Part shown: positions 1-64,000 of the stretch, piece by piece
Position numbering within the stretch: the stretch's first letter is position 1
Layout of the letters: every line of letters starts with the position of its first letter
Notes under the pieces: model-generated
Told to the model about the DNA's origin: nothing
Databases searched by the model: none
The model's input: the letters and a program-made list of their open reading frames with translations, nothing else
Program-made: the position numbers and the translations under genes
DNA from: Meghimatium bilineatum
Lineage: Eukaryota > Mollusca > Gastropoda > Stylommatophora > Philomycidae
NCBI GenBank assembly: GCA_034231615.1
Contig: CM067306.1
Location: 47,188,094-47,252,093, forward strand
DNA length: 64,000 nt
Reading direction: 5' to 3'

Positions 1-239
1 CATCATCATCGCAGTTGAGCTGAATGGTCATTGTCAACTTCGACGGAAGTCCAACATATAGCGATGTGAGGAGGCAGGTCTGAGTTAGTTAGTCAAGGAT
101 GCATTAAATAGTGGTGAAGAGGAAGCTGAAAGAGACAATGTTCATGTTCTGAGAATGATAGAATTGAGTGTGACCAGAGGAAAAAAGAAGCAAGTGTGTC
201 ATATCTGGAAAGATCAGAAGTACCTGTAATAAAAAACCG

Positions 240-330
240 ATAGGGAACTAGAGGTCATATACCCATATACTAATGAGCTGGCTAGCTCAGCACTTATGGG
301 AATGTCCTCAATTCATAATATAATCTTAAC
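240..330 (+). pseudogene. L-H LINE, C-terminal scrap
   Basis: Contains the block 'cacttatgggaatgtcc' that marks the C-terminal coding end of the RNase H-type LINE family (compare 27577-27665 and 54740-54830). Only this short piece is present. Upstream (1-235) I see only a CATCATCATC start and purine-rich sequence, possibly LINE-derived. Confidence 0.4.
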
Positions 331-361
331 CCTTTTGGCACATCTGTGATGTACCCTTCCA

Positions 362-376
362 TGGGGGGGGGGGGGG
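362..376. repeat. Poly-G run
   Basis: About 14 consecutive G, next to 'cccttccat'. Simple low-complexity tract. Confidence 0.8.
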
Positions 377-477
377 TGTAGAGAGAGATTGTTCAGTTCT
401 GGTTTGGATTTTGTGTCTCCCTGCTTATTTTAGAATGAATTAATCTAAATTATGAATAATTAATTTAAATATTCATT

Positions 478-500
478 TTAGGGTTAAGGGATAGGGTTAG
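478..500. repeat. Short TTAGGG-like tract
   Basis: TTAGGGTTAAGGG followed by ATAGGGTTAG, about three degenerate telomere-type units. Too short to call an interstitial telomere array. Confidence 0.4.
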
Positions 501-792
501 TTATGTAAAACATAATCCTAACCTAAATAAATTTATATTTAAATTAATACATGATAAATATAAACTGATAAGCTTAATAAAGTGAAATAATCAAATACGG
601 GAATGCGGGTTCCAAACTAGAATTGAATATTCAAACCCCGTAGAAATCATAACATCACATTTAGTACCAAAGAACAAGCAAAACAGCGACTTAACCAATC
701 CTCCCTCTTAATGATTGTCCTAAAAAAAGGTTACTAAACAGAAAAGAGGTGCCTTGGAAAAGAAGGAAATGACCGTATTTTTCTATGTTAAA

Positions 793-811
793 ATCACACA
801 CACACACACGC
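793..811. repeat. (CA)n microsatellite
   Basis: About eight CA units followed by a C-rich tract. The flanks (500-990) hold no feature I can support. Confidence 0.8.
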
Positions 812-999
812 CCCCACTCCCTTACCAAAAATGTGTCTGTGACCCTGGTATCCATGCAGTACGAAATTGAACTAAAAGTATACTCGCCTTTTTATATGTA
901 AGCACGGTACAACACTTTGCACTACAGAAACCCATGTGCACACATTTTCAAAGTCTGGTTTTATTGTAGGATCATATATTGCAAAGACTAGTCACACTG

Positions 1000-1035
1000 T
1001 GGCCTGTCATGCATGCTGTAGGAGGTGAATAAGGT
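1000..1035 (+). repeat. SINE-B 5' scrap
   Basis: 'tgtcatgcatgctgtaggag' matches the 5' module of SINE-B (CATGCAT...GTCGTAGGAGGCGACTAA type). Only this module is recognisable. Confidence 0.4.
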
Positions 1036-1368
1036 AGGTTGAACGTCCTATTCAGACACTATTCATATATAGGCCTATAATAATAAACTTTACTAATAGT
1101 TGGCAAGCTTTGACAGGTTGAGACACAGAAATGTTCCCACATCCAAAGTAAAAAAAAACCCAACCATTTTCTCTTAGCAAAGTTGTATCTAAAGACAGGC
1201 ACTGGTCAGCATGGAAATACTTTATCTTGAAACTATGAAGCAAAATCTCTACCAGTTTTGTTGCTGGCCCTTTTATATGGACTTAGCACATCTCTACTTC
1301 AAATGAATATAGAAATATTTTCATTTATCTTATATCTTTCATGTTTCTTCTTGTTTTATATCTCCAGG

Positions 1369-1574
1369 TTGCAGTGAAAGCTCTTCCATACAGAGAAACA
1401 TTCATCAGTCACTTAGCAGCAGGGGACACAACCAAAGTGGACACGACAAGTTCCCAGTTTGAGCAGACCTTGTTATCAGACATTGAGATATTTGTATTTC
1501 ATTTAAACCGGGTCTTAGTTATCTTAAGTGATTTTTACATCAGACATGCCTTAGATTCTACAGACATAGTATGA
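1369..1574 (+). CDS. Candidate exon, unrecognised protein
   Basis: A long pyrimidine tract ending CTCCAG (to 1368) precedes an open frame that begins VAVKALPYRETFISHLAAGD and runs to TGA at 1572-1574. Base composition is less AT-rich than the flanks, and it matches no repeat family in the window. No consensus donor is visible before the stop, so it would be a terminal exon, or the exon ends at a weak GTATTT near 1492. I do not recognise the protein. Host exon status is an inference. Confidence 0.33.
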
Positions 1575-1679
1575 AATTGTACTGCTCTTCACAATCACTG
1601 TCATTTACTCAATATTAGGTGTAGTGTGTTAGAACTCCAATTACCCTGAACAGATATATCACAATTGTTATGTCGTTCA

Positions 1680-1935
1680 TCCATCACAAGTGATGATGAC
1701 CATTTGTTACATCAGCTTTCCAAATTCAGTAAAAAATTATGTCCTTGATTTTGAGTTTGTAGATGGCTAATAAGCCCTATTTGAGCCATAAATGTCCTTG
1801 GACAGTTCCGGCATGGAATGAGCACTATATATGGTTCTTGGTCTACCCGTGACTTTCTAGCAACTCTCTGCTCTTGAGCTGCTGCATTTCTTCTCTTCTC
1901 ACAAGATGCTGCACAATAAGACACACAAAAGGATG
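1680..1935 (-). pseudogene. L-gamma LINE, 3' end with C2H2-like motif
   Basis: The minus-strand frame contains CRNCPRTFMAQIGLISHLQT followed by QNQGHN, the zinc-finger-like C-terminus of the L-gamma family. The plus-strand copy at 28740-28880 has the same end (CPKTFTARIGLISHLRTHNQ). The shared 3' noncoding end, with 'catcacaagtgatgatg', is at 1680-1700. The catalytic part is absent. Confidence 0.7.
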
Positions 1936-1999
1936 TTTTAACCAAAAGGTCTTATCAAGAAAAAAACATACCTCATTTGACATATAAATATCTGTCTGC

Positions 2000-2130
2000 C
2001 AATGTCGGTTGTTTCAATCATTCGGTACACATAAAACTGTGACACAATGTCATTTATTCTCTGTATTACATCCTGCTTGAAATCTAGTAGCACCATTGTC
2101 CTGCTACAAGAGCACCTATCCATTCTCTGT
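2000..2130 (+). repeat. SINE-A copy (diverged)
   Basis: Carries 'tacatcctgcttgaaatc' and 'accattgtcctgctacaaga', the diagnostic centre of SINE-A, in plus orientation, abutting the L-gamma 3' end. Confidence 0.7.
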
Positions 2131-2249
2131 TTAATTTTGTCTTTGTTGCTTCAGTTTTTGTATCATAATTTATAATTCCTTTTCTCTTAGCACATCTCTG
2201 TTTCCATTAGTCGTGCAGTGGTGTGTTCATAGATAGCGCTGTCTTTTTC

Positions 2250-3230
2250 TTGCAGTGTATTGTTCATGAGTTCCCATCCTCTTCGGAATCTTCTTTGCAG
2301 CACTTCTGAAATATGCTCTTGCAGATGCAACAGGTGACATTTTCATCTGCACCTGTTATGATGGATCACTTTTCAATCTAGCATGACTCAAAGTGAAGAG
2401 GAAAACATCAGAAAACTTATCTTCGCCAATGATGCTGCACTGGTTGCACACAGTGAGTCCACCTTGCAGTCCCAAATTGACAACATGCCAAAAGTCTTGG
2501 AGCTGTTCTCTGTGACACTAATCATCACTGAAACTGTGGCAATGTGTCAGGGATATACAGTACCAACAAACACCTTAAACAACACACATATAAAGCAAGT
2601 CGGTAACTTTTTCTACCTAGGATCCACAATTACATTCACCATTTCCCTGGACAGTGAAATAAACGCACGTATAGAGAAAGTGTCTACCATTTTTGGCAGA
2701 CTGTTAAAGTAAGCTTGGAAAAGCCATACGCTAAAATTGAAAACAAAGATACAGATCTGTCAAACATGCATGCTGAGTACACTATACTATGGATCTGAAG
2801 CATTAACTACCTACGCCAAACATGACAGGAGATTTAACATTTTTCATATAAGATTTTAAACATTAAATGGCACGACAAAATCACCAAACATGGAAGTGTT
2901 GAGCTACACTCAGCTACCATCTATCACGAAAACACTCAATGTAAATAGATTGTGTTAGCTGAGTCATGCCACAAAATGCCAAACTGTCGCATTCCAAAAC
3001 AAGTACTATTTTGTGAACTGTCTGAAGGCCATCAAGGTCGCAGAACATCAATGCTGAGGTATAAAGACATCTGTAAATCCTCAATGAAAGGCTTCCTTGT
3101 AGAATCCAAAAACTGGGAAAATACAACATCTGGAGGCAGAACCTGTGTGCCGGAGCTGCATTGTTCAGAAATAATATGTTTAAAGATATGGAAGAAAAAA
3201 TAGGAAGACACAAACAACAATCTTCCGTTG
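2250..3230 (+). pseudogene. L-gamma LINE reverse transcriptase, decayed
   Basis: Frame pieces follow LINE RT order. ICTCYDGSLFN-type residues at about 2345-2375 precede FANDAALVAHSESTLQSQID (an altered Y/F-A-D-D box), then FFYLGSTI and the post-RT thumb region with LYYGSEALTTYAKHDRRF. The second catalytic D of the DD pair reads N (FAND), and several frame breaks follow 2712. It is inactive. The same family is better preserved at 28085-28905. Confidence 0.7.
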
Positions 3231-3518
3231 CTGTGATATGATCGCTTGAAAAGTCACGATTCCTGAGAAAATATTCAAAGAATTGCTTCTTCTTATTATT
3301 GCTAAATGACTGTCTGCAAGACACAAAAAGGTCATACATTTTTCTTGATAAAGCCCTTTTGTTAAATTGGTGTGTTTTTTCACATGCTTTTAGCAATTCA
3401 TAGAACTTCATTACCTTATGTTGTCACTTTAGGGTTAATTTGACATATGGGATTTGAAATTAAAAACATATTGGTTTAAACCTCATGAATAAGACTGTGT
3501 TGATAATAATCCTGATTC

Positions 3519-3788
3519 TTTTTCTGCATTCGCTCTAAAACTCATGCTGGATGTAGTCTAGAGAAGGAAAGTATTATGGTTTACAGCTTGGCTGCAATAT
3601 ATGTACTTTTTGGCTTGGCACACCTGACTTCAGCATGACCTCTGGGTCACTTTGATCATCTATAGTATGGAACAGCCATCCTCCAGAACCTGCTTAGCTT
3701 TCTCTTACAACTCATACTGCATGGCAGGTAATAGTGTCGCTATTCTTTGCTCCCTTTTCAGGCCACAGCAAAAAAAATGCAGGCACAA
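3519..3788 (-). mobile_element. SINE-B, near full length
   Basis: Minus-strand orientation. It starts near the CCTGAAAAGGGAGCAAAGAA module, has GCATG...GTAAGAG and GAAGTCAGGTGTG blocks, and ends with a GAATGCAGAAAAAG tail. It is flanked by copies of TCCTGATTC (3510-3518 and 3789-3797), read as a target-site duplication. A second SINE follows directly with a third copy of the same 9-mer. Confidence 0.75.
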
Positions 3789-3797
3789 TCCTGATTC

Positions 3798-3957
3798 TTT
3801 TTCATCAATGTTTTTTTTATTAAACATTCGCTGGATCATTGTAGCGGGACAATGGTCCTACTAGATTTTCAGCAGGATGTAATCCAAAGAATGGAAATGT
3901 GTGGTGTCACCGTTTTATTTGCATCAATGCCCCGACACATATGTTTTTGGCAATAGC
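3798..3957 (-). mobile_element. SINE-A in a shared target site
   Basis: Reverse of the SINE-A consensus: 'ggacaatggtcctactagat' and 'agcaggatgtaatccaaaga', with the 5' end toward 3957 at 'cgacacatatg'. It is bounded by TCCTGATTC at 3789-3797 and 3958-3966. Confidence 0.75.
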
Positions 3958-4194
3958 TCCTGATTCAAGAGACTGGATATAGATAATTGTGGAAATTTAT
4001 GATTGCCTGCACAAGTTTTCGTGGCTCTTGATGATGATGATTGCTCTCATTTTCTTTAGCAATTGCTGAAGTATTTACTTTTGTGTTGCCAAAAAAAGGA
4101 AGCAAAAAATTGCTGCACTATAATCTTGCCACACATATCATCAGAGGTGACTCAGGAGGTGTGAAGGGGTTGGTTATCCATTATCCCATCTCAT

Positions 4195-4350
4195 AGAAGG
4201 TTGTTGAAGTTGGATGTTTCAGGCCAAAAAATGAAGGTATTGCAGCAAAATTGTAAACAATGACATAACACATTCTGTTCTGCAGACTTCATCCTGCTGA
4301 CCAGCAGGAGTTTGAGAACAAATTAAGAAGAGGAAGCCCAAGCAGAAGCA
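4195..4350 (+). repeat. SINE-B 3' part
   Basis: 'tgaagttggatgtttcaggc' and 'gcaggagtttgagaacaaat' give the SINE-B 3' half in plus orientation, ending in AAGAAGAGGAAG. The 5' module is missing or diverged. Confidence 0.65.
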
Positions 4351-4389
4351 CTTAGATTTCTCATTATAATTTGTGAGTGAAGATGATGT

Positions 4390-4540
4390 GTTTCCAGTTT
4401 ACAGCTAAGTTGCGATGTTAGCACCTATTGATCCATCACATCCTTTTTCTTATACCCAACCTATGTTAGTGTTCTCTTACAGCATTCATAGCAGGTCACA
4501 TAGTTACTATTCTTTGCTCTCATTTCAGAACAGGTTATCA
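4390..4540 (-). repeat. SINE-B 5' part, diverged
   Basis: 'ttcatagcaggtcacatagt' and 'tactattctttgctctcatt' are the SINE-B 5' module on the minus strand. Confidence 0.5.
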
Positions 4541-4544
4541 TCAC

Positions 4545-4930
4545 CAAGTAGCATATCCTGGACAGGATATGGCTATCATCACAGCCTTTATTAAAATTCT
4601 GCCAATTTTGAGTCAATCTTTCTTCTTCTGTGAGTGTCATGTTCAGGTGATCTTTGATATCTTGTGTCCATCTTCTACATGGTCTACCTCTTTTTTGTTG
4701 TCCGCTCCATTATGGTCTTTTCTAGACTGTCATATCATCTGATATGGTGAAAATATTGTCATCTTTTATGCTAAACAACAAGGTTGTTTAGCCAGTTTAA
4801 TTTGTATTTCAATTCTCTCAGAAATGTCTCTATTGATGATCTTTTTGGTCCATGGTATTCTAAAGGATTCTTCTATAACATTTTTTTTCAAATTCTACAA
4901 GTTTGGGAATATGCAGACTGTAAGGAAAGT
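4545..4930 (-). pseudogene. L-epsilon LINE, RT C-terminal and 3' end
   Basis: Reads on the minus strand as the conserved LINE C-terminal tail (W-T-Q-D-I-K-D-H type, before a 3' end with 'catatcctggacaggatatg'). Same family as 34935-35280 (+) and 40190-41115 (-). Many stops. Confidence 0.6.
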
Positions 4931-4959
4931 TAGTTTTGTTATTCAGATCAAGTAACATA

Positions 4960-5390
4960 CAGATAAATTTAAACTGCATTTATTCATAGTTCACCCAATT
5001 TTTGTAACTTTAATATCTATCAGTCTTTGTTACTTATGCTCAATGTATAACAAAACCACACAAAATTGTCCCAACCATGTTTATTAGAAAACAAAGATCA
5101 TTTTATCAATTACATAGACACAGATTATGATGCAGACTTGTTGCATGGCTATTTGTCAGTGAATCCTAGTAATTATTTAACCCTGTTTAAGACAGTTGAT
5201 AGGTCCATGTCTACTTTATTACAATTCAGGTAGCTAAAATCATACAATTTCTTAGATAATAGTGCTAAAAGCTTCTCGTTGTTAATCTTTAACACACGTT
5301 TGTCACATAAATTAACTGACATTCATGTAGCAGAAGTCAAACAAAACTGCACATATTTATCACTGTAGCATTATTTTAGTGCATTTACAA
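4960..5390. other. AT-rich, nothing recognised
   Basis: No open frame, repeat family or RNA gene recognised on either strand. Confidence 0.6.
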
Positions 5391-5479
5391 CTTGTTTCTT
5401 GTTCATGAACCAGTATCACTACACAGGAGGAATTCTCATAAATGCTCTGCTTGCCATACCATCAGGCATTTAAGAGTAT

Positions 5480-6310
5480 ATGCTTCTTCTTTTTCTTCTT
5501 CTTTTGTTCACTTGAAACATGTCTATATCTGTATTTCTGTCTCCTTAATAAAATTTACTGTCTTTTGTTGCTCATACAGTGGCCCATAGAGCTTTGATTC
5601 CCACGTTGTTTCCTCTGGCCAATATGTCAGCCTCAGCATTTCATATTCAGAACAATCTTGAAGTATATGTTTGGTACTCCGTGCTGCCTGCCCACATGTG
5701 TACATGGCCGTGTTGCCATTCTTGAACTTTGTGTACATGTGACTGCAGAGTTGGTTGTGTCCTGTTTTGAGGCGTAGAATTACAAGAGTATAAGCGTATA
5801 AGAGTATATAAGCCCAGTGTCTCACAGTTGTTGGTTGTGGGTTCTTATTATCTTTTCAGAGAGGTCAAGCTTCCTTTTCAGTTCCCAGGTCACTCCCGTT
5901 TCTAACATTCTCTGTACATGTACATTATCTCTTTCAGTATCCACTTCATTGTTTTGTAATTTATCCATGAATGCTCTAATTAACTCTTCTCATTGATTTG
6001 TCATCCATTATAGCTTTACACTCCAATGAATCAGCTCTTTCATTATCTCTGACTCTCACATGACTGGACAGTAGATCCATATGTTACTGATATATGTCCA
6101 TATGTGCCCATATGTGGGGACTGTTAACCCACTTTTTAATCCATTTTTTACAGAAGAGTAACCCACTTTTTCTTATCAAGCACTTTCTTGCACAACAATC
6201 TGGGAGTTTGAAAATCTCCCCTGGTGTTGGTGGTTGCATCATCAGCCAAGTGAAAGTTGCTTTTACTGCCTCTATTTCCATTCACATGCTCATTGTTGTG
6301 GGATAAGCAG
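5480..6310 (-). pseudogene. L-H LINE: RNase H remnant and Cys/His-type C-terminus
   Basis: The minus-strand frame at 5523-5825 has CGQAARSTKHILQDCSEYEM and LYGPLYEQQKTVNFI, the cysteine/histidine C-terminal block of this LINE class. At 6084-6281 the RNase H part MEIEAVKATFTWLMMQ (acidic E of the active site) is visible, with 'catgactggacagtagatcc' as the remnant of the P-S-H-x-G-x-x-G-N-E region. It is broken into frames and inactive. Confidence 0.65.
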
Positions 6311-6418
6311 CATTCACATCATTTATAGAACCCTTGTTGAAACACTTTTGGTGTTTTGAGTACACATTGTGTATTTCAAAAATAAGAATGCATTAATTGG
6401 ACTCTGTTCTATCTTTAA

Positions 6419-7295
6419 CCTTTAGCAAGCCAGATTAAAAAATACGAAACGTCTCCCTGCCACCGGATTCTTTTTTGAAAATTCATTATTGATGGTGACT
6501 GTTTTGATAATTTTTTGGTTGTTAGAGATATTTAAATAATATTTGCACATATAAATAAAGAATTGAATTATGCATATATTGGTGTAATTTATGTACGTGT
6601 GTGTGTGTGATACCAGACATATGAGAAAGTGGTAAAGACGTTTTTCACAAAAAAACATATTTTATAACAAATAAAGAGGAAAAAAATAAATGAAAAAATA
6701 ACTTAGCTTATTTATCGAATTCCTTGGCAAAACTGTAAACTAAATCACACAAATCTGTTGTATTTATGTTCCTTCACTGCGAAATTATCAAAATATAGCC
6801 GGAGGAACTGTATAAAACATGTAGATTTGCAGTAAAATCCTTCTTTGAGTTTAGGTCTAGTCCTTTGTGGTGCCACTTCAACATATTCGATATCAAACGT
6901 CTACATGTCTCCAAACCAACGCGGCATTCTGTATATTCACTACTGTGAAACTAAATAACTCAATAATTCATGATTCAAGCCACGATTCAATGTTATTTTA
7001 TTCAAAATACGATGAAAGAAAGGTCTGTAAAACCGGTCACATAATGGCATCGTACCGGTGTGCAGATGTGGTCAGATTAATTGCTATAAAATTTGTATCT
7101 TCTGGCTAGCCATTGTTACAACGATCATGTCGGACGTAGGAATGAACCGGCTTCTATAGCGCATGTTCCTGAGTAACCAATCATGCTGTGGGGGCGTCTA
7201 TTATAACGATATCTCATTGGATGGGGTATGTCGCCAACGGTGCTAGTCGCCATTATTTTTGTTGGCGGCCGGAAATGATATAGGCGCGGTGAAGG
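6419..7295 (+). mobile_element. piggyBac-like MITE (877 bp), TTAA target
   Basis: Bounded by TTAA at 6415-6418 and 7296-7299, with ends CCTTTAGCAAGC and ...GGTGAAGG. It contains no transposase frame. A copy in inverse orientation at 59384-60273 matches along most of its length, including 'gcaaatattatttaaatatc' and the CCGGCTATATTTTGATAA region. A TTAA duplication and CC(T/C)T ends are typical of the piggyBac superfamily. Assignment is inferred from ends and target only. Confidence 0.8.
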
Positions 7296-7859
7296 TTAAA
7301 ATGTGCAATAACTAATACAATGTGCTTTTTCTGTGGGTACAATTTTGTGTGTGTCTGTGTGTGTGTGGATAACAGTTTTCTAATCATCTTTACTTCTTGT
7401 AAATGTGTCATCATTCTAACAACCCCAACCGTGAATTAGATTGGATTATTGGAGTTTTTATAATACAAATATCTATGTTACACAAAAATATGGAATGGAA
7501 AATTCAGTAAGTGAGATGGAGATAATTTGACATGCAGTTTTAATACAGTGCAGAGATATCAATATTTTTAACAAAAGTCTTTGGTTACCTCTTCTTAAGT
7601 TTATTAAGAAGAAGAAAGTATCTATTGTCTTTTCTCTGCTCATGCTGTTAGACATTACAGGATTGAATGACGATTGGTTTACAGGCTATGGTACATTTGG
7701 TCACTTGATATGCAGTAATACTGTAATGTCTCAAAATGTTAGTAACTCTTTCAATCCACCTTCTTCTTGGTTTTTCTCTGCCTCTTCATGTTTACATTCT
7801 CATGTTGTATGTTCTTTCTGCTGGCCAATATAAATTCATTTTCATTAAGCGGTCGACCA

Positions 7860-8100
7860 TTTAAGTCTGTTTTACAATGCATTTGATTACACATGCTGTT
7901 CCAACACTGCTTATAATCTTTTCATGATTCACTTGATCTATTGTTCTGTTTGCTGCTTTTCTTAGACATCTAATGTTACCTGTAGTAAGCTATCTCTCTT
8001 GTACTTTAGTTAGTGTCCATGTCTGAACTGTCTGACATTGATTACACAATTTTGGTATGAAGATTGAATTCATGATGTCCTTTCTAGGTTCCATTGCAAT
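7860..8100 (-). pseudogene. LINE RT C-terminal scrap
   Basis: The minus-strand frame shows a QTWTLTKVQER and IRCLRKAANRT pattern, the E-x-W-T-L-T... and C-L-R-x-A blocks of LINE thumb regions. No catalytic box. Confidence 0.5.
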
Positions 8101-8299
8101 ATGTGTGTTTCAACATTGGTGTAAGTTCAGAATAAAAATATAACATTCAGAATGTTGTTGTGATAGGTTACGTTCTCATAAATATTTTTCCTGGGAATGT
8201 GGATCAGATGATGGTTTGGGCAGCTACTTAGTCACATATTCAGAATAATCATATGGCAACAGTTTAAGACTTTTGTTTAGATTCACAGTCACTGTGTGA

Positions 8300-8385
8300 T
8301 GCCGGGCCTGAAAGGGGAACAAAGAATAGCAATGAGTTCCAACCTCCTGAGTAGACTACTAGAATATGCATGGCAGGTGTTTCTA
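8300..8385 (+). repeat. SINE-B 5' scrap
   Basis: 'cctgaaaggggaacaaagaa' and 'gaatatgcatggcaggtg' are the SINE-B 5' end. The rest is lost. Confidence 0.55.
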
Positions 8386-8429
8386 TCCTCTGTTAACCAA
8401 CTGACCAATCAAGTGTCACAGTTTTAGAA

Positions 8430-8652
8430 AATTGTTATTGCCTATTGAAGAAAGTTCTAATGTTCTGTTCTATAGAACACTAGCAAATTGTTATTGCTTA
8501 TTGAAGAAAGTTCTATTGCTCTGTTCTATAGAACACTAGCAAATTGTTATTGCTTATTGAAGAAAGTTCTATTGCTCTGTTCTATAGAACACTAGCAAAT
8601 TGTTATTGCTTATTGAAGAAAGTTCTATTGCTCTGTTCCGTAGAGCACTATT
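8430..8652. repeat. 56-bp tandem repeat, 4 copies
   Basis: Four near-identical units of 56 bp. Each holds the block 'ttattgcttattgaagaaag', and the first three carry GTTCTATAGAAC, a perfect 12-bp palindrome. The last unit has 'gttccgtagagcac' instead. Confidence 0.85.
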
Positions 8653-9105
8653 AAGTAACTGGCAAGTATCACATATTATAGAGAAATCAGCAACATGTGC
8701 TTTATAATGTTTCTTGTCTATGTGGATTATATGGTTGTTTTGGACATCCTTCACAGTCATATATCGTTGCTTGGGGAGTCTAGGTTAAGAATCTTTTTAA
8801 AAATCCACCGTATAGTTTGAGGTAAGTTGGTGAGTCATTGCTGATCAAACCCAATTCTGAAGTGCAGATTAACTTTATTTCCTGGATCAAAATTTGTGTG
8901 CAGAGTTTTCTATCAGGTGCTGGCACTTTCTGATGAATTGTGCTTGCATCTGTGCTGTACATATTAGAGGGACCATTGATAATTAATCAGATCAATTTAT
9001 CCTGAGTATGAATGTTGTATAACCTTGTAATGATGATGTAATATTTACTGTTGTCTAAACATGAACGAGCCATATTAGTATTTATTATATGTAAATCAAC
9101 ATACA

Positions 9106-9375
9106 AATTTATTGCTTATTGAAGTAAGTTCTATTACTCTGTTCTTTAGAACACTAACAAATTGGGATTGCTTATTGAAGTAAGTTGTTTTGCTCTTTTC
9201 TATAAAACACGAGAAAATTGTTATTGAAGTTCTATTGCTCTGTTCTGTAGAACACTATTAAATTGCTAAATTGCTATTTTCTATTGAAACATTACCAAAT
9301 TGTTACTGCATATTAAAGTAAGTTCTGTTGCTCTGTTCTATAGATCACTAACAAATTGTTATTGCTTATTGAAGT
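9106..9375. repeat. Second, degenerate cluster of the 56-bp repeat
   Basis: Five or so diverged units ('ttctattactctgttctttagaac', 'ttgttactgcatattaaag') lie 450 bp after the first cluster, with shorter and interrupted copies. Confidence 0.75.
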
Positions 9376-9376
9376 A

Positions 9377-9836
9377 ATAACTAATTATATGCTCTATCAG
9401 GCAATAGTGAATTGTATTGTTTTTTTAAAATAAAGCAATGGTAATGTGTATTATATGTAAAGTAAATTATGTTGATCAGATTTATAGAATAGAGCTCTTA
9501 ACGTTTAATGAACATGGAACATTGAGTATATTCATTTATAATATTAATATTTGATAATATTTTATACATTACTGCTCCCTTATGAATAATGCAGAGTGAT
9601 TCATAAGTTGAAACATGACACAAATTTACCAACCAAAAAAAATGATGTTCTGCAGATAGATATTTTATTACCTTAAATGTCTGCAAGTTTCTTTTATGCA
9701 TTCCTCATAAATGCTCAATGTGTCCATCTTTCCTATGCACAGATGTTTAAGTGATAATATATTTCATTCCGCATAAATGCCAAGCAGACTATTGTCAATA
9801 AAAGTCATACTTACAACTTCTTGACACCTAACATAA
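9377..9836. other. AT-rich, nothing recognised
   Basis: No coherent frame or repeat family seen up to the Tigger-like MITE. Confidence 0.5.
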
Positions 9837-9875
9837 TACAGTGGAATCCCTTATAACAACTTGGTCCAGACTATA

Positions 9876-9906
9876 GTCCGTTCAGATTCGTTTGCCGAGA
9901 TGTTAT
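9876..9906 (+). repeat. Left terminal inverted repeat
   Basis: Begins AGTC CGTTCAGATTCG and ends near GAGATGTTA. Pairs with 12208-12238. Confidence 0.85.
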
Positions 9907-10154
9907 GATTTATAATTCAAAAAGTTCTTGATGATTTCACATGAATTTTGGCATACGTTGTTAAAATGTCCATGTCGCGAAAACATATGTGTTACTTGAT
10001 GTCTAGCTGTAACGGTTATTTGAAAGCGGCGAATTCTTTTGATGTTTGCCCATGTAAATATTATTTCGACCATAAACAAAATATTTTACAGTAATCTAGT
10101 GCAATGATGACCCATAGGCGTGTCCACAAAATTTTACATGGTGGCAGGTGTAAA

Positions 10155-10345
10155 AAAATTTAAAATATATCTTTTGTTCGTAGAGTCAATTTGATATTGT
10201 TCTATGCTCTTGGTGTGAGTTTCACAAATGTTGTCGCTGCCTTTGAAATAAGTACATATATTTCTTCATGTAAGGAAATTTTGTCTGTAATAGTTGATCC
10301 AAGATATCTGAACTTCTGTATTGAATCAAGCGGGCTAATTTTTAT
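10155..10345 (-). pseudogene. LINE RT scrap inside the transposon
   Basis: Minus-strand frame IQKFRYLGSTITDKISLHEE followed by IYVLISKAATTF, the F-x-Y-L-G-S-x-I and K-A-x-x-x-F block found in the L-gamma copies at 2383-2712 and 28124-28720. It lies between the transposase stop and the left TIR. Confidence 0.6.
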
Positions 10346-10481
10346 AAGTAATGGTTGATGGTTTGCTTATAACATTTTTTTGAATTGCTTGGGTGGTATT
10401 GAGCAATGAAATGTTTTACAAATCAACTTGTAAATTTTGCAAATCAAACTTTTTTTAGTGTAGACTTAATCAGAGTAATGA

Positions 10482-11748
10482 TCATTCATAATCAGACAAG
10501 TCAAATAGGTCGATTACTGTTTTCGGCTGAACAAACAACAAACCTTCCTTTTTCCAATATTCCTCTTCTTGGCGTAACACATGATCCTCACATTTCACCC
10601 AGTAGTCTTTATGTATATTTGATAGAGCCTGATTTGTAAGTGTCTCAATATCACATAATTTGAAAGTTGTATTTGTGGATGCTACGTGTCCTTTAACTTT
10701 TGCCCAAATTAGCTCTATAGGATTTAAGTGTGCATGATATGGAGGTAGTCTCAAACATCTATGACCATGTTCTTCAATTAACTTGTCTATTTTAAATATC
10801 TTTGTTCGTTGTGTCTGTTTTACAAGGTTAAGCAATTCGGGTTTCAAGTACCTGTCGGTAACTGGTATGTGTTCTTTTATGAGCCACGTTTTGATTGCAT
10901 CTTTTGTACTTGATGATGTTGGGATTCTATCTTCTACGTTATGGTATGAAGCATTGTCCATTATCAGACAAGAAGGTCTATCTAATATTGGAGGAATACT
11001 TTTTTCGATCCAGTCTTCGAATATGTGCCCATTCATTTCGGAGTGGTAGTCTCTATTGTCAATGGATTTTGAAATGAAAATTAGATGAGCATTCTGCAAC
11101 AACCCATTATGTCTGCTACCTGCATGTGCAACTATCAAACGTTGCCCTTTACTACTTGGTACTGATCTTTTAATACTTCCATCTGCTAACTGCCATTCCT
11201 TTTCATTTGTATGATGAGCGTTGATCCAAGTTTCATCTAAATACACAATATCATAACCATTCTCCCTTCACTTCACGTAAATACTTGCTTCTAAGAGCTA
11301 CCAGATGTGGCTTTTCACAAATAATGTTTTTTCCACCAGCATACTTTCTAAAGGTGAAGCCTGCATTTCTTACAGTTTTCCATAATAAAGTTTTTGATAT
11401 TTCAATGTCGTTATTAGTTTTCAGCCAAATCTTCAACTTTCTAAGTGTCACTTCTTCGTTTTTATCAAACATTCTACATATTTCTCTTTTCACTAGGTCC
11501 TTATCGAAACTGTCTATCTTTTCTTTCCTTCCTTGCTTTCGTGAATTTGTTGGCAATAAATATCCGCTTGCTTCCACTATTCGATCAAATGAACGTTTAC
11601 ACAAACCTAAAATATGCATTGTTCTCTTCTCAGGATTTGATAAAGAACAATAAAGATGTCCCTTTTTACGCTCTCTGCAGAAGTATTGATAAATCTTTAT
11701 AGCAATGTTATGCTCAGTAAAATATTTCGCTTTCAGATTCATTCTCAC
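10482..11748 (-). pseudogene. Transposase with DD(80)E arrangement, one frameshift
   Basis: Two abutting minus-strand frames. Residues 1-165 (11748-11251) carry the DNA-binding helix-turn-helix region; the next frame (to 10482) is catalytic. The catalytic frame has LDETW (first D), LIMDNASYH (second D) and PPYHAHLNPIELIWAKVK (E), as in IS630/Tc1/mariner DDE enzymes. The spacing from second D to E is 80 residues, against 34-41 in common families. I recall a lineage described as DD82E ('Sailor') with similar spacing, which should be checked. A single-base shift near 11252-11275 separates VKGEWL-stop from NGYDIVYLDETW. The triad is intact but the frame is broken, so it is probably inactive. About 420 residues in total. 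Confidence 0.85.
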
Positions 11749-12207
11749 ATAGACTTGCAGAAGGTAATATGCTTAGTGCCGCCTACTTTCTGTAAATATT
11801 GAGACGTGCCTCTGACTTGTGACTTGAAATCGAGTCAATAGCCGTTTTTGATTTCACATAATTCTAAGTTCAGGAAAAATAATATTTGGTGCTAAACGGG
11901 AATTTCCATATGTAACATTGCTTTATACAAATGTACAGTGGAAACAACTACTTTTAGAACGGTGCACATTCTACCATGAGGGTCATGCCTTTATATTTAA
12001 TAATCAGCTGTGAGATGTAAGCATCTACATAATCCAGCGGTTGTTTATAATTTAGATTAACTTTTTTTTAATATAGGTTAAATAAGGTATCTTTGATACT
12101 GGATCACATTTCTTTGATAAAAAAATATTTCTATAGCGACATTATTATTCTAAACCTAACTTCAAATGATCAATCCAAATGAACAATACGTTTTTGATAA
12201 AAATAAT

Positions 12208-12238
12208 TTAACATCTCGGCAAACGAATCTGAACCGAC
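12208..12238 (-). repeat. Right terminal inverted repeat
   Basis: Reverse complement of the left end, with one C/G difference close to the tip. Confidence 0.85.
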
Positions 12239-12471
12239 TATAACAAAATATGTATGTGATAACAGAAATTCACTATATACAGTACACAAAATATAGAATA
12301 AACATAATTGGGGATTTTTTAAAAAGTGTAGCTATATACAAAATTTGGGTTCATTACAGGATAATGTGTTCACACACATTTCAACTTTTTAATATTAGGC
12401 TTGATTTCATACATCTTCATACAGACACGGAGATGAAAAAACATGCAGCATTTACTACCAATCATTCAATT

Positions 12472-12549
12472 TGCATGCAGCGCACTGAGAGCCCCCTCCC
12501 CCATGGGTCTTCCAATGTGGGGGAAGGGGGGGTCTCTCAGTGCGTTGCA
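12472..12549. repeat. Imperfect hairpin, about 32-bp arms
   Basis: The left arm (GCGCACTGAGAG then C-rich) and the right arm (G-rich then CTCTCAGTGCGT) pair around a loop of about 12 nt. It is GC-rich in an AT-rich setting and sits inside the right part of the Tigger-like MITE. Confidence 0.75.
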
Positions 12550-12711
12550 CGTTGATGGATGCTGCGTTGTATGCATCTTTAGCATATGTGTGGACTCAAA
12601 GTTCAGTCCGTAATTAATGTATGGTTTGTTTTGTTAAAAGCATGGACACATTATCCCAGAAAGTACCAAAATTTGTTATAAAAGAATGCACTCTGGAGGG
12701 ACTCTATTGTA

Positions 12712-13630
12712 TCACAGTAACTGTGCATGATGACAATTTCCTAAAATAACTTTGGGAGCTGTCATCAATGTAAGAATTCTAACAATCTGCAGCATAATTT
12801 TTTTATAGTAAATTTTGTAAACATTTCAGAGACTTATGAGTTATCCTGTTTTGTTCACCCTTGTGATCACGGATACATATACGATGACCAAAGGATAATT
12901 ATATTGTTTACTAAATAACTGTTTTCTGTCACAAATGAAATATTCTTTTAGTTGCGGGATATTTGCATGTTTTTCTTAAGTGAGTCAAAGAAATTATCGT
13001 AAAACATTGTATGTGTGTGTGTTATTTTTTTTACATGTAACAAACAGTTAAATACAATTTTTATATTTTGAGCATATTATCAGCAAGAGAAGTAAGTAAT
13101 TGTGATGCTACTGCAATGTTGTTTTGTATGTAAATGACATGTCAATGACTGCAAACTGTTTTTTTAAAAAAATGAAATATTTTCTTAAAGACAAACGTTT
13201 TGTGAGGGATTGATCTTATATTGTTTATAATTTGAGTATTTTTAGAGCATTAATTGACATATTGGCTCGTCAGTAGAGTGGATATTAGGCTTTTTCAGCC
13301 CAACTAGGCTGAATTAGCTTGCGGTTTGAAAGCTATTCATTCACATTGTACTGGGGTTTACAAGGGTGTATATTAAGGTATATTTTTTTAAAATCGGTAT
13401 CGTATCCTATTCAGGATGTAGCCATCAACCCAGTATTTTGTGGCTGTAGTGATTTCCAGCATTGTTTATCTGTAGTTATTTTCTTAGCAATATTTAGGTA
13501 CGGTAGTTTGCTATTGCTTTCTGATTAATCCTGATGTACAATTGTCTACAGTATGATTTTAACCCAGTACCTTTGCCATCACAGAGCCAGACATATTGTT
13601 TAATACAAAATATAGTTTATATTATATTAT
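12712..13630. other. AT-rich, nothing recognised
   Basis: Only a short GT run (about 13011-13022) and AT-rich sequence. No repeat family or frame recognised. Confidence 0.55.
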
Positions 13631-13631
13631 T

Positions 13632-13862
13632 ACCTTCCATGCATGTCATAGAAGCAACTAAGGTGGTTTTTGTGTCCAGTTATCTATCCCATCCCATATA
13701 GGGTTAAAATGACATAGAAACCTTGCTGAAGTCGAATGTGTCAGGATGAATGACGCATCTAAGTTGTAAATGATGACACAACGCATTCTGTTCTCCAGAT
13801 TACAGACTACAGAACACATACTGCGAAGCTGCTGGAGTTTGAAAATAAATACAGAAGTAGAA
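13632..13862 (+). mobile_element. SINE-B, nearly complete
   Basis: Modules in order: 'catgcatgtcatagaagcaa', 'gctgaagtcgaatgtgtcag', 'caacgcattctgttctccag', 'ctggagtttgaaaataaata', tail CAGAAGTAGAAGG. Confidence 0.7.
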
Positions 13863-13957
13863 GGATGTATTAGTGGTGCCTACAAATTCAGAGTTTAATA
13901 GAAGTATTCTATAAAGATGTTTCAATTATTTATAAATGTGACACATGGAAATGAAAA

Positions 13958-14102
13958 CATTGAAGTCAGATAGTCTGCCATGGGCTTAAATAAAACATCG
14001 GCATAACACATTTTTGTTCTCTGAACTACATTCTGCTGAAAATCTAGTAGGACCATTGCCCTGTTATAAGATAGAGCTGTTGGGAATTTGAGAACAAATG
14101 TG
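13958..14102 (+). mobile_element. SINE-A, diverged
   Basis: 'actacattctgctgaaaatc' and 'gaccattgccctgttataag' mark the SINE-A core; the 3' end is 'tttgagaacaaatg'. Confidence 0.65.
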
Positions 14103-14112
14103 ACACAAAAAT

Positions 14113-14190
14113 AATGAAGAGTGTGTTCGGTTGGTTAGAGCTCCAGTCCCAGAAATTGTGAAGACTTGAGTTTGAATCTTGGTAATGAAT
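14113..14190 (+). repeat. tRNA-derived SINE head (SINE-T)
   Basis: GGTTGGTTAGAGCTCC resembles an A box, and TGAGTTTGAATCTTGG resembles a B box about 35 nt later, as in tRNA-derived SINEs. There is no complete cloverleaf, so it is not called as a tRNA gene. Confidence 0.45.
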
Positions 14191-14289
14191 GGAGTTTTGT
14201 ATTTCGGAGGAAAAATTAAAAGACCATCCTCTACATGTCATGCAACGTCTATGGCAAAGCAGTTTTATTATTCAATAAATTAATCAAAC

Positions 14290-14520
14290 TCTTAGCCATC
14301 ATAAGAGCATAGGGAATGGACAAATCCTCTCTAATCTACTCTGCTCTTAGGTTTTCCGCTTCATTGGTCTCCTAAGTTTTTCTTTGTAATGCCAACATCA
14401 ATGACAACTTCCCCCATCTCTCATCTCCAAGTTGTTCTAGGTCATCTCTTTCTCTGTGGATTCCATATCATTGTCTCTCTAACTATACAGTTTCTACCTT
14501 CCTTAAAGTGTACCCAGTCT
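14290..14520 (-). pseudogene. LINE C-terminal scrap (low confidence)
   Basis: The minus strand reads a basic R-K-R-x-P-x-x-T-W-R stretch like LINE C-terminal tails. Poorly preserved. Confidence 0.3.
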
Positions 14521-14749
14521 ACCTCCATTTTATAGATGTAGGATCCTCCTGCATTCTCAGCATCAGTGATCATGCTAGATTATCAAACCTGTCACCAGAA
14601 TAAGTCCACTGTCTTCTTCAGGTTAAAGTTGCTGCCTCATTAGCTTTTGCCTCATATCTATATCTTCTGGCCAGACCCGCCTCTCAGCACTTTGTATATC
14701 AAACAATCCTGAAATATGTGTTTAGGGATTTGTATTACAGATTCACATA

Positions 14750-15268
14750 AAAATTCACCAATATATAAGATCTTTAGTTGAAAACAGAAGTAATGGTTAT
14801 TTCAAAGAAACAAAATAACACACCTTGAAAGATCAAAGTGAATGATATAGTATTAAAACAGGTCCACCAATTCAAATATTTAGGTACAATGATTACAGCA
14901 GATGGAAGAAATTCAACAGAAATAAGAAGCAGAATAGGACAGGCAAAAACAACATTCAGAAAATTGAAAAATATACTGTGTAATATGACCTTGTCATTAG
15001 AGGTGAGAAAGAGAGTTCTGCAGTGCTATATAACCCCTATACTAACATATGGGTGTGAGTCTTGGACAATAAACAAACTGGAAAGTGGGAAATTAGAGGC
15101 ATCAGAGATGTGGTTCTGAATGCTGAGAATACCATGGACTGCCAGAAAAATTAATAGAGGTGTTGAAAGAGTCAAATAAGAAAAATGCAATCTTCTTTTT
15201 TTGACCACTTCATGAGACAGGCAGGTTTAGAGAACATAGTCACAACAGGCAAAATTGAAGGCAACATA
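14750..15268 (+). pseudogene. L-alpha LINE, 3' half
   Basis: Frame 14838-15119 has VHQFKYLGTMITADGRNSTE, TTFRKLKNILCNMTLSLEV and ILTYGCESWTINKLESGK, the post-catalytic LINE region. It continues in shifted frames to ENIVTTGKIEGN. It is nearly identical to 19930-20450. The RT catalytic box is missing. Confidence 0.75.
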
Positions 15269-15324
15269 TGATCCTTCCTTTAAAATCTTTCCTGTACTCC
15301 TTAGCTCCAGCTTTGCAGCTGAGA

Positions 15325-15490
15325 GGTACCGAGTGTATTTCTGACAGCCATGGTACCAGGTTAAATTTCCACCACAGGCATATGTGCATCTAGAACATCC
15401 AGAAAGCAATGGTATGCTTCTGAACATATTTCCTAGAAAATCACAGCAGCCAAAAAATTCTGGGCTGATACTATTTCCTGAATAGAATAT
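15325..15490 (+). repeat. SINE-E copy
   Basis: 'ggtaccaggttaaatttcca' (B-box-like), 'aattctgggctgatac' and 'tcctgaatagaatatg' match in order the copy at 35280-35420. Confidence 0.55.
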
Positions 15491-15539
15491 GTTAACAATT
15501 TTATATGCTTTAGTAAAACAGCATGTTACTTCTTAAATC

Positions 15540-15690
15540 ATTGCAGAAGTCAGATGTGTTAGCCCAATACTGTAAATAAAGCAGAAATACAACATAACTC
15601 TATATTCTAGACTAAATCCTGCTGGAAATTTAGGACCATGTCCTGTTACAAGGAAGATCCAACAGAAGTTTGAGAATTGATAAAAATATA
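15540..15690 (+). mobile_element. SINE-A copy
   Basis: 'gcagaagtcagatgtgttag', 'taaatcctgctggaaatt', 'ggaccatgtcctgttacaag' and 'aagtttgagaat' occur in SINE-A order. Confidence 0.7.
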
Positions 15691-15699
15691 ACTTCTGTA

Positions 15700-16200
15700 A
15701 ATTAATAAAAACAAAGATATTTGATTGTGAATTTTGTTTCCAAATGTGCTAATGTTGCCTTTTCCTTGGAACTAATCCACAGAGCCAAGAGGGGATAGTG
15801 CAAATTGGTAAGACACTTTCTAAAAAAATAGGGCAACTAACTGGGCAAGAAATCATGTGTGAAATTTTGAGGGCCTCATAATTCATTTGAAGTTTTACAC
15901 AGGCCTACTTCCTGACCAATAGCAGTCAGAAAGACACCAAACTCATCATCATCATTCTATTGAGAATACCATCATCCTTTATCCAGACCATAATCCAATG
16001 TTTGTATACAATAACTGCCATATGTGAATTATATATATAAATAGGGATGTATTTATTAAGGTATACAATTGTTATTATGTATTTTATATAACTTGTGATA
16101 TTACGTTGGTACTTATTAGGAAGATCAGGGTGGGAACACTGTAGACCCTTGTTAGTCATGTAACATATAGTGATAATCTTTCAGCCTACTGTGTTTAATC
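15700..16200. other. AT-rich, nothing recognised
   Basis: No coherent frame. A CATCATCATCATT tract near 15940 could be a LINE 3' tail on the minus strand. Confidence 0.45.
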
Positions 16201-16204
16201 TCAA

Positions 16205-16372
16205 ACTCCTGTCAGTGTCATTGAATGTGGACAGTGTCATTTCTTACTCATTGTGTGTTATGTTGTATTCTTGATAAAGGTCTTTTGGTTGAAAAAGTGA
16301 TTTCTGTGTGTTATCATGTATGTTACCAGTGATTAACAAAACTTCATTACCTTCTCCAAGTTTTGCCTGCTG
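16205..16372 (+). repeat. Penelope-like terminal-repeat remnant
   Basis: Parallels 43455-43635 along its length: 'gtgttatgttgt...cttgataaaggtcttttggttgaaaa' and 'aacaaaacttcattacc'. The first part resembles a degraded hammerhead core (CTGATGA...GAAA), as in Penelope-like element ends. Confidence 0.45.
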
Positions 16373-16394
16373 GATTACAGTTCTTTAAAGTTAT

Positions 16395-16530
16395 TACTTA
16401 TTATAAATTTAAAGAATGGAACACATTATGTTATGGCTAACAGCTTCATTGCAATATTTATGCCTTTCTGTTCAACACATCTGACTTTAGCAAGACATTT
16501 CTGTGACATTGTGATCATTTAACAGAATGT
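16395..16530 (-). repeat. SINE-B fragment
   Basis: 'gcttcattgcaatatttatg' and 'acacatctgactttagcaag' match the SINE-B middle on the minus strand. Confidence 0.55.
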
Positions 16531-16539
16531 CTGACTCTG

Positions 16540-16880
16540 TGGTGAAGCAGTACATAGTCAATTACGGCTGTTGGTGGAGAGATGAATTGGCAGACATTTT
16601 GAATGCCCTATGAGAAAATGCACAAACAAATGACTGTATAAGTGACAATGACTCTTTTTCCATGACTAGAATAAGGGAGCTTAGTCTGAAATGTGGTGTT
16701 GCTGAGAAGTGGTTTTATGGGTCTGAGAAGTGGTTTTATGGGCGAAAAATAATGATGGTCAATCAATGGCATACTGGGACATCAGTCAATGTGTAATGGT
16801 GGATACACTCAAGGAGAGTTCTAAGCACCTATGGACCTGTCCAGAGTGCAGTGATGATGATCCAATGACTAACTAACTAA
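16540..16880 (+). pseudogene. L-H LINE C-terminal region
   Basis: Parallels 48800-49020 (VGGVMGWAGILNALWKNAPT region): 'ggtggagagatgaattggca' to 'tggatacactcaaggagag', then a GTGATGATGATCC end. A duplicated 'gagaagtggttttatggg' block is inside. Confidence 0.6.
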
Positions 16881-16914
16881 CTAACTATAGTTATATCAGA
16901 CAGTCAAGGTGCCT

Positions 16915-17190
16915 GGTTCTTCTAATGCGTTCATTCTCAAACTCCTGCAGATTAGCAGGGTGTAGTCCAGAGAACGGAATACTTTAGTCATGTTTACGGC
17001 TTTGCAGAGATATCTTTGCCTTTTGGTCTGACACATCTGACTTTTGCATGGCTTCAGGGTTATTTTGATCTTATGTGGGAAGGGACAGCCATCTCCTGCC
17101 ATAACTTTCTTGCCCTTGCCAGTAGCGCCTCTTACAACATACATGAAAGGTAAACAGTGTTGCTATTCCTTGATTCATCTTAGGGCCCCG
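16915..17190 (-). mobile_element. SINE-B copy
   Basis: Minus orientation: tail side 'cttctaatgcgttcattctc', then 'agcagggtgtagtccagaga', 'ctgacacatctgacttttgc', and the 5' module 'cttacaacatacatgaaagg'. Confidence 0.7.
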
Positions 17191-17300
17191 ACAATACATA
17201 CACAAGAGTGAAATCTCATGTCTAACCCTCCATATTGTCTTTGTCTGCTGGCGTTCCAAAAATGGATATTGGTTCTGTGGATCCACACTTGCTGTTAAAG

Positions 17301-17384
17301 CATACTGTTGGGAACTTTAGCTGTAGTTTCAAGGCCAGATGTGTCACCTTGGCTGTAGTTTCAAGGCCAGATGTGTCACCTTGA
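17301..17384. repeat. 34-bp direct duplication
   Basis: 'gctgtagtttcaaggccaga' through TGTGTCACCTT is repeated back to back. The block also resembles 49625-49670. Confidence 0.75.
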
Positions 17385-17439
17385 TGTAATGATATTGTAT
17401 ATTCATCTTTTGCTATATATTTTGTTCTGATCTTGATTC

Positions 17440-17850
17440 TGGTCTTTATCCAGATCTAGATTCTTGATTAGAATCCAGCACCATGGCACACAGGACATTC
17501 CCATCATGCTTTACTTTCAGTTCCAGCAGCCATCCAATAATAGACACCCAAAATCCCAGTCTGATGTTGATTATGTGATCTTCATATCTTTCCTCAGAGG
17601 ACACACTTTCTTCCCTCACCCCTTCCCATCCATTTCTGTCATTCTAATTATGTGTACATTATCACCTCCAGTATTGTTTTCTTCACTCTGTAGTAAATCA
17701 ATGACCACCATTATTAGGTGGATCCTATCTCTTTTCAATACTGTGCCATCAACCACAGCATTACCCTCCAATGAGTCTATTGTTTCATTGTCTCTGACCC
17801 CTATATGATGAAGACAGTATAGCCATGTATTCGTTCAATGTTTGCATTCT
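17440..17850 (-). pseudogene. L-H LINE C-terminal fragment
   Basis: On the minus strand, from 'gtcagagacaatgaaacaat' (RNase H end) to the 'gaatgtcctgtgtgccatgg' and 'ctaatcaagaat' C-terminal signature of the family. Confidence 0.6.
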
Positions 17851-17879
17851 AGTGCCCTGGTGATAGTACCATTGTTTTT

Positions 17880-17990
17880 ACAGTTTTTATTGTTTGTTCA
17901 TTGTTTGTTTTGTATTTTCTTGAGAAAGACCTTAAGGTTGAAATGTTGAAAATGTCTAGTATATTGTCATTTGTATGCTTTCGTACATAT
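17880..17990 (+). repeat. Penelope-like terminal remnant (weak)
   Basis: 'ttcttgagaaagaccttaag' followed by GTTGAAATGTTG has the spacing of the CTGATGA...GAAA block seen at 26466-26495 in reverse. Degenerate. Confidence 0.35.
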
Positions 17991-18119
17991 ACCCTATAGT
18001 CCGATAGTCTGTTGGTGATCATAAAACTATGACTAAACTTGTGTTCTATGTAAGTACCATATCCACATAATACTTTATGCAACCTAGTTGTTAAGTACAG
18101 TATAATGTGACCCATTCAT

Positions 18120-19190
18120 TTCTTGGTTGGTTAGTTGGTTGCTGATCCAGCGGTCCATGGGCTCATGCACTTTGACTCTACATACATGCTATTCTTTGAT
18201 AAGTGCATGTGTCTGTGAGCTTTTGATTTGTTCTATATAAGGTGTTCCATTTATCTGGTCTGAGTGGAAGAAACATTTTTGTGACATCTTCCAGCACTGA
18301 ATTTAAAAATGTGGTGATCGACGGTTTAATAGAGATAAGTGCACAGCCAGCACCCTGGAGTATGTTGTGGTTGTATTCTGTTCACGTGACTGTTAAGCTA
18401 TACATGTGTGCAAAGTCAGAAGATGATATTCAGGTCTTTCCTTCCCTGGAGGTTGATGTTGTATTTAGGATTTGAAGTGATCATATATTTGTATATTTTT
18501 CTCCCAGTGTTTTCCATCTGTTCAGCCAAGTCGCTTTGTTCACATATTTCAACATCATTTTAACTCTGTGCATGGTCATTTGTGACATAGGCATTCTTTT
18601 CCTGAAATGAACTTTACACAGCATAGATACCCTTGATATTTCTCCCATGGAGACACAATGAAATTAACTGTCCAATGAGTATATCATTATTTGGTTACAT
18701 CTGTTATTGTAACAAGACAAGAATTTATTGAACATTTATATAAGACATTCCTGTGAACATTCAAATTTTTTTCATAGATTGTCCATGTTCAGTATTTTTG
18801 CGTGAAATTCTATCATTTGTTGGAAGAATTCTTTCTGAGCATGTACTTATAATTATGCGTTATGTTTTATACGCCCAAGTCTGATGTATTATGTTTGATA
18901 CTGACAAAGTGTACAGGAAAATCTGGCTAACATGGCAGTCATCATAGTGTAAACTTTCATGCTCCTGCCGCATCAGCTTCTGTGACAGACCTACTAGCAA
19001 GTCGATAGGAGAACCAGTGTGCTAATATTTGTACAATGAGCTAAGTTTTATTTATATTCTGTGTATAAATTCAAGGAGGAGTAATATTCAAAGGATATTT
19101 TGTGTATTTTTTTCTAGGACAAGTAAATATCTACAATTTTCATACCAACACTTTGTTACAAGTGTCAAACATGGTCTTTAACAATCTCAC
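18120..19190. other. No assigned feature; weak exon-like ORF at 18242-18475
   Basis: No repeat family of the window is visible. A 77-codon plus-strand ORF at 18242-18475 has mixed-composition codons (for example KSEDDIQVFPSLEVDVVFRI) but no convincing splice pair. I leave it unassigned. Confidence 0.3.
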
Positions 19191-19194
19191 CGCA

Positions 19195-19490
19195 GAGAAA
19201 AATCATCACATGTGAGATGAAGTGTTTAAGAGCTATGGTCACCAAAATGGACAGAGTAAGAAACGAGGATATCAGAAAAAGAGTAGGAATAGTGTCTTGT
19301 ATTGAATATATAAAACGTCAGCAGATAAAGTGGTTTGGTCATCTTATGAGAATGGACCCAAGCCAATTTCACTAAGAGCTTATAACAAATGATCAGCTGG
19401 ATACAGAGCAAAGGAAGCCAGAGAAAGAGATGGATCAATAACATAATGACTACACTCCACAAACATGGACTCAGTACGACTCAGGCATCA
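19195..19490 (+). pseudogene. LINE C-terminal fragment
   Basis: The plus frame reads MKCLRAMVTKMDRVRNEDIR, then IKRQQIKWFGHLMRMDPSQF, the W-F-G-H-x-x-R-M block of endonuclease-type LINEs. The tail decays before 19500. Confidence 0.65.
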
Positions 19491-19639
19491 CATCTGACGT
19501 TAAACAGAAATTTAAAGCTCCCATCCTGACGCTTAACAGCAAGTGTGGATGCTATCAATCAGCTTCCATCTGGGGATAGACAATAAACTGCCAAAGTCTG
19601 AAATGGTTCGGCCACTTAATGAGAATTAACTCATACTTC

Positions 19640-19775
19640 TTCTTCATCTGCATTTGTTCTCAAACTTCAACAGATTAGCAGGATGTAGTCCTATGAAGTG
19701 ACACGATGAAGTGACTGCTTTCACCAGACCTGTTCTCTTTATACAGTGAAAACATCCTTCATGCAATAATGATAT
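19640..19775 (-). repeat. SINE-B fragment, 3' side
   Basis: 'cttcttcatctgcatttgtt', 'cttcaacagattagcaggat' and 'gtagtcctatgaagtg' give the SINE-B tail side on the minus strand. Confidence 0.6.
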
Positions 19776-19779
19776 CTCA

Positions 19780-20590
19780 GGAATATCAGTGGGAGGACAT
19801 AACATAAATAATTTGAGATATGCGGATGACACTGTTCTGATTGAAAAAAGTGTGCAATACCTTCAAGATTTAATTAATGTAGTAGTCACGGAAAGTAAAG
19901 AGAAAGGCCTCTTCCTAAATATCAAGAAAACAGAAGTAATGGTTATTTCAAAGAAACAAAATAACACACCTTGCAAGATCAAAGTGAATGATATAGTATT
20001 AAAACAGGTACGCCAATTCAAATATCTAGGTACAATGATTACAGCAGATGGAAGAAGTTCAACAGAAATAAGATGCAGAATAGGACAGGCAAAAACAACA
20101 TTCAGAAAAATGTAAATACACTATGTAATATGACCTTGTCATTAAGGTGAGAAAGAGAGTTCTGCAGTGCTATATAACTCCTATACTAACATATGTGTGC
20201 GAGTCTTGGACAATAAACAAACTGGAAAGTGGGAAATTATAGGCAACAGAGATGTGGTTCTACAGAAGAATGCTGAGAATACCGTGGACTGCCAGAAAAA
20301 CTAATGTAGAGGTGTTGAAAGAGTCAAATGCGAAACAGACCTTAATCAACAATATAAGAAAAAGGCAATCTTCTTTTTTTGGCATCTTCATGAGACAGGC
20401 AGGTTTAGAGAACATAGTCACAACAGGCAAAATTGAAGGCAACAGAGACAGAGGGTGATAACATGAGAAAATATTAGACAGTTCGACAACCTGGCACAGC
20501 AAGGAAACAACAACGACATTGATACATAATAATGTGGACTGAGAGCTGTGGAGAGCCATGACCGCCTACGCCAGCCGGCACCTGATGATG
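19780..20590 (+). pseudogene. L-alpha LINE with YADD box and 3' end
   Basis: LRYADDTVLIEKSVQYLQDL (catalytic DD present) leads to GLFLNIKKTEVMVISKKQNN, QFKYLGTMITADGRSSTEIR, then frameshifts and YRRMLRIPWTARKTNVEVLK and QAGLENIVTTGKIEGNRDRG. It ends at GCCAGCCGGCACCTGATGATG. 5'-truncated within the RT. It is the reference copy for the family here. Confidence 0.8.
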
Positions 20591-20597
20591 ATGAGTC

Positions 20598-20800
20598 TTG
20601 AGAACAGAATGTGTTATGTCATAATTTACAGTTTTGCTGTGATATCCACACCTTTCAGCCCAACACATTCAACTTCAAGTTGTTTCTGGGCCACTTTGAC
20701 TCTGTTTGGGATTGGACAGCCAACTCCACTCCATAACCTCCTTAGTCACCTCTGATGACTTGCATGAAAGGTAAACAATGTTGCTAGTCTTTGTGGAATG
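20598..20800 (-). mobile_element. SINE-B copy
   Basis: 'agaacagaatgtgttatgtc', 'cagcccaacacattcaactt' and 'gatgacttgcatgaaaggta' run in minus-strand order, next to the L-alpha 3' end. Confidence 0.65.
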
Positions 20801-20804
20801 TATA

Positions 20805-21025
20805 CTGGCTAGCATCAAGAGCATACAACATAAAAATGGAAACAACAAGATACAGAGTATGACTAAGAAGAAGGTGGATTGAAAGAGTTACCAACGTTCA
20901 TAAACATCACGACATTACTACATATCACACGAACAAACATGCCATAGCCTAAAAATCAATCATCATTCAATCATATGACATCTTACAACAAAAGCAGAGA
21001 AAAGGCAATAGATGGATAGAGTGCC
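20805..21025. other. A-rich, nothing recognised
   Basis: Purine/A-rich with the basic residues of a possible LINE tail ('agaagaaggtggattgaaag'). Not assigned. Confidence 0.4.
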
Positions 21026-21027
21026 GA

Positions 21028-21160
21028 TGTCAAATGTCTCAGGTCATTGATGCAAATAATACGGAAGCCTAATACATCTTCGTTCTCTGGACTGCACCAT
21101 ACTGTAAATCTAGTAGGACCATTGTCCTGCTACAAGAGAGATGCAGTGGTAGTTTAAGAA
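21028..21160 (+). mobile_element. SINE-A copy
   Basis: 'gaccattgtcctgctacaag' preceded by 'ctggactgcaccatactgta' and followed by 'gtttaagaatgaaa'. Confidence 0.7.
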
Positions 21161-21184
21161 TGAAATTTAAAAAAAAAATGTTTA

Positions 21185-21925
21185 CTTTTTTCAGTCCCCA
21201 GGAATTATGACTGATAAAGCTCTTGTTTACTTATGTGCAATTGTGATGCTGAAATAATCCTTTAGCTGTGAGCATGTATCCCTTGACAAAAGCATAGGTT
21301 CTTCTCAATTTGTGTAGATGAAGTGATATGCAGACTCATATAAGGTTGTCTCAAAGGCATGATTGTGTAAGGAGAGTTTATGGATTTATGTTTAACCTCA
21401 GAAGAGAGCCATTCTAGTGTGTCATTATCTCGATATCCACTTCCTGCCAAGAATGCAGCACACACTTCTGGGCCAACTAACTCATCATTCTTTTGTAACA
21501 TTTCCTGACCCATCTGCAGTGATTGCACATCTTGTATTCCCCGTTACCTTGGAGTATACTACAAAAGAACACATGTACAATGTCCGCTGGCCTACATTCC
21601 TTTGTCATTGATTATTTGATAAAAACAAGTTGTGACAATGATTTTTTCACAAGTGACAGATTGTCAGCTTCTCCCACAACTTTCTTTAGTCGCCTCCTAT
21701 GACATGTCTAGAAAAAAGACAGTGATCCTATTCTTTTCACCTGAACAAGTTCAGTCCCTGGTTACAACAAAGGCGGTGCAATTGGGAAGTTTCTCCAGAA
21801 CTTTCTTTTGTTACTTAGAATATTCCAACTCAGCATCATGCAGTGCTTTGAGAAGTAGCTTCTTACTCAGATGGGGTGCCATATGTGTATGTAGAAGGTA
21901 AATTCCACCATCGTGTAATGCAGAC
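21185..21925 (+). repeat. Repeat D (unnamed interspersed repeat)
   Basis: Shares blocks with 25028-25400, 41980-42240 and 44700-44880: 'ggaattatgactgataaagc' / 'tcttgtttacttatgtgcaa', 'tccagaactttc', 'cttctta-ctcagat'. The part 21636-21770 matches 44110-44240 and the SINE-B 5' module. Nature unknown; no frame survives. Confidence 0.45.
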
Positions 21926-21931
21926 ACTGTT

Positions 21932-22095
21932 GAAGATGGATGTGGTGGGCCATTGATGCAAATACAACAGCATCACAACTCATTTCCATTCTCTGGACTA
22001 CATCCTGCTGGAAATCTAGTAGGGCCATTGTCATGCTACAATTACAAGAAAGATTCAGTGGGAGTTTTAAGAATGAACTCCAAAGAGAAATGCAG
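21932..22095 (+). mobile_element. SINE-A copy
   Basis: 'tggatgtggtgggccattga', 'actacatcctgctggaaatc' and 'gggccattgtcatgctacaa', ending 'agttttaagaatgaac'. Confidence 0.75.
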
Positions 22096-22383
22096 ACATC
22101 CAATCACATAAAAGCCTGCAACTATTTGGGTATAATGTATCATATACAATTATGGCACTGTATAGTCAAAAGTATAGTCATCTTGTGAAAAGGAGTAATT
22201 CAGTAACTCAACAGTGAAGACTAGCTGGAAAGTACCAGATATACTATCACTATTGATGGTTAACAAAGCCGGTGGAAAAATATTGAGCTAGTTGGCACAA
22301 AAGTATATGGTATGCTACTGGCAGGATGTAACAATCCTAGGATACTGCATCACCGGAATGCTTCTCTTTGGAGACCAAATATG

Positions 22384-23012
22384 CATCTATAAACCCCCCC
22401 CTAACACAATCATGCCTTTAAGACAGCCAACTCCAGGCATCTATAAACCCCCCAATACAATCATTTCTTGAAGTCATCCAGGCATCTATAAACCCCCTTA
22501 CACAATCATTCCTTGAAGTCATCCATACATCTATAAACCCCCCAACACAATCATTTCTTGAAGTCATCCATGCATCTATAAACCCCCCAACATAATCATT
22601 TCTTGAAGTCATCCATGCATCTATAAACCCCCCAACACAATCATTCCTTGAAGTCATCTATACATCTATAAACCCCCCAACACAATCATTTCTTGAAGTC
22701 ATCCATGCATCTATAAACCCCCAACATAATCATTTCTTGAAGTCATCCATGCATCTATAAACCCCCCCCCCCTACACAATCATTCCTTGAAGTCATCCAT
22801 GCATCTATAAACCCCCCAACACAATCATTTCTTGAAGTCATGCATCTATAAAACCCCCAACACAATCATTTCTTGAAGTCATCCATGCATCTATAAACCC
22901 CCCCAACACAATCATTTCTTGAAGTCATTCATGCATCTATAAACCCCCCAACACAATAATTCATTGAAGTCATCCATACATCCCTCTAACATCCATAAAC
23001 CCCTCTAACATA
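22384..23012. repeat. 45-bp minisatellite, about 14 copies
   Basis: Unit 'catctataaacccccc' + 'aacacaatcatttcttgaag' + 'tcatccatg', with C-run length variation (5-10 C) and some shortened units. Because 45 is a multiple of 3, one minus-strand frame repeats MTSRNDCVGGFIDAW over 22418-22657. I treat that frame as a by-product. Confidence 0.9.
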
Positions 23013-23445
23013 GTCATGCCTTTGAGACAGTAATCCTAATATGAGTTGAGTTTTGAGAAATACATGTGCTTTTGAAAGGCTGTTAGTTGTAAAGAGCTAC
23101 CTGCTCACAGCTAAAAGGATTACTACATTGTTGTCATAGTGAGTTCTAAAAACATTATAGCAGGACAAGAAAACCCGAACAGAGATAAAGATTTAGTTAT
23201 ACAATCATAGTTATTATTTATTCATTTTGTACCATATTCATCTTTGGTTATATAATAATTAAAATTTCTGAGGGTGTGTAAAATTGCACAATTTCATATG
23301 GTTTTTATATGTTGTATGTGTGTTTGCTAGGTTCTGTTGTTGGTGTCACTCTCATATAGCCTACAACCAGCTTGAATATGAGTGTTGTGATTTACATAGT
23401 ATGCTGTGCTATGGTTTAAATCTCACAATATAAGCCTAGCAAAAC
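23013..23445. other. AT-rich, nothing recognised
   Basis: No repeat family or coherent frame up to the candidate exon. Confidence 0.5.
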
Positions 23446-23601
23446 TATGCCAACCGAAACTGCTCTGATGGACAAGCTCTATGTCCCTGTCTTAGGACTG
23501 GTGACCACAGTACAGTTCTTTGATGAAATCTGTCTGTGCCTGGAGAATGAGGATAAAGAAAGAAGGCCCAGCACATCAGTTTTTGGCATGATTTTGTTTC
23601 A
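23446..23601 (+). CDS. Candidate exon with ATG, unrecognised protein
   Basis: An ATG opens a 52-codon frame, MPTETALMDKLYVPVLGLVT then VQFFDEICLCLENEDKERRP, ending FGMILFQ directly before GTAGGC, a possible donor. An in-frame stop lies upstream. A strong acceptor (CTTTCTCTCACCAG) ends at 23645, only 44 bp later, which is very short for an animal intron. The opposite strand is also open here, which weakens the case. The codons look more ordered than in nearby decayed LINEs. Function unknown. Confidence 0.35.
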
Positions 23602-23645
23602 GGTAGGCTTCCCTAGTCTGTAACAGCCTTCCTTTCTCTCACCAG

Positions 23646-24105
23646 ATGACAATTATGTTTCAGTTCTCAGCTGTGATAGTTTATCATCCTCTAACATGCT
23701 ATTGGACATTGCAAGCCAATGCATTTCCTTGGATGACATTTTCTAGGGTAGAAACAGGCAGGCAGTTGGACTTAGGTCAACTATGTATATCTCATACGAT
23801 GTGTTCCACAGCTAGAAAACTTATATCATGTAATTTGACATTCTATTGGACGCTGTACCCGTGAACACTTAACCGTTTCTCATCTCAGAGGCTTGTTCCG
23901 ATATGGAAAACATTTGACAGCAGAGTTTGACTAGAGTTGGTGCATTCTTTTACACAAAGTTTTGTTCAAAAACAAAAACAATACTTCATCCACGTCTGAG
24001 TGTTTTCACTTCCAAAAAGTCATGCAATCATGAGTACTGCTGGTCAGAAGTAGTCAATATTGATACCACCAAATTATTATAGGATTTTATGTGATTTGGA
24101 AAATA
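23646..24105. other. Nothing certain; 72-codon plus-strand ORF after an acceptor
   Basis: An acceptor-like CTTTCTCTCACCAG ends at 23645. After it, one frame runs 72 codons to 23864, and another reads DNYVSVLSCDSLSSSNMLLD before a stop. No family recognised. Confidence 0.3.
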
Positions 24106-24109
24106 TAAA

Positions 24110-24575
24110 AAACCTCAAACATCATTTTTCAATGGCTACCCATGCATTGTTGTATCACTGGAAATGAGAAAGCTGATGCCCTGGCAAAAGCAGGAGAGAA
24201 AATGGAGAAATTCAGCTATCCTCTGCCAAAACACTAATTCGCAACCATTTATACATCACGGGAAGAAAGATGGATATTGATCAGAAACTAGACCATATAC
24301 ACCAAATTCATAGGCAATGACCATCATAGTTTGCATTTGAACTGGCCACTGCAGACTCCAGGGCCACCTGTACCGGATCAGCACAAATGAATGTTCATTT
24401 AGAACTGGCATATAAGACCCCTAAACACATACTCCAAGACTGTCCAGATTACAAAGAACAGCGAGGCAAGATATGTCCATACTGGATTGGACTGAGGCAA
24501 AAACTTTGGGGCAGCCACTATGACCTGGAGAAGACTGGGGACTTCCTAATAGCGACTGACCTGAAGAACTAGCGA
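24110..24575 (+). pseudogene. L-H LINE C-terminus
   Basis: Degraded RNase H end ('ggaaatgagaaagctgatgc', G-N-E-K-A-D) followed by YKTPKHILQDCPDYKEQRGK and LRQKLWGSHYDLEKTGDFLI, then a stop. The same C-terminal block is at 55535-55725. Confidence 0.75.
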
Positions 24576-24840
24576 GACCAAAATAATCCAGAATGCTGAA
24601 GAGGAAGAATTATGTGATTGGATGTCTCCATTAAAATGGCAGATCATACCTACATACACACATGAAGCCTTTCTGAGAGGGAGATTCATCTCAAAGCATT
24701 GCATACTGCAGAGAATTCAAATCTTCAGGTCATGAAAGAAATCTCTGGAAAAACCAACTATTGTGCATAGTAAGCAAGAGCTTTATTTCATAAAAATCAT
24801 GGGATTTAAAGAATTCCAGGAGGTTTACAGTTACATACTA

Positions 24841-24965
24841 CAATGGAATCACATCTTGGTCTGGACAGACAAAATATACATGTAATAACAAAATAATTGC
24901 TATATACAGTACACAAAATAAAGAATAAATATAATTGGGGATTTTTAAGTGTTATTTAAAAGTGC
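24841..24965 (+). mobile_element. Tigger-like MITE, uninserted relative
   Basis: Starts CAATGGAATCAC after TA, then 'cttggtctggacagacaaaa', 'ctatatacagtacacaaaat' and 'aatataattggggattttta'. Lacks the DDE transposon found in the copy at 9839-12709. Right end not clear. Confidence 0.65.
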
Positions 24966-25027
24966 TTCCCTACCAAGCAGTGATAACCAGACTGAGCTGA
25001 TATCTTTTAGTTGCGGAAGAAATCTCG

Positions 25028-25430
25028 GATGATTGTTTGGATCCCCAAGAATTACGAGCAATGAGGCTCTTGTTTCCTATGTGAAATGTGGCGTCTCTCC
25101 AAAACTTACTTTTATATGTAGAAGACCACAACTATCAGTGATAGCCCTATGCAGTGGCGTATCGAAGGGGGGGGGGGCGGAGGTGCGGACCGCCCCGGGC
25201 GGCATCATCTGGAAGGCGGTAAATTTATTTCCGTCCAGTCTTTCACAATCACTGACATTTTTTTTTTTAATGTCACAAGGGCGGAAAATTATGATTCCGC
25301 CCCAGGCGCCATTGACCCACCCTACGCCACTGGCCCTATGATTCTTTTAGAAGAAGCTTCCTGCTCAGAGAGATTCTATGTGCGTATGTAAGACTTATTG
25401 AGGACTTGTGTATAAGCATCACCTATATTA
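25028..25430 (+). repeat. Repeat D copy, interrupted by a hAT MITE
   Basis: 'gaattacgagcaatgaggct' / 'cttgtttcctatgtgaaatg' start it; after the MITE, 'gaagcttcctgctcagagag' continues it, as in 21840-21870. Confidence 0.5.
25152..25332. mobile_element. hAT-like MITE (181 bp) with 8-bp target duplication
   Basis: Inverted ends CAGTGGCGTATCGA / ...CCTACGCCACTG, exactly flanked by GCCCTATG at 25144-25151 and 25333-25340. The interior is GC-rich (a G-run, CCGCCCCGGGCGGC) with a T-run. An 8-bp duplication and CAGTGGCG ends fit the hAT superfamily. No coding capacity. Confidence 0.88.
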
Positions 25431-25439
25431 GCAAAGTAT

Positions 25440-25672
25440 CACCTAAAATAAAGATCAGGCAAATTAAATATTTTGGACACCTTATTGAAGACCTTACTTG
25501 AGGTCAAAGGGAAACGAGCAAGAGTTAGGCAGATATACAAGTGGGAGAGTAACATTACAAGATGGACAGGTTACAGTCTAGCAGAGCGCACCACCAAGAC
25601 AAGAGACGGGATGCTGGAGCTCTGTTACAACCAACCTTCGTTGTGGAGACGGCACCTGATGATGGTGATATT
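25440..25672 (+). pseudogene. L-beta LINE 3' end
   Basis: 'attttggacaccttattgaa' (F-G-H block) to the 3' end 'gttgtggagacggcacctga'. The end matches, in reverse, 51880-51950 and 45600-45660. Confidence 0.65.
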
Positions 25673-26205
25673 AGCCAAAGCCAAGGAGGATATTTTATTT
25701 TTACTTGAATTTTCGTTTCCAGAAGACAGAAACATATTTGAAGGTAGGGAAAAAGTCAGAGGGAAAGACGGTAAAAAAGTCACAGGAAAAAAAGTCAAAA
25801 GAAAATAGTTATAGGTTTTTAAAAAAAGGCACAGTACAAAAAATACACTCGGAAAAAAGTCACACAAAAATAAATAAAAGATATTAGTCCTTTCATAGCG
25901 TTATTATTTAGTTGTCAGTGCCGAAAGGGAAGTAAATAATAGACACACTTGTACCTTTCTCTACATGTGATAGGTTAGAGGAAGGCTAAGGACAATTTTG
26001 AGAATGGAATTGGTTGTCCCATCTCACAATCACAAAAAGAAGGTGTATCAAGAGAAAAAGTTCTTGGGTGGCAGGAGCAGAAGATACCCTACTCAAGAGT
26101 TTGTGAGCTGGGGGAAGTGGGAAGAGGCTTGAATGGGTGACATTTGGCAAAGATCGAAAATTATTGACATAGTTGTGATACATATAGGAAGAGAGTGCCG
26201 CGACG
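25673..26205. other. A-rich stretch, LINE-like scrap near 26000-26200
   Basis: 25700-25880 is A/G-rich low complexity (repeated 'aaaaagtcac'). 25980-26200 parallels 39240-39440 (RNase H-LINE region: 'ctactcaagagtttgtgagc'), so L-H scrap on the plus strand is likely. Confidence 0.45.
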
Positions 26206-26231
26206 TTTCCGTCAGCCATCTAAAAGTGTAT

Positions 26232-26384
26232 TATTCTTCTTCTGCGTTCATTCTCAAACTCCAACTGGATCTAGCTGGATCATGGTCCTGCTAGATTTCC
26301 AGCAGGATGTAGTCCAGAAAATGGAAATGCGTTGTGTCGCCGTTTTATTTGCGCCAATGGCCCGACACATCCGTCTTCGGCGGG
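26232..26384 (-). mobile_element. SINE-A (153 bp) with 10-bp target duplication
   Basis: Flanked by AAAAGTGTAT at 26222-26231 and 26385-26394. Minus orientation: 5' at 'cccgccgaagacggatgtgt', core 'actacatcctgctggaaatc', 3' tail GCAGAAGAAGAATA. It splits the left inverted-repeat arm. Clean boundaries make it a reference copy. Confidence 0.88.
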
Positions 26385-26465
26385 AAAAGTGTATAATATC
26401 AAAATGAACAGAAATAGGTATAAGTGTTACCAAAATAAATCATAAAACAACGAGACACAGTGGCA

Positions 26466-26495
26466 GACGACGTTTCGACTAAAAGCCTTCATCAG
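26466..26495 (-). ncRNA. Hammerhead-ribozyme-like core (Penelope type)
   Basis: The minus strand reads CTGATGA, a short stem II (AGGCTTTTAGTC), GAAA, then CGTCGTC. This is the CUGAUGA / GAAA / GUC set of hammerhead cores with the tiny stem III known from Penelope-like elements. Stem I pairing is weak here, so activity is doubtful. Confidence 0.5.
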
Positions 26496-27576
26496 AACAA
26501 ACAAATCTTACACAGAGACACATATGGCTGCGATAGGAAGGAAAGAAAAAGGGAGAGGGACAATTAGCGAATGGACGACGGAGGAAGCAAAGATATGGCA
26601 TCATGACAGGGGAGACGAAGGTGTGAGAGGAAAATAGTAGTAAGTAAAGATGAGAAAGTGCACAAAAGAAGTGAAAGTAGATAAGATATAATGCAAGTAA
26701 AATAAATGTGAAATACTTACTCCGATAATAGTCGACTTGGAAAGAGGAAGTATGACACAGAGATGCGAGATTATATAGCAGACAGTGGCCAGTATCTACC
26801 CGCTGAAAGACGCGGAGGCGAGAAAAAAATATCCTGGAACAATAAGAGGCAATAAAATCGGACAAAGTCCGAATCAACAAGGATAGGAAGTTAAAATAAC
26901 GCGCGGCAAACATAAGGCAGGGACGTAGAAGCTAAAAACGGGGTGGGGGTTATCAGTATACATGACTCTAAATAAATAGCATATTAAAACAGATAGCAAG
27001 AAATGAGGGGACTTAGAGAGTGAAGGAGAATAAAAAATGGGTAAATAAAGAGGCGAGAGAGAAGAAGAAAAGACAAAGTGGCAGATCGACTTGGACCCCA
27101 AAAGCGGAGATACCTCACACAAGGAAGGAATATGGAGGTGGGAGGGACCTAAGGGAAGCAGGTAGAGCACAGGGGGGACGGATGTGATAGCCATAACAGA
27201 AAAGCGCGTCGTAAGAAGGTATAAAAAAGGGGCTGATATAGAGATGTAGGAAGAAGGTACCGAAGAAAAGGGCAGTGTAGGTGGAGAGTCCATGTTTAAC
27301 CGCGGTTAACAAGTACGGAAGAACGCGTGTGCAATAGTTGCTAGGCGATCTATCACCCCTACGCAAGAGTGGATAACAAACCACACGGGGAAAGACAACA
27401 GACAATAGATATAAGGATGAGCTAGCCACACGTCGCAACCCCTATGACGGCATTGCTTGCACTGTACACTAACTCATCTATAAGAACAACGATAAACAGA
27501 CAGAACCTCGAGCCACCAATACATGCGACCGGTCTATTTCTATTCTATATTTGTTCATTTTGATATTATACACTTT

Positions 27577-27665
27577 TAGATGGCTGACTAAACGGCAATC
27601 AGAGCACATATGGGAATGCCCCCAGTGCTGTGACGCTTGTTCCTAATCAAGAATCAAGCTGGTGA
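27577..27665 (+). pseudogene. L-H LINE C-terminal scrap
   Basis: 'tagatggctgactaaacggc', 'cacatatgggaatgccccca' and 'ttgttcctaatcaagaatca' match the family C-terminus seen inverted at 38500-38600. Confidence 0.65.
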
Positions 27666-28080
27666 GATGTATTGGGCGATAGCTGTCATGTTTCTTATTT
27701 TAGGTTTGCTTTATTTTAGTATATTGCTCTATGGGATCAGCGTGACTTTCTTCCATATCTTTGATATCCTTCCCGATTTCCAACCTTATGATGATGTTCC
27801 TCTTTTGTAAGCGAAGATGAGCGTGGCTTGAAAATAAAAAAAAATGTGGTGAACAAGTAGGAGAAAAAAAAGACCATTTGTTATTGTCTAATTTGGTTGG
27901 GTTTGTGAGTTCGTAGAATCCACATGAGTCTAATTCGTGCCAGGAAAGTTCTATTGCAGCGCATGCAGAGAGTCCCGAGTATGAGAGTTTTCGAATTTGT
28001 CCTTCTGCTTTCGGTGCTTGTAAATTTCCCGTACTAAATTTTTATTTAGTGATGTCAGCAGTGATCTACCCAGATAAAGG
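27666..28080. other. Nothing recognised
   Basis: Mixed AT-rich sequence; possibly LINE-derived 27850-28080, but no block is secure. Confidence 0.4.
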
Positions 28081-28084
28081 TATC

Positions 28085-28905
28085 TAGCCCTGCATAAAGG
28101 TAAATGGTGTAGCACTGAAAGTTGTGAATAGATTCACATATCTAGGCAGTACGTTATCACAAAATGCCAACGTTGATGATGAAGTGTATACAAGAATCGC
28201 CAAAGCAAGCAGTACTTTCGGCAGATTGTACGCAAATGTTTGGCGTAGAAATGGCATTAACCTACAGACTAAGCTGAAAGTTTACAGAACAGTGGTACTT
28301 CCAGTGCTGCTTTACGCTAGTGAAACATGGACTGTGTATAGACGTCATGTGAAAAAACTCAATCATTTTCATGCAAATTGTCTCAGAAAAGTTATGAACA
28401 TCAGATGGCAAGACAAGATTCCAGATACCACTGTCCTTGATAGAGCTGGTATCCCAAGCATTGACACGATCCTGATGCAGACACAGATTCGTTGGGCAGG
28501 TCACTTGGTGCGTATGCCAGACCATCGTCTGCCAAAGATACTTCTCTATGGTGAGCTAGAGAAGGGTATACGATCTCAAGGTGGCCAAAGGAAGATCTAC
28601 AAGGACTCGTTAAAGGACTCACTGAAAGCCTTTGAAATAGACCACGATACATGGGAAGAACTTGTACAAAATAGATCTACATGGCGTTCTAAAATAAAAA
28701 AAGAGCGCATCATCTTGTGAAAAGAAGAGAAATGCTGCAGCTCAACAGCGGAGAGCAGCCAGAAAGTCACGGATAGACCAAGATCCGTCTACAGTCGTTA
28801 TGCCATGTCCAAAGACATTTACAGCTAGAATAGGGCTCATTAGCCATCTACGAACTCATAATCAAGGACATAACTAAAATTGAATTTTCAAAAGTGGATG
28901 TAACA
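28085..28905 (+). pseudogene. L-gamma LINE, RT thumb to zinc-finger-like C-terminus
   Basis: A 198-codon frame (28124-28720) starts after the catalytic box: FTYLGSTLSQNANVDDEVYT, LKVYRTVVLPVLLYASETWT, LRKVMNIRWQDKIPDTTVLD, IRWAGHLVRMPDHRLPK. After one frameshift at about 28720, CPKTFTARIGLISHLRTHNQ follows. The 3' end is 'ggtcatcatcacttgtgatg'. It is the longest intact piece of this family here, but 5'-truncated. Confidence 0.8.
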
Positions 28906-29019
28906 AATGGTCATCATCACTTGTGATGGACGAACAATCACCTAGATCTGAAGGTATAACCTCAAAACAAAAGCTAACATATTTCATATATATGAAGGGA
29001 CATAATGGTTTCGAAAGAT

Positions 29020-29360
29020 TCATCATCATCACGTGAAATATTCTTTTCAGAACATTGTCTGTGCAACTGATATCCTGAACCCAACTTTATCCTGTGCCAA
29101 TATGCCTGCCTCCTCCAGTGATATCTTTATACAGTTTTTTGTCATCTGTTCATCTCTTTCTAGGTATATCTCTTCTTTTACTTCCCCGAATTCTGCCCTC
29201 TAATATGCTTCTTTCCATGCGGGTTGTCTTTTTATATGTCCGAAATATTTCAATTTTCTATGTAAAATTGTATTCACCAACCATCCTTCCTCATTATTCA
29301 GTATATTCAAAATCTCACTATTCCTTATCTTTTCTGTTAGGAAATTCTTAGTTAGTCGTC
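29020..29360 (-). pseudogene. LINE C-terminal fragment (delta type)
   Basis: Minus-strand order of the RT tail ('ctttctaggtatatctcttc' = K-R-R-Y-T... tail; 'ccgaaatatttcaattttct'). Parallels 46430-46800. Confidence 0.5.
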
Positions 29361-29690
29361 GGATCAATATCACTGCAAACTGGACACATCCATAGTTGCT
29401 CCGATCTCTCTTTGAGTGTATCCGCCATTACACTTCTGCTGACAGTATCAGTCCTATGCTGGTTGACCATCATTCTTCTGCGCCCTCCAAAATATTCACT
29501 TCTAGCAAAACAGCTCTAATCACCTCTAAGCTTAATGGCAAGAGTGGATAACAAACCACCTGAGGAAAGAATAGACAATAGAGAATTTGAGCATGACAGT
29601 AAGGATTTAAGAATCATCAAGATCATGATTACTGGCAACAAACAGCAGCATTAAGAATAGGAAATAAATTTGGCCCATTTCAACAAATAA
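29361..29690. other. Mixed debris
   Basis: Holds 'ggcaagagtggataacaaac', also found at 27365 and inverted at 49585. Otherwise nothing assigned. Confidence 0.4.
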
Positions 29691-30562
29691 AATCAGGAGA
29701 CAGGGATGTGTACTTTCACTGGACCTGTTCTCTTTACACAATGATGCAATAGTTGATATCCCAGGAATATCAGTGGGAAATAATGTGACAAATATATATA
29801 ATAATATAACAAATAATGTGAGATATGAGGATAACACTTCTGATTGCAAAAAGTGAGGAAGACCTTCAAGATTTAATTAATACAGTTGTCTCAGAAAGTA
29901 AAGAGAAAGGCCTATTCCTAAATATAAAGAAAACAGAAGTAATGGTTATTTCGAAGAAACAAAATAACACATTTTGCGAGATCAAAGTGAATGAACTAGT
30001 ATTAAAACAGGTCCACCAATTCAAATATTTAAGTACAACGATTACAGCAGATGGAAGAAGTTCAATAGAAATAAGATGCAGAATAGGCAGGCAAAAACTA
30101 CATTCAGAAAATTGAAAATATATTGTAATATGATCTTGTCATTAGAGGTGAGAGAGTTCTTCAGTGCTATATAACTCCTGTACTAACATATGGATATGAG
30201 TATTGCACAATAAATGAACAGGAAAGTTGGGAAATTAGAGCCAATAGAGATGAGGTTCTACAGAAAAATGCTGAGAATACCATGGACTGCCAGAAAAACT
30301 AATGTGGAGATGTTGAAAGAGTCAAATGTGAAACAGCTTAATCTAAGGAAAAGACAATCTTCATTTTTTGGCCACTTCATGAGACCAAAAGATTGAAGGA
30401 AACAGAGACAGAGAGCAACAATAAGAGAAAATATTAGACAAATCAACAACCTGGCATGGCAGGGAAACAACTATCTTGATACATAATGCTGGAGATAGAG
30501 AGCTGTGGAAAGCCATGATCTCCTATGCCAGCCGGCATGGAACCTGATGATGATATTTTAAT
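29690..30562 (+). pseudogene. L-alpha LINE with 3' end
   Basis: Same order as 19780-20590: LQDLINTVVSESKEKGLFLN, KKTEVMVISKKQNN, HQFKYLSTTITADGRSSIEI, FYRKMLRIPWTARKTNVEML, end GCCAGCCGGCATGG-AACCTGATGATG. The catalytic motif reads R-Y-E-D-N; frames are broken. Confidence 0.75.
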
Positions 30563-30569
30563 GTTAAAA

Positions 30570-30815
30570 AACTATTTTATTTGTTAGATATTTATTTCCT
30601 ATAATAGTTATTTTTTTTCAAACAAAGTATTGTCAGAACATCTGTATTTTTTTCTCTACTCTGTTCTATTCTTCTTTATATCCACATCACATCTCAAAGG
30701 CATCAACTCTGTCTTCTAGCTGTTTGTTCATTACCCATATATCTGAGCCATATACATTAATATACAGTAGATGAAGCATTTTACAATTCTAAATTTTAGT
30801 TTGTGATTTATTTGG
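30570..30815 (-). pseudogene. L-delta LINE fragment
   Basis: Parallels 52060-52340 on the minus strand: 'ctcaaaggcatcaactctgt', 'ttcattacccatatatctga'. Encodes remnants of the Y-G-S-E-x-W block. Confidence 0.55.
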
Positions 30816-31480
30816 ATGCCTGATGTCATTGAACAAGAATATACAACACATTTAGTTATAATTACAATAGATAGCAATAGATTAACAAGATGGCGTTTCA
30901 ATCAAACAGTCTTTATCAATGAATACAGAAAACAAAGCATTAATAATACTTTTATTATCTATTTTTTAACAGTTTTCTGCAATCTATCATTTAACACTTT
31001 CGTTGCCATGAATGACAAAAGTCATCAAAGCATAAAATCCATTTCACTGCAGCAGATAACTTCAATTTAAAAAAAACAAAAGAACTGTCAAATACTGTAT
31101 GTTTTCCCATTAGGGAGTTGGTATTTTTAGCTGTGTGATAAAGACCACATACTCTTGCTGTCACCACATAATGTACAGGGTGGGTTATTGAGTTTATCAT
31201 CCAACAGAAAAAAATATGTCCTTACCGGGAGATGAACTCTGGACCTCACAAATGTGAGACCAATGCTATAACAAGCAAGTGTCGTCAAGCGCAGCACTTC
31301 ACTGAACACTTTAAGATGGTCAATGTAGCTGATAATGCCCAAGTCCGCAAAGACTAATTCAGACATTTCAGCAAGTAATAGACATTAAATGGACTAAAAA
31401 ATCAGTATAGGATTATGATTCAGTAATGATGGTTATAGATTGATAAGATATTTCTGCTTGTCCAGGAGTAAGTGATGGAT
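30816..31480. other. Nothing assigned; tRNA-like box at about 31220-31265
   Basis: 'gggagatgaactctggacct' on the plus strand may be the reverse of a B box, with 'gctataacaagcaag' beyond. It is too weak for a SINE call. Confidence 0.35.
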
Positions 31481-31489
31481 GCCCACCTA

Positions 31490-31812
31490 AAAAACTGGAG
31501 TATGGTATTGCCATGAATAGATAAAAGTCATTCATAAAATAAAAAAATGGCTGTTATCTAAACACCATCATAAGAAGGATGCTACAGTATTTTTTAGACT
31601 TAAAGCGACATGACAGTATGGCCTACTCTGGAGGGCAGAGTACCAGGTGAGTGAAGAAGAGGAAGACCAAGAAGACGATGGACCAGCGACATCGAAGAAT
31701 GTATGAACATGTCTCTGGTCAATGCAGGCCTGCTTGTTAAGGACAGAGAGGAGTTCAGAGTATCCACAATGAAGACAGCATTGTGGAAAGAATATATCAC
31801 TTGATATAATGA
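31490..31812 (+). pseudogene. LINE C-terminal tail
   Basis: 'gaagaagaggaagaccaaga' followed by 'cgatggaccagcgacatcga' encodes the R-G-R-P-R-R-R-W-T-S-D-I tail of an endonuclease-type LINE. Decays upstream. Confidence 0.6.
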
Positions 31813-31959
31813 TAAAAGCTTGAGATAAATGATTTTGTAAAGCTTATTCATATCTGAATGTCTTCTGAAATGTTCAAAGTCCTAGCTTTACTGGTTGATT
31901 CCTAATGCTATCTTAAAGTCATTATCTGTAAAACTTATACAAAATAATAGTGTGGCAGT

Positions 31960-32240
31960 TGGAAAGTTTTTTCTTGTCCTTGCCATTGAGGCATATTGGG
32001 GAATATGGTGTTAGGTCCATGTTTTCATGACCAACAGTATACTAATGGATGATGAGGTCAGCATCACGCCTACCACCTTTACTTCTCCAGAAGATTTGGT
32101 ACCCATTTTTATTAGGCTAGGTAGACCTAGGAGCCATTAATGATTTAAAAATATTTCCAGTTGAACAGGAAATTGAACCTTGGATCACAAAACAGGAAGC
32201 CAGTTTACTAACAACTAAGCCACAATGGGAGTTGGAAAAT
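31960..32240 (-). mobile_element. tRNA-derived SINE (SINE-T) with conserved body
   Basis: Minus strand: CATTGTGGCTTAGTTGTTAG (A box), then AAGGTTCAATTTCC (B box), then a body with 'ggagaagtaaaggtggtagg' / 'cgtgatgctgacc' and a tail 'aaggacaagaaaaaac'. I recall a similar body from protostome SINEs. Unverified. Confidence 0.6.
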
Positions 32241-32329
32241 ATTTGCTGAAAAAAATAACAACTGAAGTGTTAAAATTTTGATTTGTTTTAACAAAGAGAA
32301 AAATTCTTCTTGGAATACAATCAATCAAT

Positions 32330-33010
32330 GTGCCACGAGGTGGCGTAGGCGATCATGCTTCTCTAAAACGCTCTTTCTCTTGTGTTGTTATAAGTTCAGT
32401 TGGTGACTTATTTTTGTGCCACAGTGACAACCCATTCAGAAATTTCTTTCTTTGTCTTCCTCTGTCTCTTTGCCCCATGACCTTTCCAGTGGATACTAAA
32501 TGTTCAAGTTTTACTTTTCTCATCACATGCCCTAAAAATCTTGATTGTCTGTTAACAATTTTCGCTATAGTTGTCATTTTACTCCAGCATCTCTGAGAAC
32601 TTTTACATTAGTTTTCTTGGCTGTCCATGAAATTTTCATCATTCATAAAAAACCATATCTCAGTTGCCCCAGCTAATCTTGGGCACTCTTATTTACTGTC
32701 CATGCTTTGTTGCCATAAATAAGGATTGGCTCAATATAACATCCTAGCACTTGAACTTGTTCATACATTGATATTACTTCATTGCATAGAATATTTATCA
32801 TTTCTTGAAATATTGATTTGGCCTGTGCTATCCTGTTCTTGATCTCATTGAAGCACCCTGCCATCTGATGTCAAATTGATGCCAAGCTACATGACTTTAT
32901 CTGCTTGATTTAATTTTGCATCATTGATAGTAATACTGCATTTTGGCGGTGTGTATTTCTTTGAAACAACCATTACTTCTGTTTTCTTCGTGTTTAGACT
33001 GAGGTCCAGG
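32330..33010 (-). pseudogene. L-alpha-related LINE fragment
   Basis: Minus frames: RQSRFLGHVMRKVKLEHLVS then TGKVMGQRDRGRQRK (32353-32577), and upstream KNRIAQAKSIFQEMINILCN / VLGCYIEPILIYGNKAWTVN (32673-32864), continuing to a K-T-E-V-M-V block near 32970. Catalytic box absent. Confidence 0.75.
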
Positions 33011-33169
33011 TTTAAATACAATACAGTCCCTTATTAATAAACACAGTACACTGACAGAATACATGTACAATTCATAAGTAAATAAACACAAATAATAAAC
33101 TAAATAAAACAAATTAAATCTAATACATTTCAATATTGCTTTGGTGCTCTGTAGAAAAGCATTCAGATT

Positions 33170-33345
33170 AAACTTCTGACAGCTCAAATGATCATGTTCT
33201 GAACTTGATTCTTGAGTAGAAACCAGCATCATTGCACATGGGACATTCCCATAAATGCTCCGTTCTCTGATCCAGTAACCATCTAAGAGCATGCAGACTA
33301 AACGACCCAATCACATTTTGATTATGTTATCTTATCTTTCCAGTG
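33170..33345 (-). pseudogene. L-H LINE C-terminal scrap 1
   Basis: The minus frame reads RSIYGNVPCAMMLVSTQESS, the family C-terminus (CGNERS-type end with 'aatcaagaatcaag'). Confidence 0.65.
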
Positions 33346-33439
33346 AGGACATACTTTCTCCACTCGCCCCTAGTCATCCCTATTTATGTCAATCTTTGTA
33401 TGTGCACCGTACCACCTCCAACATTGTCTTTTTCATTCT

Positions 33440-34160
33440 CTTGATTCTTGATTAGAAACTGGCTTCACAGCACATGGGACATTCCCATAAGTGCTCCATC
33501 CGCCGTTCCAGCAACCATCCCAGTGTATGCAGACTCATATACTCGGTCAGGTGTTGATTGCATTATCTTTGGAACTTTCCAAAAAATTTACTTTTCCTTC
33601 ACCCTCCTCTAGATACTCCCATTTCTGACATTCTCTGTATGTGTACATTCTCAGCCTCAGTGACATCATCTTCATCTTAAAATGAATTTATTACTGCCTT
33701 GATAAGTCTGCTTTATCTCTTCTCAGCATTGTGCCGTCTATTGCAGCATTGACTGCCAATAAGTTGGCTCTCTCATTTCCTATGACCCTAGCATGACTAG
33801 GGCAGTATATTCATGTAATGTTCTGAACAATTGAGTTGTTCAATAAGTCCCACCATTCCTTCCTCAGCATGCTTCGTCATTCTGTAGCAAGTTAATGACC
33901 GCCGTTATTAGGCTGACCCTATCTTCAATGCCATCAACCACAAGCTTTCCCACCAATGAGTCTTTCATTGTCATTGTATCTTACCCCTTCATGACTAGGG
34001 TTCCTTTGTATCCATTGTAATACTTTGGACAACTGAGTTGTTCAGTAACATGTCCCATCCTTTTCTTGACATGCACCTTTCTATCTTATGGAGCATTTTT
34101 TTGTGGAGTCTGGGACTGTATGATCTGCATTACTGCTCGTGTTTGCTATATTCTACACTG
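33440..34160 (-). pseudogene. L-H LINE C-terminal scraps 2 and 3
   Basis: The C-terminal signature at 33440-33560, then the RNase H end at 33700-33800 ('catgactagggcagtatatt' = N-I-L-P-x-H-A in reverse) and again at 33860-34140. This implies two overlapping partial copies in the same orientation. Confidence 0.6.
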
Positions 34161-34292
34161 GTAGATAAATATTCCTTTTTGCATAGAACAGCTGTCTTCT
34201 TTCCAGGAATGGTGGCGACTAAGGAAAGCATACTTATCTACGCTCTATATTTTCAGATGTATATTTGCATGTGTTATATTATTAATAAATAA

Positions 34293-34555
34293 GTGTGTTG
34301 CTAGGACCCAAAAGAAGAGCAAAGGATAAAGACGTTACTTGCCAAGTATGTTGCAAGAGGTGATTAAGGAGATTTTGCTAATTGGGATATCTTATCTCAA
34401 TGCCAAAGGAATCAAGAAGCTATGCTGAAGTCAAATGTGTCAGGCTGAAAGGCACATATACCGCAGATAAGCTGCAAATCATGGCACAATGCATTCCGTT
34501 ATCTGGACTATATTCTGGATTAGATCTGCAAGAGTTTGAGAACGAATGCAGAAGA
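34293..34555 (+). mobile_element. SINE-B copy
   Basis: 'agagcaaaggataaagacgt' (5' end), 'gctgaagtcaaatgtgtcag', 'caatgcattccgttatctgg', 'aagagtttgagaacgaatgc', tail AGAAGAATGAATAA. Confidence 0.75.
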
Positions 34556-34934
34556 ATGAATAATTTAATCTCCACGGTGAAGCCATTTGTCTTGTGTTCA
34601 TGAGACTGTGTGTTAAAAATCAGGCAACAATGTCTTGCTGTCTCTAGATTATTATGGCCACACAACTGGTTACAGCAGTAGGCTAACCTCTGATTGATTT
34701 GCATTTTTAAAAGTACACGCAAAGTGCCCCCCCTCCAAATCGGATCAGCCAAGATGGATGACAGGCAGATTATTGCTATCAGATTGTATACATGTAAGTA
34801 CAGTCTTGCTTCAAGTGATGTCTTGGTAAACAGAATTCTGCCATGTCGATAGGGGTGAAGTACAAATCGGACTCAAGTACCATGAAATATATTCTACACC
34901 TCTGAAATCATAAATACACACATTTCAGAGACAT

Positions 34935-35280
34935 GCTACAACTCATTAATCTATACCAGAAGGACATAGATTAATCGGTTCTGTGATGACCAATGTAGCC
35001 ATCCTGAGAGAAATGAATGTAAAAGAAAACTGGCTAAACTGCATGACTCTTTCCAGAAAACTACAATATTTTGGCCATATAAAATGCCACGACGGCCTAG
35101 AGAAAACCATAATGGAGGGATGATGACAGGGAGATGAACAAGAGGCAGATCAAGAAGAAGATGGATGCAAGACATCAAAGACCACCTGAACATGATAATA
35201 AAAGTAGCAGGAAACAGAAGTTTCGAAAGGCTGTGATGACTGCTATATCCTGTTAAGGATATGCTACTTGATGATGGCCA
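34935..35280 (+). pseudogene. L-epsilon LINE 3' part
   Basis: Plus frame NVAILREMNVKENWLNCMTL, then a L-Q-Y-F-G-H-I-K-C-H-D block, KTIMEG-type residues, and the 3' end 'gctgtgatgactgctatatc', 'gctacttgatgatggc'. Highly similar to the minus-strand copy 40190-40600. Confidence 0.75.
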
Positions 35281-35425
35281 AGGTACCAGGTTCAAATCCT
35301 GTCGCAGGCAATTGTGCCATTAAGAAAACAAAAGAAAACTACTGAACATAAATACTGCCAAGAAAATCGGTACATCAAAAAACATTCTTGGTTGATGTCT
35401 ATATCCCGAATAGAACATACCCCGG
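35280..35425 (+). repeat. SINE-E copy next to the L-epsilon tail
   Basis: 'ggtaccaggttcaaatcctg' contains a perfect B-box-like GGTTCAAATCC. 'cattcttggttgatgtctat' and 'cccgaatagaacat' close it. Confidence 0.6.
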
Positions 35426-35454
35426 TACTATAATTTTTGTTAATTAAAGAATAT

Positions 35455-36125
35455 CATGAGGAATATAGTGAGTAATATGTCCTTGTCATTAGAAGGTGAG
35501 GTTTCTACATAACACAGATTCTAGCATATGGATGCTAGTTTACAACAATAAATAAACAAGATAGTGGAAAATTAGAGACAGCAGAGGTATGGTTCTATAG
35601 AAGAATGCCGAAAGTACCATAGACTCTAGAAAAACTAAGGAGGAGGTACTGAGAGTCAGCAAGATGGGGTTTATTTAATAATATCAGAATAAGACACACT
35701 ATATTTTTTTAACATGTTATGAGACGGGGAAGTCTAGAGCAGTGATTCTCAACATGGATCATATAGGGCCACAGAGACTTGAGGGGGAGAGTTTAAAAAA
35801 TTATTTTATTAATTGAATTATTTTAAAATTTGGGGGTGGAGGCACGTAAGGTAACCACATGAATCATTAACAAAAGGATTATAGCGATAAAGCTATATAA
35901 AGGGTGTTAGTGATGGAGGCATTTGATGGTAAGAGTTGTTTTTGCAGGACTTGTAGTGTAGGGTATTCGATAACATGGTGTTTTACTCTTTCCTCCTTTT
36001 GTCTGTTGCAGTGGTTACTGTCCAAAAAAGTTCAGATCCGCTGGACTCTACCAACCAGTTATAATAGGCAAGATTGAAGGCAAGAGAGATTGAGGACGTG
36101 AGAAATAGTGTAATAAATATTAGAA
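35455..36125 (+). pseudogene. L-alpha LINE fragment split by a hAT-like insertion
   Basis: 'atgtccttgtcattagaagg' to 'gagacggggaagtctagag' is L-alpha. The family continues after the insertion at 'ataataggcaagattgaagg'. Many frame breaks. Confidence 0.65.
35740..36043. mobile_element. hAT-like non-autonomous element (304 bp)
   Basis: Left end CAGTGATTCTCAAC, a typical hAT tip; right end ...AGATCCGCTG as an imperfect inverse. It interrupts L-alpha at a point continuous in other copies. The 8-bp duplication is not clear. Inner 35890-35960 resembles 37200-37260. Confidence 0.5.
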
Positions 36126-36328
36126 ACATGATCACTTTTGAAAGTTGATCACCTACCCGGTACATCATACACATTTTCTATCAAATCATCTATGTTCCTT
36201 CATCTTAACTTCAGAAGTAATTCTACTGTCATACAAATCACCGCTGAGGTAAAGGGATATTATTATGTCTCAAATTGTAGAAATGATTTATGCATCTTGT
36301 CCAGTGTTGTCTGCCCCAGAGGTTTGTC

Positions 36329-36374
36329 TCAGGATAAATACGGCTGCGTGAAAAGTTTGAGAACTTCATTGACG
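36329..36374 (-). CDS. ARMC8: ARMC8-like terminal exon with stop
   Basis: A strong acceptor (CTGCATTTTTCTCTGCAG) is followed by one nucleotide that completes the codon left open by exon f. Fourteen codons, VNEVLKLFTQPYLS, and TGA at 36331-36329 follow. The end QPYLS-stop resembles the remembered vertebrate end QQYLA-stop. No clear AATAAA signal is seen close downstream on the minus strand, so the 3' UTR end is undefined. Confidence 0.66.
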
Positions 36375-39300
36375 CTGCAGAGAAAAATGCAGAAATTGTA
36401 CAACTTTGATATTAATAAAATAATATATGGATTACATAAATTCTTCTTCTTATTTTGTGTTGTTCTCAAATTCCTGCAGATAAGCAGGATGTAGAACAGA
36501 ATGCTTCGATATCATTGGATATAAAAATGGTCTACAGCTTCGATGCAATATCTTCGCTTTTTGGATTGAAACATCCGATTTCAGCATGGCTTCTATGTCA
36601 CTTGTGACCCACTATGGAGAGGAACAGCAAACTACACTCTCAAACTTCCTTAGTTGCCTCGTACTACATGCATGGCAGGTAACAGTAGTGCTATTATTTT
36701 CTCCAATTGTGGGCTTCAGCAACACATGGATGGGATATGTGTATACAAGACCGTAATGGTAGATGAAACTGAGAAGTAACTAAAATATTGAATGTAATAA
36801 AAATGATGTCAAAGTGACTGTCATTAAATCATGCTCCTCTGATAATTATAACCAGACTATATACACGTGCCAGTGTATCTACCAATTTGGTACACTAAGC
36901 AATTTGGGATTAACATCCCTTCCTACATATAGATATCTTGTTGTGTTCTGTCAATTTCTGTTTGTTTTGTTTTATTTATATTCTAATTTTTATATTTCAA
37001 GTTTATCCTCCATATTCTTCCGTTATTTATTCTGTTTAGCTTGGTATGAGATCATGGACAGTTCCTTTCTTTACTCGCCATGAATTATGTTGTTCCTAAT
37101 GGTGGTGGTAGTCTTACTTATCTGATCCCTGGGGTTATGAGCTTTCACTCTGTCTTTCCTGTGCAGGTGGTGGTAGGTGCAGGTCTTCTTCAGCCATGTT
37201 GTGTCTGTATAAAGGGTGTTAGTGATGGAGGGGTTAGGTGGTAAGAGTTGTTTACTACAACTCATATGGCGTATGGTCTGTGGTAATTCTTTGTAGGTGT
37301 TTGTTAAGTTGTACATTGTGTTATTTGCAGCCTAAATATGTAGTTTGATCTTTGCAGTGTAGCTTATTTATGCTGTCATATGGATTTGGTTGGGAAATGT
37401 CTGCATATAATACTCTTCTCAGTGGTCCAACCATTGTTCTTTAGTTGTGTTTAGCTGTTCTGAGAATGTGGTGGCAAAAAAAATTGCGTCTAGGAGAATT
37501 ATGAGAGAGCCATATTGAGAGAGAACCATTGATGGGGGCTTTGAAGGCTGATCCATCTGTGTATGCTTGGATCCAGTCCTTGGCATAGTCGATAGTTTCT
37601 AGTGCACTGGACTTTGAGCTGTTTTGGTTTGCTACCTTGGTTACTGACTTGTCAATTAGTGTAGTGTTTATTTGGGGCAGTATGGGATATTTGATACTCT
37701 TTCCATTTCCTCTCTATCTTCAGGATGATGATGTTTCTTGTTTAGTTCTGCTAGCTGCACTGGAAATTTTTGTTTTAGTCTTGTTTTGAGTGTTCATTTG
37801 TGTGTTCCTAATAAGACTTTTCTGTTATAGTGCCAATTTTTGTGCTATCATGTGTGTTCAATCCTGCAAAATACATTTTTACTTAATCACTATTACTACT
37901 TTGGTATTTATATTACTACTGATTGTTATTCTCTGGCGTTGTGGTAATTATATATACACAAATAAGTCTGAAGTTTCACTAGTGGCACACCAGATCAACC
38001 ACCATGCATCAGCAAAGTCCTAGTAGATGACGTACAGTGAGAATTTTCTCTGTGGTCACCTCACAGCAAATAAAATATAAAGATATGTTTTTCTTACCAC
38101 TTCTGAATAGGAACTTTTTTCTTAAAGCATTGCACAACTATGAGAGTTGGTTTTCTGGGTATGAAAGAAAGATCTGGAGAAACATTCCCATTGCACACAA
38201 GAGTTGTATTGTGCATAATGCCTGGGCATTGAAGCAAATGCACAAAAACAAAAAAAAATTAAAAAAAATTGACATACCTTCTCTGGAGATCTTTCTTATA
38301 ACTGACTTCCTCCAGAACATGCTGGACACCCATGTTCTTTAGAATGATCAACCGCTGGGAAGCAGCTGCACGAAGGACACAAGAAGAGTCTAAATCAGGG
38401 TTTATGACCATGTTATTCCCTTGTGCTTTTGACTTTTATAATAAGCCATAAATAAATGCTGAAATATTGGTCATATAATTTAACTATAATCATTTGATTT
38501 TTGATCAGGAACAAGTGTCCCAGCACTGGGGGCATTCCCATATATGTGTTGTGCCTATATATACTCTGCTTGCCATTACATCAGCCATCTAAAAGTGTAT
38601 AAGCTCAGTGTTCCAGTCAGTTGCTGATTACGTGTTCTTCTGATCAGACAAGGAGCACTTTCTCACATTGCTTCAAGTCCATCCCATTTCTACCATTCTC
38701 TGAATATGTACATTGTCTCGTTTGACCTCCTCCTCGTCTTCTCATAGGGTATCCATGACTGCTCTAATCAATTCAATCCTGTCTCTTCTTATCTTGGTGC
38801 TGTTCACCAAGGCTTTACCAGCCAACACATCAGCTCTTTCATTTCCCCTCACCCCAGCATGACTTGGACAATAGATCCATGTAATCCTCTGTGCATTGTT
38901 GAGAAGAGTAACCCAATTAGTTCTGATCATACACTTAATTCTATCTTGTGCAGCACACTTTGAGAGTTTGAAAGAATCACTGAGTCTGTTGGTAGTTGCA
39001 TCACCAGCCAAGTGAGAGTTGCTATCACTGCTTCTATTTCCATCATCACACTTGATGTTGTAATGGGGTACACAGCTGACTTCTCAGTTAATTTCTTGCC
39101 ATTTTGGTAGGCCACGAAATCCCAACCACACCTGTTTGTTTCTTGTGTTACTGAGCCATCTGTGTGAATTGTTGTATCGTGTGGATTCGAGTGCTGCAGT
39201 ATGAGTTTTAGGATAATTCGCTCTGTTCTGTTGGCAGCTCAGTCATGGCACTCTCTTTCCATCTGTATCAAAACTGTTGTCAATAACTTTCTCTCTTTGC

Positions 39301-42300
39301 CAAATGTCACCCATTCACAACCTCTTCCCACTTCCTCCAGCTCACAAACTCTGAGTAGGGTATCTTCTGCCTCTGCCATCCAAGACCTTCCTCTCTTGAT
39401 ACACCTTCTTTTTGTTGTGTCTACAGATTGGTGTAAGAGGTGATGATCATTATTGGCGACCTTAAAGTATTCTTTAACCTGAGAAATTTGATGTCTTGCT
39501 TTGATGTTTGCTAGGTCTAGGAGAAACCTCATGGCAGCATATCACCTGTGCATACATCTCTCATGACAGTTTTCATGGCCTCGTTTTGAACTCTAGTCTA
39601 TCCAACTGTGTTTGCGACAGTGTAAGTAAACCTAAACTATAGCCCAACACAGATAATACCAGTGCTTGCATCATCTGAAAAAGAATTTGTTGTGGCATCT
39701 CTGCAGATGCCATGATTTTGACTGCACTGACACCATTCCTAGCTTTCTGAATGACATTGTCTACATGTTTCGCAAAAGATAGACTTCTATCAAAAGTGAT
39801 GCCTACATATTCCATAGTCTGCTCCCTGTCAATGTAGATGTCCAAGCAGGTGGATGCTGGTACTGTGTGACTAAGTTGTTGTTCAGTGAGAACCAGACAA
39901 TCCTTGCCGTGGTGAGATTATTGACTGCCTTGTAGTCAGTGCACCTGAGCGACAAATGTTCTAGATTACTCTGGATGCCATCAAACATGTCTCTTCTGTT
40001 TCTGTCGTGCTTGTAAGAGGTAGTCTGCATGTTAGTATCCTGTCGGGTCCAGTATTGTTACAATCAGCTGTAATCATTTACAGCCAGTGTACCATTTGTT
40101 CATTGATTATAAGAACCGACTTCATAAAACAAAACAATAGCCAAATCGAATAACAACTTGGTCAGACAGGCTAAATGCAAGCATAATCATGTAACATATC
40201 CTGAGCAGGATGTAGCAGTCATCAAAGCCTTTCGAAACATCGGTATATCTCGAGCCAATCTTACTGCTTCTGTTACTGTCATGTTCAGGTGGTCTTTGAT
40301 GTCTTGTGTCCATCTTCTTCATGGTCTGCTTCTTGTTAATCTTCCTGGCATCATCCCCTTCATTATGGTTTTCTCTAGGTCGTCATGGTGTTTGATATGG
40401 CCAAAATATTGTAGTTTTCTGGAAAGAACCATGCTGTTCAGCCAGTTTTCCTTTACATTCATTTCTCTCAGGATGGCTACATTGGTGATCTTTTTGGTCC
40501 ATGGTATTCTGAGGATTTTTCTGTAATGTTTTGTTACAAATGCTGCAATTTTATTTTTCATGTTGTTGGTGATTGTCCAGGACTCACACCCATATATTGC
40601 CACTGGGAATATGCAAGCTCTTAGGAATGTTAGTTGTGTTGTTTTGCAGCAGCTCAGCCATATGTTTTTCATTTGTATAAGCTTCTTTGAAGCGATATCC
40701 AACCTTCTTCTGACTACTTTGTAGCAATCCCTATTACTGCTGTTAAGAGAACTTATTCAAAACTGATGACTCTTTCTAATTCACAATTGTTGATACTGAT
40801 TGAAAACTTGCTAGTGTTTTGTCGCTTGTCATAATCTTCATCTTGTTTTCATTCTGAAATAAGTTTTGTTTTTCACTATGTTCCTTAATGGAGTTTATGA
40901 GGGGTTGGAGACCTGCTTGATTGTGTGCCATTAATGTTGTATCAGCAGAATATCTTAGTTCTGGTATCTTGTGACCTCTGATGTTGAGTGAGTCAAAGTT
41001 ATTTCTGTTGGTCATTTCTTACATTCCTCACTATGTTCTTTGCATAAATGTTGATGAGATATGGTGATAGGACACAACCTTGTCTAATTCCTTTTTCCAT
41101 GCAATAAAATCAAATTATAATAACTTCGTCATGACCGACTAAATGCAATCAAATCCTATTATAGCAACTTGGAATGGACCGACTAAATATTTATGTAAAA
41201 ACAAAAATTTGCTATATACAGTAACAACAATAAAGAATACATATAATTGGGTCTTTTGAAGAGTGTTAAATAGGGAAATTTATTATAAATTTATGAGCTA
41301 TAAAGGGATTTTACTGTTCTTCTTCTTATGTATTCTTCCTATGTGCAGATTACCTGTCTTTCCCCACAGAGACTCCTATCCCAGAAGTGACATCTGTCTA
41401 TCCTAGAAGTGACATCTGTCTATCCCATCTGTCTATTCTAGCATGAAAATTGTATGATTGCTGCGGATAGAGCATGGAGGTCATACATATCCTTCACTAT
41501 CTGCTGAAGGAAATTGAACTCCTATGGGGTGCCCAGAGAGCACCGTTCTGCCAATGATTCAGAAAAACTCAAATTGCAGGTTCTTACCAATCCTTGAAGG
41601 GGCTCCTGTATTAGAGACATTTGCGCTTCCCAAAAGTGATTTCTATGCCCGCAGTGACATTTGTCTATCCTAGTAGAGACATTAGTACATTTCTGCAAAG
41701 GCCTATATCTATCCTAATAGGGACATCTGTAGGGCTGTAGATATGAATTAAGTGAGACAGAGTGGGGAAGATTCTTAAAAAAATAAACAACTAATCATCT
41801 CTGTTTGTCTGCATTATGATGATCTTTTCTTGGGGGGTTGTGGAGGGGAGAGACTTACTTGTAGGGACTCCTATGAATCCTTATTTTGTAGAGACTTCTA
41901 TCTATCCTTACTTGCAGGGACTCCTGTCTATCCTCATGTGTAGGGACTCCTGTCTATCCTCATGTATAGGGACTTCCTATCTAAAATTACTTGCAGGGAC
42001 TCTTGTTTTTGTTGTCAATAACAACAGGAATTGCGAGTGATTTGTTACTTCTTATTTGCAGGGAAGTGGTTTCTCAGAACTTTCTTTCATACCCAGGAGA
42101 CTTCAGCTTTCGGCAATGCCTATTGAAGAAGCCCTCTACTCAGAGATCCTACTCAGGGTATATCTTACGAGACAAGTTGATAGTTTGCCTGGGTCACTCA
42201 TTGTGTGTCTTTCCTCTGACGAGGTGCTTTGCAGCAAATGAGCTATTCCTCATGTAGGAAGATCATTTCATTACTACCTTTCATGTCCCTAGGTACCAGA

Positions 42301-45300
42301 CCTCATTTCTTCTGTATGAACCAAGTTGAGCAATGGCGACAGTCAAATTAGACTCAGGGTTGATACACCTTCTAGATGTGGGACTACTTTGCCAAACATG
42401 TTGAGAGTCTGGAATTTGACCTGTGAATTTCTCACGCACTAGCCTCATCAACCTGTGATGGCCTTCCAATCCATCGCCAGGTGTAGTCTGTGTTTTGATT
42501 CTCAGCAACTGCATTTATGAAATAGGTAGATTGTGCCAACTCGGATGAGGAGCTTCGTGGTCAGAGAACAAATCTCATGTTAAGAAAGACATCATTTCCC
42601 TCTGTGCCTTTGGGTACTGAACCCAATTCTCTATGTATGAGCTGTGTTGGGCAACAGTGATAGTCGAGTTAGACCAGGTTTGAAATGTCCTCAAAGTGTA
42701 AGCCCACAGCACTCAGAGTCCGAGTCTCAACACTGCTATGGTAGAAGTTTGAACAATATGCTCCACACATTTGTTCAATGCTTTTTCCGTGTACAATGGG
42801 GAGCTGTATTGAAAGCTTTTTTCGATACCCAGGAGTACATGTTCAAGTTGGCGTATCCAATACCTGAATCATGACTCCTACTTTGAATGTAGTCAATTGT
42901 GGTAGGACATATGGCTTCTGTATGTTATCGAGCATCTCGTGCTTCTCATGACTGCCCCTCTAATGTTTCTGCATTTTTGCTGCACGAGACCAAATGCATT
43001 GTGTCACTGTATGCAGACAGTGCTGCTGGATGTATTGGTGGAGGGGTTTTGGAGATATTGTTTGTCTCTTTGCTGGCAGTTCTGATTTCATCTACAGCAT
43101 CCACATCTACGGACACAATCCCTAAAAGTGTTGAATATAACAAGAGTAGCTGAGTTTCTGTTTCCAGGAGTTTCTGTACCACAAGAAAGTATTTATAGAA
43201 TCTTGGTTAACAGCCAACCCTGCTTCCACATGTAAGCAATGTAGGGACCTTTGCACCCCAGGGATTCATGTCTATATTTACTTGTAGGGACTTTATCCTT
43301 ACTTGCAAATACTCCTGTCTATTCTTAATTGCAGGGTTTCATGTCAATCCTTACTTGTGAGGATTTTATCCTTACTTGTAGGGACTCTTGTCTATCCACA
43401 CTTAAAAGGGGTTGTTGTTAAATGTAGTTAAATGTAGGGTCCCTGAATTCCTGACAGTTGTTGACCAATAATGACCAAGCCATTATTATGTGAATGTGAA
43501 CAGTGACATTTTTCTATTTATCATGTGTTATGTTGTTCCTGATAGAAGCCCTTTGGTCAAAACATCAATTTGTGTGTGTTACCAGTGATTAGCAAAACTT
43601 CATTACCATATTCCAAGTTTCACCTGTGGTATCATTTTTTAAACTCATACCCTGTTCAATGTTTCGCATGTGGTATTAATTTTGAGACATACCCTGTACT
43701 TAGCTGGAAGGTGTTATCATCAATAATTTGATATATTTCTATATCTTACCATCTTCTGAGATGTCAATAATATTTGTGATGAACTGCAGAACTGGTAGCT
43801 GTAGGCTCGTTACTGGTTGGTGATCGCAATAAGTTTCTTTTTCCTGATAGAAAGAAGTTATCAAAATATATCATTATTTCTGCCAAAGGCAGATGTGTCG
43901 GGTCATAGGCACAAATAAAACGGCAACACAACACATTTAATTCTCTGGACTACATCCTCTTGGAAATCGAATTCTTTTGTCAGATGTTGCAGTGATAGCA
44001 AATCTAACCTTTCACGTCACCTAAAAGGACAAAACTGCTGACCTGCATCTCTTCATCATTCATGGAAATTATTTGATAGAAGATAAAAGTAAGAAATTGA
44101 AACAAGATGTGACAATGATGTTTTCACAGGTGACAGGTTGTCAGTATATCCCCTAACTTTCATTAGTTGCCTCCTACAACATGCCTGGAAAGAACACAGT
44201 GGCCTTATTCTTTACATCCTGAACTAGAAGTCCAGGTCCCAGTTCCCACACAGGCATATTTTTTAAATGATAGGTGATGATAATAATAAAACCTGCAACA
44301 GTTGTAGGAGTGCCACATTGGAAACGTTATAAAAAAAGCCTGTAAAATATTCCTATCTTCGGTCATATAGACAAGTGTGGTGAAATCATGCCAGTTTATA
44401 CTTGGATGGATGATATTTCTTTTTCAGCATTCTATCTCAAACTCCAACTGGATCTCTCTTGTATCCAGACAATGCTTATACTAGATTTCCAGCAAGATGT
44501 AGTCCAGAGAATGGATATGCTGTGTTGACGTTTGATTTGAATGAGCCAATACACCCATCAACACATAGTGGTGGATGATATTTATATTTGGATGATGCTA
44601 TTTATACTTTATGGATGATGTTTATACTTGGGTGGATGATATTTACAAGTGTAAAGCTAATACACAAATAACAATACTATCTTTTTCCCTTTCCATTTCC
44701 TAATGCTATGCTAATGTATTCGTTCTGATCAATTACAAGCAATTGCTCTTGTTTCTCTGTGCAATGTTTCCAGAGCTTTCTTTCATACTCTGATGACTCC
44801 AAACTCTCATGATATGTAATACTTTGAGAATAAGCCACCTATCCCATTGATAAGGAGGTGTTCATTCCACCCTCTTTGCCCATAGGAAATCAGAACATGA
44901 CTTTTAATACTAGGTATTTAGCTAAAAGGTGGGTAAACAAAAAGGTCTTTATCAAGATCAGGACAGTGCTCTGTGTTTGACTATATCTTGATAAAAACCT
45001 TTTTCGTCAAAACATTGATTTATTCCATACTGTATTTGCTTTACTTAAAACTGCTATTTAACCTTTTTATATTTAAGAAAGATCGATTGGACGTCAGGGT
45101 TGATCAATGGCGTAACAAGCTGTTATCGTAAAAACCAATGTTATAGAAACAGACTCAACATTGAATCAAATTTTTCTGGCCATCTCAGGCCTCAAGTCAA
45201 CAATTCCAAAACTAAGATCATTAATTTTACAAACTTTAAGTTTAAAATCACTCTCAATGAAGAAACAATTCAGACAGTTGATAACTTTTCTTATTTAGGC

Positions 45301-48300
45301 AGCAAAATGACACAAGATGGAGATACACTAAAAGATATTTCTACCATACCAGAATTGTGCTGGTATCAAGTGCATTCAACCACCTAACAAACATCTGGAA
45401 ATCAACAACAATAAGTAAATATATCAAACTAAGACTGTTCAACTCCAATGTGATATCCGTGTTGACATACGGTTGCGAAAGTTGGAAAATGACAAAGGCA
45501 TTGGAGAAGAAATTGAATTAATTTGACAATAAATGTCTTAGAAAACTCTAGACACTAAGTTGTCAAACCATTTCAGTCTCTGTTTATCAATATATTTGAT
45601 CAAGGATATTTCATCTCCACAAAGAAGGTTGGTTGCAATGGACCTCCAATGTTTCGTGCAATGGTGGTGCACTCTGTTGTTCCATTAGATCTTGTAATCT
45701 CTTCATTCCTTACATATCTCTTCTTGTTCTGGTTGCTGCTTTTCTTAGACATCTCAATTCCAGCAACCAGATGGATGTGTCTGACCATTGGCACAAATAA
45801 AATGGTGACACATGCCATTTCAATTTTTTTGGACTACATCCTGTTAGATGTCTAGTAGGACCATGGTCCTGCTACAAGAGAGAACCAGCGGGAGTTTGAA
45901 AATGAATGCTGAAGAAGAAGACATCTCAATTCAGGCACATATATATTTACCATAGTGAAACAATATTATGCTTTCTAGGTATTTTAAGCTTCAGAAAAAA
46001 GAAAAATAGTTAGCCCACAAAATTGATGTTCCTAATCTCATAGTCATCACACTGAAGGAGGCGGAACAGCGTACACAGATTTGAAAGGCTTGTAGAGTAG
46101 CAATGAGGACAATGTTTTGCAAAGGATAAAATAGAAAAATAACAGAATAAGCAGAAATAGATATTGGTAAATTATTTTTTTACTTTAATCTTTGAATCTA
46201 TAAAACTGAACTCATTTACATTCACTCTCCTTAGCAGGATTTAGTCAAGATAATGCACTGCATTGTATTATAGCTTTACAGCCTGGCCTGGCTATGATAT
46301 ATATAATTTCAACATGCTTTTTTAGGTCACTCTGCTTTATGGGATATCAAATTTTATTCTCAAATCTCCAGTTACCTCCTATGACATGCATGTCAGGTTG
46401 CAGTGTTGGTATTCTGTGTCATGTCATGTGACATATTCTCTTCAGAACGTTGTCTTTCCCAATTAACTCCTTGAATCCTTCTTTGTCTTGGGCCATGTGA
46501 CTTGCACTTTCCAACGACATATTTATGTTATCTTTAATGTCATCAGTGCATCATCTTCATGGTCTGCCCTTTCTACTCCTTTTCCCAGGTGCTCTGTCCT
46601 CCATTATTTGTTTTTCTAAACAGTTGTGTCTCTTTATATGACCAAACAGGTGTGGTTTTATTTTTGCTATTGTGTTTAGTAACCAACACTTCAGCATCTT
46701 CAATGTGTTTATATTATCTGAGTTTCTCTCTTATTTTTCCTACCATGATATTGTAAGTATCTTTCTGTAGCATTTCATCTCAAAGGCATTGATCTTCTTT
46801 GCCGCTGTTTTACATAGGGTCCATGTTTCACAGTCGTATGTTGCAAATGGAAAAAAATATTCATAGCATTAGCAGTTTCATTTCTATTCTGTTGTATTTC
46901 CATATGTTTTTAAAACATGTTATTTTACAATATGCCACTGCCAATCTCTTCCTCTCTGCCATGCAGTCACCTGCACCGTTGATGTTTGCTCCTAAGTATT
47001 CAAATTTATCTACACATTCTATCTCGGTATTGTCTATTCAAATTTGTGGTTGTTGTGCTGTTATATCTGTTCATATTATTTTTGTTTTTTGCGCGTTTAA
47101 ATATAAGTTTTGTGATTTGCTGTATTTCTTTGTGTTCTTCATTAGTTATTCCAATCCCTTTATATCATTTGAAATAAGCACAGTGCGGATTACGTAGCGT
47201 AGTTCAGGGATTTAAAAACTCCCGATGTTTAGTTGCGTGGTAGTTGTGTATGTCATCTCTCACATATTATATTATATAATTCCTCATTATATTTTCTGCG
47301 TAGATGTTGAACAGGTATGGGAAGAGTGTGCATGGTATTCCGTGCTTCCCTTTAATCATTACTATTTCAAAAGTTTTGATGCACGAATGGAGAAGTGCAT
47401 GGCTGCAAAAAACCCAGATGGTGCTTAGAACAGAATGCCATGGATTTCTTGATGACTATAATGCTGCAACTCCAAGTAAGACCTTTTATATTGTCAGGTG
47501 GATTGTTTTGGCACTTTTTCAGAGACAGGTTGTTCTTGTGTGGGAGTTGGTCATCTGCACCAACAGTCATAAGTCTGGGACTACCACAAGGGTCACCTCT
47601 GTCCCCAGTATTATTTAATGTGTATACAGTTTAAATTATGAGCTGTCAGAATGCAGGACTGGGAAGAATTATGTCCTATACTGATGACAGCTTGGTATAT
47701 AGGTAGGGCAGAGACAAAGAAACGAGCACCAGGCATTTGTTGATCGTATATGAGAGTGGTGCAGTAATTCTGGAGCTTTTATTAATCCATTGATAACATG
47801 TTTTTCCCTGAATAATCACATAGTAAACATGCCCATGCTGTCTGTGACCTTGAGAGGGGATGTCCTCGAGAGAACCAGAACAATGAAGTACTTTGGAGTT
47901 ATGTTGGAACAAAGTTTGAGTTTCAATATTGTATCAGGGATTGGTGGTGGTAGAGTATGTGCTGGCGATTCTGACACTGAGTCAGACTGTTAACCATGTT
48001 AACAGAAAGATTGGATAGAATCGAGAATGAGGCAATGCGAATCATTTTGGGGTGTATGAGAAATATGTTGGCACGGGTTATGCGATACTTACTTTATTGT
48101 CCAACTGCAGAGCAAGGAATAAAAATGTGCAGGGCGCAGGACTTTACCTACAAATCACCACTGATAAGGAGCACCTTCTACACTGTGAAATTTACAAAAT
48201 GAAAGACAGTCGACTTAAGAGAGGAAAATTGTGGATTGGGCGTGCAGAGGATATTATACAAAGTGTGTGCACATTGGAGGATGTGCTACCTGGTGCGGCA

Positions 48301-51300
48301 TTCTTAGAGTGTCTGACAGCCTTCAAAGTAATAATAAAACTAAATAGAGAATGCAGGGAATGGTGTCCGACCTTGGTGGAGTCTGAGGTGATAGCTCTGA
48401 TCTGTGAGAAATTCAGGGAAGGTGATATGATTATATATATACAGATGGGTCGGTTAAGAGACACACCAGGAGTGCCTAGGTATTCACGGCTCAAAGGTGG
48501 GGGAAGACCATCAGAGAGGAATGTGGTAAGTTCGCTCAGATGACAAAGCAGCATGACAATGAAGATTTTGGCAGTAACCAAAGCTTTGAAATGGGTATGC
48601 TTGCAGACTGCGACACATGCCTGTATACTCAGTGACTCGATGAACATGATTGTGAAAGTGCAGGCAGGGCACATTCAGGAACAGTCGCTGTATGTAGTGA
48701 ATGATTTCTGTGTGTGTAAAGTGACTTTTATTTGTATGCAGGGACATGCAAAAGTCCAGGGTAATGAGAGAGCAGATTGTTTGGCAACATATGAGGCTAC
48801 TACAGCTGTTGGCGGAGTGATGGGTTGGGCAGGCATTTTGAATGCCCTATGGAAAAACGCACCAACAAATGACGGTATAAGTGACATAACTAGAATAAAG
48901 AAGCTTGGTTTGAAATGTGGTGTTGCTAGAAAGGAGCAGTTTACTGGGATGTACAACAGTGTACTGGGACCATCAGTCAACATGTAGTGGCGGATACACT
49001 CAAGGAGAGATCTGAGCATCTAACTAACTAATCATTACCATGATTAAATTTGGCAGGCGTAATAATAATAACTGAAGGAATCTGGGATCAAGCATGAGAG
49101 AAGCTGAGAAGGATGAGAGAAGTGTCAAATTAAGCACATTAAAATTACGTGCACAATAACAATAAGTATACATACTATTCATTATCTGCTAAACAAGACT
49201 AAGCACCTATGTATCTGCCAGGAGTACAATGACTTCAGTTCTTAAATACTTAAAATAATAAACCTATAACCCATTAGAGTTGCTGAGGTGCCACATTGGA
49301 AACCTCAGTAAAAACAGCCAGCTAAAAATCCCTATCTTTGATCATATGTTTGAATGTTGAAAAACCATACTTCTAGTAAAATGGCCCTGGATAACAGCAG
49401 AGTTATCCCTTATTTGCCTTACAATGAGGTTTTAAGAGGTGGGTGCCAAGAGTTGAAACATTGCCCACTGAAATGTTACACTGACAGACATACATTTTGT
49501 TAAAAGTTAATGAGCATGTATGGATTTGTTTTAAGTGAACTGATGTTGCTTCTGCTCATTGTCTATTGTCTTTTCCCAGGTGGTTTGTTATCCACTCTTG
49601 CCGTTAAGTGTAGTGGTGATTGGAGCTTGAGCTTGTGTTCCAAGGCCAGATGTGTGGCCTTGGCTGTGCTATAACTGTGTTTGTTCAGGATGTCCCTGAT
49701 GTTGTCTATCCATCTTTTTCATGGTCTTCCTCTTGCTTTGTACACTGATCTCGTTTGGTTATATGCCTGTACGGGCAACTTTTCGTGATGCATTCTCATA
49801 ATGTAGCCAAACCACTTGATCTGCTTGCTGCTTTTCTATGTATTCTGTGCAAGGTGTTAAAACTATTCTTCCCTTGAAGTTTTCAATTCTGCTCATTAAC
49901 TGAACTTTATCATCATGTTAAGGTGTTAAATCTATTCTTCCCTTGAAGTTAAATCAAGGTGTTAAATCAAGGTGTTAAATCAAGGTGTTAAATCAAGGTG
50001 TTAAATCAAGGTGTTAAATCTATTCTTCCCTTGAAGTTTTCAATTCTGCTCATTAACTGAACTTTATCATCATTAACGTCAGTGACGTCATCACGACAAT
50101 ATAACGATAGTGACGTCATCACGACAATATGGCGTTGTGTTTTCATTCTGTGAAGCAGGGATATGTATTATATTCATTGAATTAGTGTGCAGTGGAAAAT
50201 ATGTCAGTTCGGGATAATATCTTGAAGGTTACTTGTTAATGGATTAAAAGATAACAACATAGTGAAGGTATTATCAAGTTTAGAAGTAATAATGTGGATG
50301 CGTACTAAGTAAGGTTGTGACCTAGTGAAATGGTAGCGATGCGCTCAGCGCGAAGTTCAAATGTGATGTAGCGTCAACATCAGAAAAGTGCAATGGAGAT
50401 GGAGAGAGAAAACACATCCATATAACCACATTAGAAGGACAGCTGGAGAGGAGATGGGCACCACTAGCTAAACCTTTTGCCCACTGAAATACTACAATGG
50501 ATAATCACATCACTAATAATACCAATTCCCAAGAAAAGAAATTTGAAAGTGTGTACAAATTACAGAACAATTAGCCTTATAACACACCCCAGTAAAGTGA
50601 TGCTCAAAATACTACTTAACAGAATAAAACACAAGTCGGAAGAAATAATTGCAGAAGAACAAGCTGGCTTCAGAGCAAACAGAAGCACCGTTGAAGAAAT
50701 ATTTAACATCCGAACACTAATCGAAAAACATATTCAACACCAACGTGATTTATACCACAACTTCATTGACTTTACAAAGGCCTTTGATCGTGTTTGGCAT
50801 GATGGTCTGTGGCACATACTAAGAAAATTTAATTTTGACACCACAATTATAGACATTATTGAAGCTCTGTACGAAAATGCAAATAGTGCTGTCTTGTCAC
50901 ACAATACAATTGGAGAGTTCTTCAAAACAACTGTGGGAGTTCGACAGGGATGCGTAATGTCCCCAGTACTTTTTAACATATACTTAGAGCACATCATACA
51001 AGAAACATTGCATGACTACAACACGTCTATATCGATCGGAGGTCGCCCTATTTGCAACTTGCGTTTCGCTGATGATATTGATCTTATAGCTGGGTCAGAA
51101 CAATCATTGCAAGAATTAACATCAAAGTTAGAAAAAGTTACCAGCAAGTACGGAATGGAAATCAATTCAGATAAGAGCAAAATTTTGGTAAACAGCAGAG
51201 ACACAGAAAACCAGACTAATATCATGATGAATGGACACAAGCTTGAAGAGGTGAATACCTTCAAATACCTCAGATCCAGTATATGCAGCGATGGTAAATG

Positions 51301-54300
51301 CAAAGCAGAACTAAAAATAAGGCTGGAGATGGCTTTAGCGTCATTGTCAAGGCTAACTGTGATTTGGAAAAGCAACATCAGTGTTGGAGTGAAAATCAAA
51401 CTGTATAGGTCGCTGGTGCTTTCTGTTGTGTTGTATGGTTGTGAGAGTTGGACACTCACTGCGGACATGGAGAGAAGATTACAGGCTTTCGAGTATAAAT
51501 GCTACAGAAGAATTCTACGAATTTCCTATAGGGAATATAAGACCAATGTGTACGTAAGAAATAAAGTAGAGATGTGTGCAGGTGTCCAGGAGCCATTGCT
51601 TTCAATAGTGAAACGACGAAAACTAGCATGGTTCGGACATGTATGCAGGCACGATTCCTTGTCAAAAACAATACTGCAGGGAACTGTCGAGGGTGGAAGA
51701 AGCACAGGAGGACAAATAAAGACATGGACAGACAACATCAAGGAATGGACAGGGCTAGATATTTCCACACTCATCCGCATCGCTGACGATAGAATTCACT
51801 GGAGGACTCTGTGTGCTGAAGCATCCAATGTGGTACCCCTACGACCCTGAAGGGTTATGGGTTTATTGATTGATCATCATTAAGTGCCATCTCAACAAAG
51901 AAGGTTGGTTGCAATGGACCTCCAATGTCTTGTGCATTGGTGGTGCACTCTGCTAGATTGTTCATCTCATGATGTTACTCTCCAACTTATATCTCTGCTT
52001 ACCTCTTGCTTGCCTTCCCTGAACTCTATCCTCAAGTAAGGTCTTCAACAAGGTGTCATATCTTTTAGTATGTCCAAAATACTTTATTTATTTGATCTTT
52101 ATTTCATTTAATAACTTGTTTTTTCATACGAAATGTTGTGAGAACTTCTTTGTTCATTTTCTTCTCTTCCCACTAAGTTCTCCCTATTCTTCTATATATC
52201 CAAATCTCAAAGGCATCACTTCTGTCTCAGAGTTGTTTGCTTTTTGTCCATATTTCTGAACCTTACATTAATATAGAATAGATGTAACATTTTATAATTC
52301 TCATTTTTGGCTTGTTAGTAATTTGTTTAGATGTCAATACTTTCATCATGCTATTGAAAATACTTTTAGTCATTTCTATTCTCATTTTAACTTCTGTTTC
52401 ACACTACAATCATTTGTGATTATGTGTTCGAGATATTGGTAATTTGTTGTAGTTTCTCTTCATATATCTTTATGTTTAGCATATGTTCTTCTGCGATTTT
52501 ACTGATTATCATGGTTTGTTGATTTTTGGATGTTTATATATTTAGTCCATAAGTGAACTTCATCATCATCAGGTGCCATGCCGGCTGACATAGTCGGTCA
52601 TGGCTCTCCACAGCTATCTGTCCACAGTATTATGTATATAAGTCGTTGTTGTTTCCTTGCCGTGCCAGGTTGTCAAACTGTCTAATATTTTCTCACGTTG
52701 TCGCCCTCTGCCTCTGTTGTCTTCAATTTTGCCTGTTGTGACTATATTCTCTAAACCTGCCTGTCTCATGAAGTGGCCAAAAAAAGAAGATTGCCTTTTT
52801 CTTATATTGTTGATTAAAGTTCATTTCGCATTTAACACCTCTACATTAGTTTTTCTGGCAGTCCATGGTATTCTCAGCATCTTCTGTAGAACCACATCTC
52901 TGTTGCCTCTAATTTCCCACTTTCGAGTTTGTTTATTGTCCAAGACTCGCACCCATATGTTAGTATAGGGGTTATATAGCACTGCAAAACTCTCTTTTTC
53001 ATCTCTAATGACAAGGTCATATTACACAGTATATTTCAAGTGAACTTAGACAAGACAAATAATTTACCAAGTACTTGATGATGGATTGTAGCTCCTCTGT
53101 TTTGCCAATGATATGTTCTTTACATGAAGGTCCGTCAGCCATATTGCTCAAAACACAGAGAGCCTGTGAAAAAGGTAATAAATATAATTCAGTGGAGAGA
53201 TAAACACATTTGTAGAATAGAGGGACATGTAAGGAAGATAAGAAACATAAAATTTAGAAGGATAAATCCTCAGTGTTAGGGAAAATAAGAAATATAACAT
53301 TTAGAAGTAGATATCCTCAGTGTATCGTATCAATATCGCTGACAGTGTACAGAATGGACTAGATCAATTGTCGATATGGTGCAGAACATACAACATTGTG
53401 ATCAATCCCTCGAAAGCAAAGGTCGTCTGGTACTCCTTAAATAATAATCTGGCCAATGACACACTGCCAGCTGTTAGTTGCATGGGCTCATTCATTGAAA
53501 GAGAAAAGGATCTTAAATATCTTGGGATAATCTTTGATAGAAGTCAACATTTTTCAACAAGTGATAATTCAACAAGCATGTCACAAATATGATTCAGAAG
53601 GCTAAAAGAGGGATCAGTGTTATCAAGGTTATGGCGACCTTCAACATGCAGCGATGGGTACTTTTTCTGCTTCTGAAAGTGATGGTGTCGATGGTAATCA
53701 AAAGTAATATGTCATAGATTATGACCTCAGCCTACTAACTCTGTCACAGACACAAGTCGATAGATTGGAAAAAGTCCAAAATTAGACAATGAGAGCGGTA
53801 ATGGGGTGTACTAGAGATACACCCATCTCTGCTATAAGATTTCTGCTCGACCTCCCCAGCATTAGAGTGCGACATCAGGTAGCACAAGTTAGGTTGTACC
53901 TTAAAGTGACAGAATACAACCACCACCCATTACACCATCGTCTAGATGAGTCAAAGGGAAAACGAATCAAGCATGGCAGATCATGGATGGCAGAGGCTGA
54001 AGACACACTGTGAAGAGTATGTGAATTGGAAGAAATAGGAAAATGCGGTGCATGGGTGGAGGTAGACACTGAGAAGAAATCACTCACTAAAGTAATAATA
54101 CAACTAGATAAAGCGTGTCGAAAATGGACGGAAGTCAGGGCTCAGGATACAGTGTACGAACTCGCCCGACTACACTCGAAACCACAAGACATAATTATAT
54201 ACACAGATGGCTCCGTTAACAGAAACACAAATAAAAGCAGTTGGAGTTTAGTTGCCTACAGAAACGGCGTGAAGTTGGTTGAGAAATCTTCAGCATATTC

Positions 54301-57300
54301 CATTGTTACATCGAGCATGAGGATGGAGATAGAGGGAGTTACAGCAGCTCTTAATTGGTTGATAACATACATAAACACACTCGGTAATACTCACAGACTC
54401 TCAAAGCATGTTGCGACTTATTGAACAACTCAATTGTCCAGAGCATTACATGGATATACTGCCCTGGTCATGCTTGGTTCAGAGGAAACAAGAGAGCCGA
54501 CTTATTGGCAGGCAATGCGGCGATAGACGGCACATTGCTGAGAAGAGATAAAGCAGACTTAATGAAAGCAGTAATAAATTCATTTCAAGATGCAGATGAT
54601 GTCAATGAGGCTTGGAACGTACACATACAGAGAATATTAGAAATGGGAGTATCTAGAGGTGAGGGAAGGAAAAGTAAATTTTTTATAAAGTCCCAAAGAT
54701 CACACAATCAACACCTGACTGGGACTCTGAATCTACATACACTCGGATGGCTGCTGGAGCGGAGAACTTATGGAAATGTTCAGTGTGCTGTGAAGCCAGT
54801 TTCTAATCAAGAATCAGGTACCTTGACCTCAGCATCCACGCATATGTGACTGTGTTTACTGCACTCTCTGTTGAGTGTAATGACGGTCTTGACTGCCTCT
54901 TGAAAGATCGTAGGAATAGGTATCCATTCCTCGCCAGGAGATATGTCTTCTGGGGCGCAGATATGTTTAACGGTATCCTCGGCCCGAACCATCCATGATT
55001 TGCGTCTCTTGAGCCTGCTTCCCTTCACATGAGGGAGCTTGCTGTGTAGTGGGTGGTCTATATCAAAACTCACTGGCACGTCACATATCAACTCTATGAG
55101 ATATGCTCGGAAAAACAAGGAGAAATCTCATATAATCTCATAAGGTGTGTCCCTTGTGCATCGAAGAATTATCCACATTGCTTCGTTTTGAATTATCTCC
55201 AGCCTCTCAATCTGTGTGTGACAGGCGGTGATAGTGGCACCTGCACATTCAATGACAGGGAGGACAAGAGCTTCATATAAGATTACGAGCTGTGGTTGTT
55301 TAGTGTCAGCCGCTGCCGTCACTCTCAGAGATGAAAGTCCTTTACGGGCCTTTGCGATAACATGATCAAAGTGTTCCCGGAAACACAGACTACGATCAAA
55401 TCGCATGCCCAGTTATTATAAGGATGAGGTCCTGATTACATCGTACCCTCTCATCTCCACAGTCGGTGTCACAGACATTACAATGTGATTGTTAAGAGAG
55501 AACCATGTCACCATGGCCTTCTCTTGGTTGATGGTTCAAGGGCACAGAACAGGCATACAAACACCAGAACACATACTCCAAGACTGTAAGACTGTCCAGA
55601 ATACAAAGAACTGCGAGGCAAGACATGGCCACACTGAACTGAGGCAAAAACTTTGGGGCAGTTGCTCTGACCTGGAGAAGACTGGGACCCTCGTCCTGGT
55701 GACTGGCGTGAAGATCTAGCATGACCAAAAGATTCCTGAATGCAGAAGAAGATTGGAGAAATGAGAATTGAATAACGTGTTGGAAGTGAGTGTAATTAGT
55801 ACTACACTACAACAGCACCCTTCCCCCCAAGTGTTGAGTAAGTAACTAAAACAATGTCCTCTGCCAAACCAATAGCATCCTCTGGCAAACTTTAAATGTT
55901 CTCTGCCAAACCAACAGCGTTCTCTGGCCAACTATAAATGTTCTCTGCCAAACCAACAGCGTCCTCTGGCCAACTATAAATGTTCTCTATCAAACAATAA
56001 TGTCCTCTGACAAACGATGACTGTAAAACCAAAAGTGTCCTCTGGCACACTATAAATGTTAAACCAATAATGTCCTTTGGCCAAGAATAAATATCTCTGT
56101 CAAGTCAAACTATTAGTGTTCTCTGTCAAACCAAAAGTCCTCTGCCAAACTATCAATGTCCTCTGTCAAACCAATAGGGTCTTCTGGTCAACTATAAATG
56201 TTCTCTGTTGAACCAATAGTGCCCTCTGGCCAACTACTCTCTGCCAAACTATAAACGTTTTCTGCCAAATTAAAAGTGTCCTTTGGCAAACTATAAATGT
56301 TCTATATCAAACCAATATTGTCCTCTGGCCAAGAATAAATGATTTCTGCCAAACAATAACATCTTCTGTCAAACTTTTAGTGTTCTCTGTCAAACAAATA
56401 ATGTCCTCTGCCAAACTTTTAGTGTTTTCTATCAAATTAATAACATCCTCTACCAAACTATAAATGTTCTAAGTGCAATCTGGCAATATCTTTTATTTTA
56501 GACCAAACTGCAGACAAGACTATTTCTTCTTCTTACCTGTTCTAATACAAAGACAGGCAAGGTTGGATCTCGAATTGTTCGGAACACTGCCTCAATAACT
56601 TCACCACCAAGAAGTTTAACCATTCTGTCAACTACCTGTCAGGAAAAGATTTTTGAATGTAAACATATCAATTAATCAAGTGCCATGCCGAGTTGCTTGG
56701 TGATCATGTTTCTCCCCAACTCTCTGTCTCTTGTGTTGTTAATAAGTTCAATTGGTGACATTCTCCCATGCCACAGTGGCAACCAATCCAGCAATTTCTC
56801 TCTTTGTCTTCCTCTGTAAACATATACATGTATATAAAATATTGATGACATTTCTGTCTTTACAGATGGTCAGGAAGTAGACCAGTGTAAAATTGCCAAG
56901 ACACATAGTTACTACATTTCACACATGATTGCCTGCACTGGCAGGCTTTATGGAGAAGTACCATTGCTAGGAGATGTTCTTGCTGACCTGCAAGAAGATT
57001 TTTTAAAATATAAACAGAGAAAAGAACTTTGTTCTAACTGACAGACTTCTGAGATAAATCAAAACAGTATAACGCATAATGTTCTATCTTGTAGACTTAT
57101 GAGTTATCTCAAAACAGAGCATAACACTTACTGTTCGATCAGATGTACATCTTTCTCCTGTAACTCTCTGTAAAAGAATGTCTCGTTCCTCACAATCGTG
57201 GAGCTGAGGAAGTGAACATAGAAACTGTATCATAATTATGCATTTACTTGCAACACAAACACAATAATAATATAACAAAGATGTTCAGAAGGTGCAGAGC

Positions 57301-60300
57301 AGTTTCCAACAGGTGTAGAGTTTCCAACAGAAGGTGTAGAGTAGAGTCTCAAACAGAAGGTGTCGAGTAGAGTTTCAAACAGAAGATGTAGAGCAGAGTT
57401 TCCAACAGAAGGTACTGAGCAGAGTTTCCAACAGAAGGTACTGAGCAGTTTCCAACAGAAGGTACTGAGCAGAGTTTACAACAGAAGGTACTGAGCAGAG
57501 TTTCCAATAGAAGGTACTGAGCAGAGTTTCCAATAGAAGGTACTGAGCAGAGTTTCCAACAGAAGGTACTAAGCAGAGTTTCCAACAGAAGGTACTGAGC
57601 AGAGTTTCCAACAGAAGTTGTAGAGTAGAGTTTCCAACAGAAGGTGCTGAGCAGAGTTTCCAACAGAAGGTGTAGAGTTTCCAACAGAAGGTGCGGAGCA
57701 GAGTTTCCAACAGAAGGTGTAGAGTAGAGTTTCCAACAGAAGGTACTGAGCAGAGTTTCCAACAGAAGGTACTGAGCAGAGTTTCCAACAGAAGGTGTAG
57801 AGTAGAGTTTCCAACAGAAGGTACTGAGCAGAGTTTCCAATAGAAGGTACTGAGCAGAGTTTCCAACAGAAGGTGCTGAGCAGAGTTTACAACAGAAGGT
57901 GTAGAGTTTCCAACAGAAGGTACAGAGCAGAGTTTCCAACAGAAGGTGTAGAGTAGAGTTTCCAACAGAAGGTGCTGAGCAGAGTTTCCAACAGAAGGTG
58001 TAGAGTAGAGTAGAGTTTCCAACAGAAGGTGCTGAGCAGAGTTTCCAACAGAAGGTGCAGAGTTTCCAACCCTTACTGATCTAGCTCCCCATTTTCAAAT
58101 CAACAACTTTTTAACCCCCCACCTTTCTCCACAAAAAAGCATACCCTTTATCACACATACCATATTGCTTCTTCTTCTGTGTTCATTCTCAAACTCCTGT
58201 AGATTAGCAGATCCAGAGAACAGAATGCGTAATGTCAAGGATTATAGCATTTCAACCTGATACATCTGGATTCAGCATGGCTTCTTGCACATGTACACTG
58301 ACTATATTAGTTTAGGTATGTGGATTCATTTTCGGACTAGACATATCCAGAAGTGCTCAGATCTCACTTCAGTAAATCTCTCAGGGTGTAGTGGCTAATG
58401 GTTCCTGGTCTATGTTGGTTCAGTGTCCGTTTTGAAATATTCATGAGGTGTTCTCTCTATGCTATGTTGATCCTTACTCTCAAAACATGCATTCTTGATA
58501 GTGACTCATGCTCCTTTACTTCTATGGGATGTGCAGCAAACCTCACCCTAAAACCTCATTAGTCATCTCTAAAGGCATATATCTCAGGTAGCAGTGTCAC
58601 TATTCTTTGCTCTACTTTAACCTTTAGCACGCGATTGTCTTAAATGGCAGACAACAAATTAGCATATCTCAGACACCATTGTCTGGTAAATCAGACAAAC
58701 AACAATTTGTCGTAAAGCCTGATTGGTTAAGTATTTAGATTTTGACCAATCCTAGTTAGCTACTCCATCTGACTTCCTTTCCCGAACTGTTTATGAACAG
58801 GAAGGACGCATATGGCATTTTAGTAATGAAATATATTACATCTCTCCACATTGGCAAATCCGAACAGAGACATGAAAGTGAACTGGCGTTTATATACTCT
58901 TATTTTATCGCATTTTCAGTAAAATCATTATTGATTGTGATGTGAATTCCAAAATTCTTGAGAGGTAAGTTGGTTTTTATATTAGAATATAGTGTTTGAC
59001 ACGTTGCTTTCGTGAGGGAGTGGATAAAATTTGACTTTTTTGGATCGATCACAAATATGAGTAGTTCTAGTGTTTTAGAGAACAATTTACAGCAAATATA
59101 TAATGTTCATTCATTCTCACCAGTGATATTATGATGATTTTACAATGAAACCACATAAATTCTGTAGAATTTAGCTTTCTTTACAGGGTTCCCACTTCAG
59201 AAATTTAAAAATCAAAGATAAGTAATTTTTAAATATGTTTTTCTTGTTTTGTACTTCATTAGGTTTTTGTGAATAAAACGTCGTTACTACTTTCTTATAC
59301 GTCTGGTATCACACACACGTACAAAAATTACACTAATATATGCAGTATTCAATTCTTTATTTATATGTGCAAATATTATTTAACCTTCTCCACACCTATA
59401 TTAACACTGGCCGCCAAAAACAAATATGGCGGCTAGCGCCGTTGGCGACACACCCCATCAGACGAGATATCGTGAGATTTACACGTACCACAGTTCGTGC
59501 ACATAGCTGGGGACATGCGCAATCGAAGCCGGTATATCCCCCACTTCCGAGATGATCATTGTTGAGAATGGCTAGCTATTCGTACACGTTTAAGAGCAAT
59601 TAATCTTACCACATCTGCACACCAGTACAATGCCATGATAATGGATTGGTTTTATAGACCTTTATTTCATCGTATTTTGAATAAAATAACATTGAATTGT
59701 GGCTTGAATCATGAATTATTAGGTTATTTAGTTTCACAGCAGTGAATATACAGAATGCTGTGTTGGTTTGGGGACTTGTACGTTTGATATCGAATATTTT
59801 GAAGTGGCAGAAAAAATAACTCTAGGCCTAAGCTCAAAGAACGATTTTACTGCAAATCTACACGTTTTATACAGTTCCCCCGGCTATATTTTGATAATTT
59901 TGCAGTGAAAGAACATAAATACAACAGATTTGCATGATTTAGTTTACAGTGTTGCCAAGGAATTCGATAAGTAAGGTAAGTAATTATTTTACTAATTTTT
60001 TCCCTCTTTGTTTGTTATAAAATATATGTTTTTTTTGTGAAAAACGTCTTTACCACTTTCTCATACATCTGGTATCACACACACACGTACATAAATTACA
60101 CCAATATATGCAGAATTCAATTCTTTATTTAAATGTGCAAATATTATTTAAATATCTCTAACAACTAAAAAATTATCACATTTTCAAAACAGTCACCATC
60201 AATAATGCAAATTTTCAAAAATAACCTGGTGGCAGGGAGATGTTTCGTATTTTTTAATCAAGCTTGCTAAAGGTTAAATATCTCTAACAACAAAAAAGTT

Positions 60301-61259
60301 ATCGCGTTTTCAGAAAAGGGTACCAACAATAACGGCAATTCTCAAAAGAGAATCCAGCTGCAGGGGGAAAATTTTGGTTTTATGTTTACAGTGTGCTAAA
60401 GGTTAATTAAAGTCACATGATGTAGAACTATCAATAAGATCCTAATCAAAGTTATGGTTCACGCTGAAACAAATGTGCCAGGCGGGTTTGTGCAAAATAA
60501 CGCAACTTCACTGTGAAACCAGCAGCCCAATGTACTTAACGCTCTCCAGAAAAAAGACCCACGGTCTTTGATGGTTTATCTGCGAAGAGTCTTTCTTGGT
60601 CTTCCTCTTTTTCTTTTGTCATCTGGTACCCATTTTAATGCTTGTATTGACAGTCTGTTTTCACTCATTCTAAGTACATGTCCAATATAAGTCCATCGTT
60701 TTCTTCTTATTGTTGTAGAAACATATTGCAGTTTGGTGTCAACTCTTACTAGCATGTTTGATTGAATTACTCCCTAGAGACTGGATATTAATACAGGAAT
60801 TACATACTATAGGAAGGACCTGGGCTTAACAACCATTATCCCCTAAAGACTGTATATTCATACATGCAGTACATTCTATAGGAAGAGCCCACTAGGAAGG
60901 ACTTGGGCTTATCAACCATTTCTCCCATTACTCCATAAAGACAATTCATTCTATTTGAAAAACAATTCATTTGGAAGAACCTGGGTCTATTAACTTATCC
61001 CCCACGCTGACTTTGAATGAAATCAGCGGTGTGTGGATAAGAGATGAATAAATAAAGAGAAAGAGTGAGAAAATGAAAAGATAAGCAAAGAAATATTAAT
61101 AACCAGATCACATACAGACGTTAATATATTCCGAATGATGCATAAGGCCTTCTGTCTAATTAGCATGATTGGGTCCTCAATTATTTTTAGCAATGTGTTA
61201 GTTCCAAGGCTGTTGATGATCTTCACACGAAGTGGCTCCGAGGCACAGTAGGTCAAGGA
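36329..61259 (-). CDS. ARMC8: ARMC8-like gene, C-terminal 7 exons (5' part outside window)
   Basis: Assembled by eye from seven minus-strand exons. Their lengths (144, 72, 99, 96, 94, 88 and 46 nt) sum to 639 nt, which is 212 codons plus TGA with no internal stop. Every junction keeps phase: 0/0 for the first four introns, then 1 nt + 2 nt, then 2 nt + 1 nt. Family knowledge: ARMC8 is an armadillo-repeat scaffold of the CTLH (yeast GID) E3 ubiquitin ligase, homologous to Gid5/Vid28, acting in nucleus and cytosol. Segments such as KALCIIRNILT, ALCVLSNMADG, LQLPVLQFITNIIDISED, LKNMGVQHVLEE and the end QPYLS-stop line up in order with the remembered vertebrate C-terminus. Exon 2 adds about 24 residues relative to my memory of the vertebrate protein. 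The first two thirds of the protein must lie beyond 64000. Orthology rests on memory, not a search. The exon chain itself is well supported. Confidence 0.72.
36437..36718 (-). mobile_element. SINE-B in the last ARMC8-like intron
   Basis: Minus orientation, all modules: 'ttcttcttattttgtgttgt' tail side, 'gcagataagcaggatgtaga', 'gaaacatccgatttcagcat', 'tactacatgcatggcaggta'. It ends 63 bp upstream of the terminal exon acceptor. Confidence 0.75.
36830..37810 (-). pseudogene. L-H LINE, RNase H region (second subfamily)
   Basis: Minus strand: AKDWIQAYTDGSAFKAPING (RNase H Y-T-D-G-S) at about 37600-37510, and a H-N-P-R-D-Q region at 37150. Related to 62390-64000 (VYTDGSATRAVKNGGAG). Broken frames. 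Confidence 0.6.
38278..38365 (-). CDS. ARMC8: ARMC8-like exon f
   Basis: The acceptor CTTGTGTCCTTCGTGCAG and donor GTATGT bound 88 nt (2 nt, 28 codons, 2 nt). The sequence ASQRLIILKNMGVQHVLEEV then SYKKDLQRR corresponds to the remembered ARMC8 block with a DMG core near the C-terminus. A second CAG 11 nt inside could serve as an acceptor, but it would break the phase with exon e. Confidence 0.68.
38490..40050 (-). pseudogene. L-H LINE: RT end, RNase H, C-terminus
   Basis: Minus strand in order: IVWFSLNNNLVTQYQHPPAW (post-catalytic), VGITFDRSLSFAKHVDNVIQ, an RFLLDLANIKARHQISQVKE region, RNase H with D-G-S-V-T and MEIEAVIATLTWLVMQ, TWIYCPSHAGVRGNERADVL, and the C-terminal scrap to 38500. Strongly similar to the plus-strand copy 53310-54855. 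Interrupted by frameshifts. Confidence 0.8.
40120..40185 (+). repeat. Tigger-like MITE scrap
   Basis: 'ataacaacttggtcagacag' and 'gctaaatgcaa' match the MITE head at 9839 and 41140. Confidence 0.45.
40190..41115 (-). pseudogene. L-epsilon LINE, RT core to 3' end
   Basis: Minus strand: a Q-G-C-V-L-S-P-Y-L box remnant near 41090, LRYSADTTLMAHNQAGLQPL (catalytic box changed to Y-S-A-D-T), FPVAIYGCESWTITNNMKNK, YRKILRIPWTKKITNVAILR, LQYFGHIKHHDDLEKTIMKG, then the 3' end 'gatatgttacatgatt'. The mutated catalytic box makes it inactive. Confidence 0.78.
41102..41316 (+). mobile_element. Tigger-like MITE with duplicated head
   Basis: Two head units in tandem ('caataaaatcaaattataat' and 'caatcaaatcctattatagc'), shared body 'ttgctatatacagtaacaac', and an inverted end 'ctataaagggattttactg'. 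It is an uninserted relative of 9839-12709. Confidence 0.65.
41380..43425. repeat. Degenerate ~26-bp repeat field
   Basis: Recurrent 'gggactcctgtctatcctca' units at 41390-41440, 41640-41730, 41850-42020 and 43245-43410, separated by unrelated sequence (42020-43240) with Repeat D blocks. Two 'tgaaccaa...gagcaatggcgacagtc'-like stretches at 42310 and 42640 look duplicated. Confidence 0.6.
42890..43190. other. Open on both strands, unassigned
   Basis: Plus ORF 42899-43153 (84 codons) and minus ORF 43182-42946 (78 codons) overlap. The minus side has an acceptor-like CTTGTGGTACAG. It lies in the intron between ARMC8-like exons e and f, but no donor with matching phase is seen, so it is not included. 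Confidence 0.25.
43455..43640 (+). repeat. Penelope-like terminal-repeat remnant
   Basis: 'ttcctgatagaagccctttg' and 'gtcaaaacatcaattt' follow the CTGATGA...GAAA layout. It parallels 16205-16372 including 'aacaaaacttcattacc'. Confidence 0.5.
43750..43843 (-). CDS. ARMC8: ARMC8-like exon e
   Basis: The acceptor CTTCTTTCTATCAG and donor GTAAGA bound 31 codons plus one nucleotide. The sequence runs EKETYCDHQPVTSLQLPVLQ then FITNIIDISED. The remembered vertebrate counterpart has LQL, an ISNLI-type core and an acidic end at the same spacing. The leftover G joins CT of the next exon to give an alanine codon, which supports both splice choices. Confidence 0.7.
43875..44000 (+). mobile_element. SINE-A copy, 3'-truncated
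   Basis: 'ggcagatgtgtcgggtcata', 'ggcacaaataaaacggcaac', 'ctggactacatcctcttgga'. Lacks the ACCATTGTCC block. It begins 32 bp upstream of the ARMC8-like exon e acceptor. Confidence 0.7.
44110..44240 (-). repeat. SINE-B/Repeat D 5' module
   Basis: 'cattagttgcctcctacaac' and 'atgcctggaaagaacacagt' match 21690-21740. Confidence 0.5.
44270..44400 (+). repeat. Unnamed repeat shared with 49255-49380
   Basis: 'gagtgccacattggaaacgt' and 'cctatcttcggtcatat' match the second copy in order. Identity unknown. Confidence 0.55.
44425..44570 (-). mobile_element. SINE-A copy
   Basis: 'tctatctcaaactccaactg', 'ctagatttccagcaagatgt' and 'agtccagagaatggatatgc', minus orientation. Confidence 0.7.
44572..44662. 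repeat. Short tandem repeat (GGATGATATTTATACTT type)
   Basis: About four units of 20-22 bp; a further unit lies at 44400-44415. Confidence 0.7.
44700..45060. repeat. Repeat D copy and Penelope-like remnant
   Basis: 'caattacaagcaattgctct' to 'gaataagccacctatcccat' is Repeat D. An inverted pair 'aggtctttatcaagatc' (44950) and 'atcttgataaaaacct' (44985), followed by TCGTCAAAACATTGA, recalls hammerhead-type ends. Confidence 0.4.
45090..45600 (+). pseudogene. LINE RT thumb fragment
   Basis: Plus frame NSKTKIINFTNFKFKITLNE, ETIQTVDNFSYLGSKMTQDG, then shifted VLTYGCESWKMTKALEKKL. The F-x-Y-L-G-S-K and Y-G-C-E-S-W blocks are clear; catalytic part absent. Confidence 0.7.
45600..45950 (-). pseudogene. 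L-beta LINE 3' end carrying a SINE-A
   Basis: Minus strand KKSSNQNKKRYVRNEEITRS, NIGGPLQPTFFVEMK and the 3' end near 45605. It abuts the preceding plus-strand LINE tail to tail. It is continuous on both sides of the SINE-A at 45761-45918. Confidence 0.65.
45761..45918 (+). mobile_element. SINE-A (158 bp) with 14-bp target duplication
   Basis: Flanked by AGACATCTCAATTC at 45747-45760 and 45919-45932. 5' 'cagcaaccagatggatgtgt', core 'actacatcctgttagatgtc', 'gaccatggtcctgctacaag', tail GCTGAAGAAGA. The host LINE is restored when it is removed. Confidence 0.9.
45955..46205. other. Unassigned, possible LINE scrap
   Basis: The minus frame NIVLIATLQAFQICVRCSAS (about 46120-46060) resembles an R-A-Y-R-T region of an RT-linked domain. 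Isolated and weak. Confidence 0.3.
46215..46430 (-). repeat. SINE-B copy, diverged
   Basis: 'ccttagcaggatttagtcaa', 'tatgacatgcatgtcaggtt' in minus-strand order. Confidence 0.6.
46430..47370 (-). pseudogene. L-delta LINE: RT box to C-terminus
   Basis: Minus strand: L-F-P-Y-L-F-N-I-Y-A-E-N-I-M-R (RT box 5) near 47330, a K-F-E-Y-L-G-A region near 47000, and the tail through 46440. Contains many stops. Confidence 0.65.
47385..49030 (+). pseudogene. L-H LINE: RT and RNase H, decayed
   Basis: Plus strand: SLGLPQGSPLSPVLFNVYTV (RT box), then Y-T-D-D-S-L-V-Y-R near 47680 (catalytic, shifted frame), TMKYFGVMLEQSLSFN, RLDRIENEAMRIILGC, a long frame 48052-48543 with KMKDSRLKRGKLWIGRAEDI and I-I-Y-I-Q-M-G-R where RNase H normally has Y-T-D-G-S, KVQGNERADCLATYE, ending about 'ggatacactcaaggagagat'. 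Nearly full RT-RNase H extent, frames broken. Confidence 0.8.
49031..49254. other. AT-rich, nothing recognised
   Basis: 'gaagctgagaaggatgagag' suggests a LINE tail, not assignable. Confidence 0.4.
49255..49380 (+). repeat. Unnamed repeat, second copy
   Basis: Matches 44270-44400: 'gaggtgccacattggaaacc', 'atccctatctttgatcatat'. Confidence 0.55.
49381..49675. other. Debris with a block shared with 17300, 27360 and 29530
   Basis: 'aggtggtttgttatccactc' and 'caaggccagatgtgtggcct' recur at those places; family unknown. Confidence 0.45.
49680..49860 (-). pseudogene. LINE C-terminal tail
   Basis: Minus strand KQIKWFGYIMRMHHEKLPVQ, then A-R-G-R-P-W-K-R-W-I-D-N-I-R-D, the usual LINE tail. Same class as 19195-19490. 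Confidence 0.65.
49855..50075. repeat. 13-bp tandem repeat inside a duplicated ~60-bp block
   Basis: 'aaggtgttaaatc' repeats five times (about 49951-50020) between two copies of 'tattcttcccttgaagtttt' + 'caattctgctcattaactga'. Confidence 0.85.
50081..50130 (+). promoter_or_regulatory. Two 28-bp monomers with TGACGTCA (CRE-type) sites
   Basis: TGACGTCA at 50083-50090 and 50111-50118, each followed by TCACGACAATAT. The second unit continues into ATGGCG, giving CAATATGGCG (YY1-like). TGACGTCA is the CREB/ATF palindrome. It sits about 360 bp upstream of the intact RT ORF, so it may be the LINE's internal promoter. This is inference. Confidence 0.55.
50477..51850 (+). CDS. Reverse transcriptase ORF of an L-beta LINE (457 aa)
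   Basis: Copies LINE RNA into DNA at the insertion site. Motifs: IPIPKK and NYRTISLI (about 15-35), EEQAGFRANRST (60-71), DFTKAFD (98-104), GVRQGCVMSPVLFNIY (154-169), catalytic FADD (197-200), YLRSSI-type and YGCESWTL thumb region (about 260-330), and an R-R-K-L-A-W-F-G-H tail with a basic Q-I-K-T-W-T-D-N-I end. No stop or frameshift. The apurinic endonuclease normally N-terminal in such proteins is missing; sequence upstream to 50080 looks like 5' UTR, so an internal deletion or truncation is likely. Non-autonomous, but the RT may be functional. The clade (RTE-like) is a guess from sequence style. Confidence 0.88.
   Translation: MPTEILQWIITSLIIPIPKKRNLKVCTNYRTISLITHPSKVMLKILLNRIKHKSEEIIAEEQAGFRANRSTVEEIFNIRTLIEKHIQHQRDLYHNFIDFTKAFDRVWHDGLWHILRKFNFDTTIIDIIEALYENANSAVLSHNTIGEFFKTTVGVRQGCVMSPVLFNIYLEHIIQETLHDYNTSISIGGRPICNLRFADDIDLIAGSEQSLQELTSKLEKVTSKYGMEINSDKSKILVNSRDTENQTNIMMNGHKLEEVNTFKYLRSSICSDGKCKAELKIRLEMALASLSRLTVIWKSNISVGVKIKLYRSLVLSVVLYGCESWTLTADMERRLQAFEYKCYRRILRISYREYKTNVYVRNKVEMCAGVQEPLLSIVKRRKLAWFGHVCRHDSLSKTILQGTVEGGRSTGGQIKTWTDNIKEWTGLDISTLIRIADDRIHWRTLCAEASNVVPLRP
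51870..51960 (-). pseudogene. L-beta LINE 3' end, tail to tail with the RT copy
   Basis: 'aagtgccatctcaacaaaga' and 'tggttgcaatggacctccaa' are the reverse of the family 3' end (compare 45605-45660). The two tails meet at 'ttgattgatcatcatt'. Confidence 0.65.
51960..52560 (-). pseudogene. L-delta LINE fragment
   Basis: Minus strand: LINE tail near 52010 ('ttgcttgccttccctgaact'), Y-G-S-E-x-W near 52250, and a K-T-K-x-M region near 52540 ('atgtttatatatttagtcca'). Confidence 0.6.
52560..53045 (-). pseudogene. L-alpha LINE, 3' part
   Basis: Starts with the reversed 3' end CATCATCATCAGGTGCCATG; then a G-N-R-G-R tail, ENIVTTGKIE, a F-x-H-F-M-R-Q-A block, W-T-A-R-K-T-N-V-E, and C-E-S-W-T-I-N-K near 52940. 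It stops 23 bp before the ARMC8-like exon d donor side. Confidence 0.75.
53068..53163 (-). CDS. ARMC8: ARMC8-like exon d (armadillo repeat)
   Basis: The acceptor CCTTTTTCACAG and donor GTAAAT bound 32 codons in phase 0. ALCVLSNMADGPSCKEHIIG is the best single match to remembered ARMC8 (CILANIADG-type block), followed by KTEELQSIIKYL. It sits between an L-alpha fragment and a tandemly duplicated AT-rich stretch. Confidence 0.75.
53175..53325. repeat. ~65-bp tandem duplication
   Basis: 'aagaaacataaaatttagaa' / 'tcctcagtgttaggg' is repeated as 'aagaaatataacatttagaa' / 'tcctcagtgta'. Confidence 0.7.
53315..54855 (+). pseudogene. L-H LINE: post-RT, RNase H and C-terminus
   Basis: Plus strand: LSIWCRTYNIVINPSKAKVV, KYLGIIFDRSQHF, RAVMGCTRDTPISAIRFLLD, RIKHGRSWMAEAEDTL, RNase H YTDGSVNRNTNKSSWSLVAY with MRMEIEGVTAAL and ITWIYCPGHAWFRGNKRADL, then LGWLLERRTYGNVQCAVKPV. 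RNase H residues D, E and D are visible, but frames shift at about 54015, 54420 and elsewhere. Best-preserved RNase H of the window. Confidence 0.82.
54830..55540 (-). pseudogene. L-H LINE, post-RT segment, opposite strand
   Basis: Minus strand: MRFDRSLCFREHFDHVIAKA, ARKGLSSLRVTAAADTKQPQ, IIQNEAMWIILRCTRDTPYE, then KGSRLKRRKSWMVRAEDTVK. It abuts the preceding plus-strand copy 3' to 3'. Confidence 0.75.
55535..55725 (+). pseudogene. L-H LINE C-terminal block
   Basis: Plus strand TGIQTPEHILQDCKTVQNTK, then LRQKLWGSCSDLEKTGTLVL and a stop; near-identical to 24400-24570. Confidence 0.75.
55850..56470. repeat. Degenerate ~42-45-bp minisatellite
   Basis: About 14 units mixing 'tcctctggccaactataaat' and 'gttctctgccaaaccaatag' half-units. 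It lies 67 bp beyond the donor of ARMC8-like exon c, inside the intron. Confidence 0.8.
56537..56635 (-). CDS. ARMC8: ARMC8-like exon c (armadillo repeat)
   Basis: The acceptor TTTTCCTGACAG and donor GTAAGA bound 33 codons in phase 0. The sequence VDRMVKLLGGEVIEAVFRTI then DPTLPVFVLEQ corresponds to the remembered ARMC8 block in which a repeat ends in EQ just before the next repeat. It lies only 496 bp downstream of exon b on the minus strand. The short intron between them holds a plus-strand exon-like ORF (56866-57041). Confidence 0.72.
56680..56825 (-). pseudogene. L-alpha-related LINE 3' scrap
   Basis: 'gtgccatgccgagttgcttg', 'aataagttcaattggtgaca' and 'ttctctctttgtcttcctct' parallel 32330-32470 on the same strand. 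Confidence 0.6.
56866..57041 (+). CDS. Exon-like ORF antisense inside an ARMC8-like intron
   Basis: The acceptor TTTCTGTCTTTACAG ends at 56865. After two nucleotides, 58 codons (including the stop) run open to TGA at 57039-57041: GQEVDQCKIAKTHSYYISHM, then IACTGRLYGEVPLLGDVLAD, then LQEDFLKYKQRKELCSN. There is no decay and no match to the LINE families here. It would be the last exon of a plus-strand gene, or a captured gene fragment, lying between ARMC8-like exons c and b on the other strand. I do not recognise it. Confidence 0.45.
57132..57203 (-). CDS. ARMC8: ARMC8-like exon b
   Basis: The acceptor TTCACTTCCTCAG and the consensus donor GTAAGT bound 24 codons in phase 0, from LHDCEERDIL to CTSDRT. 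It is short and charged, and it would extend the loop before the next armadillo repeat. It is the exon least like my memory of vertebrate ARMC8, so identity rests on position, phase and splice signals. Confidence 0.62.
57285..58070. repeat. 26-bp minisatellite, about 30 copies
   Basis: Unit 'gagtttccaacagaaggt' + (ACTGAGCA or GTAGAGTA), with insertions and shortened units. It lies inside the intron between ARMC8-like exons a and b, 82 bp upstream of exon b. Since 26 is not a multiple of 3, the unit reads through all three minus frames, giving overlapping long ORFs. Confidence 0.92.
58166..58616 (-). mobile_element. SINE-B with an internal ~190-bp insertion
   Basis: Tail side 'cttcttcttctgtgttcatt', 'gatccagagaacagaatgcg', 'gatacatctggattcagcat', then foreign sequence 58295-58490, then 'gtcatctctaaaggcatata' and 'gtgtcactattctttgctct'. 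The outer piggyBac-like MITE sits in its 5' tip. Confidence 0.65.
58621..60402 (-). mobile_element. Outer piggyBac-like MITE, host of a nested copy
   Basis: TTAA at 58617-58620 and 60403-60406. Inverted ends CCTTTAGCACGCG and, reversed, CCTTTAGCACACTG. Without the insertion it is 888 bp. It belongs to the same family as 6419-7295, but its left part is strongly diverged. Confidence 0.85.
59384..60273 (-). mobile_element. Inner piggyBac-like MITE (890 bp)
   Basis: TTAA at 59380-59383 and 60274-60277. Ends CCTTCTCCACACC and GCTTGCTAAAGG. It is inserted in 'gcaaatattat|TTAA|atatc'; the inner copy contains this same site uninterrupted (about 60147), which proves the TTAA duplication. Inverse relative of 6419-7295. 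Confidence 0.92.
60407..60540. other. Nothing recognised
   Basis: Short unassigned stretch after the outer MITE. Confidence 0.5.
60545..60765 (-). pseudogene. LINE C-terminal tail
   Basis: Minus strand R-R-R-W-T-Y-I-G-H-V-L-R-M-S-E, A-L-K-W-V-P-D-D-K-R-K-R-G-R-P-R-K-T. Typical endonuclease-type LINE tail. Confidence 0.65.
60775..60990. repeat. ~66-bp degenerate tandem repeat, 3 units
   Basis: 'actataggaaggacctgggc' and 'ttaacaaccattatccccta' recur with changes. Confidence 0.7.
61116..61259 (-). CDS. ARMC8: ARMC8-like exon a (armadillo repeat)
   Basis: The acceptor CTTTTTCAG ends at 61260 and the donor GTATGT starts at 61115. The 48 codons are in phase 0 at both ends and start SLTYCASEPLRVKIINSLG. 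The helix-rich pattern and the stretch IIEDPIMLIRQKALCIIRN look like an armadillo repeat. It is the most upstream exon of this gene in the window; I see no further exon between 61260 and 64000. Confidence 0.72.
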
Positions 61260-61261
61260 CT

Positions 61262-61435
61262 GAAAAAGGTACAAATTATCCAGTAAGATGCATGATGGGT
61301 GTAAGGTACAAATTATCTAGTAAGATGAATGATGGGTAGAAGGTACAAATTATTTAGAAAGATGCATGAATAATATACAATTTATAAAGTAGATTCATGA
61401 TGGGTAGACATAAAAATACAAATTATCCCGTAAGA
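61262..61435. repeat. 37-bp tandem repeat next to ARMC8-like exon a
   Basis: 'aaggtacaaattatccagta' + 'agatgcatgatgggtg', 3 good units and 2 poor ones. It begins at the intron side of the acceptor, so the first unit contains the pyrimidine tract in reverse. Confidence 0.8.
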
Positions 61436-61489
61436 TACAACAATCCAAATATAACATCTTTTGTAAATAAAATTATTTTTCATAGAACT

Positions 61490-61610
61490 GAAGACTATAA
61501 AGATTCTTAATTAGAAACCAGCCCCATGTCAAATGAAACATTCATATAAGTGCTCAGCTCTCTGCTCCAGCAGCCCTCTAAGAGTATGCAAAGTCCAAGT
61601 CAGAGACTAT
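61490..61610 (-). pseudogene. L-H LINE C-terminal scrap
   Basis: 'cttaattagaaaccagcccc' and 'cagcagccctctaagagtat' are the reversed family C-terminus. Confidence 0.6.
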
Positions 61611-62005
61611 ATTCTATAAATTCTATTGAAAATATAGTGCTAGGTTCATACATCTGCAAAGGCGTGATGTGGTCAGTATCTCACCACACATTTTTCCCAG
61701 ATTTGATATGGTACTCATTTCCTGAGACTTCTTCAACCTTGCAGTAACTTGTGCAAAAATAAATTTGTCCAGCTTAAATTAAACTTAAGCATTCCAACTA
61801 AGAAGCCAGTGCACTGAGATTTTATGTTTCCCATTTCTTTTTGTAATGGTGTCTTTTTATAATTTTAAAAATCATGATGATGGCCTTTTGCATCTTTACT
61901 GGCAGCCAGAAAGCAGGAAAGTGTAAAAGTTAAATGAGGACCATGAAGCCATCTAAAGTACATCAACTTTCATGATTGATTTTACTGGATTTTTGTGTGT
62001 GTTGG
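61611..62005. other. AT-rich, nothing recognised
   Basis: No repeat family or exon of the ARMC8-like gene found. Confidence 0.5.
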
Positions 62006-62009
62006 GGCG

Positions 62010-62155
62010 TTCGTTCTCGAGCTCTCATCGGATATTTCTCGTAACAGAACAATCGTCCTAACAGATTTCAACAGGATGTAGTCCAGAGAATGGAAATACA
62101 TTGTGTCACCGTTTTATTTGCATCAATGGCCTGACATATCCAATTTTAGCGGTGG
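62010..62155 (-). mobile_element. SINE-A copy
   Basis: 'ttcgttctcgagctctcatc', 'cagatttcaacaggatgtag', 'caccgttttatttgcatcaa', minus orientation. Confidence 0.75.
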
Positions 62156-62164
62156 TAACTAATT

Positions 62165-62265
62165 ATTGTGCACCACCAAAACAAGAGACGGGGGATGTTG
62201 GAGGTCTGTTGCAGCCCAACTTCGTTGCGGAGACAGCACATAATGATGACGATGATGAACTAATA
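62165..62265 (+). pseudogene. L-beta LINE 3' end
   Basis: 'caccaccaaaacaagagacg', 'cagcccaacttcgttgcgga' and GACAGCACATAATGATGACG match the family end at 25590-25672. Confidence 0.65.
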
Positions 62266-62389
62266 CGTTCAGAGTTTTTATCACTTCCATTGAACAGTGT
62301 TCACCTGTAACTGCTAGTAGGTTAGCCGTATGAGAGTACTGGTTCCCGTACTACACGCTGGTTACCAACCTCACATCTAACCACAATCA

Positions 62390-64000
62390 AAGTTGCCCGA
62401 TCCTTTTGTCACTGCTTGCGCCACTCTTCATACAGCTACAGATGCCCACAGTATCTATTCAATTATTTTTTAATGATCCTTCTGCCCACTGTGATTAGTC
62501 ATTTTCTGAATCATTGGCAGTACACTCCAGGTACCCTCATGGGAACTCTGTATCAGTGCAATCCAGTCTCCATCATAGAAATTCTTTTTCCTTCAGCAGA
62601 TATCTGTGGAATTTGTAATGTCCCCCCTCCCCCTCCCTTCCATTCATTGGAAGCTAGTCTGTCAGTTCTCTCATTACCATGAACTCCAGCATAACCAGGG
62701 TACAATAACCATGTTAAGTCACTACTGCAAGTGTGAAACTACAATATACTGTATCCACTCATAATGCTGGAGTTCAGGGTAGGTGCAGGTGTCTTCTTTT
62801 TTCCGTTTGCAGTTTGACATGTCTACACAGCAAGTCCGGTTTTCTTAATGTATGTTTCTCAATACTCCCATACATCTTTCTGTGGATATCTGTCTTTGTG
62901 GGCAAGTGTTCCTATCTTAGCTGGTTTAGTGTAATGCAGTCTTGCATGATATGTTTCGCTGTCTGTGCTGCTTGCCCACATAGACACAGATGTAATGGAA
63001 CCAGTCTTAGTCTACTTAAGTGACTGTTTAGTCTGTTGTGTCCTGTCCTGATACTGAAGTTAATAAACTGCTTAACTCTGTTAATGTATCGATAGTTGTC
63101 TTTTGTGTGGTCGACTTTCCTGATAGATTTGATGAGGGTTCTCTTTTCTTGGTAGGTTATCTCTTAGTCTTTTTGTTCCTGTGTTGCTCCATTCTTCGCC
63201 AGTATATCTGCCTCCTCATTTCCTGGTATGTCACAGTAGGATGATATCCACTGTAGTACTACCCTTCTTTGGATGCTCCGTTCTCATATGGCTTCCTTCA
63301 GGTCTGGCGGTTTATCACTGTCAAGGGCTTGTGGGACAGACATTGCATCAGTAAAAAACACCATCTGTTGGCATTGGCTTGTGTTTTTAATTATTTCTAC
63401 AGCAATGTTTATGGCCTGTACTTCTGCAGAATAGTTGAAGCAAAAGTTTCCAGTTGATGAATATGTGGATTCATTTTGTTTTTATGGATATTTTATGTAC
63501 ACTCCAGCACCTCCATTCTTCACTGCTCTGGTTGCTGATCCATCAGTATATACTTGTATCCACGCTTCTCTGGGGTACATATCTTCAATTCTCTGAACAT
63601 TGTAGTTGTTTATGGTGGTTCAGATAGGTATGTTTTGATATTTTGTGTGCATTGGGTGTGCTGGCATGCTCTTGTACTTTTCTGCCTGGATCATGGTCTT
63701 AGTGTTCAACCTGTATGGTAAGGTAGCTGTATTTTTTTCCATTTCATTTATGGGAGAGGTCTTCACCTGTGAAAAGGTGAAGTGCTTGATTTTGTATCTT
63801 GGCTGCTGAAGTCGATGTTGTTAATCTGTATTAGTACTGGTCTAATTGCACATGTATATACCTTCTTTAATGTTCCTCACTGGCTCTTAAGCTTGTTCCT
63901 GCCAATTTCCTCAGAATTTTGGAAGTTTCTTTTGTGCCTTTGCTTCTATTTTCTCAATGTGAGGCCTCCATGTCAGTCTCTTATCTAGCGTAGTCCCCAA
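62390..64000 (-). pseudogene. L-H LINE (second subfamily), RT end to C-terminus, runs off window
   Basis: Minus strand, from the window edge: LDKRLTWRPHIEKIEAKAQK (post-RT), then RNase H with QVYTDGSATRAVKNGGAGVY, F-N-Y-S-A-E-V-Q-A-I-N, F-F-T-D-A and DIPGNEEADILAK. Then CGQAAQTAKHIMQDCITLNQ and further RNase H-like scraps at 62640-62720 (a second, overlapping copy: P-G-Y-A-G-V-H-G-N). Long open pieces with few breaks. Confidence 0.8.

What the first reader, a model, noticed from the sequence alone, without database searches (positions are those of the whole stretch)
36329..61259. Host ARMC8-like gene hidden in repeats: seven phase-matched exons
No long ORF marks this gene. It appears only when short minus-strand frames bounded by CAG and GT are chained. 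All six junctions are phase-compatible, two of them non-zero (1+2 and 2+1), and the sum is 212 in-frame codons plus a stop. The order of motifs follows remembered ARMC8. Nearly everything else from 36 to 61 kb is then intronic.
Basis: partly seen in the sequence, partly recalled or inferred. Interest (0 to 1): 0.8.

Follow-up and report, generated by a model that had tools for sequence, protein, structure and literature searches.

The report
ARMC8 gene spread through repeat-rich introns
The finding is the tail end of an ordinary animal-type gene, ARMC8, which makes a scaffold protein of a protein-disposal machine; it is cut into small pieces by long introns full of transposon debris, six of the seven proposed pieces are right, and the front of the gene lies just beyond the window.

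Summary
The seven minus-strand exons exist at the stated place, have AG/GT borders and compatible phases, and join to 212 codons plus a stop. Six of the seven, joined, match human ARMC8 residues 482-657 of 659 in one collinear stretch, E = 2.7e-15. The second exon (57132-57203, 24 aa) has no counterpart in human ARMC8: adding it worsens the match to 8.8e-12 and splits it. I treat it as probably spurious, at most an optional lineage-specific exon.

The window lies in a 1.61-Gb, 32-contig genome. In 200 kb fetched upstream the missing N-terminal exons lie on the same strand and in order. The 18-exon model spans 72 kb, gives 641 aa without an internal stop and matches human ARMC8 29-657 at E = 5.5e-128. 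Controls scored 50-58 against 826. No better copy of this region was found in the genome, and GID4, the partner that ARMC8's C-terminal half anchors, is encoded too.

So this is a moderately diverged but otherwise normal ARMC8 gene: new member of a known kind, low surprise.

The parts
61116..61259 (-).
57132..57203 (-).
   Evidence: (milder intron penalty) used its acceptor for a 10-nt piece
56537..56635 (-).
53068..53163 (-).
43750..43843 (-).
38278..38365 (-).
   Evidence: one search aligned it from its acceptor to 38289 and ended there
36329..36374 (-).
   Evidence: not reached, whose intron penalty was stricter
36329..61259 (-).
50477..51850 (+). Reverse-transcriptase ORF (457 aa, RVT_1 E = 4e-40) inside the ARMC8 intron 43844-53067, antisense to the gene: retrotransposon debris, not part of the gene

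Best explanation
The feature is the 3' (C-terminal) third of an ARMC8 gene on the minus strand of a large, repeat-rich animal-type genome. The whole gene model has 18 exons over 72 kb (about 28 N-terminal codons not placed). Shown: the exons, their order, splice borders and full-length similarity to ARMC8. Inferred from published work on human and yeast complexes: the protein folds as an armadillo superhelix and is a scaffold subunit of the CTLH/GID ubiquitin ligase, its N-terminal half sitting on RanBP9-GID8 and its C-terminal half, the part in this window, anchoring the substrate receptor GID4. The genome encodes a GID4, which fits. The transposon pieces between the exons are spliced out as intron.
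For: Seven exons reproduced; six of them match ARMC8 482-657, E = 2.7e-15, one stretch. N-terminal exons found upstream in order. 641-aa model, no internal stop, 17 of 17 introns GT/AG, E = 5.5e-128 to ARMC8 29-657; 248 of 623 aligned residues identical. Controls 50-58 against 826. Of 17 intervals tested (17 of the 18 model exons less the 12-nt one, plus exon 2 = 17 in all), 16 show no repeat within 264 kb and one (87560-87716) is 20% covered by one match, so the exons are not transposon sequence. With the human segment 482-657 as query the best place in the genome is the window's exon 4. GID4: two matches over the Pfam cut-off, E = 4.6e-18 and 4.4e-15, 10 kb apart on C24; a 44-aa stretch of the second matches human GID4 at E = 9.3e-25.
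Against: No Pfam model passes its cut-off for the window part; the best is ELMO_ARM, below cut-off. The C-terminal part is more diverged (31% identical over 482-659) than residues 1-399 (42%). Exon 2 does not fit. The first about 28 codons and a 12-nt microexon (87441-87452) are uncertain. The genome search is weak for short diverged exons: with the human segment even the true exon 4 scored only E = 4.77, so a second diverged copy could be missed. No transcript data, no ortholog of a relative, so neither splicing nor selection was measured. The CTLH core family (PF10607) search did not complete.
Confidence: 0.97

Rival explanations
1. A decayed or silent duplicate (pseudogene) of ARMC8, with the working copy elsewhere.
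For: C-terminal divergence from human (31% over 482-659); long repeat-filled introns.
Against: 18 exons, 641 codons, no internal stop or frameshift, 17 of 17 GT/AG introns. Whole-genome searches with the window's own protein found 5 matches, all 5 inside this locus, and with the human segment 2 matches, the better one in this locus and the other weaker, E = 8.31.
Confidence: 0.02
2. Chance chaining of open frames between AG and GT, no gene.
Against: E = 2.7e-15 and 5.5e-128; spliced-alignment controls 50-58 against 826.
Confidence: 0.005
3. Exon 2 is a real lineage-specific or alternative exon adding 24 residues between two armadillo helices near human residue 527-530.
For: Strong donor (GTAAGT) and acceptor, phase 0/0, open; not repeated within 264 kb; the direct exon 1-3 junction is two residues shorter than human; one search chose its acceptor for a 10-nt piece.
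Against: Continuous match to ARMC8 without it, split and weaker with it; skipped by the stricter spliced alignment; intervals as good arise by chance; codon usage inconclusive.
Confidence: 0.15

Closest known systems
Human ARMC8 alpha (PDB 7nsc chain E, 659 aa), armadillo scaffold of the CTLH ubiquitin ligase
   Same: Full-length collinear match, residues 29-657, E = 5.5e-128; stop almost at the same place.
   Different: About 40% identical (248 of 623), only 31% in 482-659; a six-residue insertion in exon 5, four more residues near human 131, two fewer at the exon 1-3 junction.
Yeast Gid5/Vid28
   Same: Same place and role in the GID complex according to PMC9180843 (passages seen).
   Different: Not among the 51 solved sequences matched at E <= 1e-5. 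PMC6680376 (abstract and passages seen) argues Gid5 is not an ARMC8 ortholog, whereas PMC3797097 (abstract and passages) treats it as the homolog.
Importin alpha and designed armadillo proteins
   Same: Armadillo repeats; weaker matches (E 1e-16 to 1e-5).
   Different: Match only part of the protein and far more weakly than ARMC8.

Membership tests
ARMC8 | Full-length collinear sequence similarity to ARMC8, better than to other armadillo proteins | tested here: met
   7nsc_E 5.5e-128 over 29-657; next that is not ARMC8 1e-16
ARMC8 | N-terminal exons on the same strand upstream of the window | tested here: met
   exons at 65956-108497, same strand, in order; first about 28 residues not placed
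ARMC8 | Intact reading frame with canonical introns | tested here: met
ARMC8 | Best match in its genome for ARMC8 (no better copy elsewhere) | tested here: inconclusive
   5 of 5 matches in this locus; best of 2 matches is this locus, but at E = 4.77, so sensitivity is low
ARMC8 | Partner GID4 encoded in the same genome | tested here: met
ARMC8 | Association with RanBP9-GID8 and GID4 in a CTLH complex | not testable with these tools
   needs protein work; CTLH-family search (PF10607) was busy
ARMC8 | Transcription and splicing at these junctions | not testable with these tools
   no RNA data
Yeast Gid5/Vid28 | Sequence similarity to Gid5 | tested here: not met
   no chain so named among the 51 listed at E <= 1e-5

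The most novel reading that the evidence does not exclude
The lineage keeps ARMC8 and GID4 together, but the GID4-anchoring half of ARMC8 has drifted (31% identical to human, a six-residue insertion in exon 5, and possibly a 24-residue optional exon) while the GID4 stretch that I read stays very like human GID4; the receptor-docking interface may be rewired or isoform-controlled here.
Probability: 0.1. Interest if true: 0.35.

Novelty: new member of a known kind. Interest (0 to 1): 0.12.

Why it matters
It shows that a reader without tools recovered a real gene from short exons spread over 25 kb, with one false exon in seven. Biologically it places ARMC8 and GID4 together in a genome of 1.6 Gb. 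Published passages report that Drosophila lacks recognisable ARMC8 and GID4 (PMC7384856; for Armc8 also PMC6680376), so the pair's retention is a small data point on when these parts are lost. Otherwise ordinary.

Tried and rejected
Relatives in viral contigs: none for the ARMC8 part or the transposase. Rfam and tRNA scans of the window: nothing at their thresholds. Pfam on the spliced part: only sub-threshold ELMO_ARM and ARM_PUB. Search for an upstream exon inside 61260-64000 gave nothing above the noise; the missing exon lies at 65956-66048. One search (intron penalty -30) gave seven zero-length exons and weak N-terminal pieces at 110386-111572, which I reject as artefacts of a penalty too mild; (penalty -45) removed them but also lost exon 7, which I keep because. 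Structure prediction was not run: the spliced protein is not contiguous in the DNA and ARMC8 has a solved structure. L026, L029, L030 and L032 were fetched and not studied.

Full report
Observation. Exons at 61116-61259, 57132-57203, 56537-56635, 53068-53163, 43750-43843, 38278-38365 and 36329-36374 have AG/GT borders, phases 0,0,0,0,0,1,2 on entry, and give 639 nt = 212 codons plus TGA.

Identity. Single exons already pointed to ARMC8 in order: exon 1 to residues 482-525 and exon 4 to 563-591, both with weak E-values on their own (the whole-sequence E for ARMC8 was 0.087 and 0.17, and a designed armadillo protein ranked above it). Joined without exon 2, the 188 aa match human ARMC8 (7nsc_E) 482-657 in one stretch at E = 2.7e-15. 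With exon 2 the same chain is still best but at 8.8e-12 and in two stretches, with exon 2 unaligned except for its last residues. Pfam had no model above cut-off.

Exon 2. Seven phase 0/0 stop-free intervals with splice scores at least as good occur in the window on both strands: exon 2 itself, exon 3 and five others. Codon scoring trained on 18 model exons puts exon 2 in the middle: -0.005, with 17.6% of 3000 random intronic stop-free stretches as high, and real exons ranging from -0.71 to 0.29, so the test separates poorly. The stricter spliced alignment skips it; the milder one used its acceptor for a 10-nt piece. I conclude that it is probably not an exon of the main transcript.

The rest of the gene. 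The window is C9:47188094-47252093 of a genome of 1,612,235,226 bases in 32 contigs. I fetched 200 kb beyond its right end. tblastn with ARMC8 gave in-order minus-strand hits from residue 417-448 at 72461 to 29-53 at 108493. A spliced protein-to-genome alignment that I wrote scored 826 on the real data and 58, 52 and 50 on a reversed protein, the other strand and a shuffled protein. The combined 18-exon model spans 72,169 bases, has 1,927 coding bases, a mean intron of 4.1 kb, 17 of 17 introns GT/AG and 641 aa without an internal stop. It matches ARMC8 29-657 at E = 5.5e-128; the second hit is another ARMC8 chain, and the best that is not ARMC8 is at 1e-16. Identity is 248 of 623 aligned residues: 42% over 1-399, 36% over 400-659 and 31% over 482-659. 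A 12-nt microexon (87441-87452) is optional, since leaving it out keeps the frame; about 28 N-terminal codons are not placed.

Surroundings. About 41% of the gene's span is repeated within the 264 kb held, and of 17 intervals tested (16 model exons of 36 nt or more other than none left out, plus exon 2; the 12-nt one was not tested) 16 show no repeat and 87560-87716 is 20% covered by one match. The introns hold a reverse-transcriptase ORF at 50477-51850 (+) and RNase H pieces at 54026-54424 (+) and 38930-39238 (-), and tandem arrays. So 'hidden in repeats' is a fair description.

Copy number and partner. With the window's own protein, 5 of 5 matches in the genome fall in this locus. With the human segment, 2 matches were returned: exon 4 of this locus (E = 4.77) and a weaker place on C11 (E = 8.31); this query is insensitive, so a diverged second copy is not excluded. 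GID4 (PF09783) has two matches over the cut-off on C24, in order on one strand, E = 4.6e-18 and 4.4e-15, and two sub-threshold ones elsewhere; the same search found it in 0 of 14 control genomes (the controls' names were not printed). A 44-aa stretch of the second, read, matches human GID4 at E = 9.3e-25.

Mechanism. Shown here: gene structure and homology. From the literature (passages of PMC9180843): one half of the ARMC8/Gid5 armadillo repeats engages RanBP9-GID8, the other half anchors GID4, and only the longer alpha isoform binds GID4. The window's exons are the C-terminal half's end, so I infer that this part helps hold GID4. Drosophila is reported to lack both ARMC8 and GID4 (passages of PMC7384856; PMC6680376 for Armc8). 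The genome here keeps both.

Verdict. I did not determine the species.

Noticed in passing
10482-11748 (-): Two adjacent ORFs with DDE_3 (E = 7.2e-15) and a sub-threshold HTH_Tnp_Tc3_2 match: a mariner/Tc-like transposase split in two frames; no relative in viral contigs.
   Followed up: partly
50477-51850 (+): 457-aa reverse-transcriptase ORF (RVT_1, E = 4e-40) inside an ARMC8 intron, antisense to the gene.
   Followed up: partly
57317-58062: Tandem array of a 26-bp unit, 29 copies, which stays open for over 190 codons in more than one minus-strand frame; looks like a by-product of a unit without stops, not a gene.
   Followed up: no
22381-22982 and 55853-56470: Further tandem arrays: 45-bp unit x 13, and 21/42-bp units.
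   Followed up: no
L027, L028 (C24, near 58.20 Mb): GID4 exons: a 44-aa stretch in L028 matches human GID4 at E = 9.3e-25, much better conserved than the ARMC8 tail.
   Followed up: partly
L032 (C11:37732149-37732451): Weak match (E = 8.31) to the human ARMC8 segment inside a 438-aa open frame, perhaps another armadillo protein.
   Followed up: no
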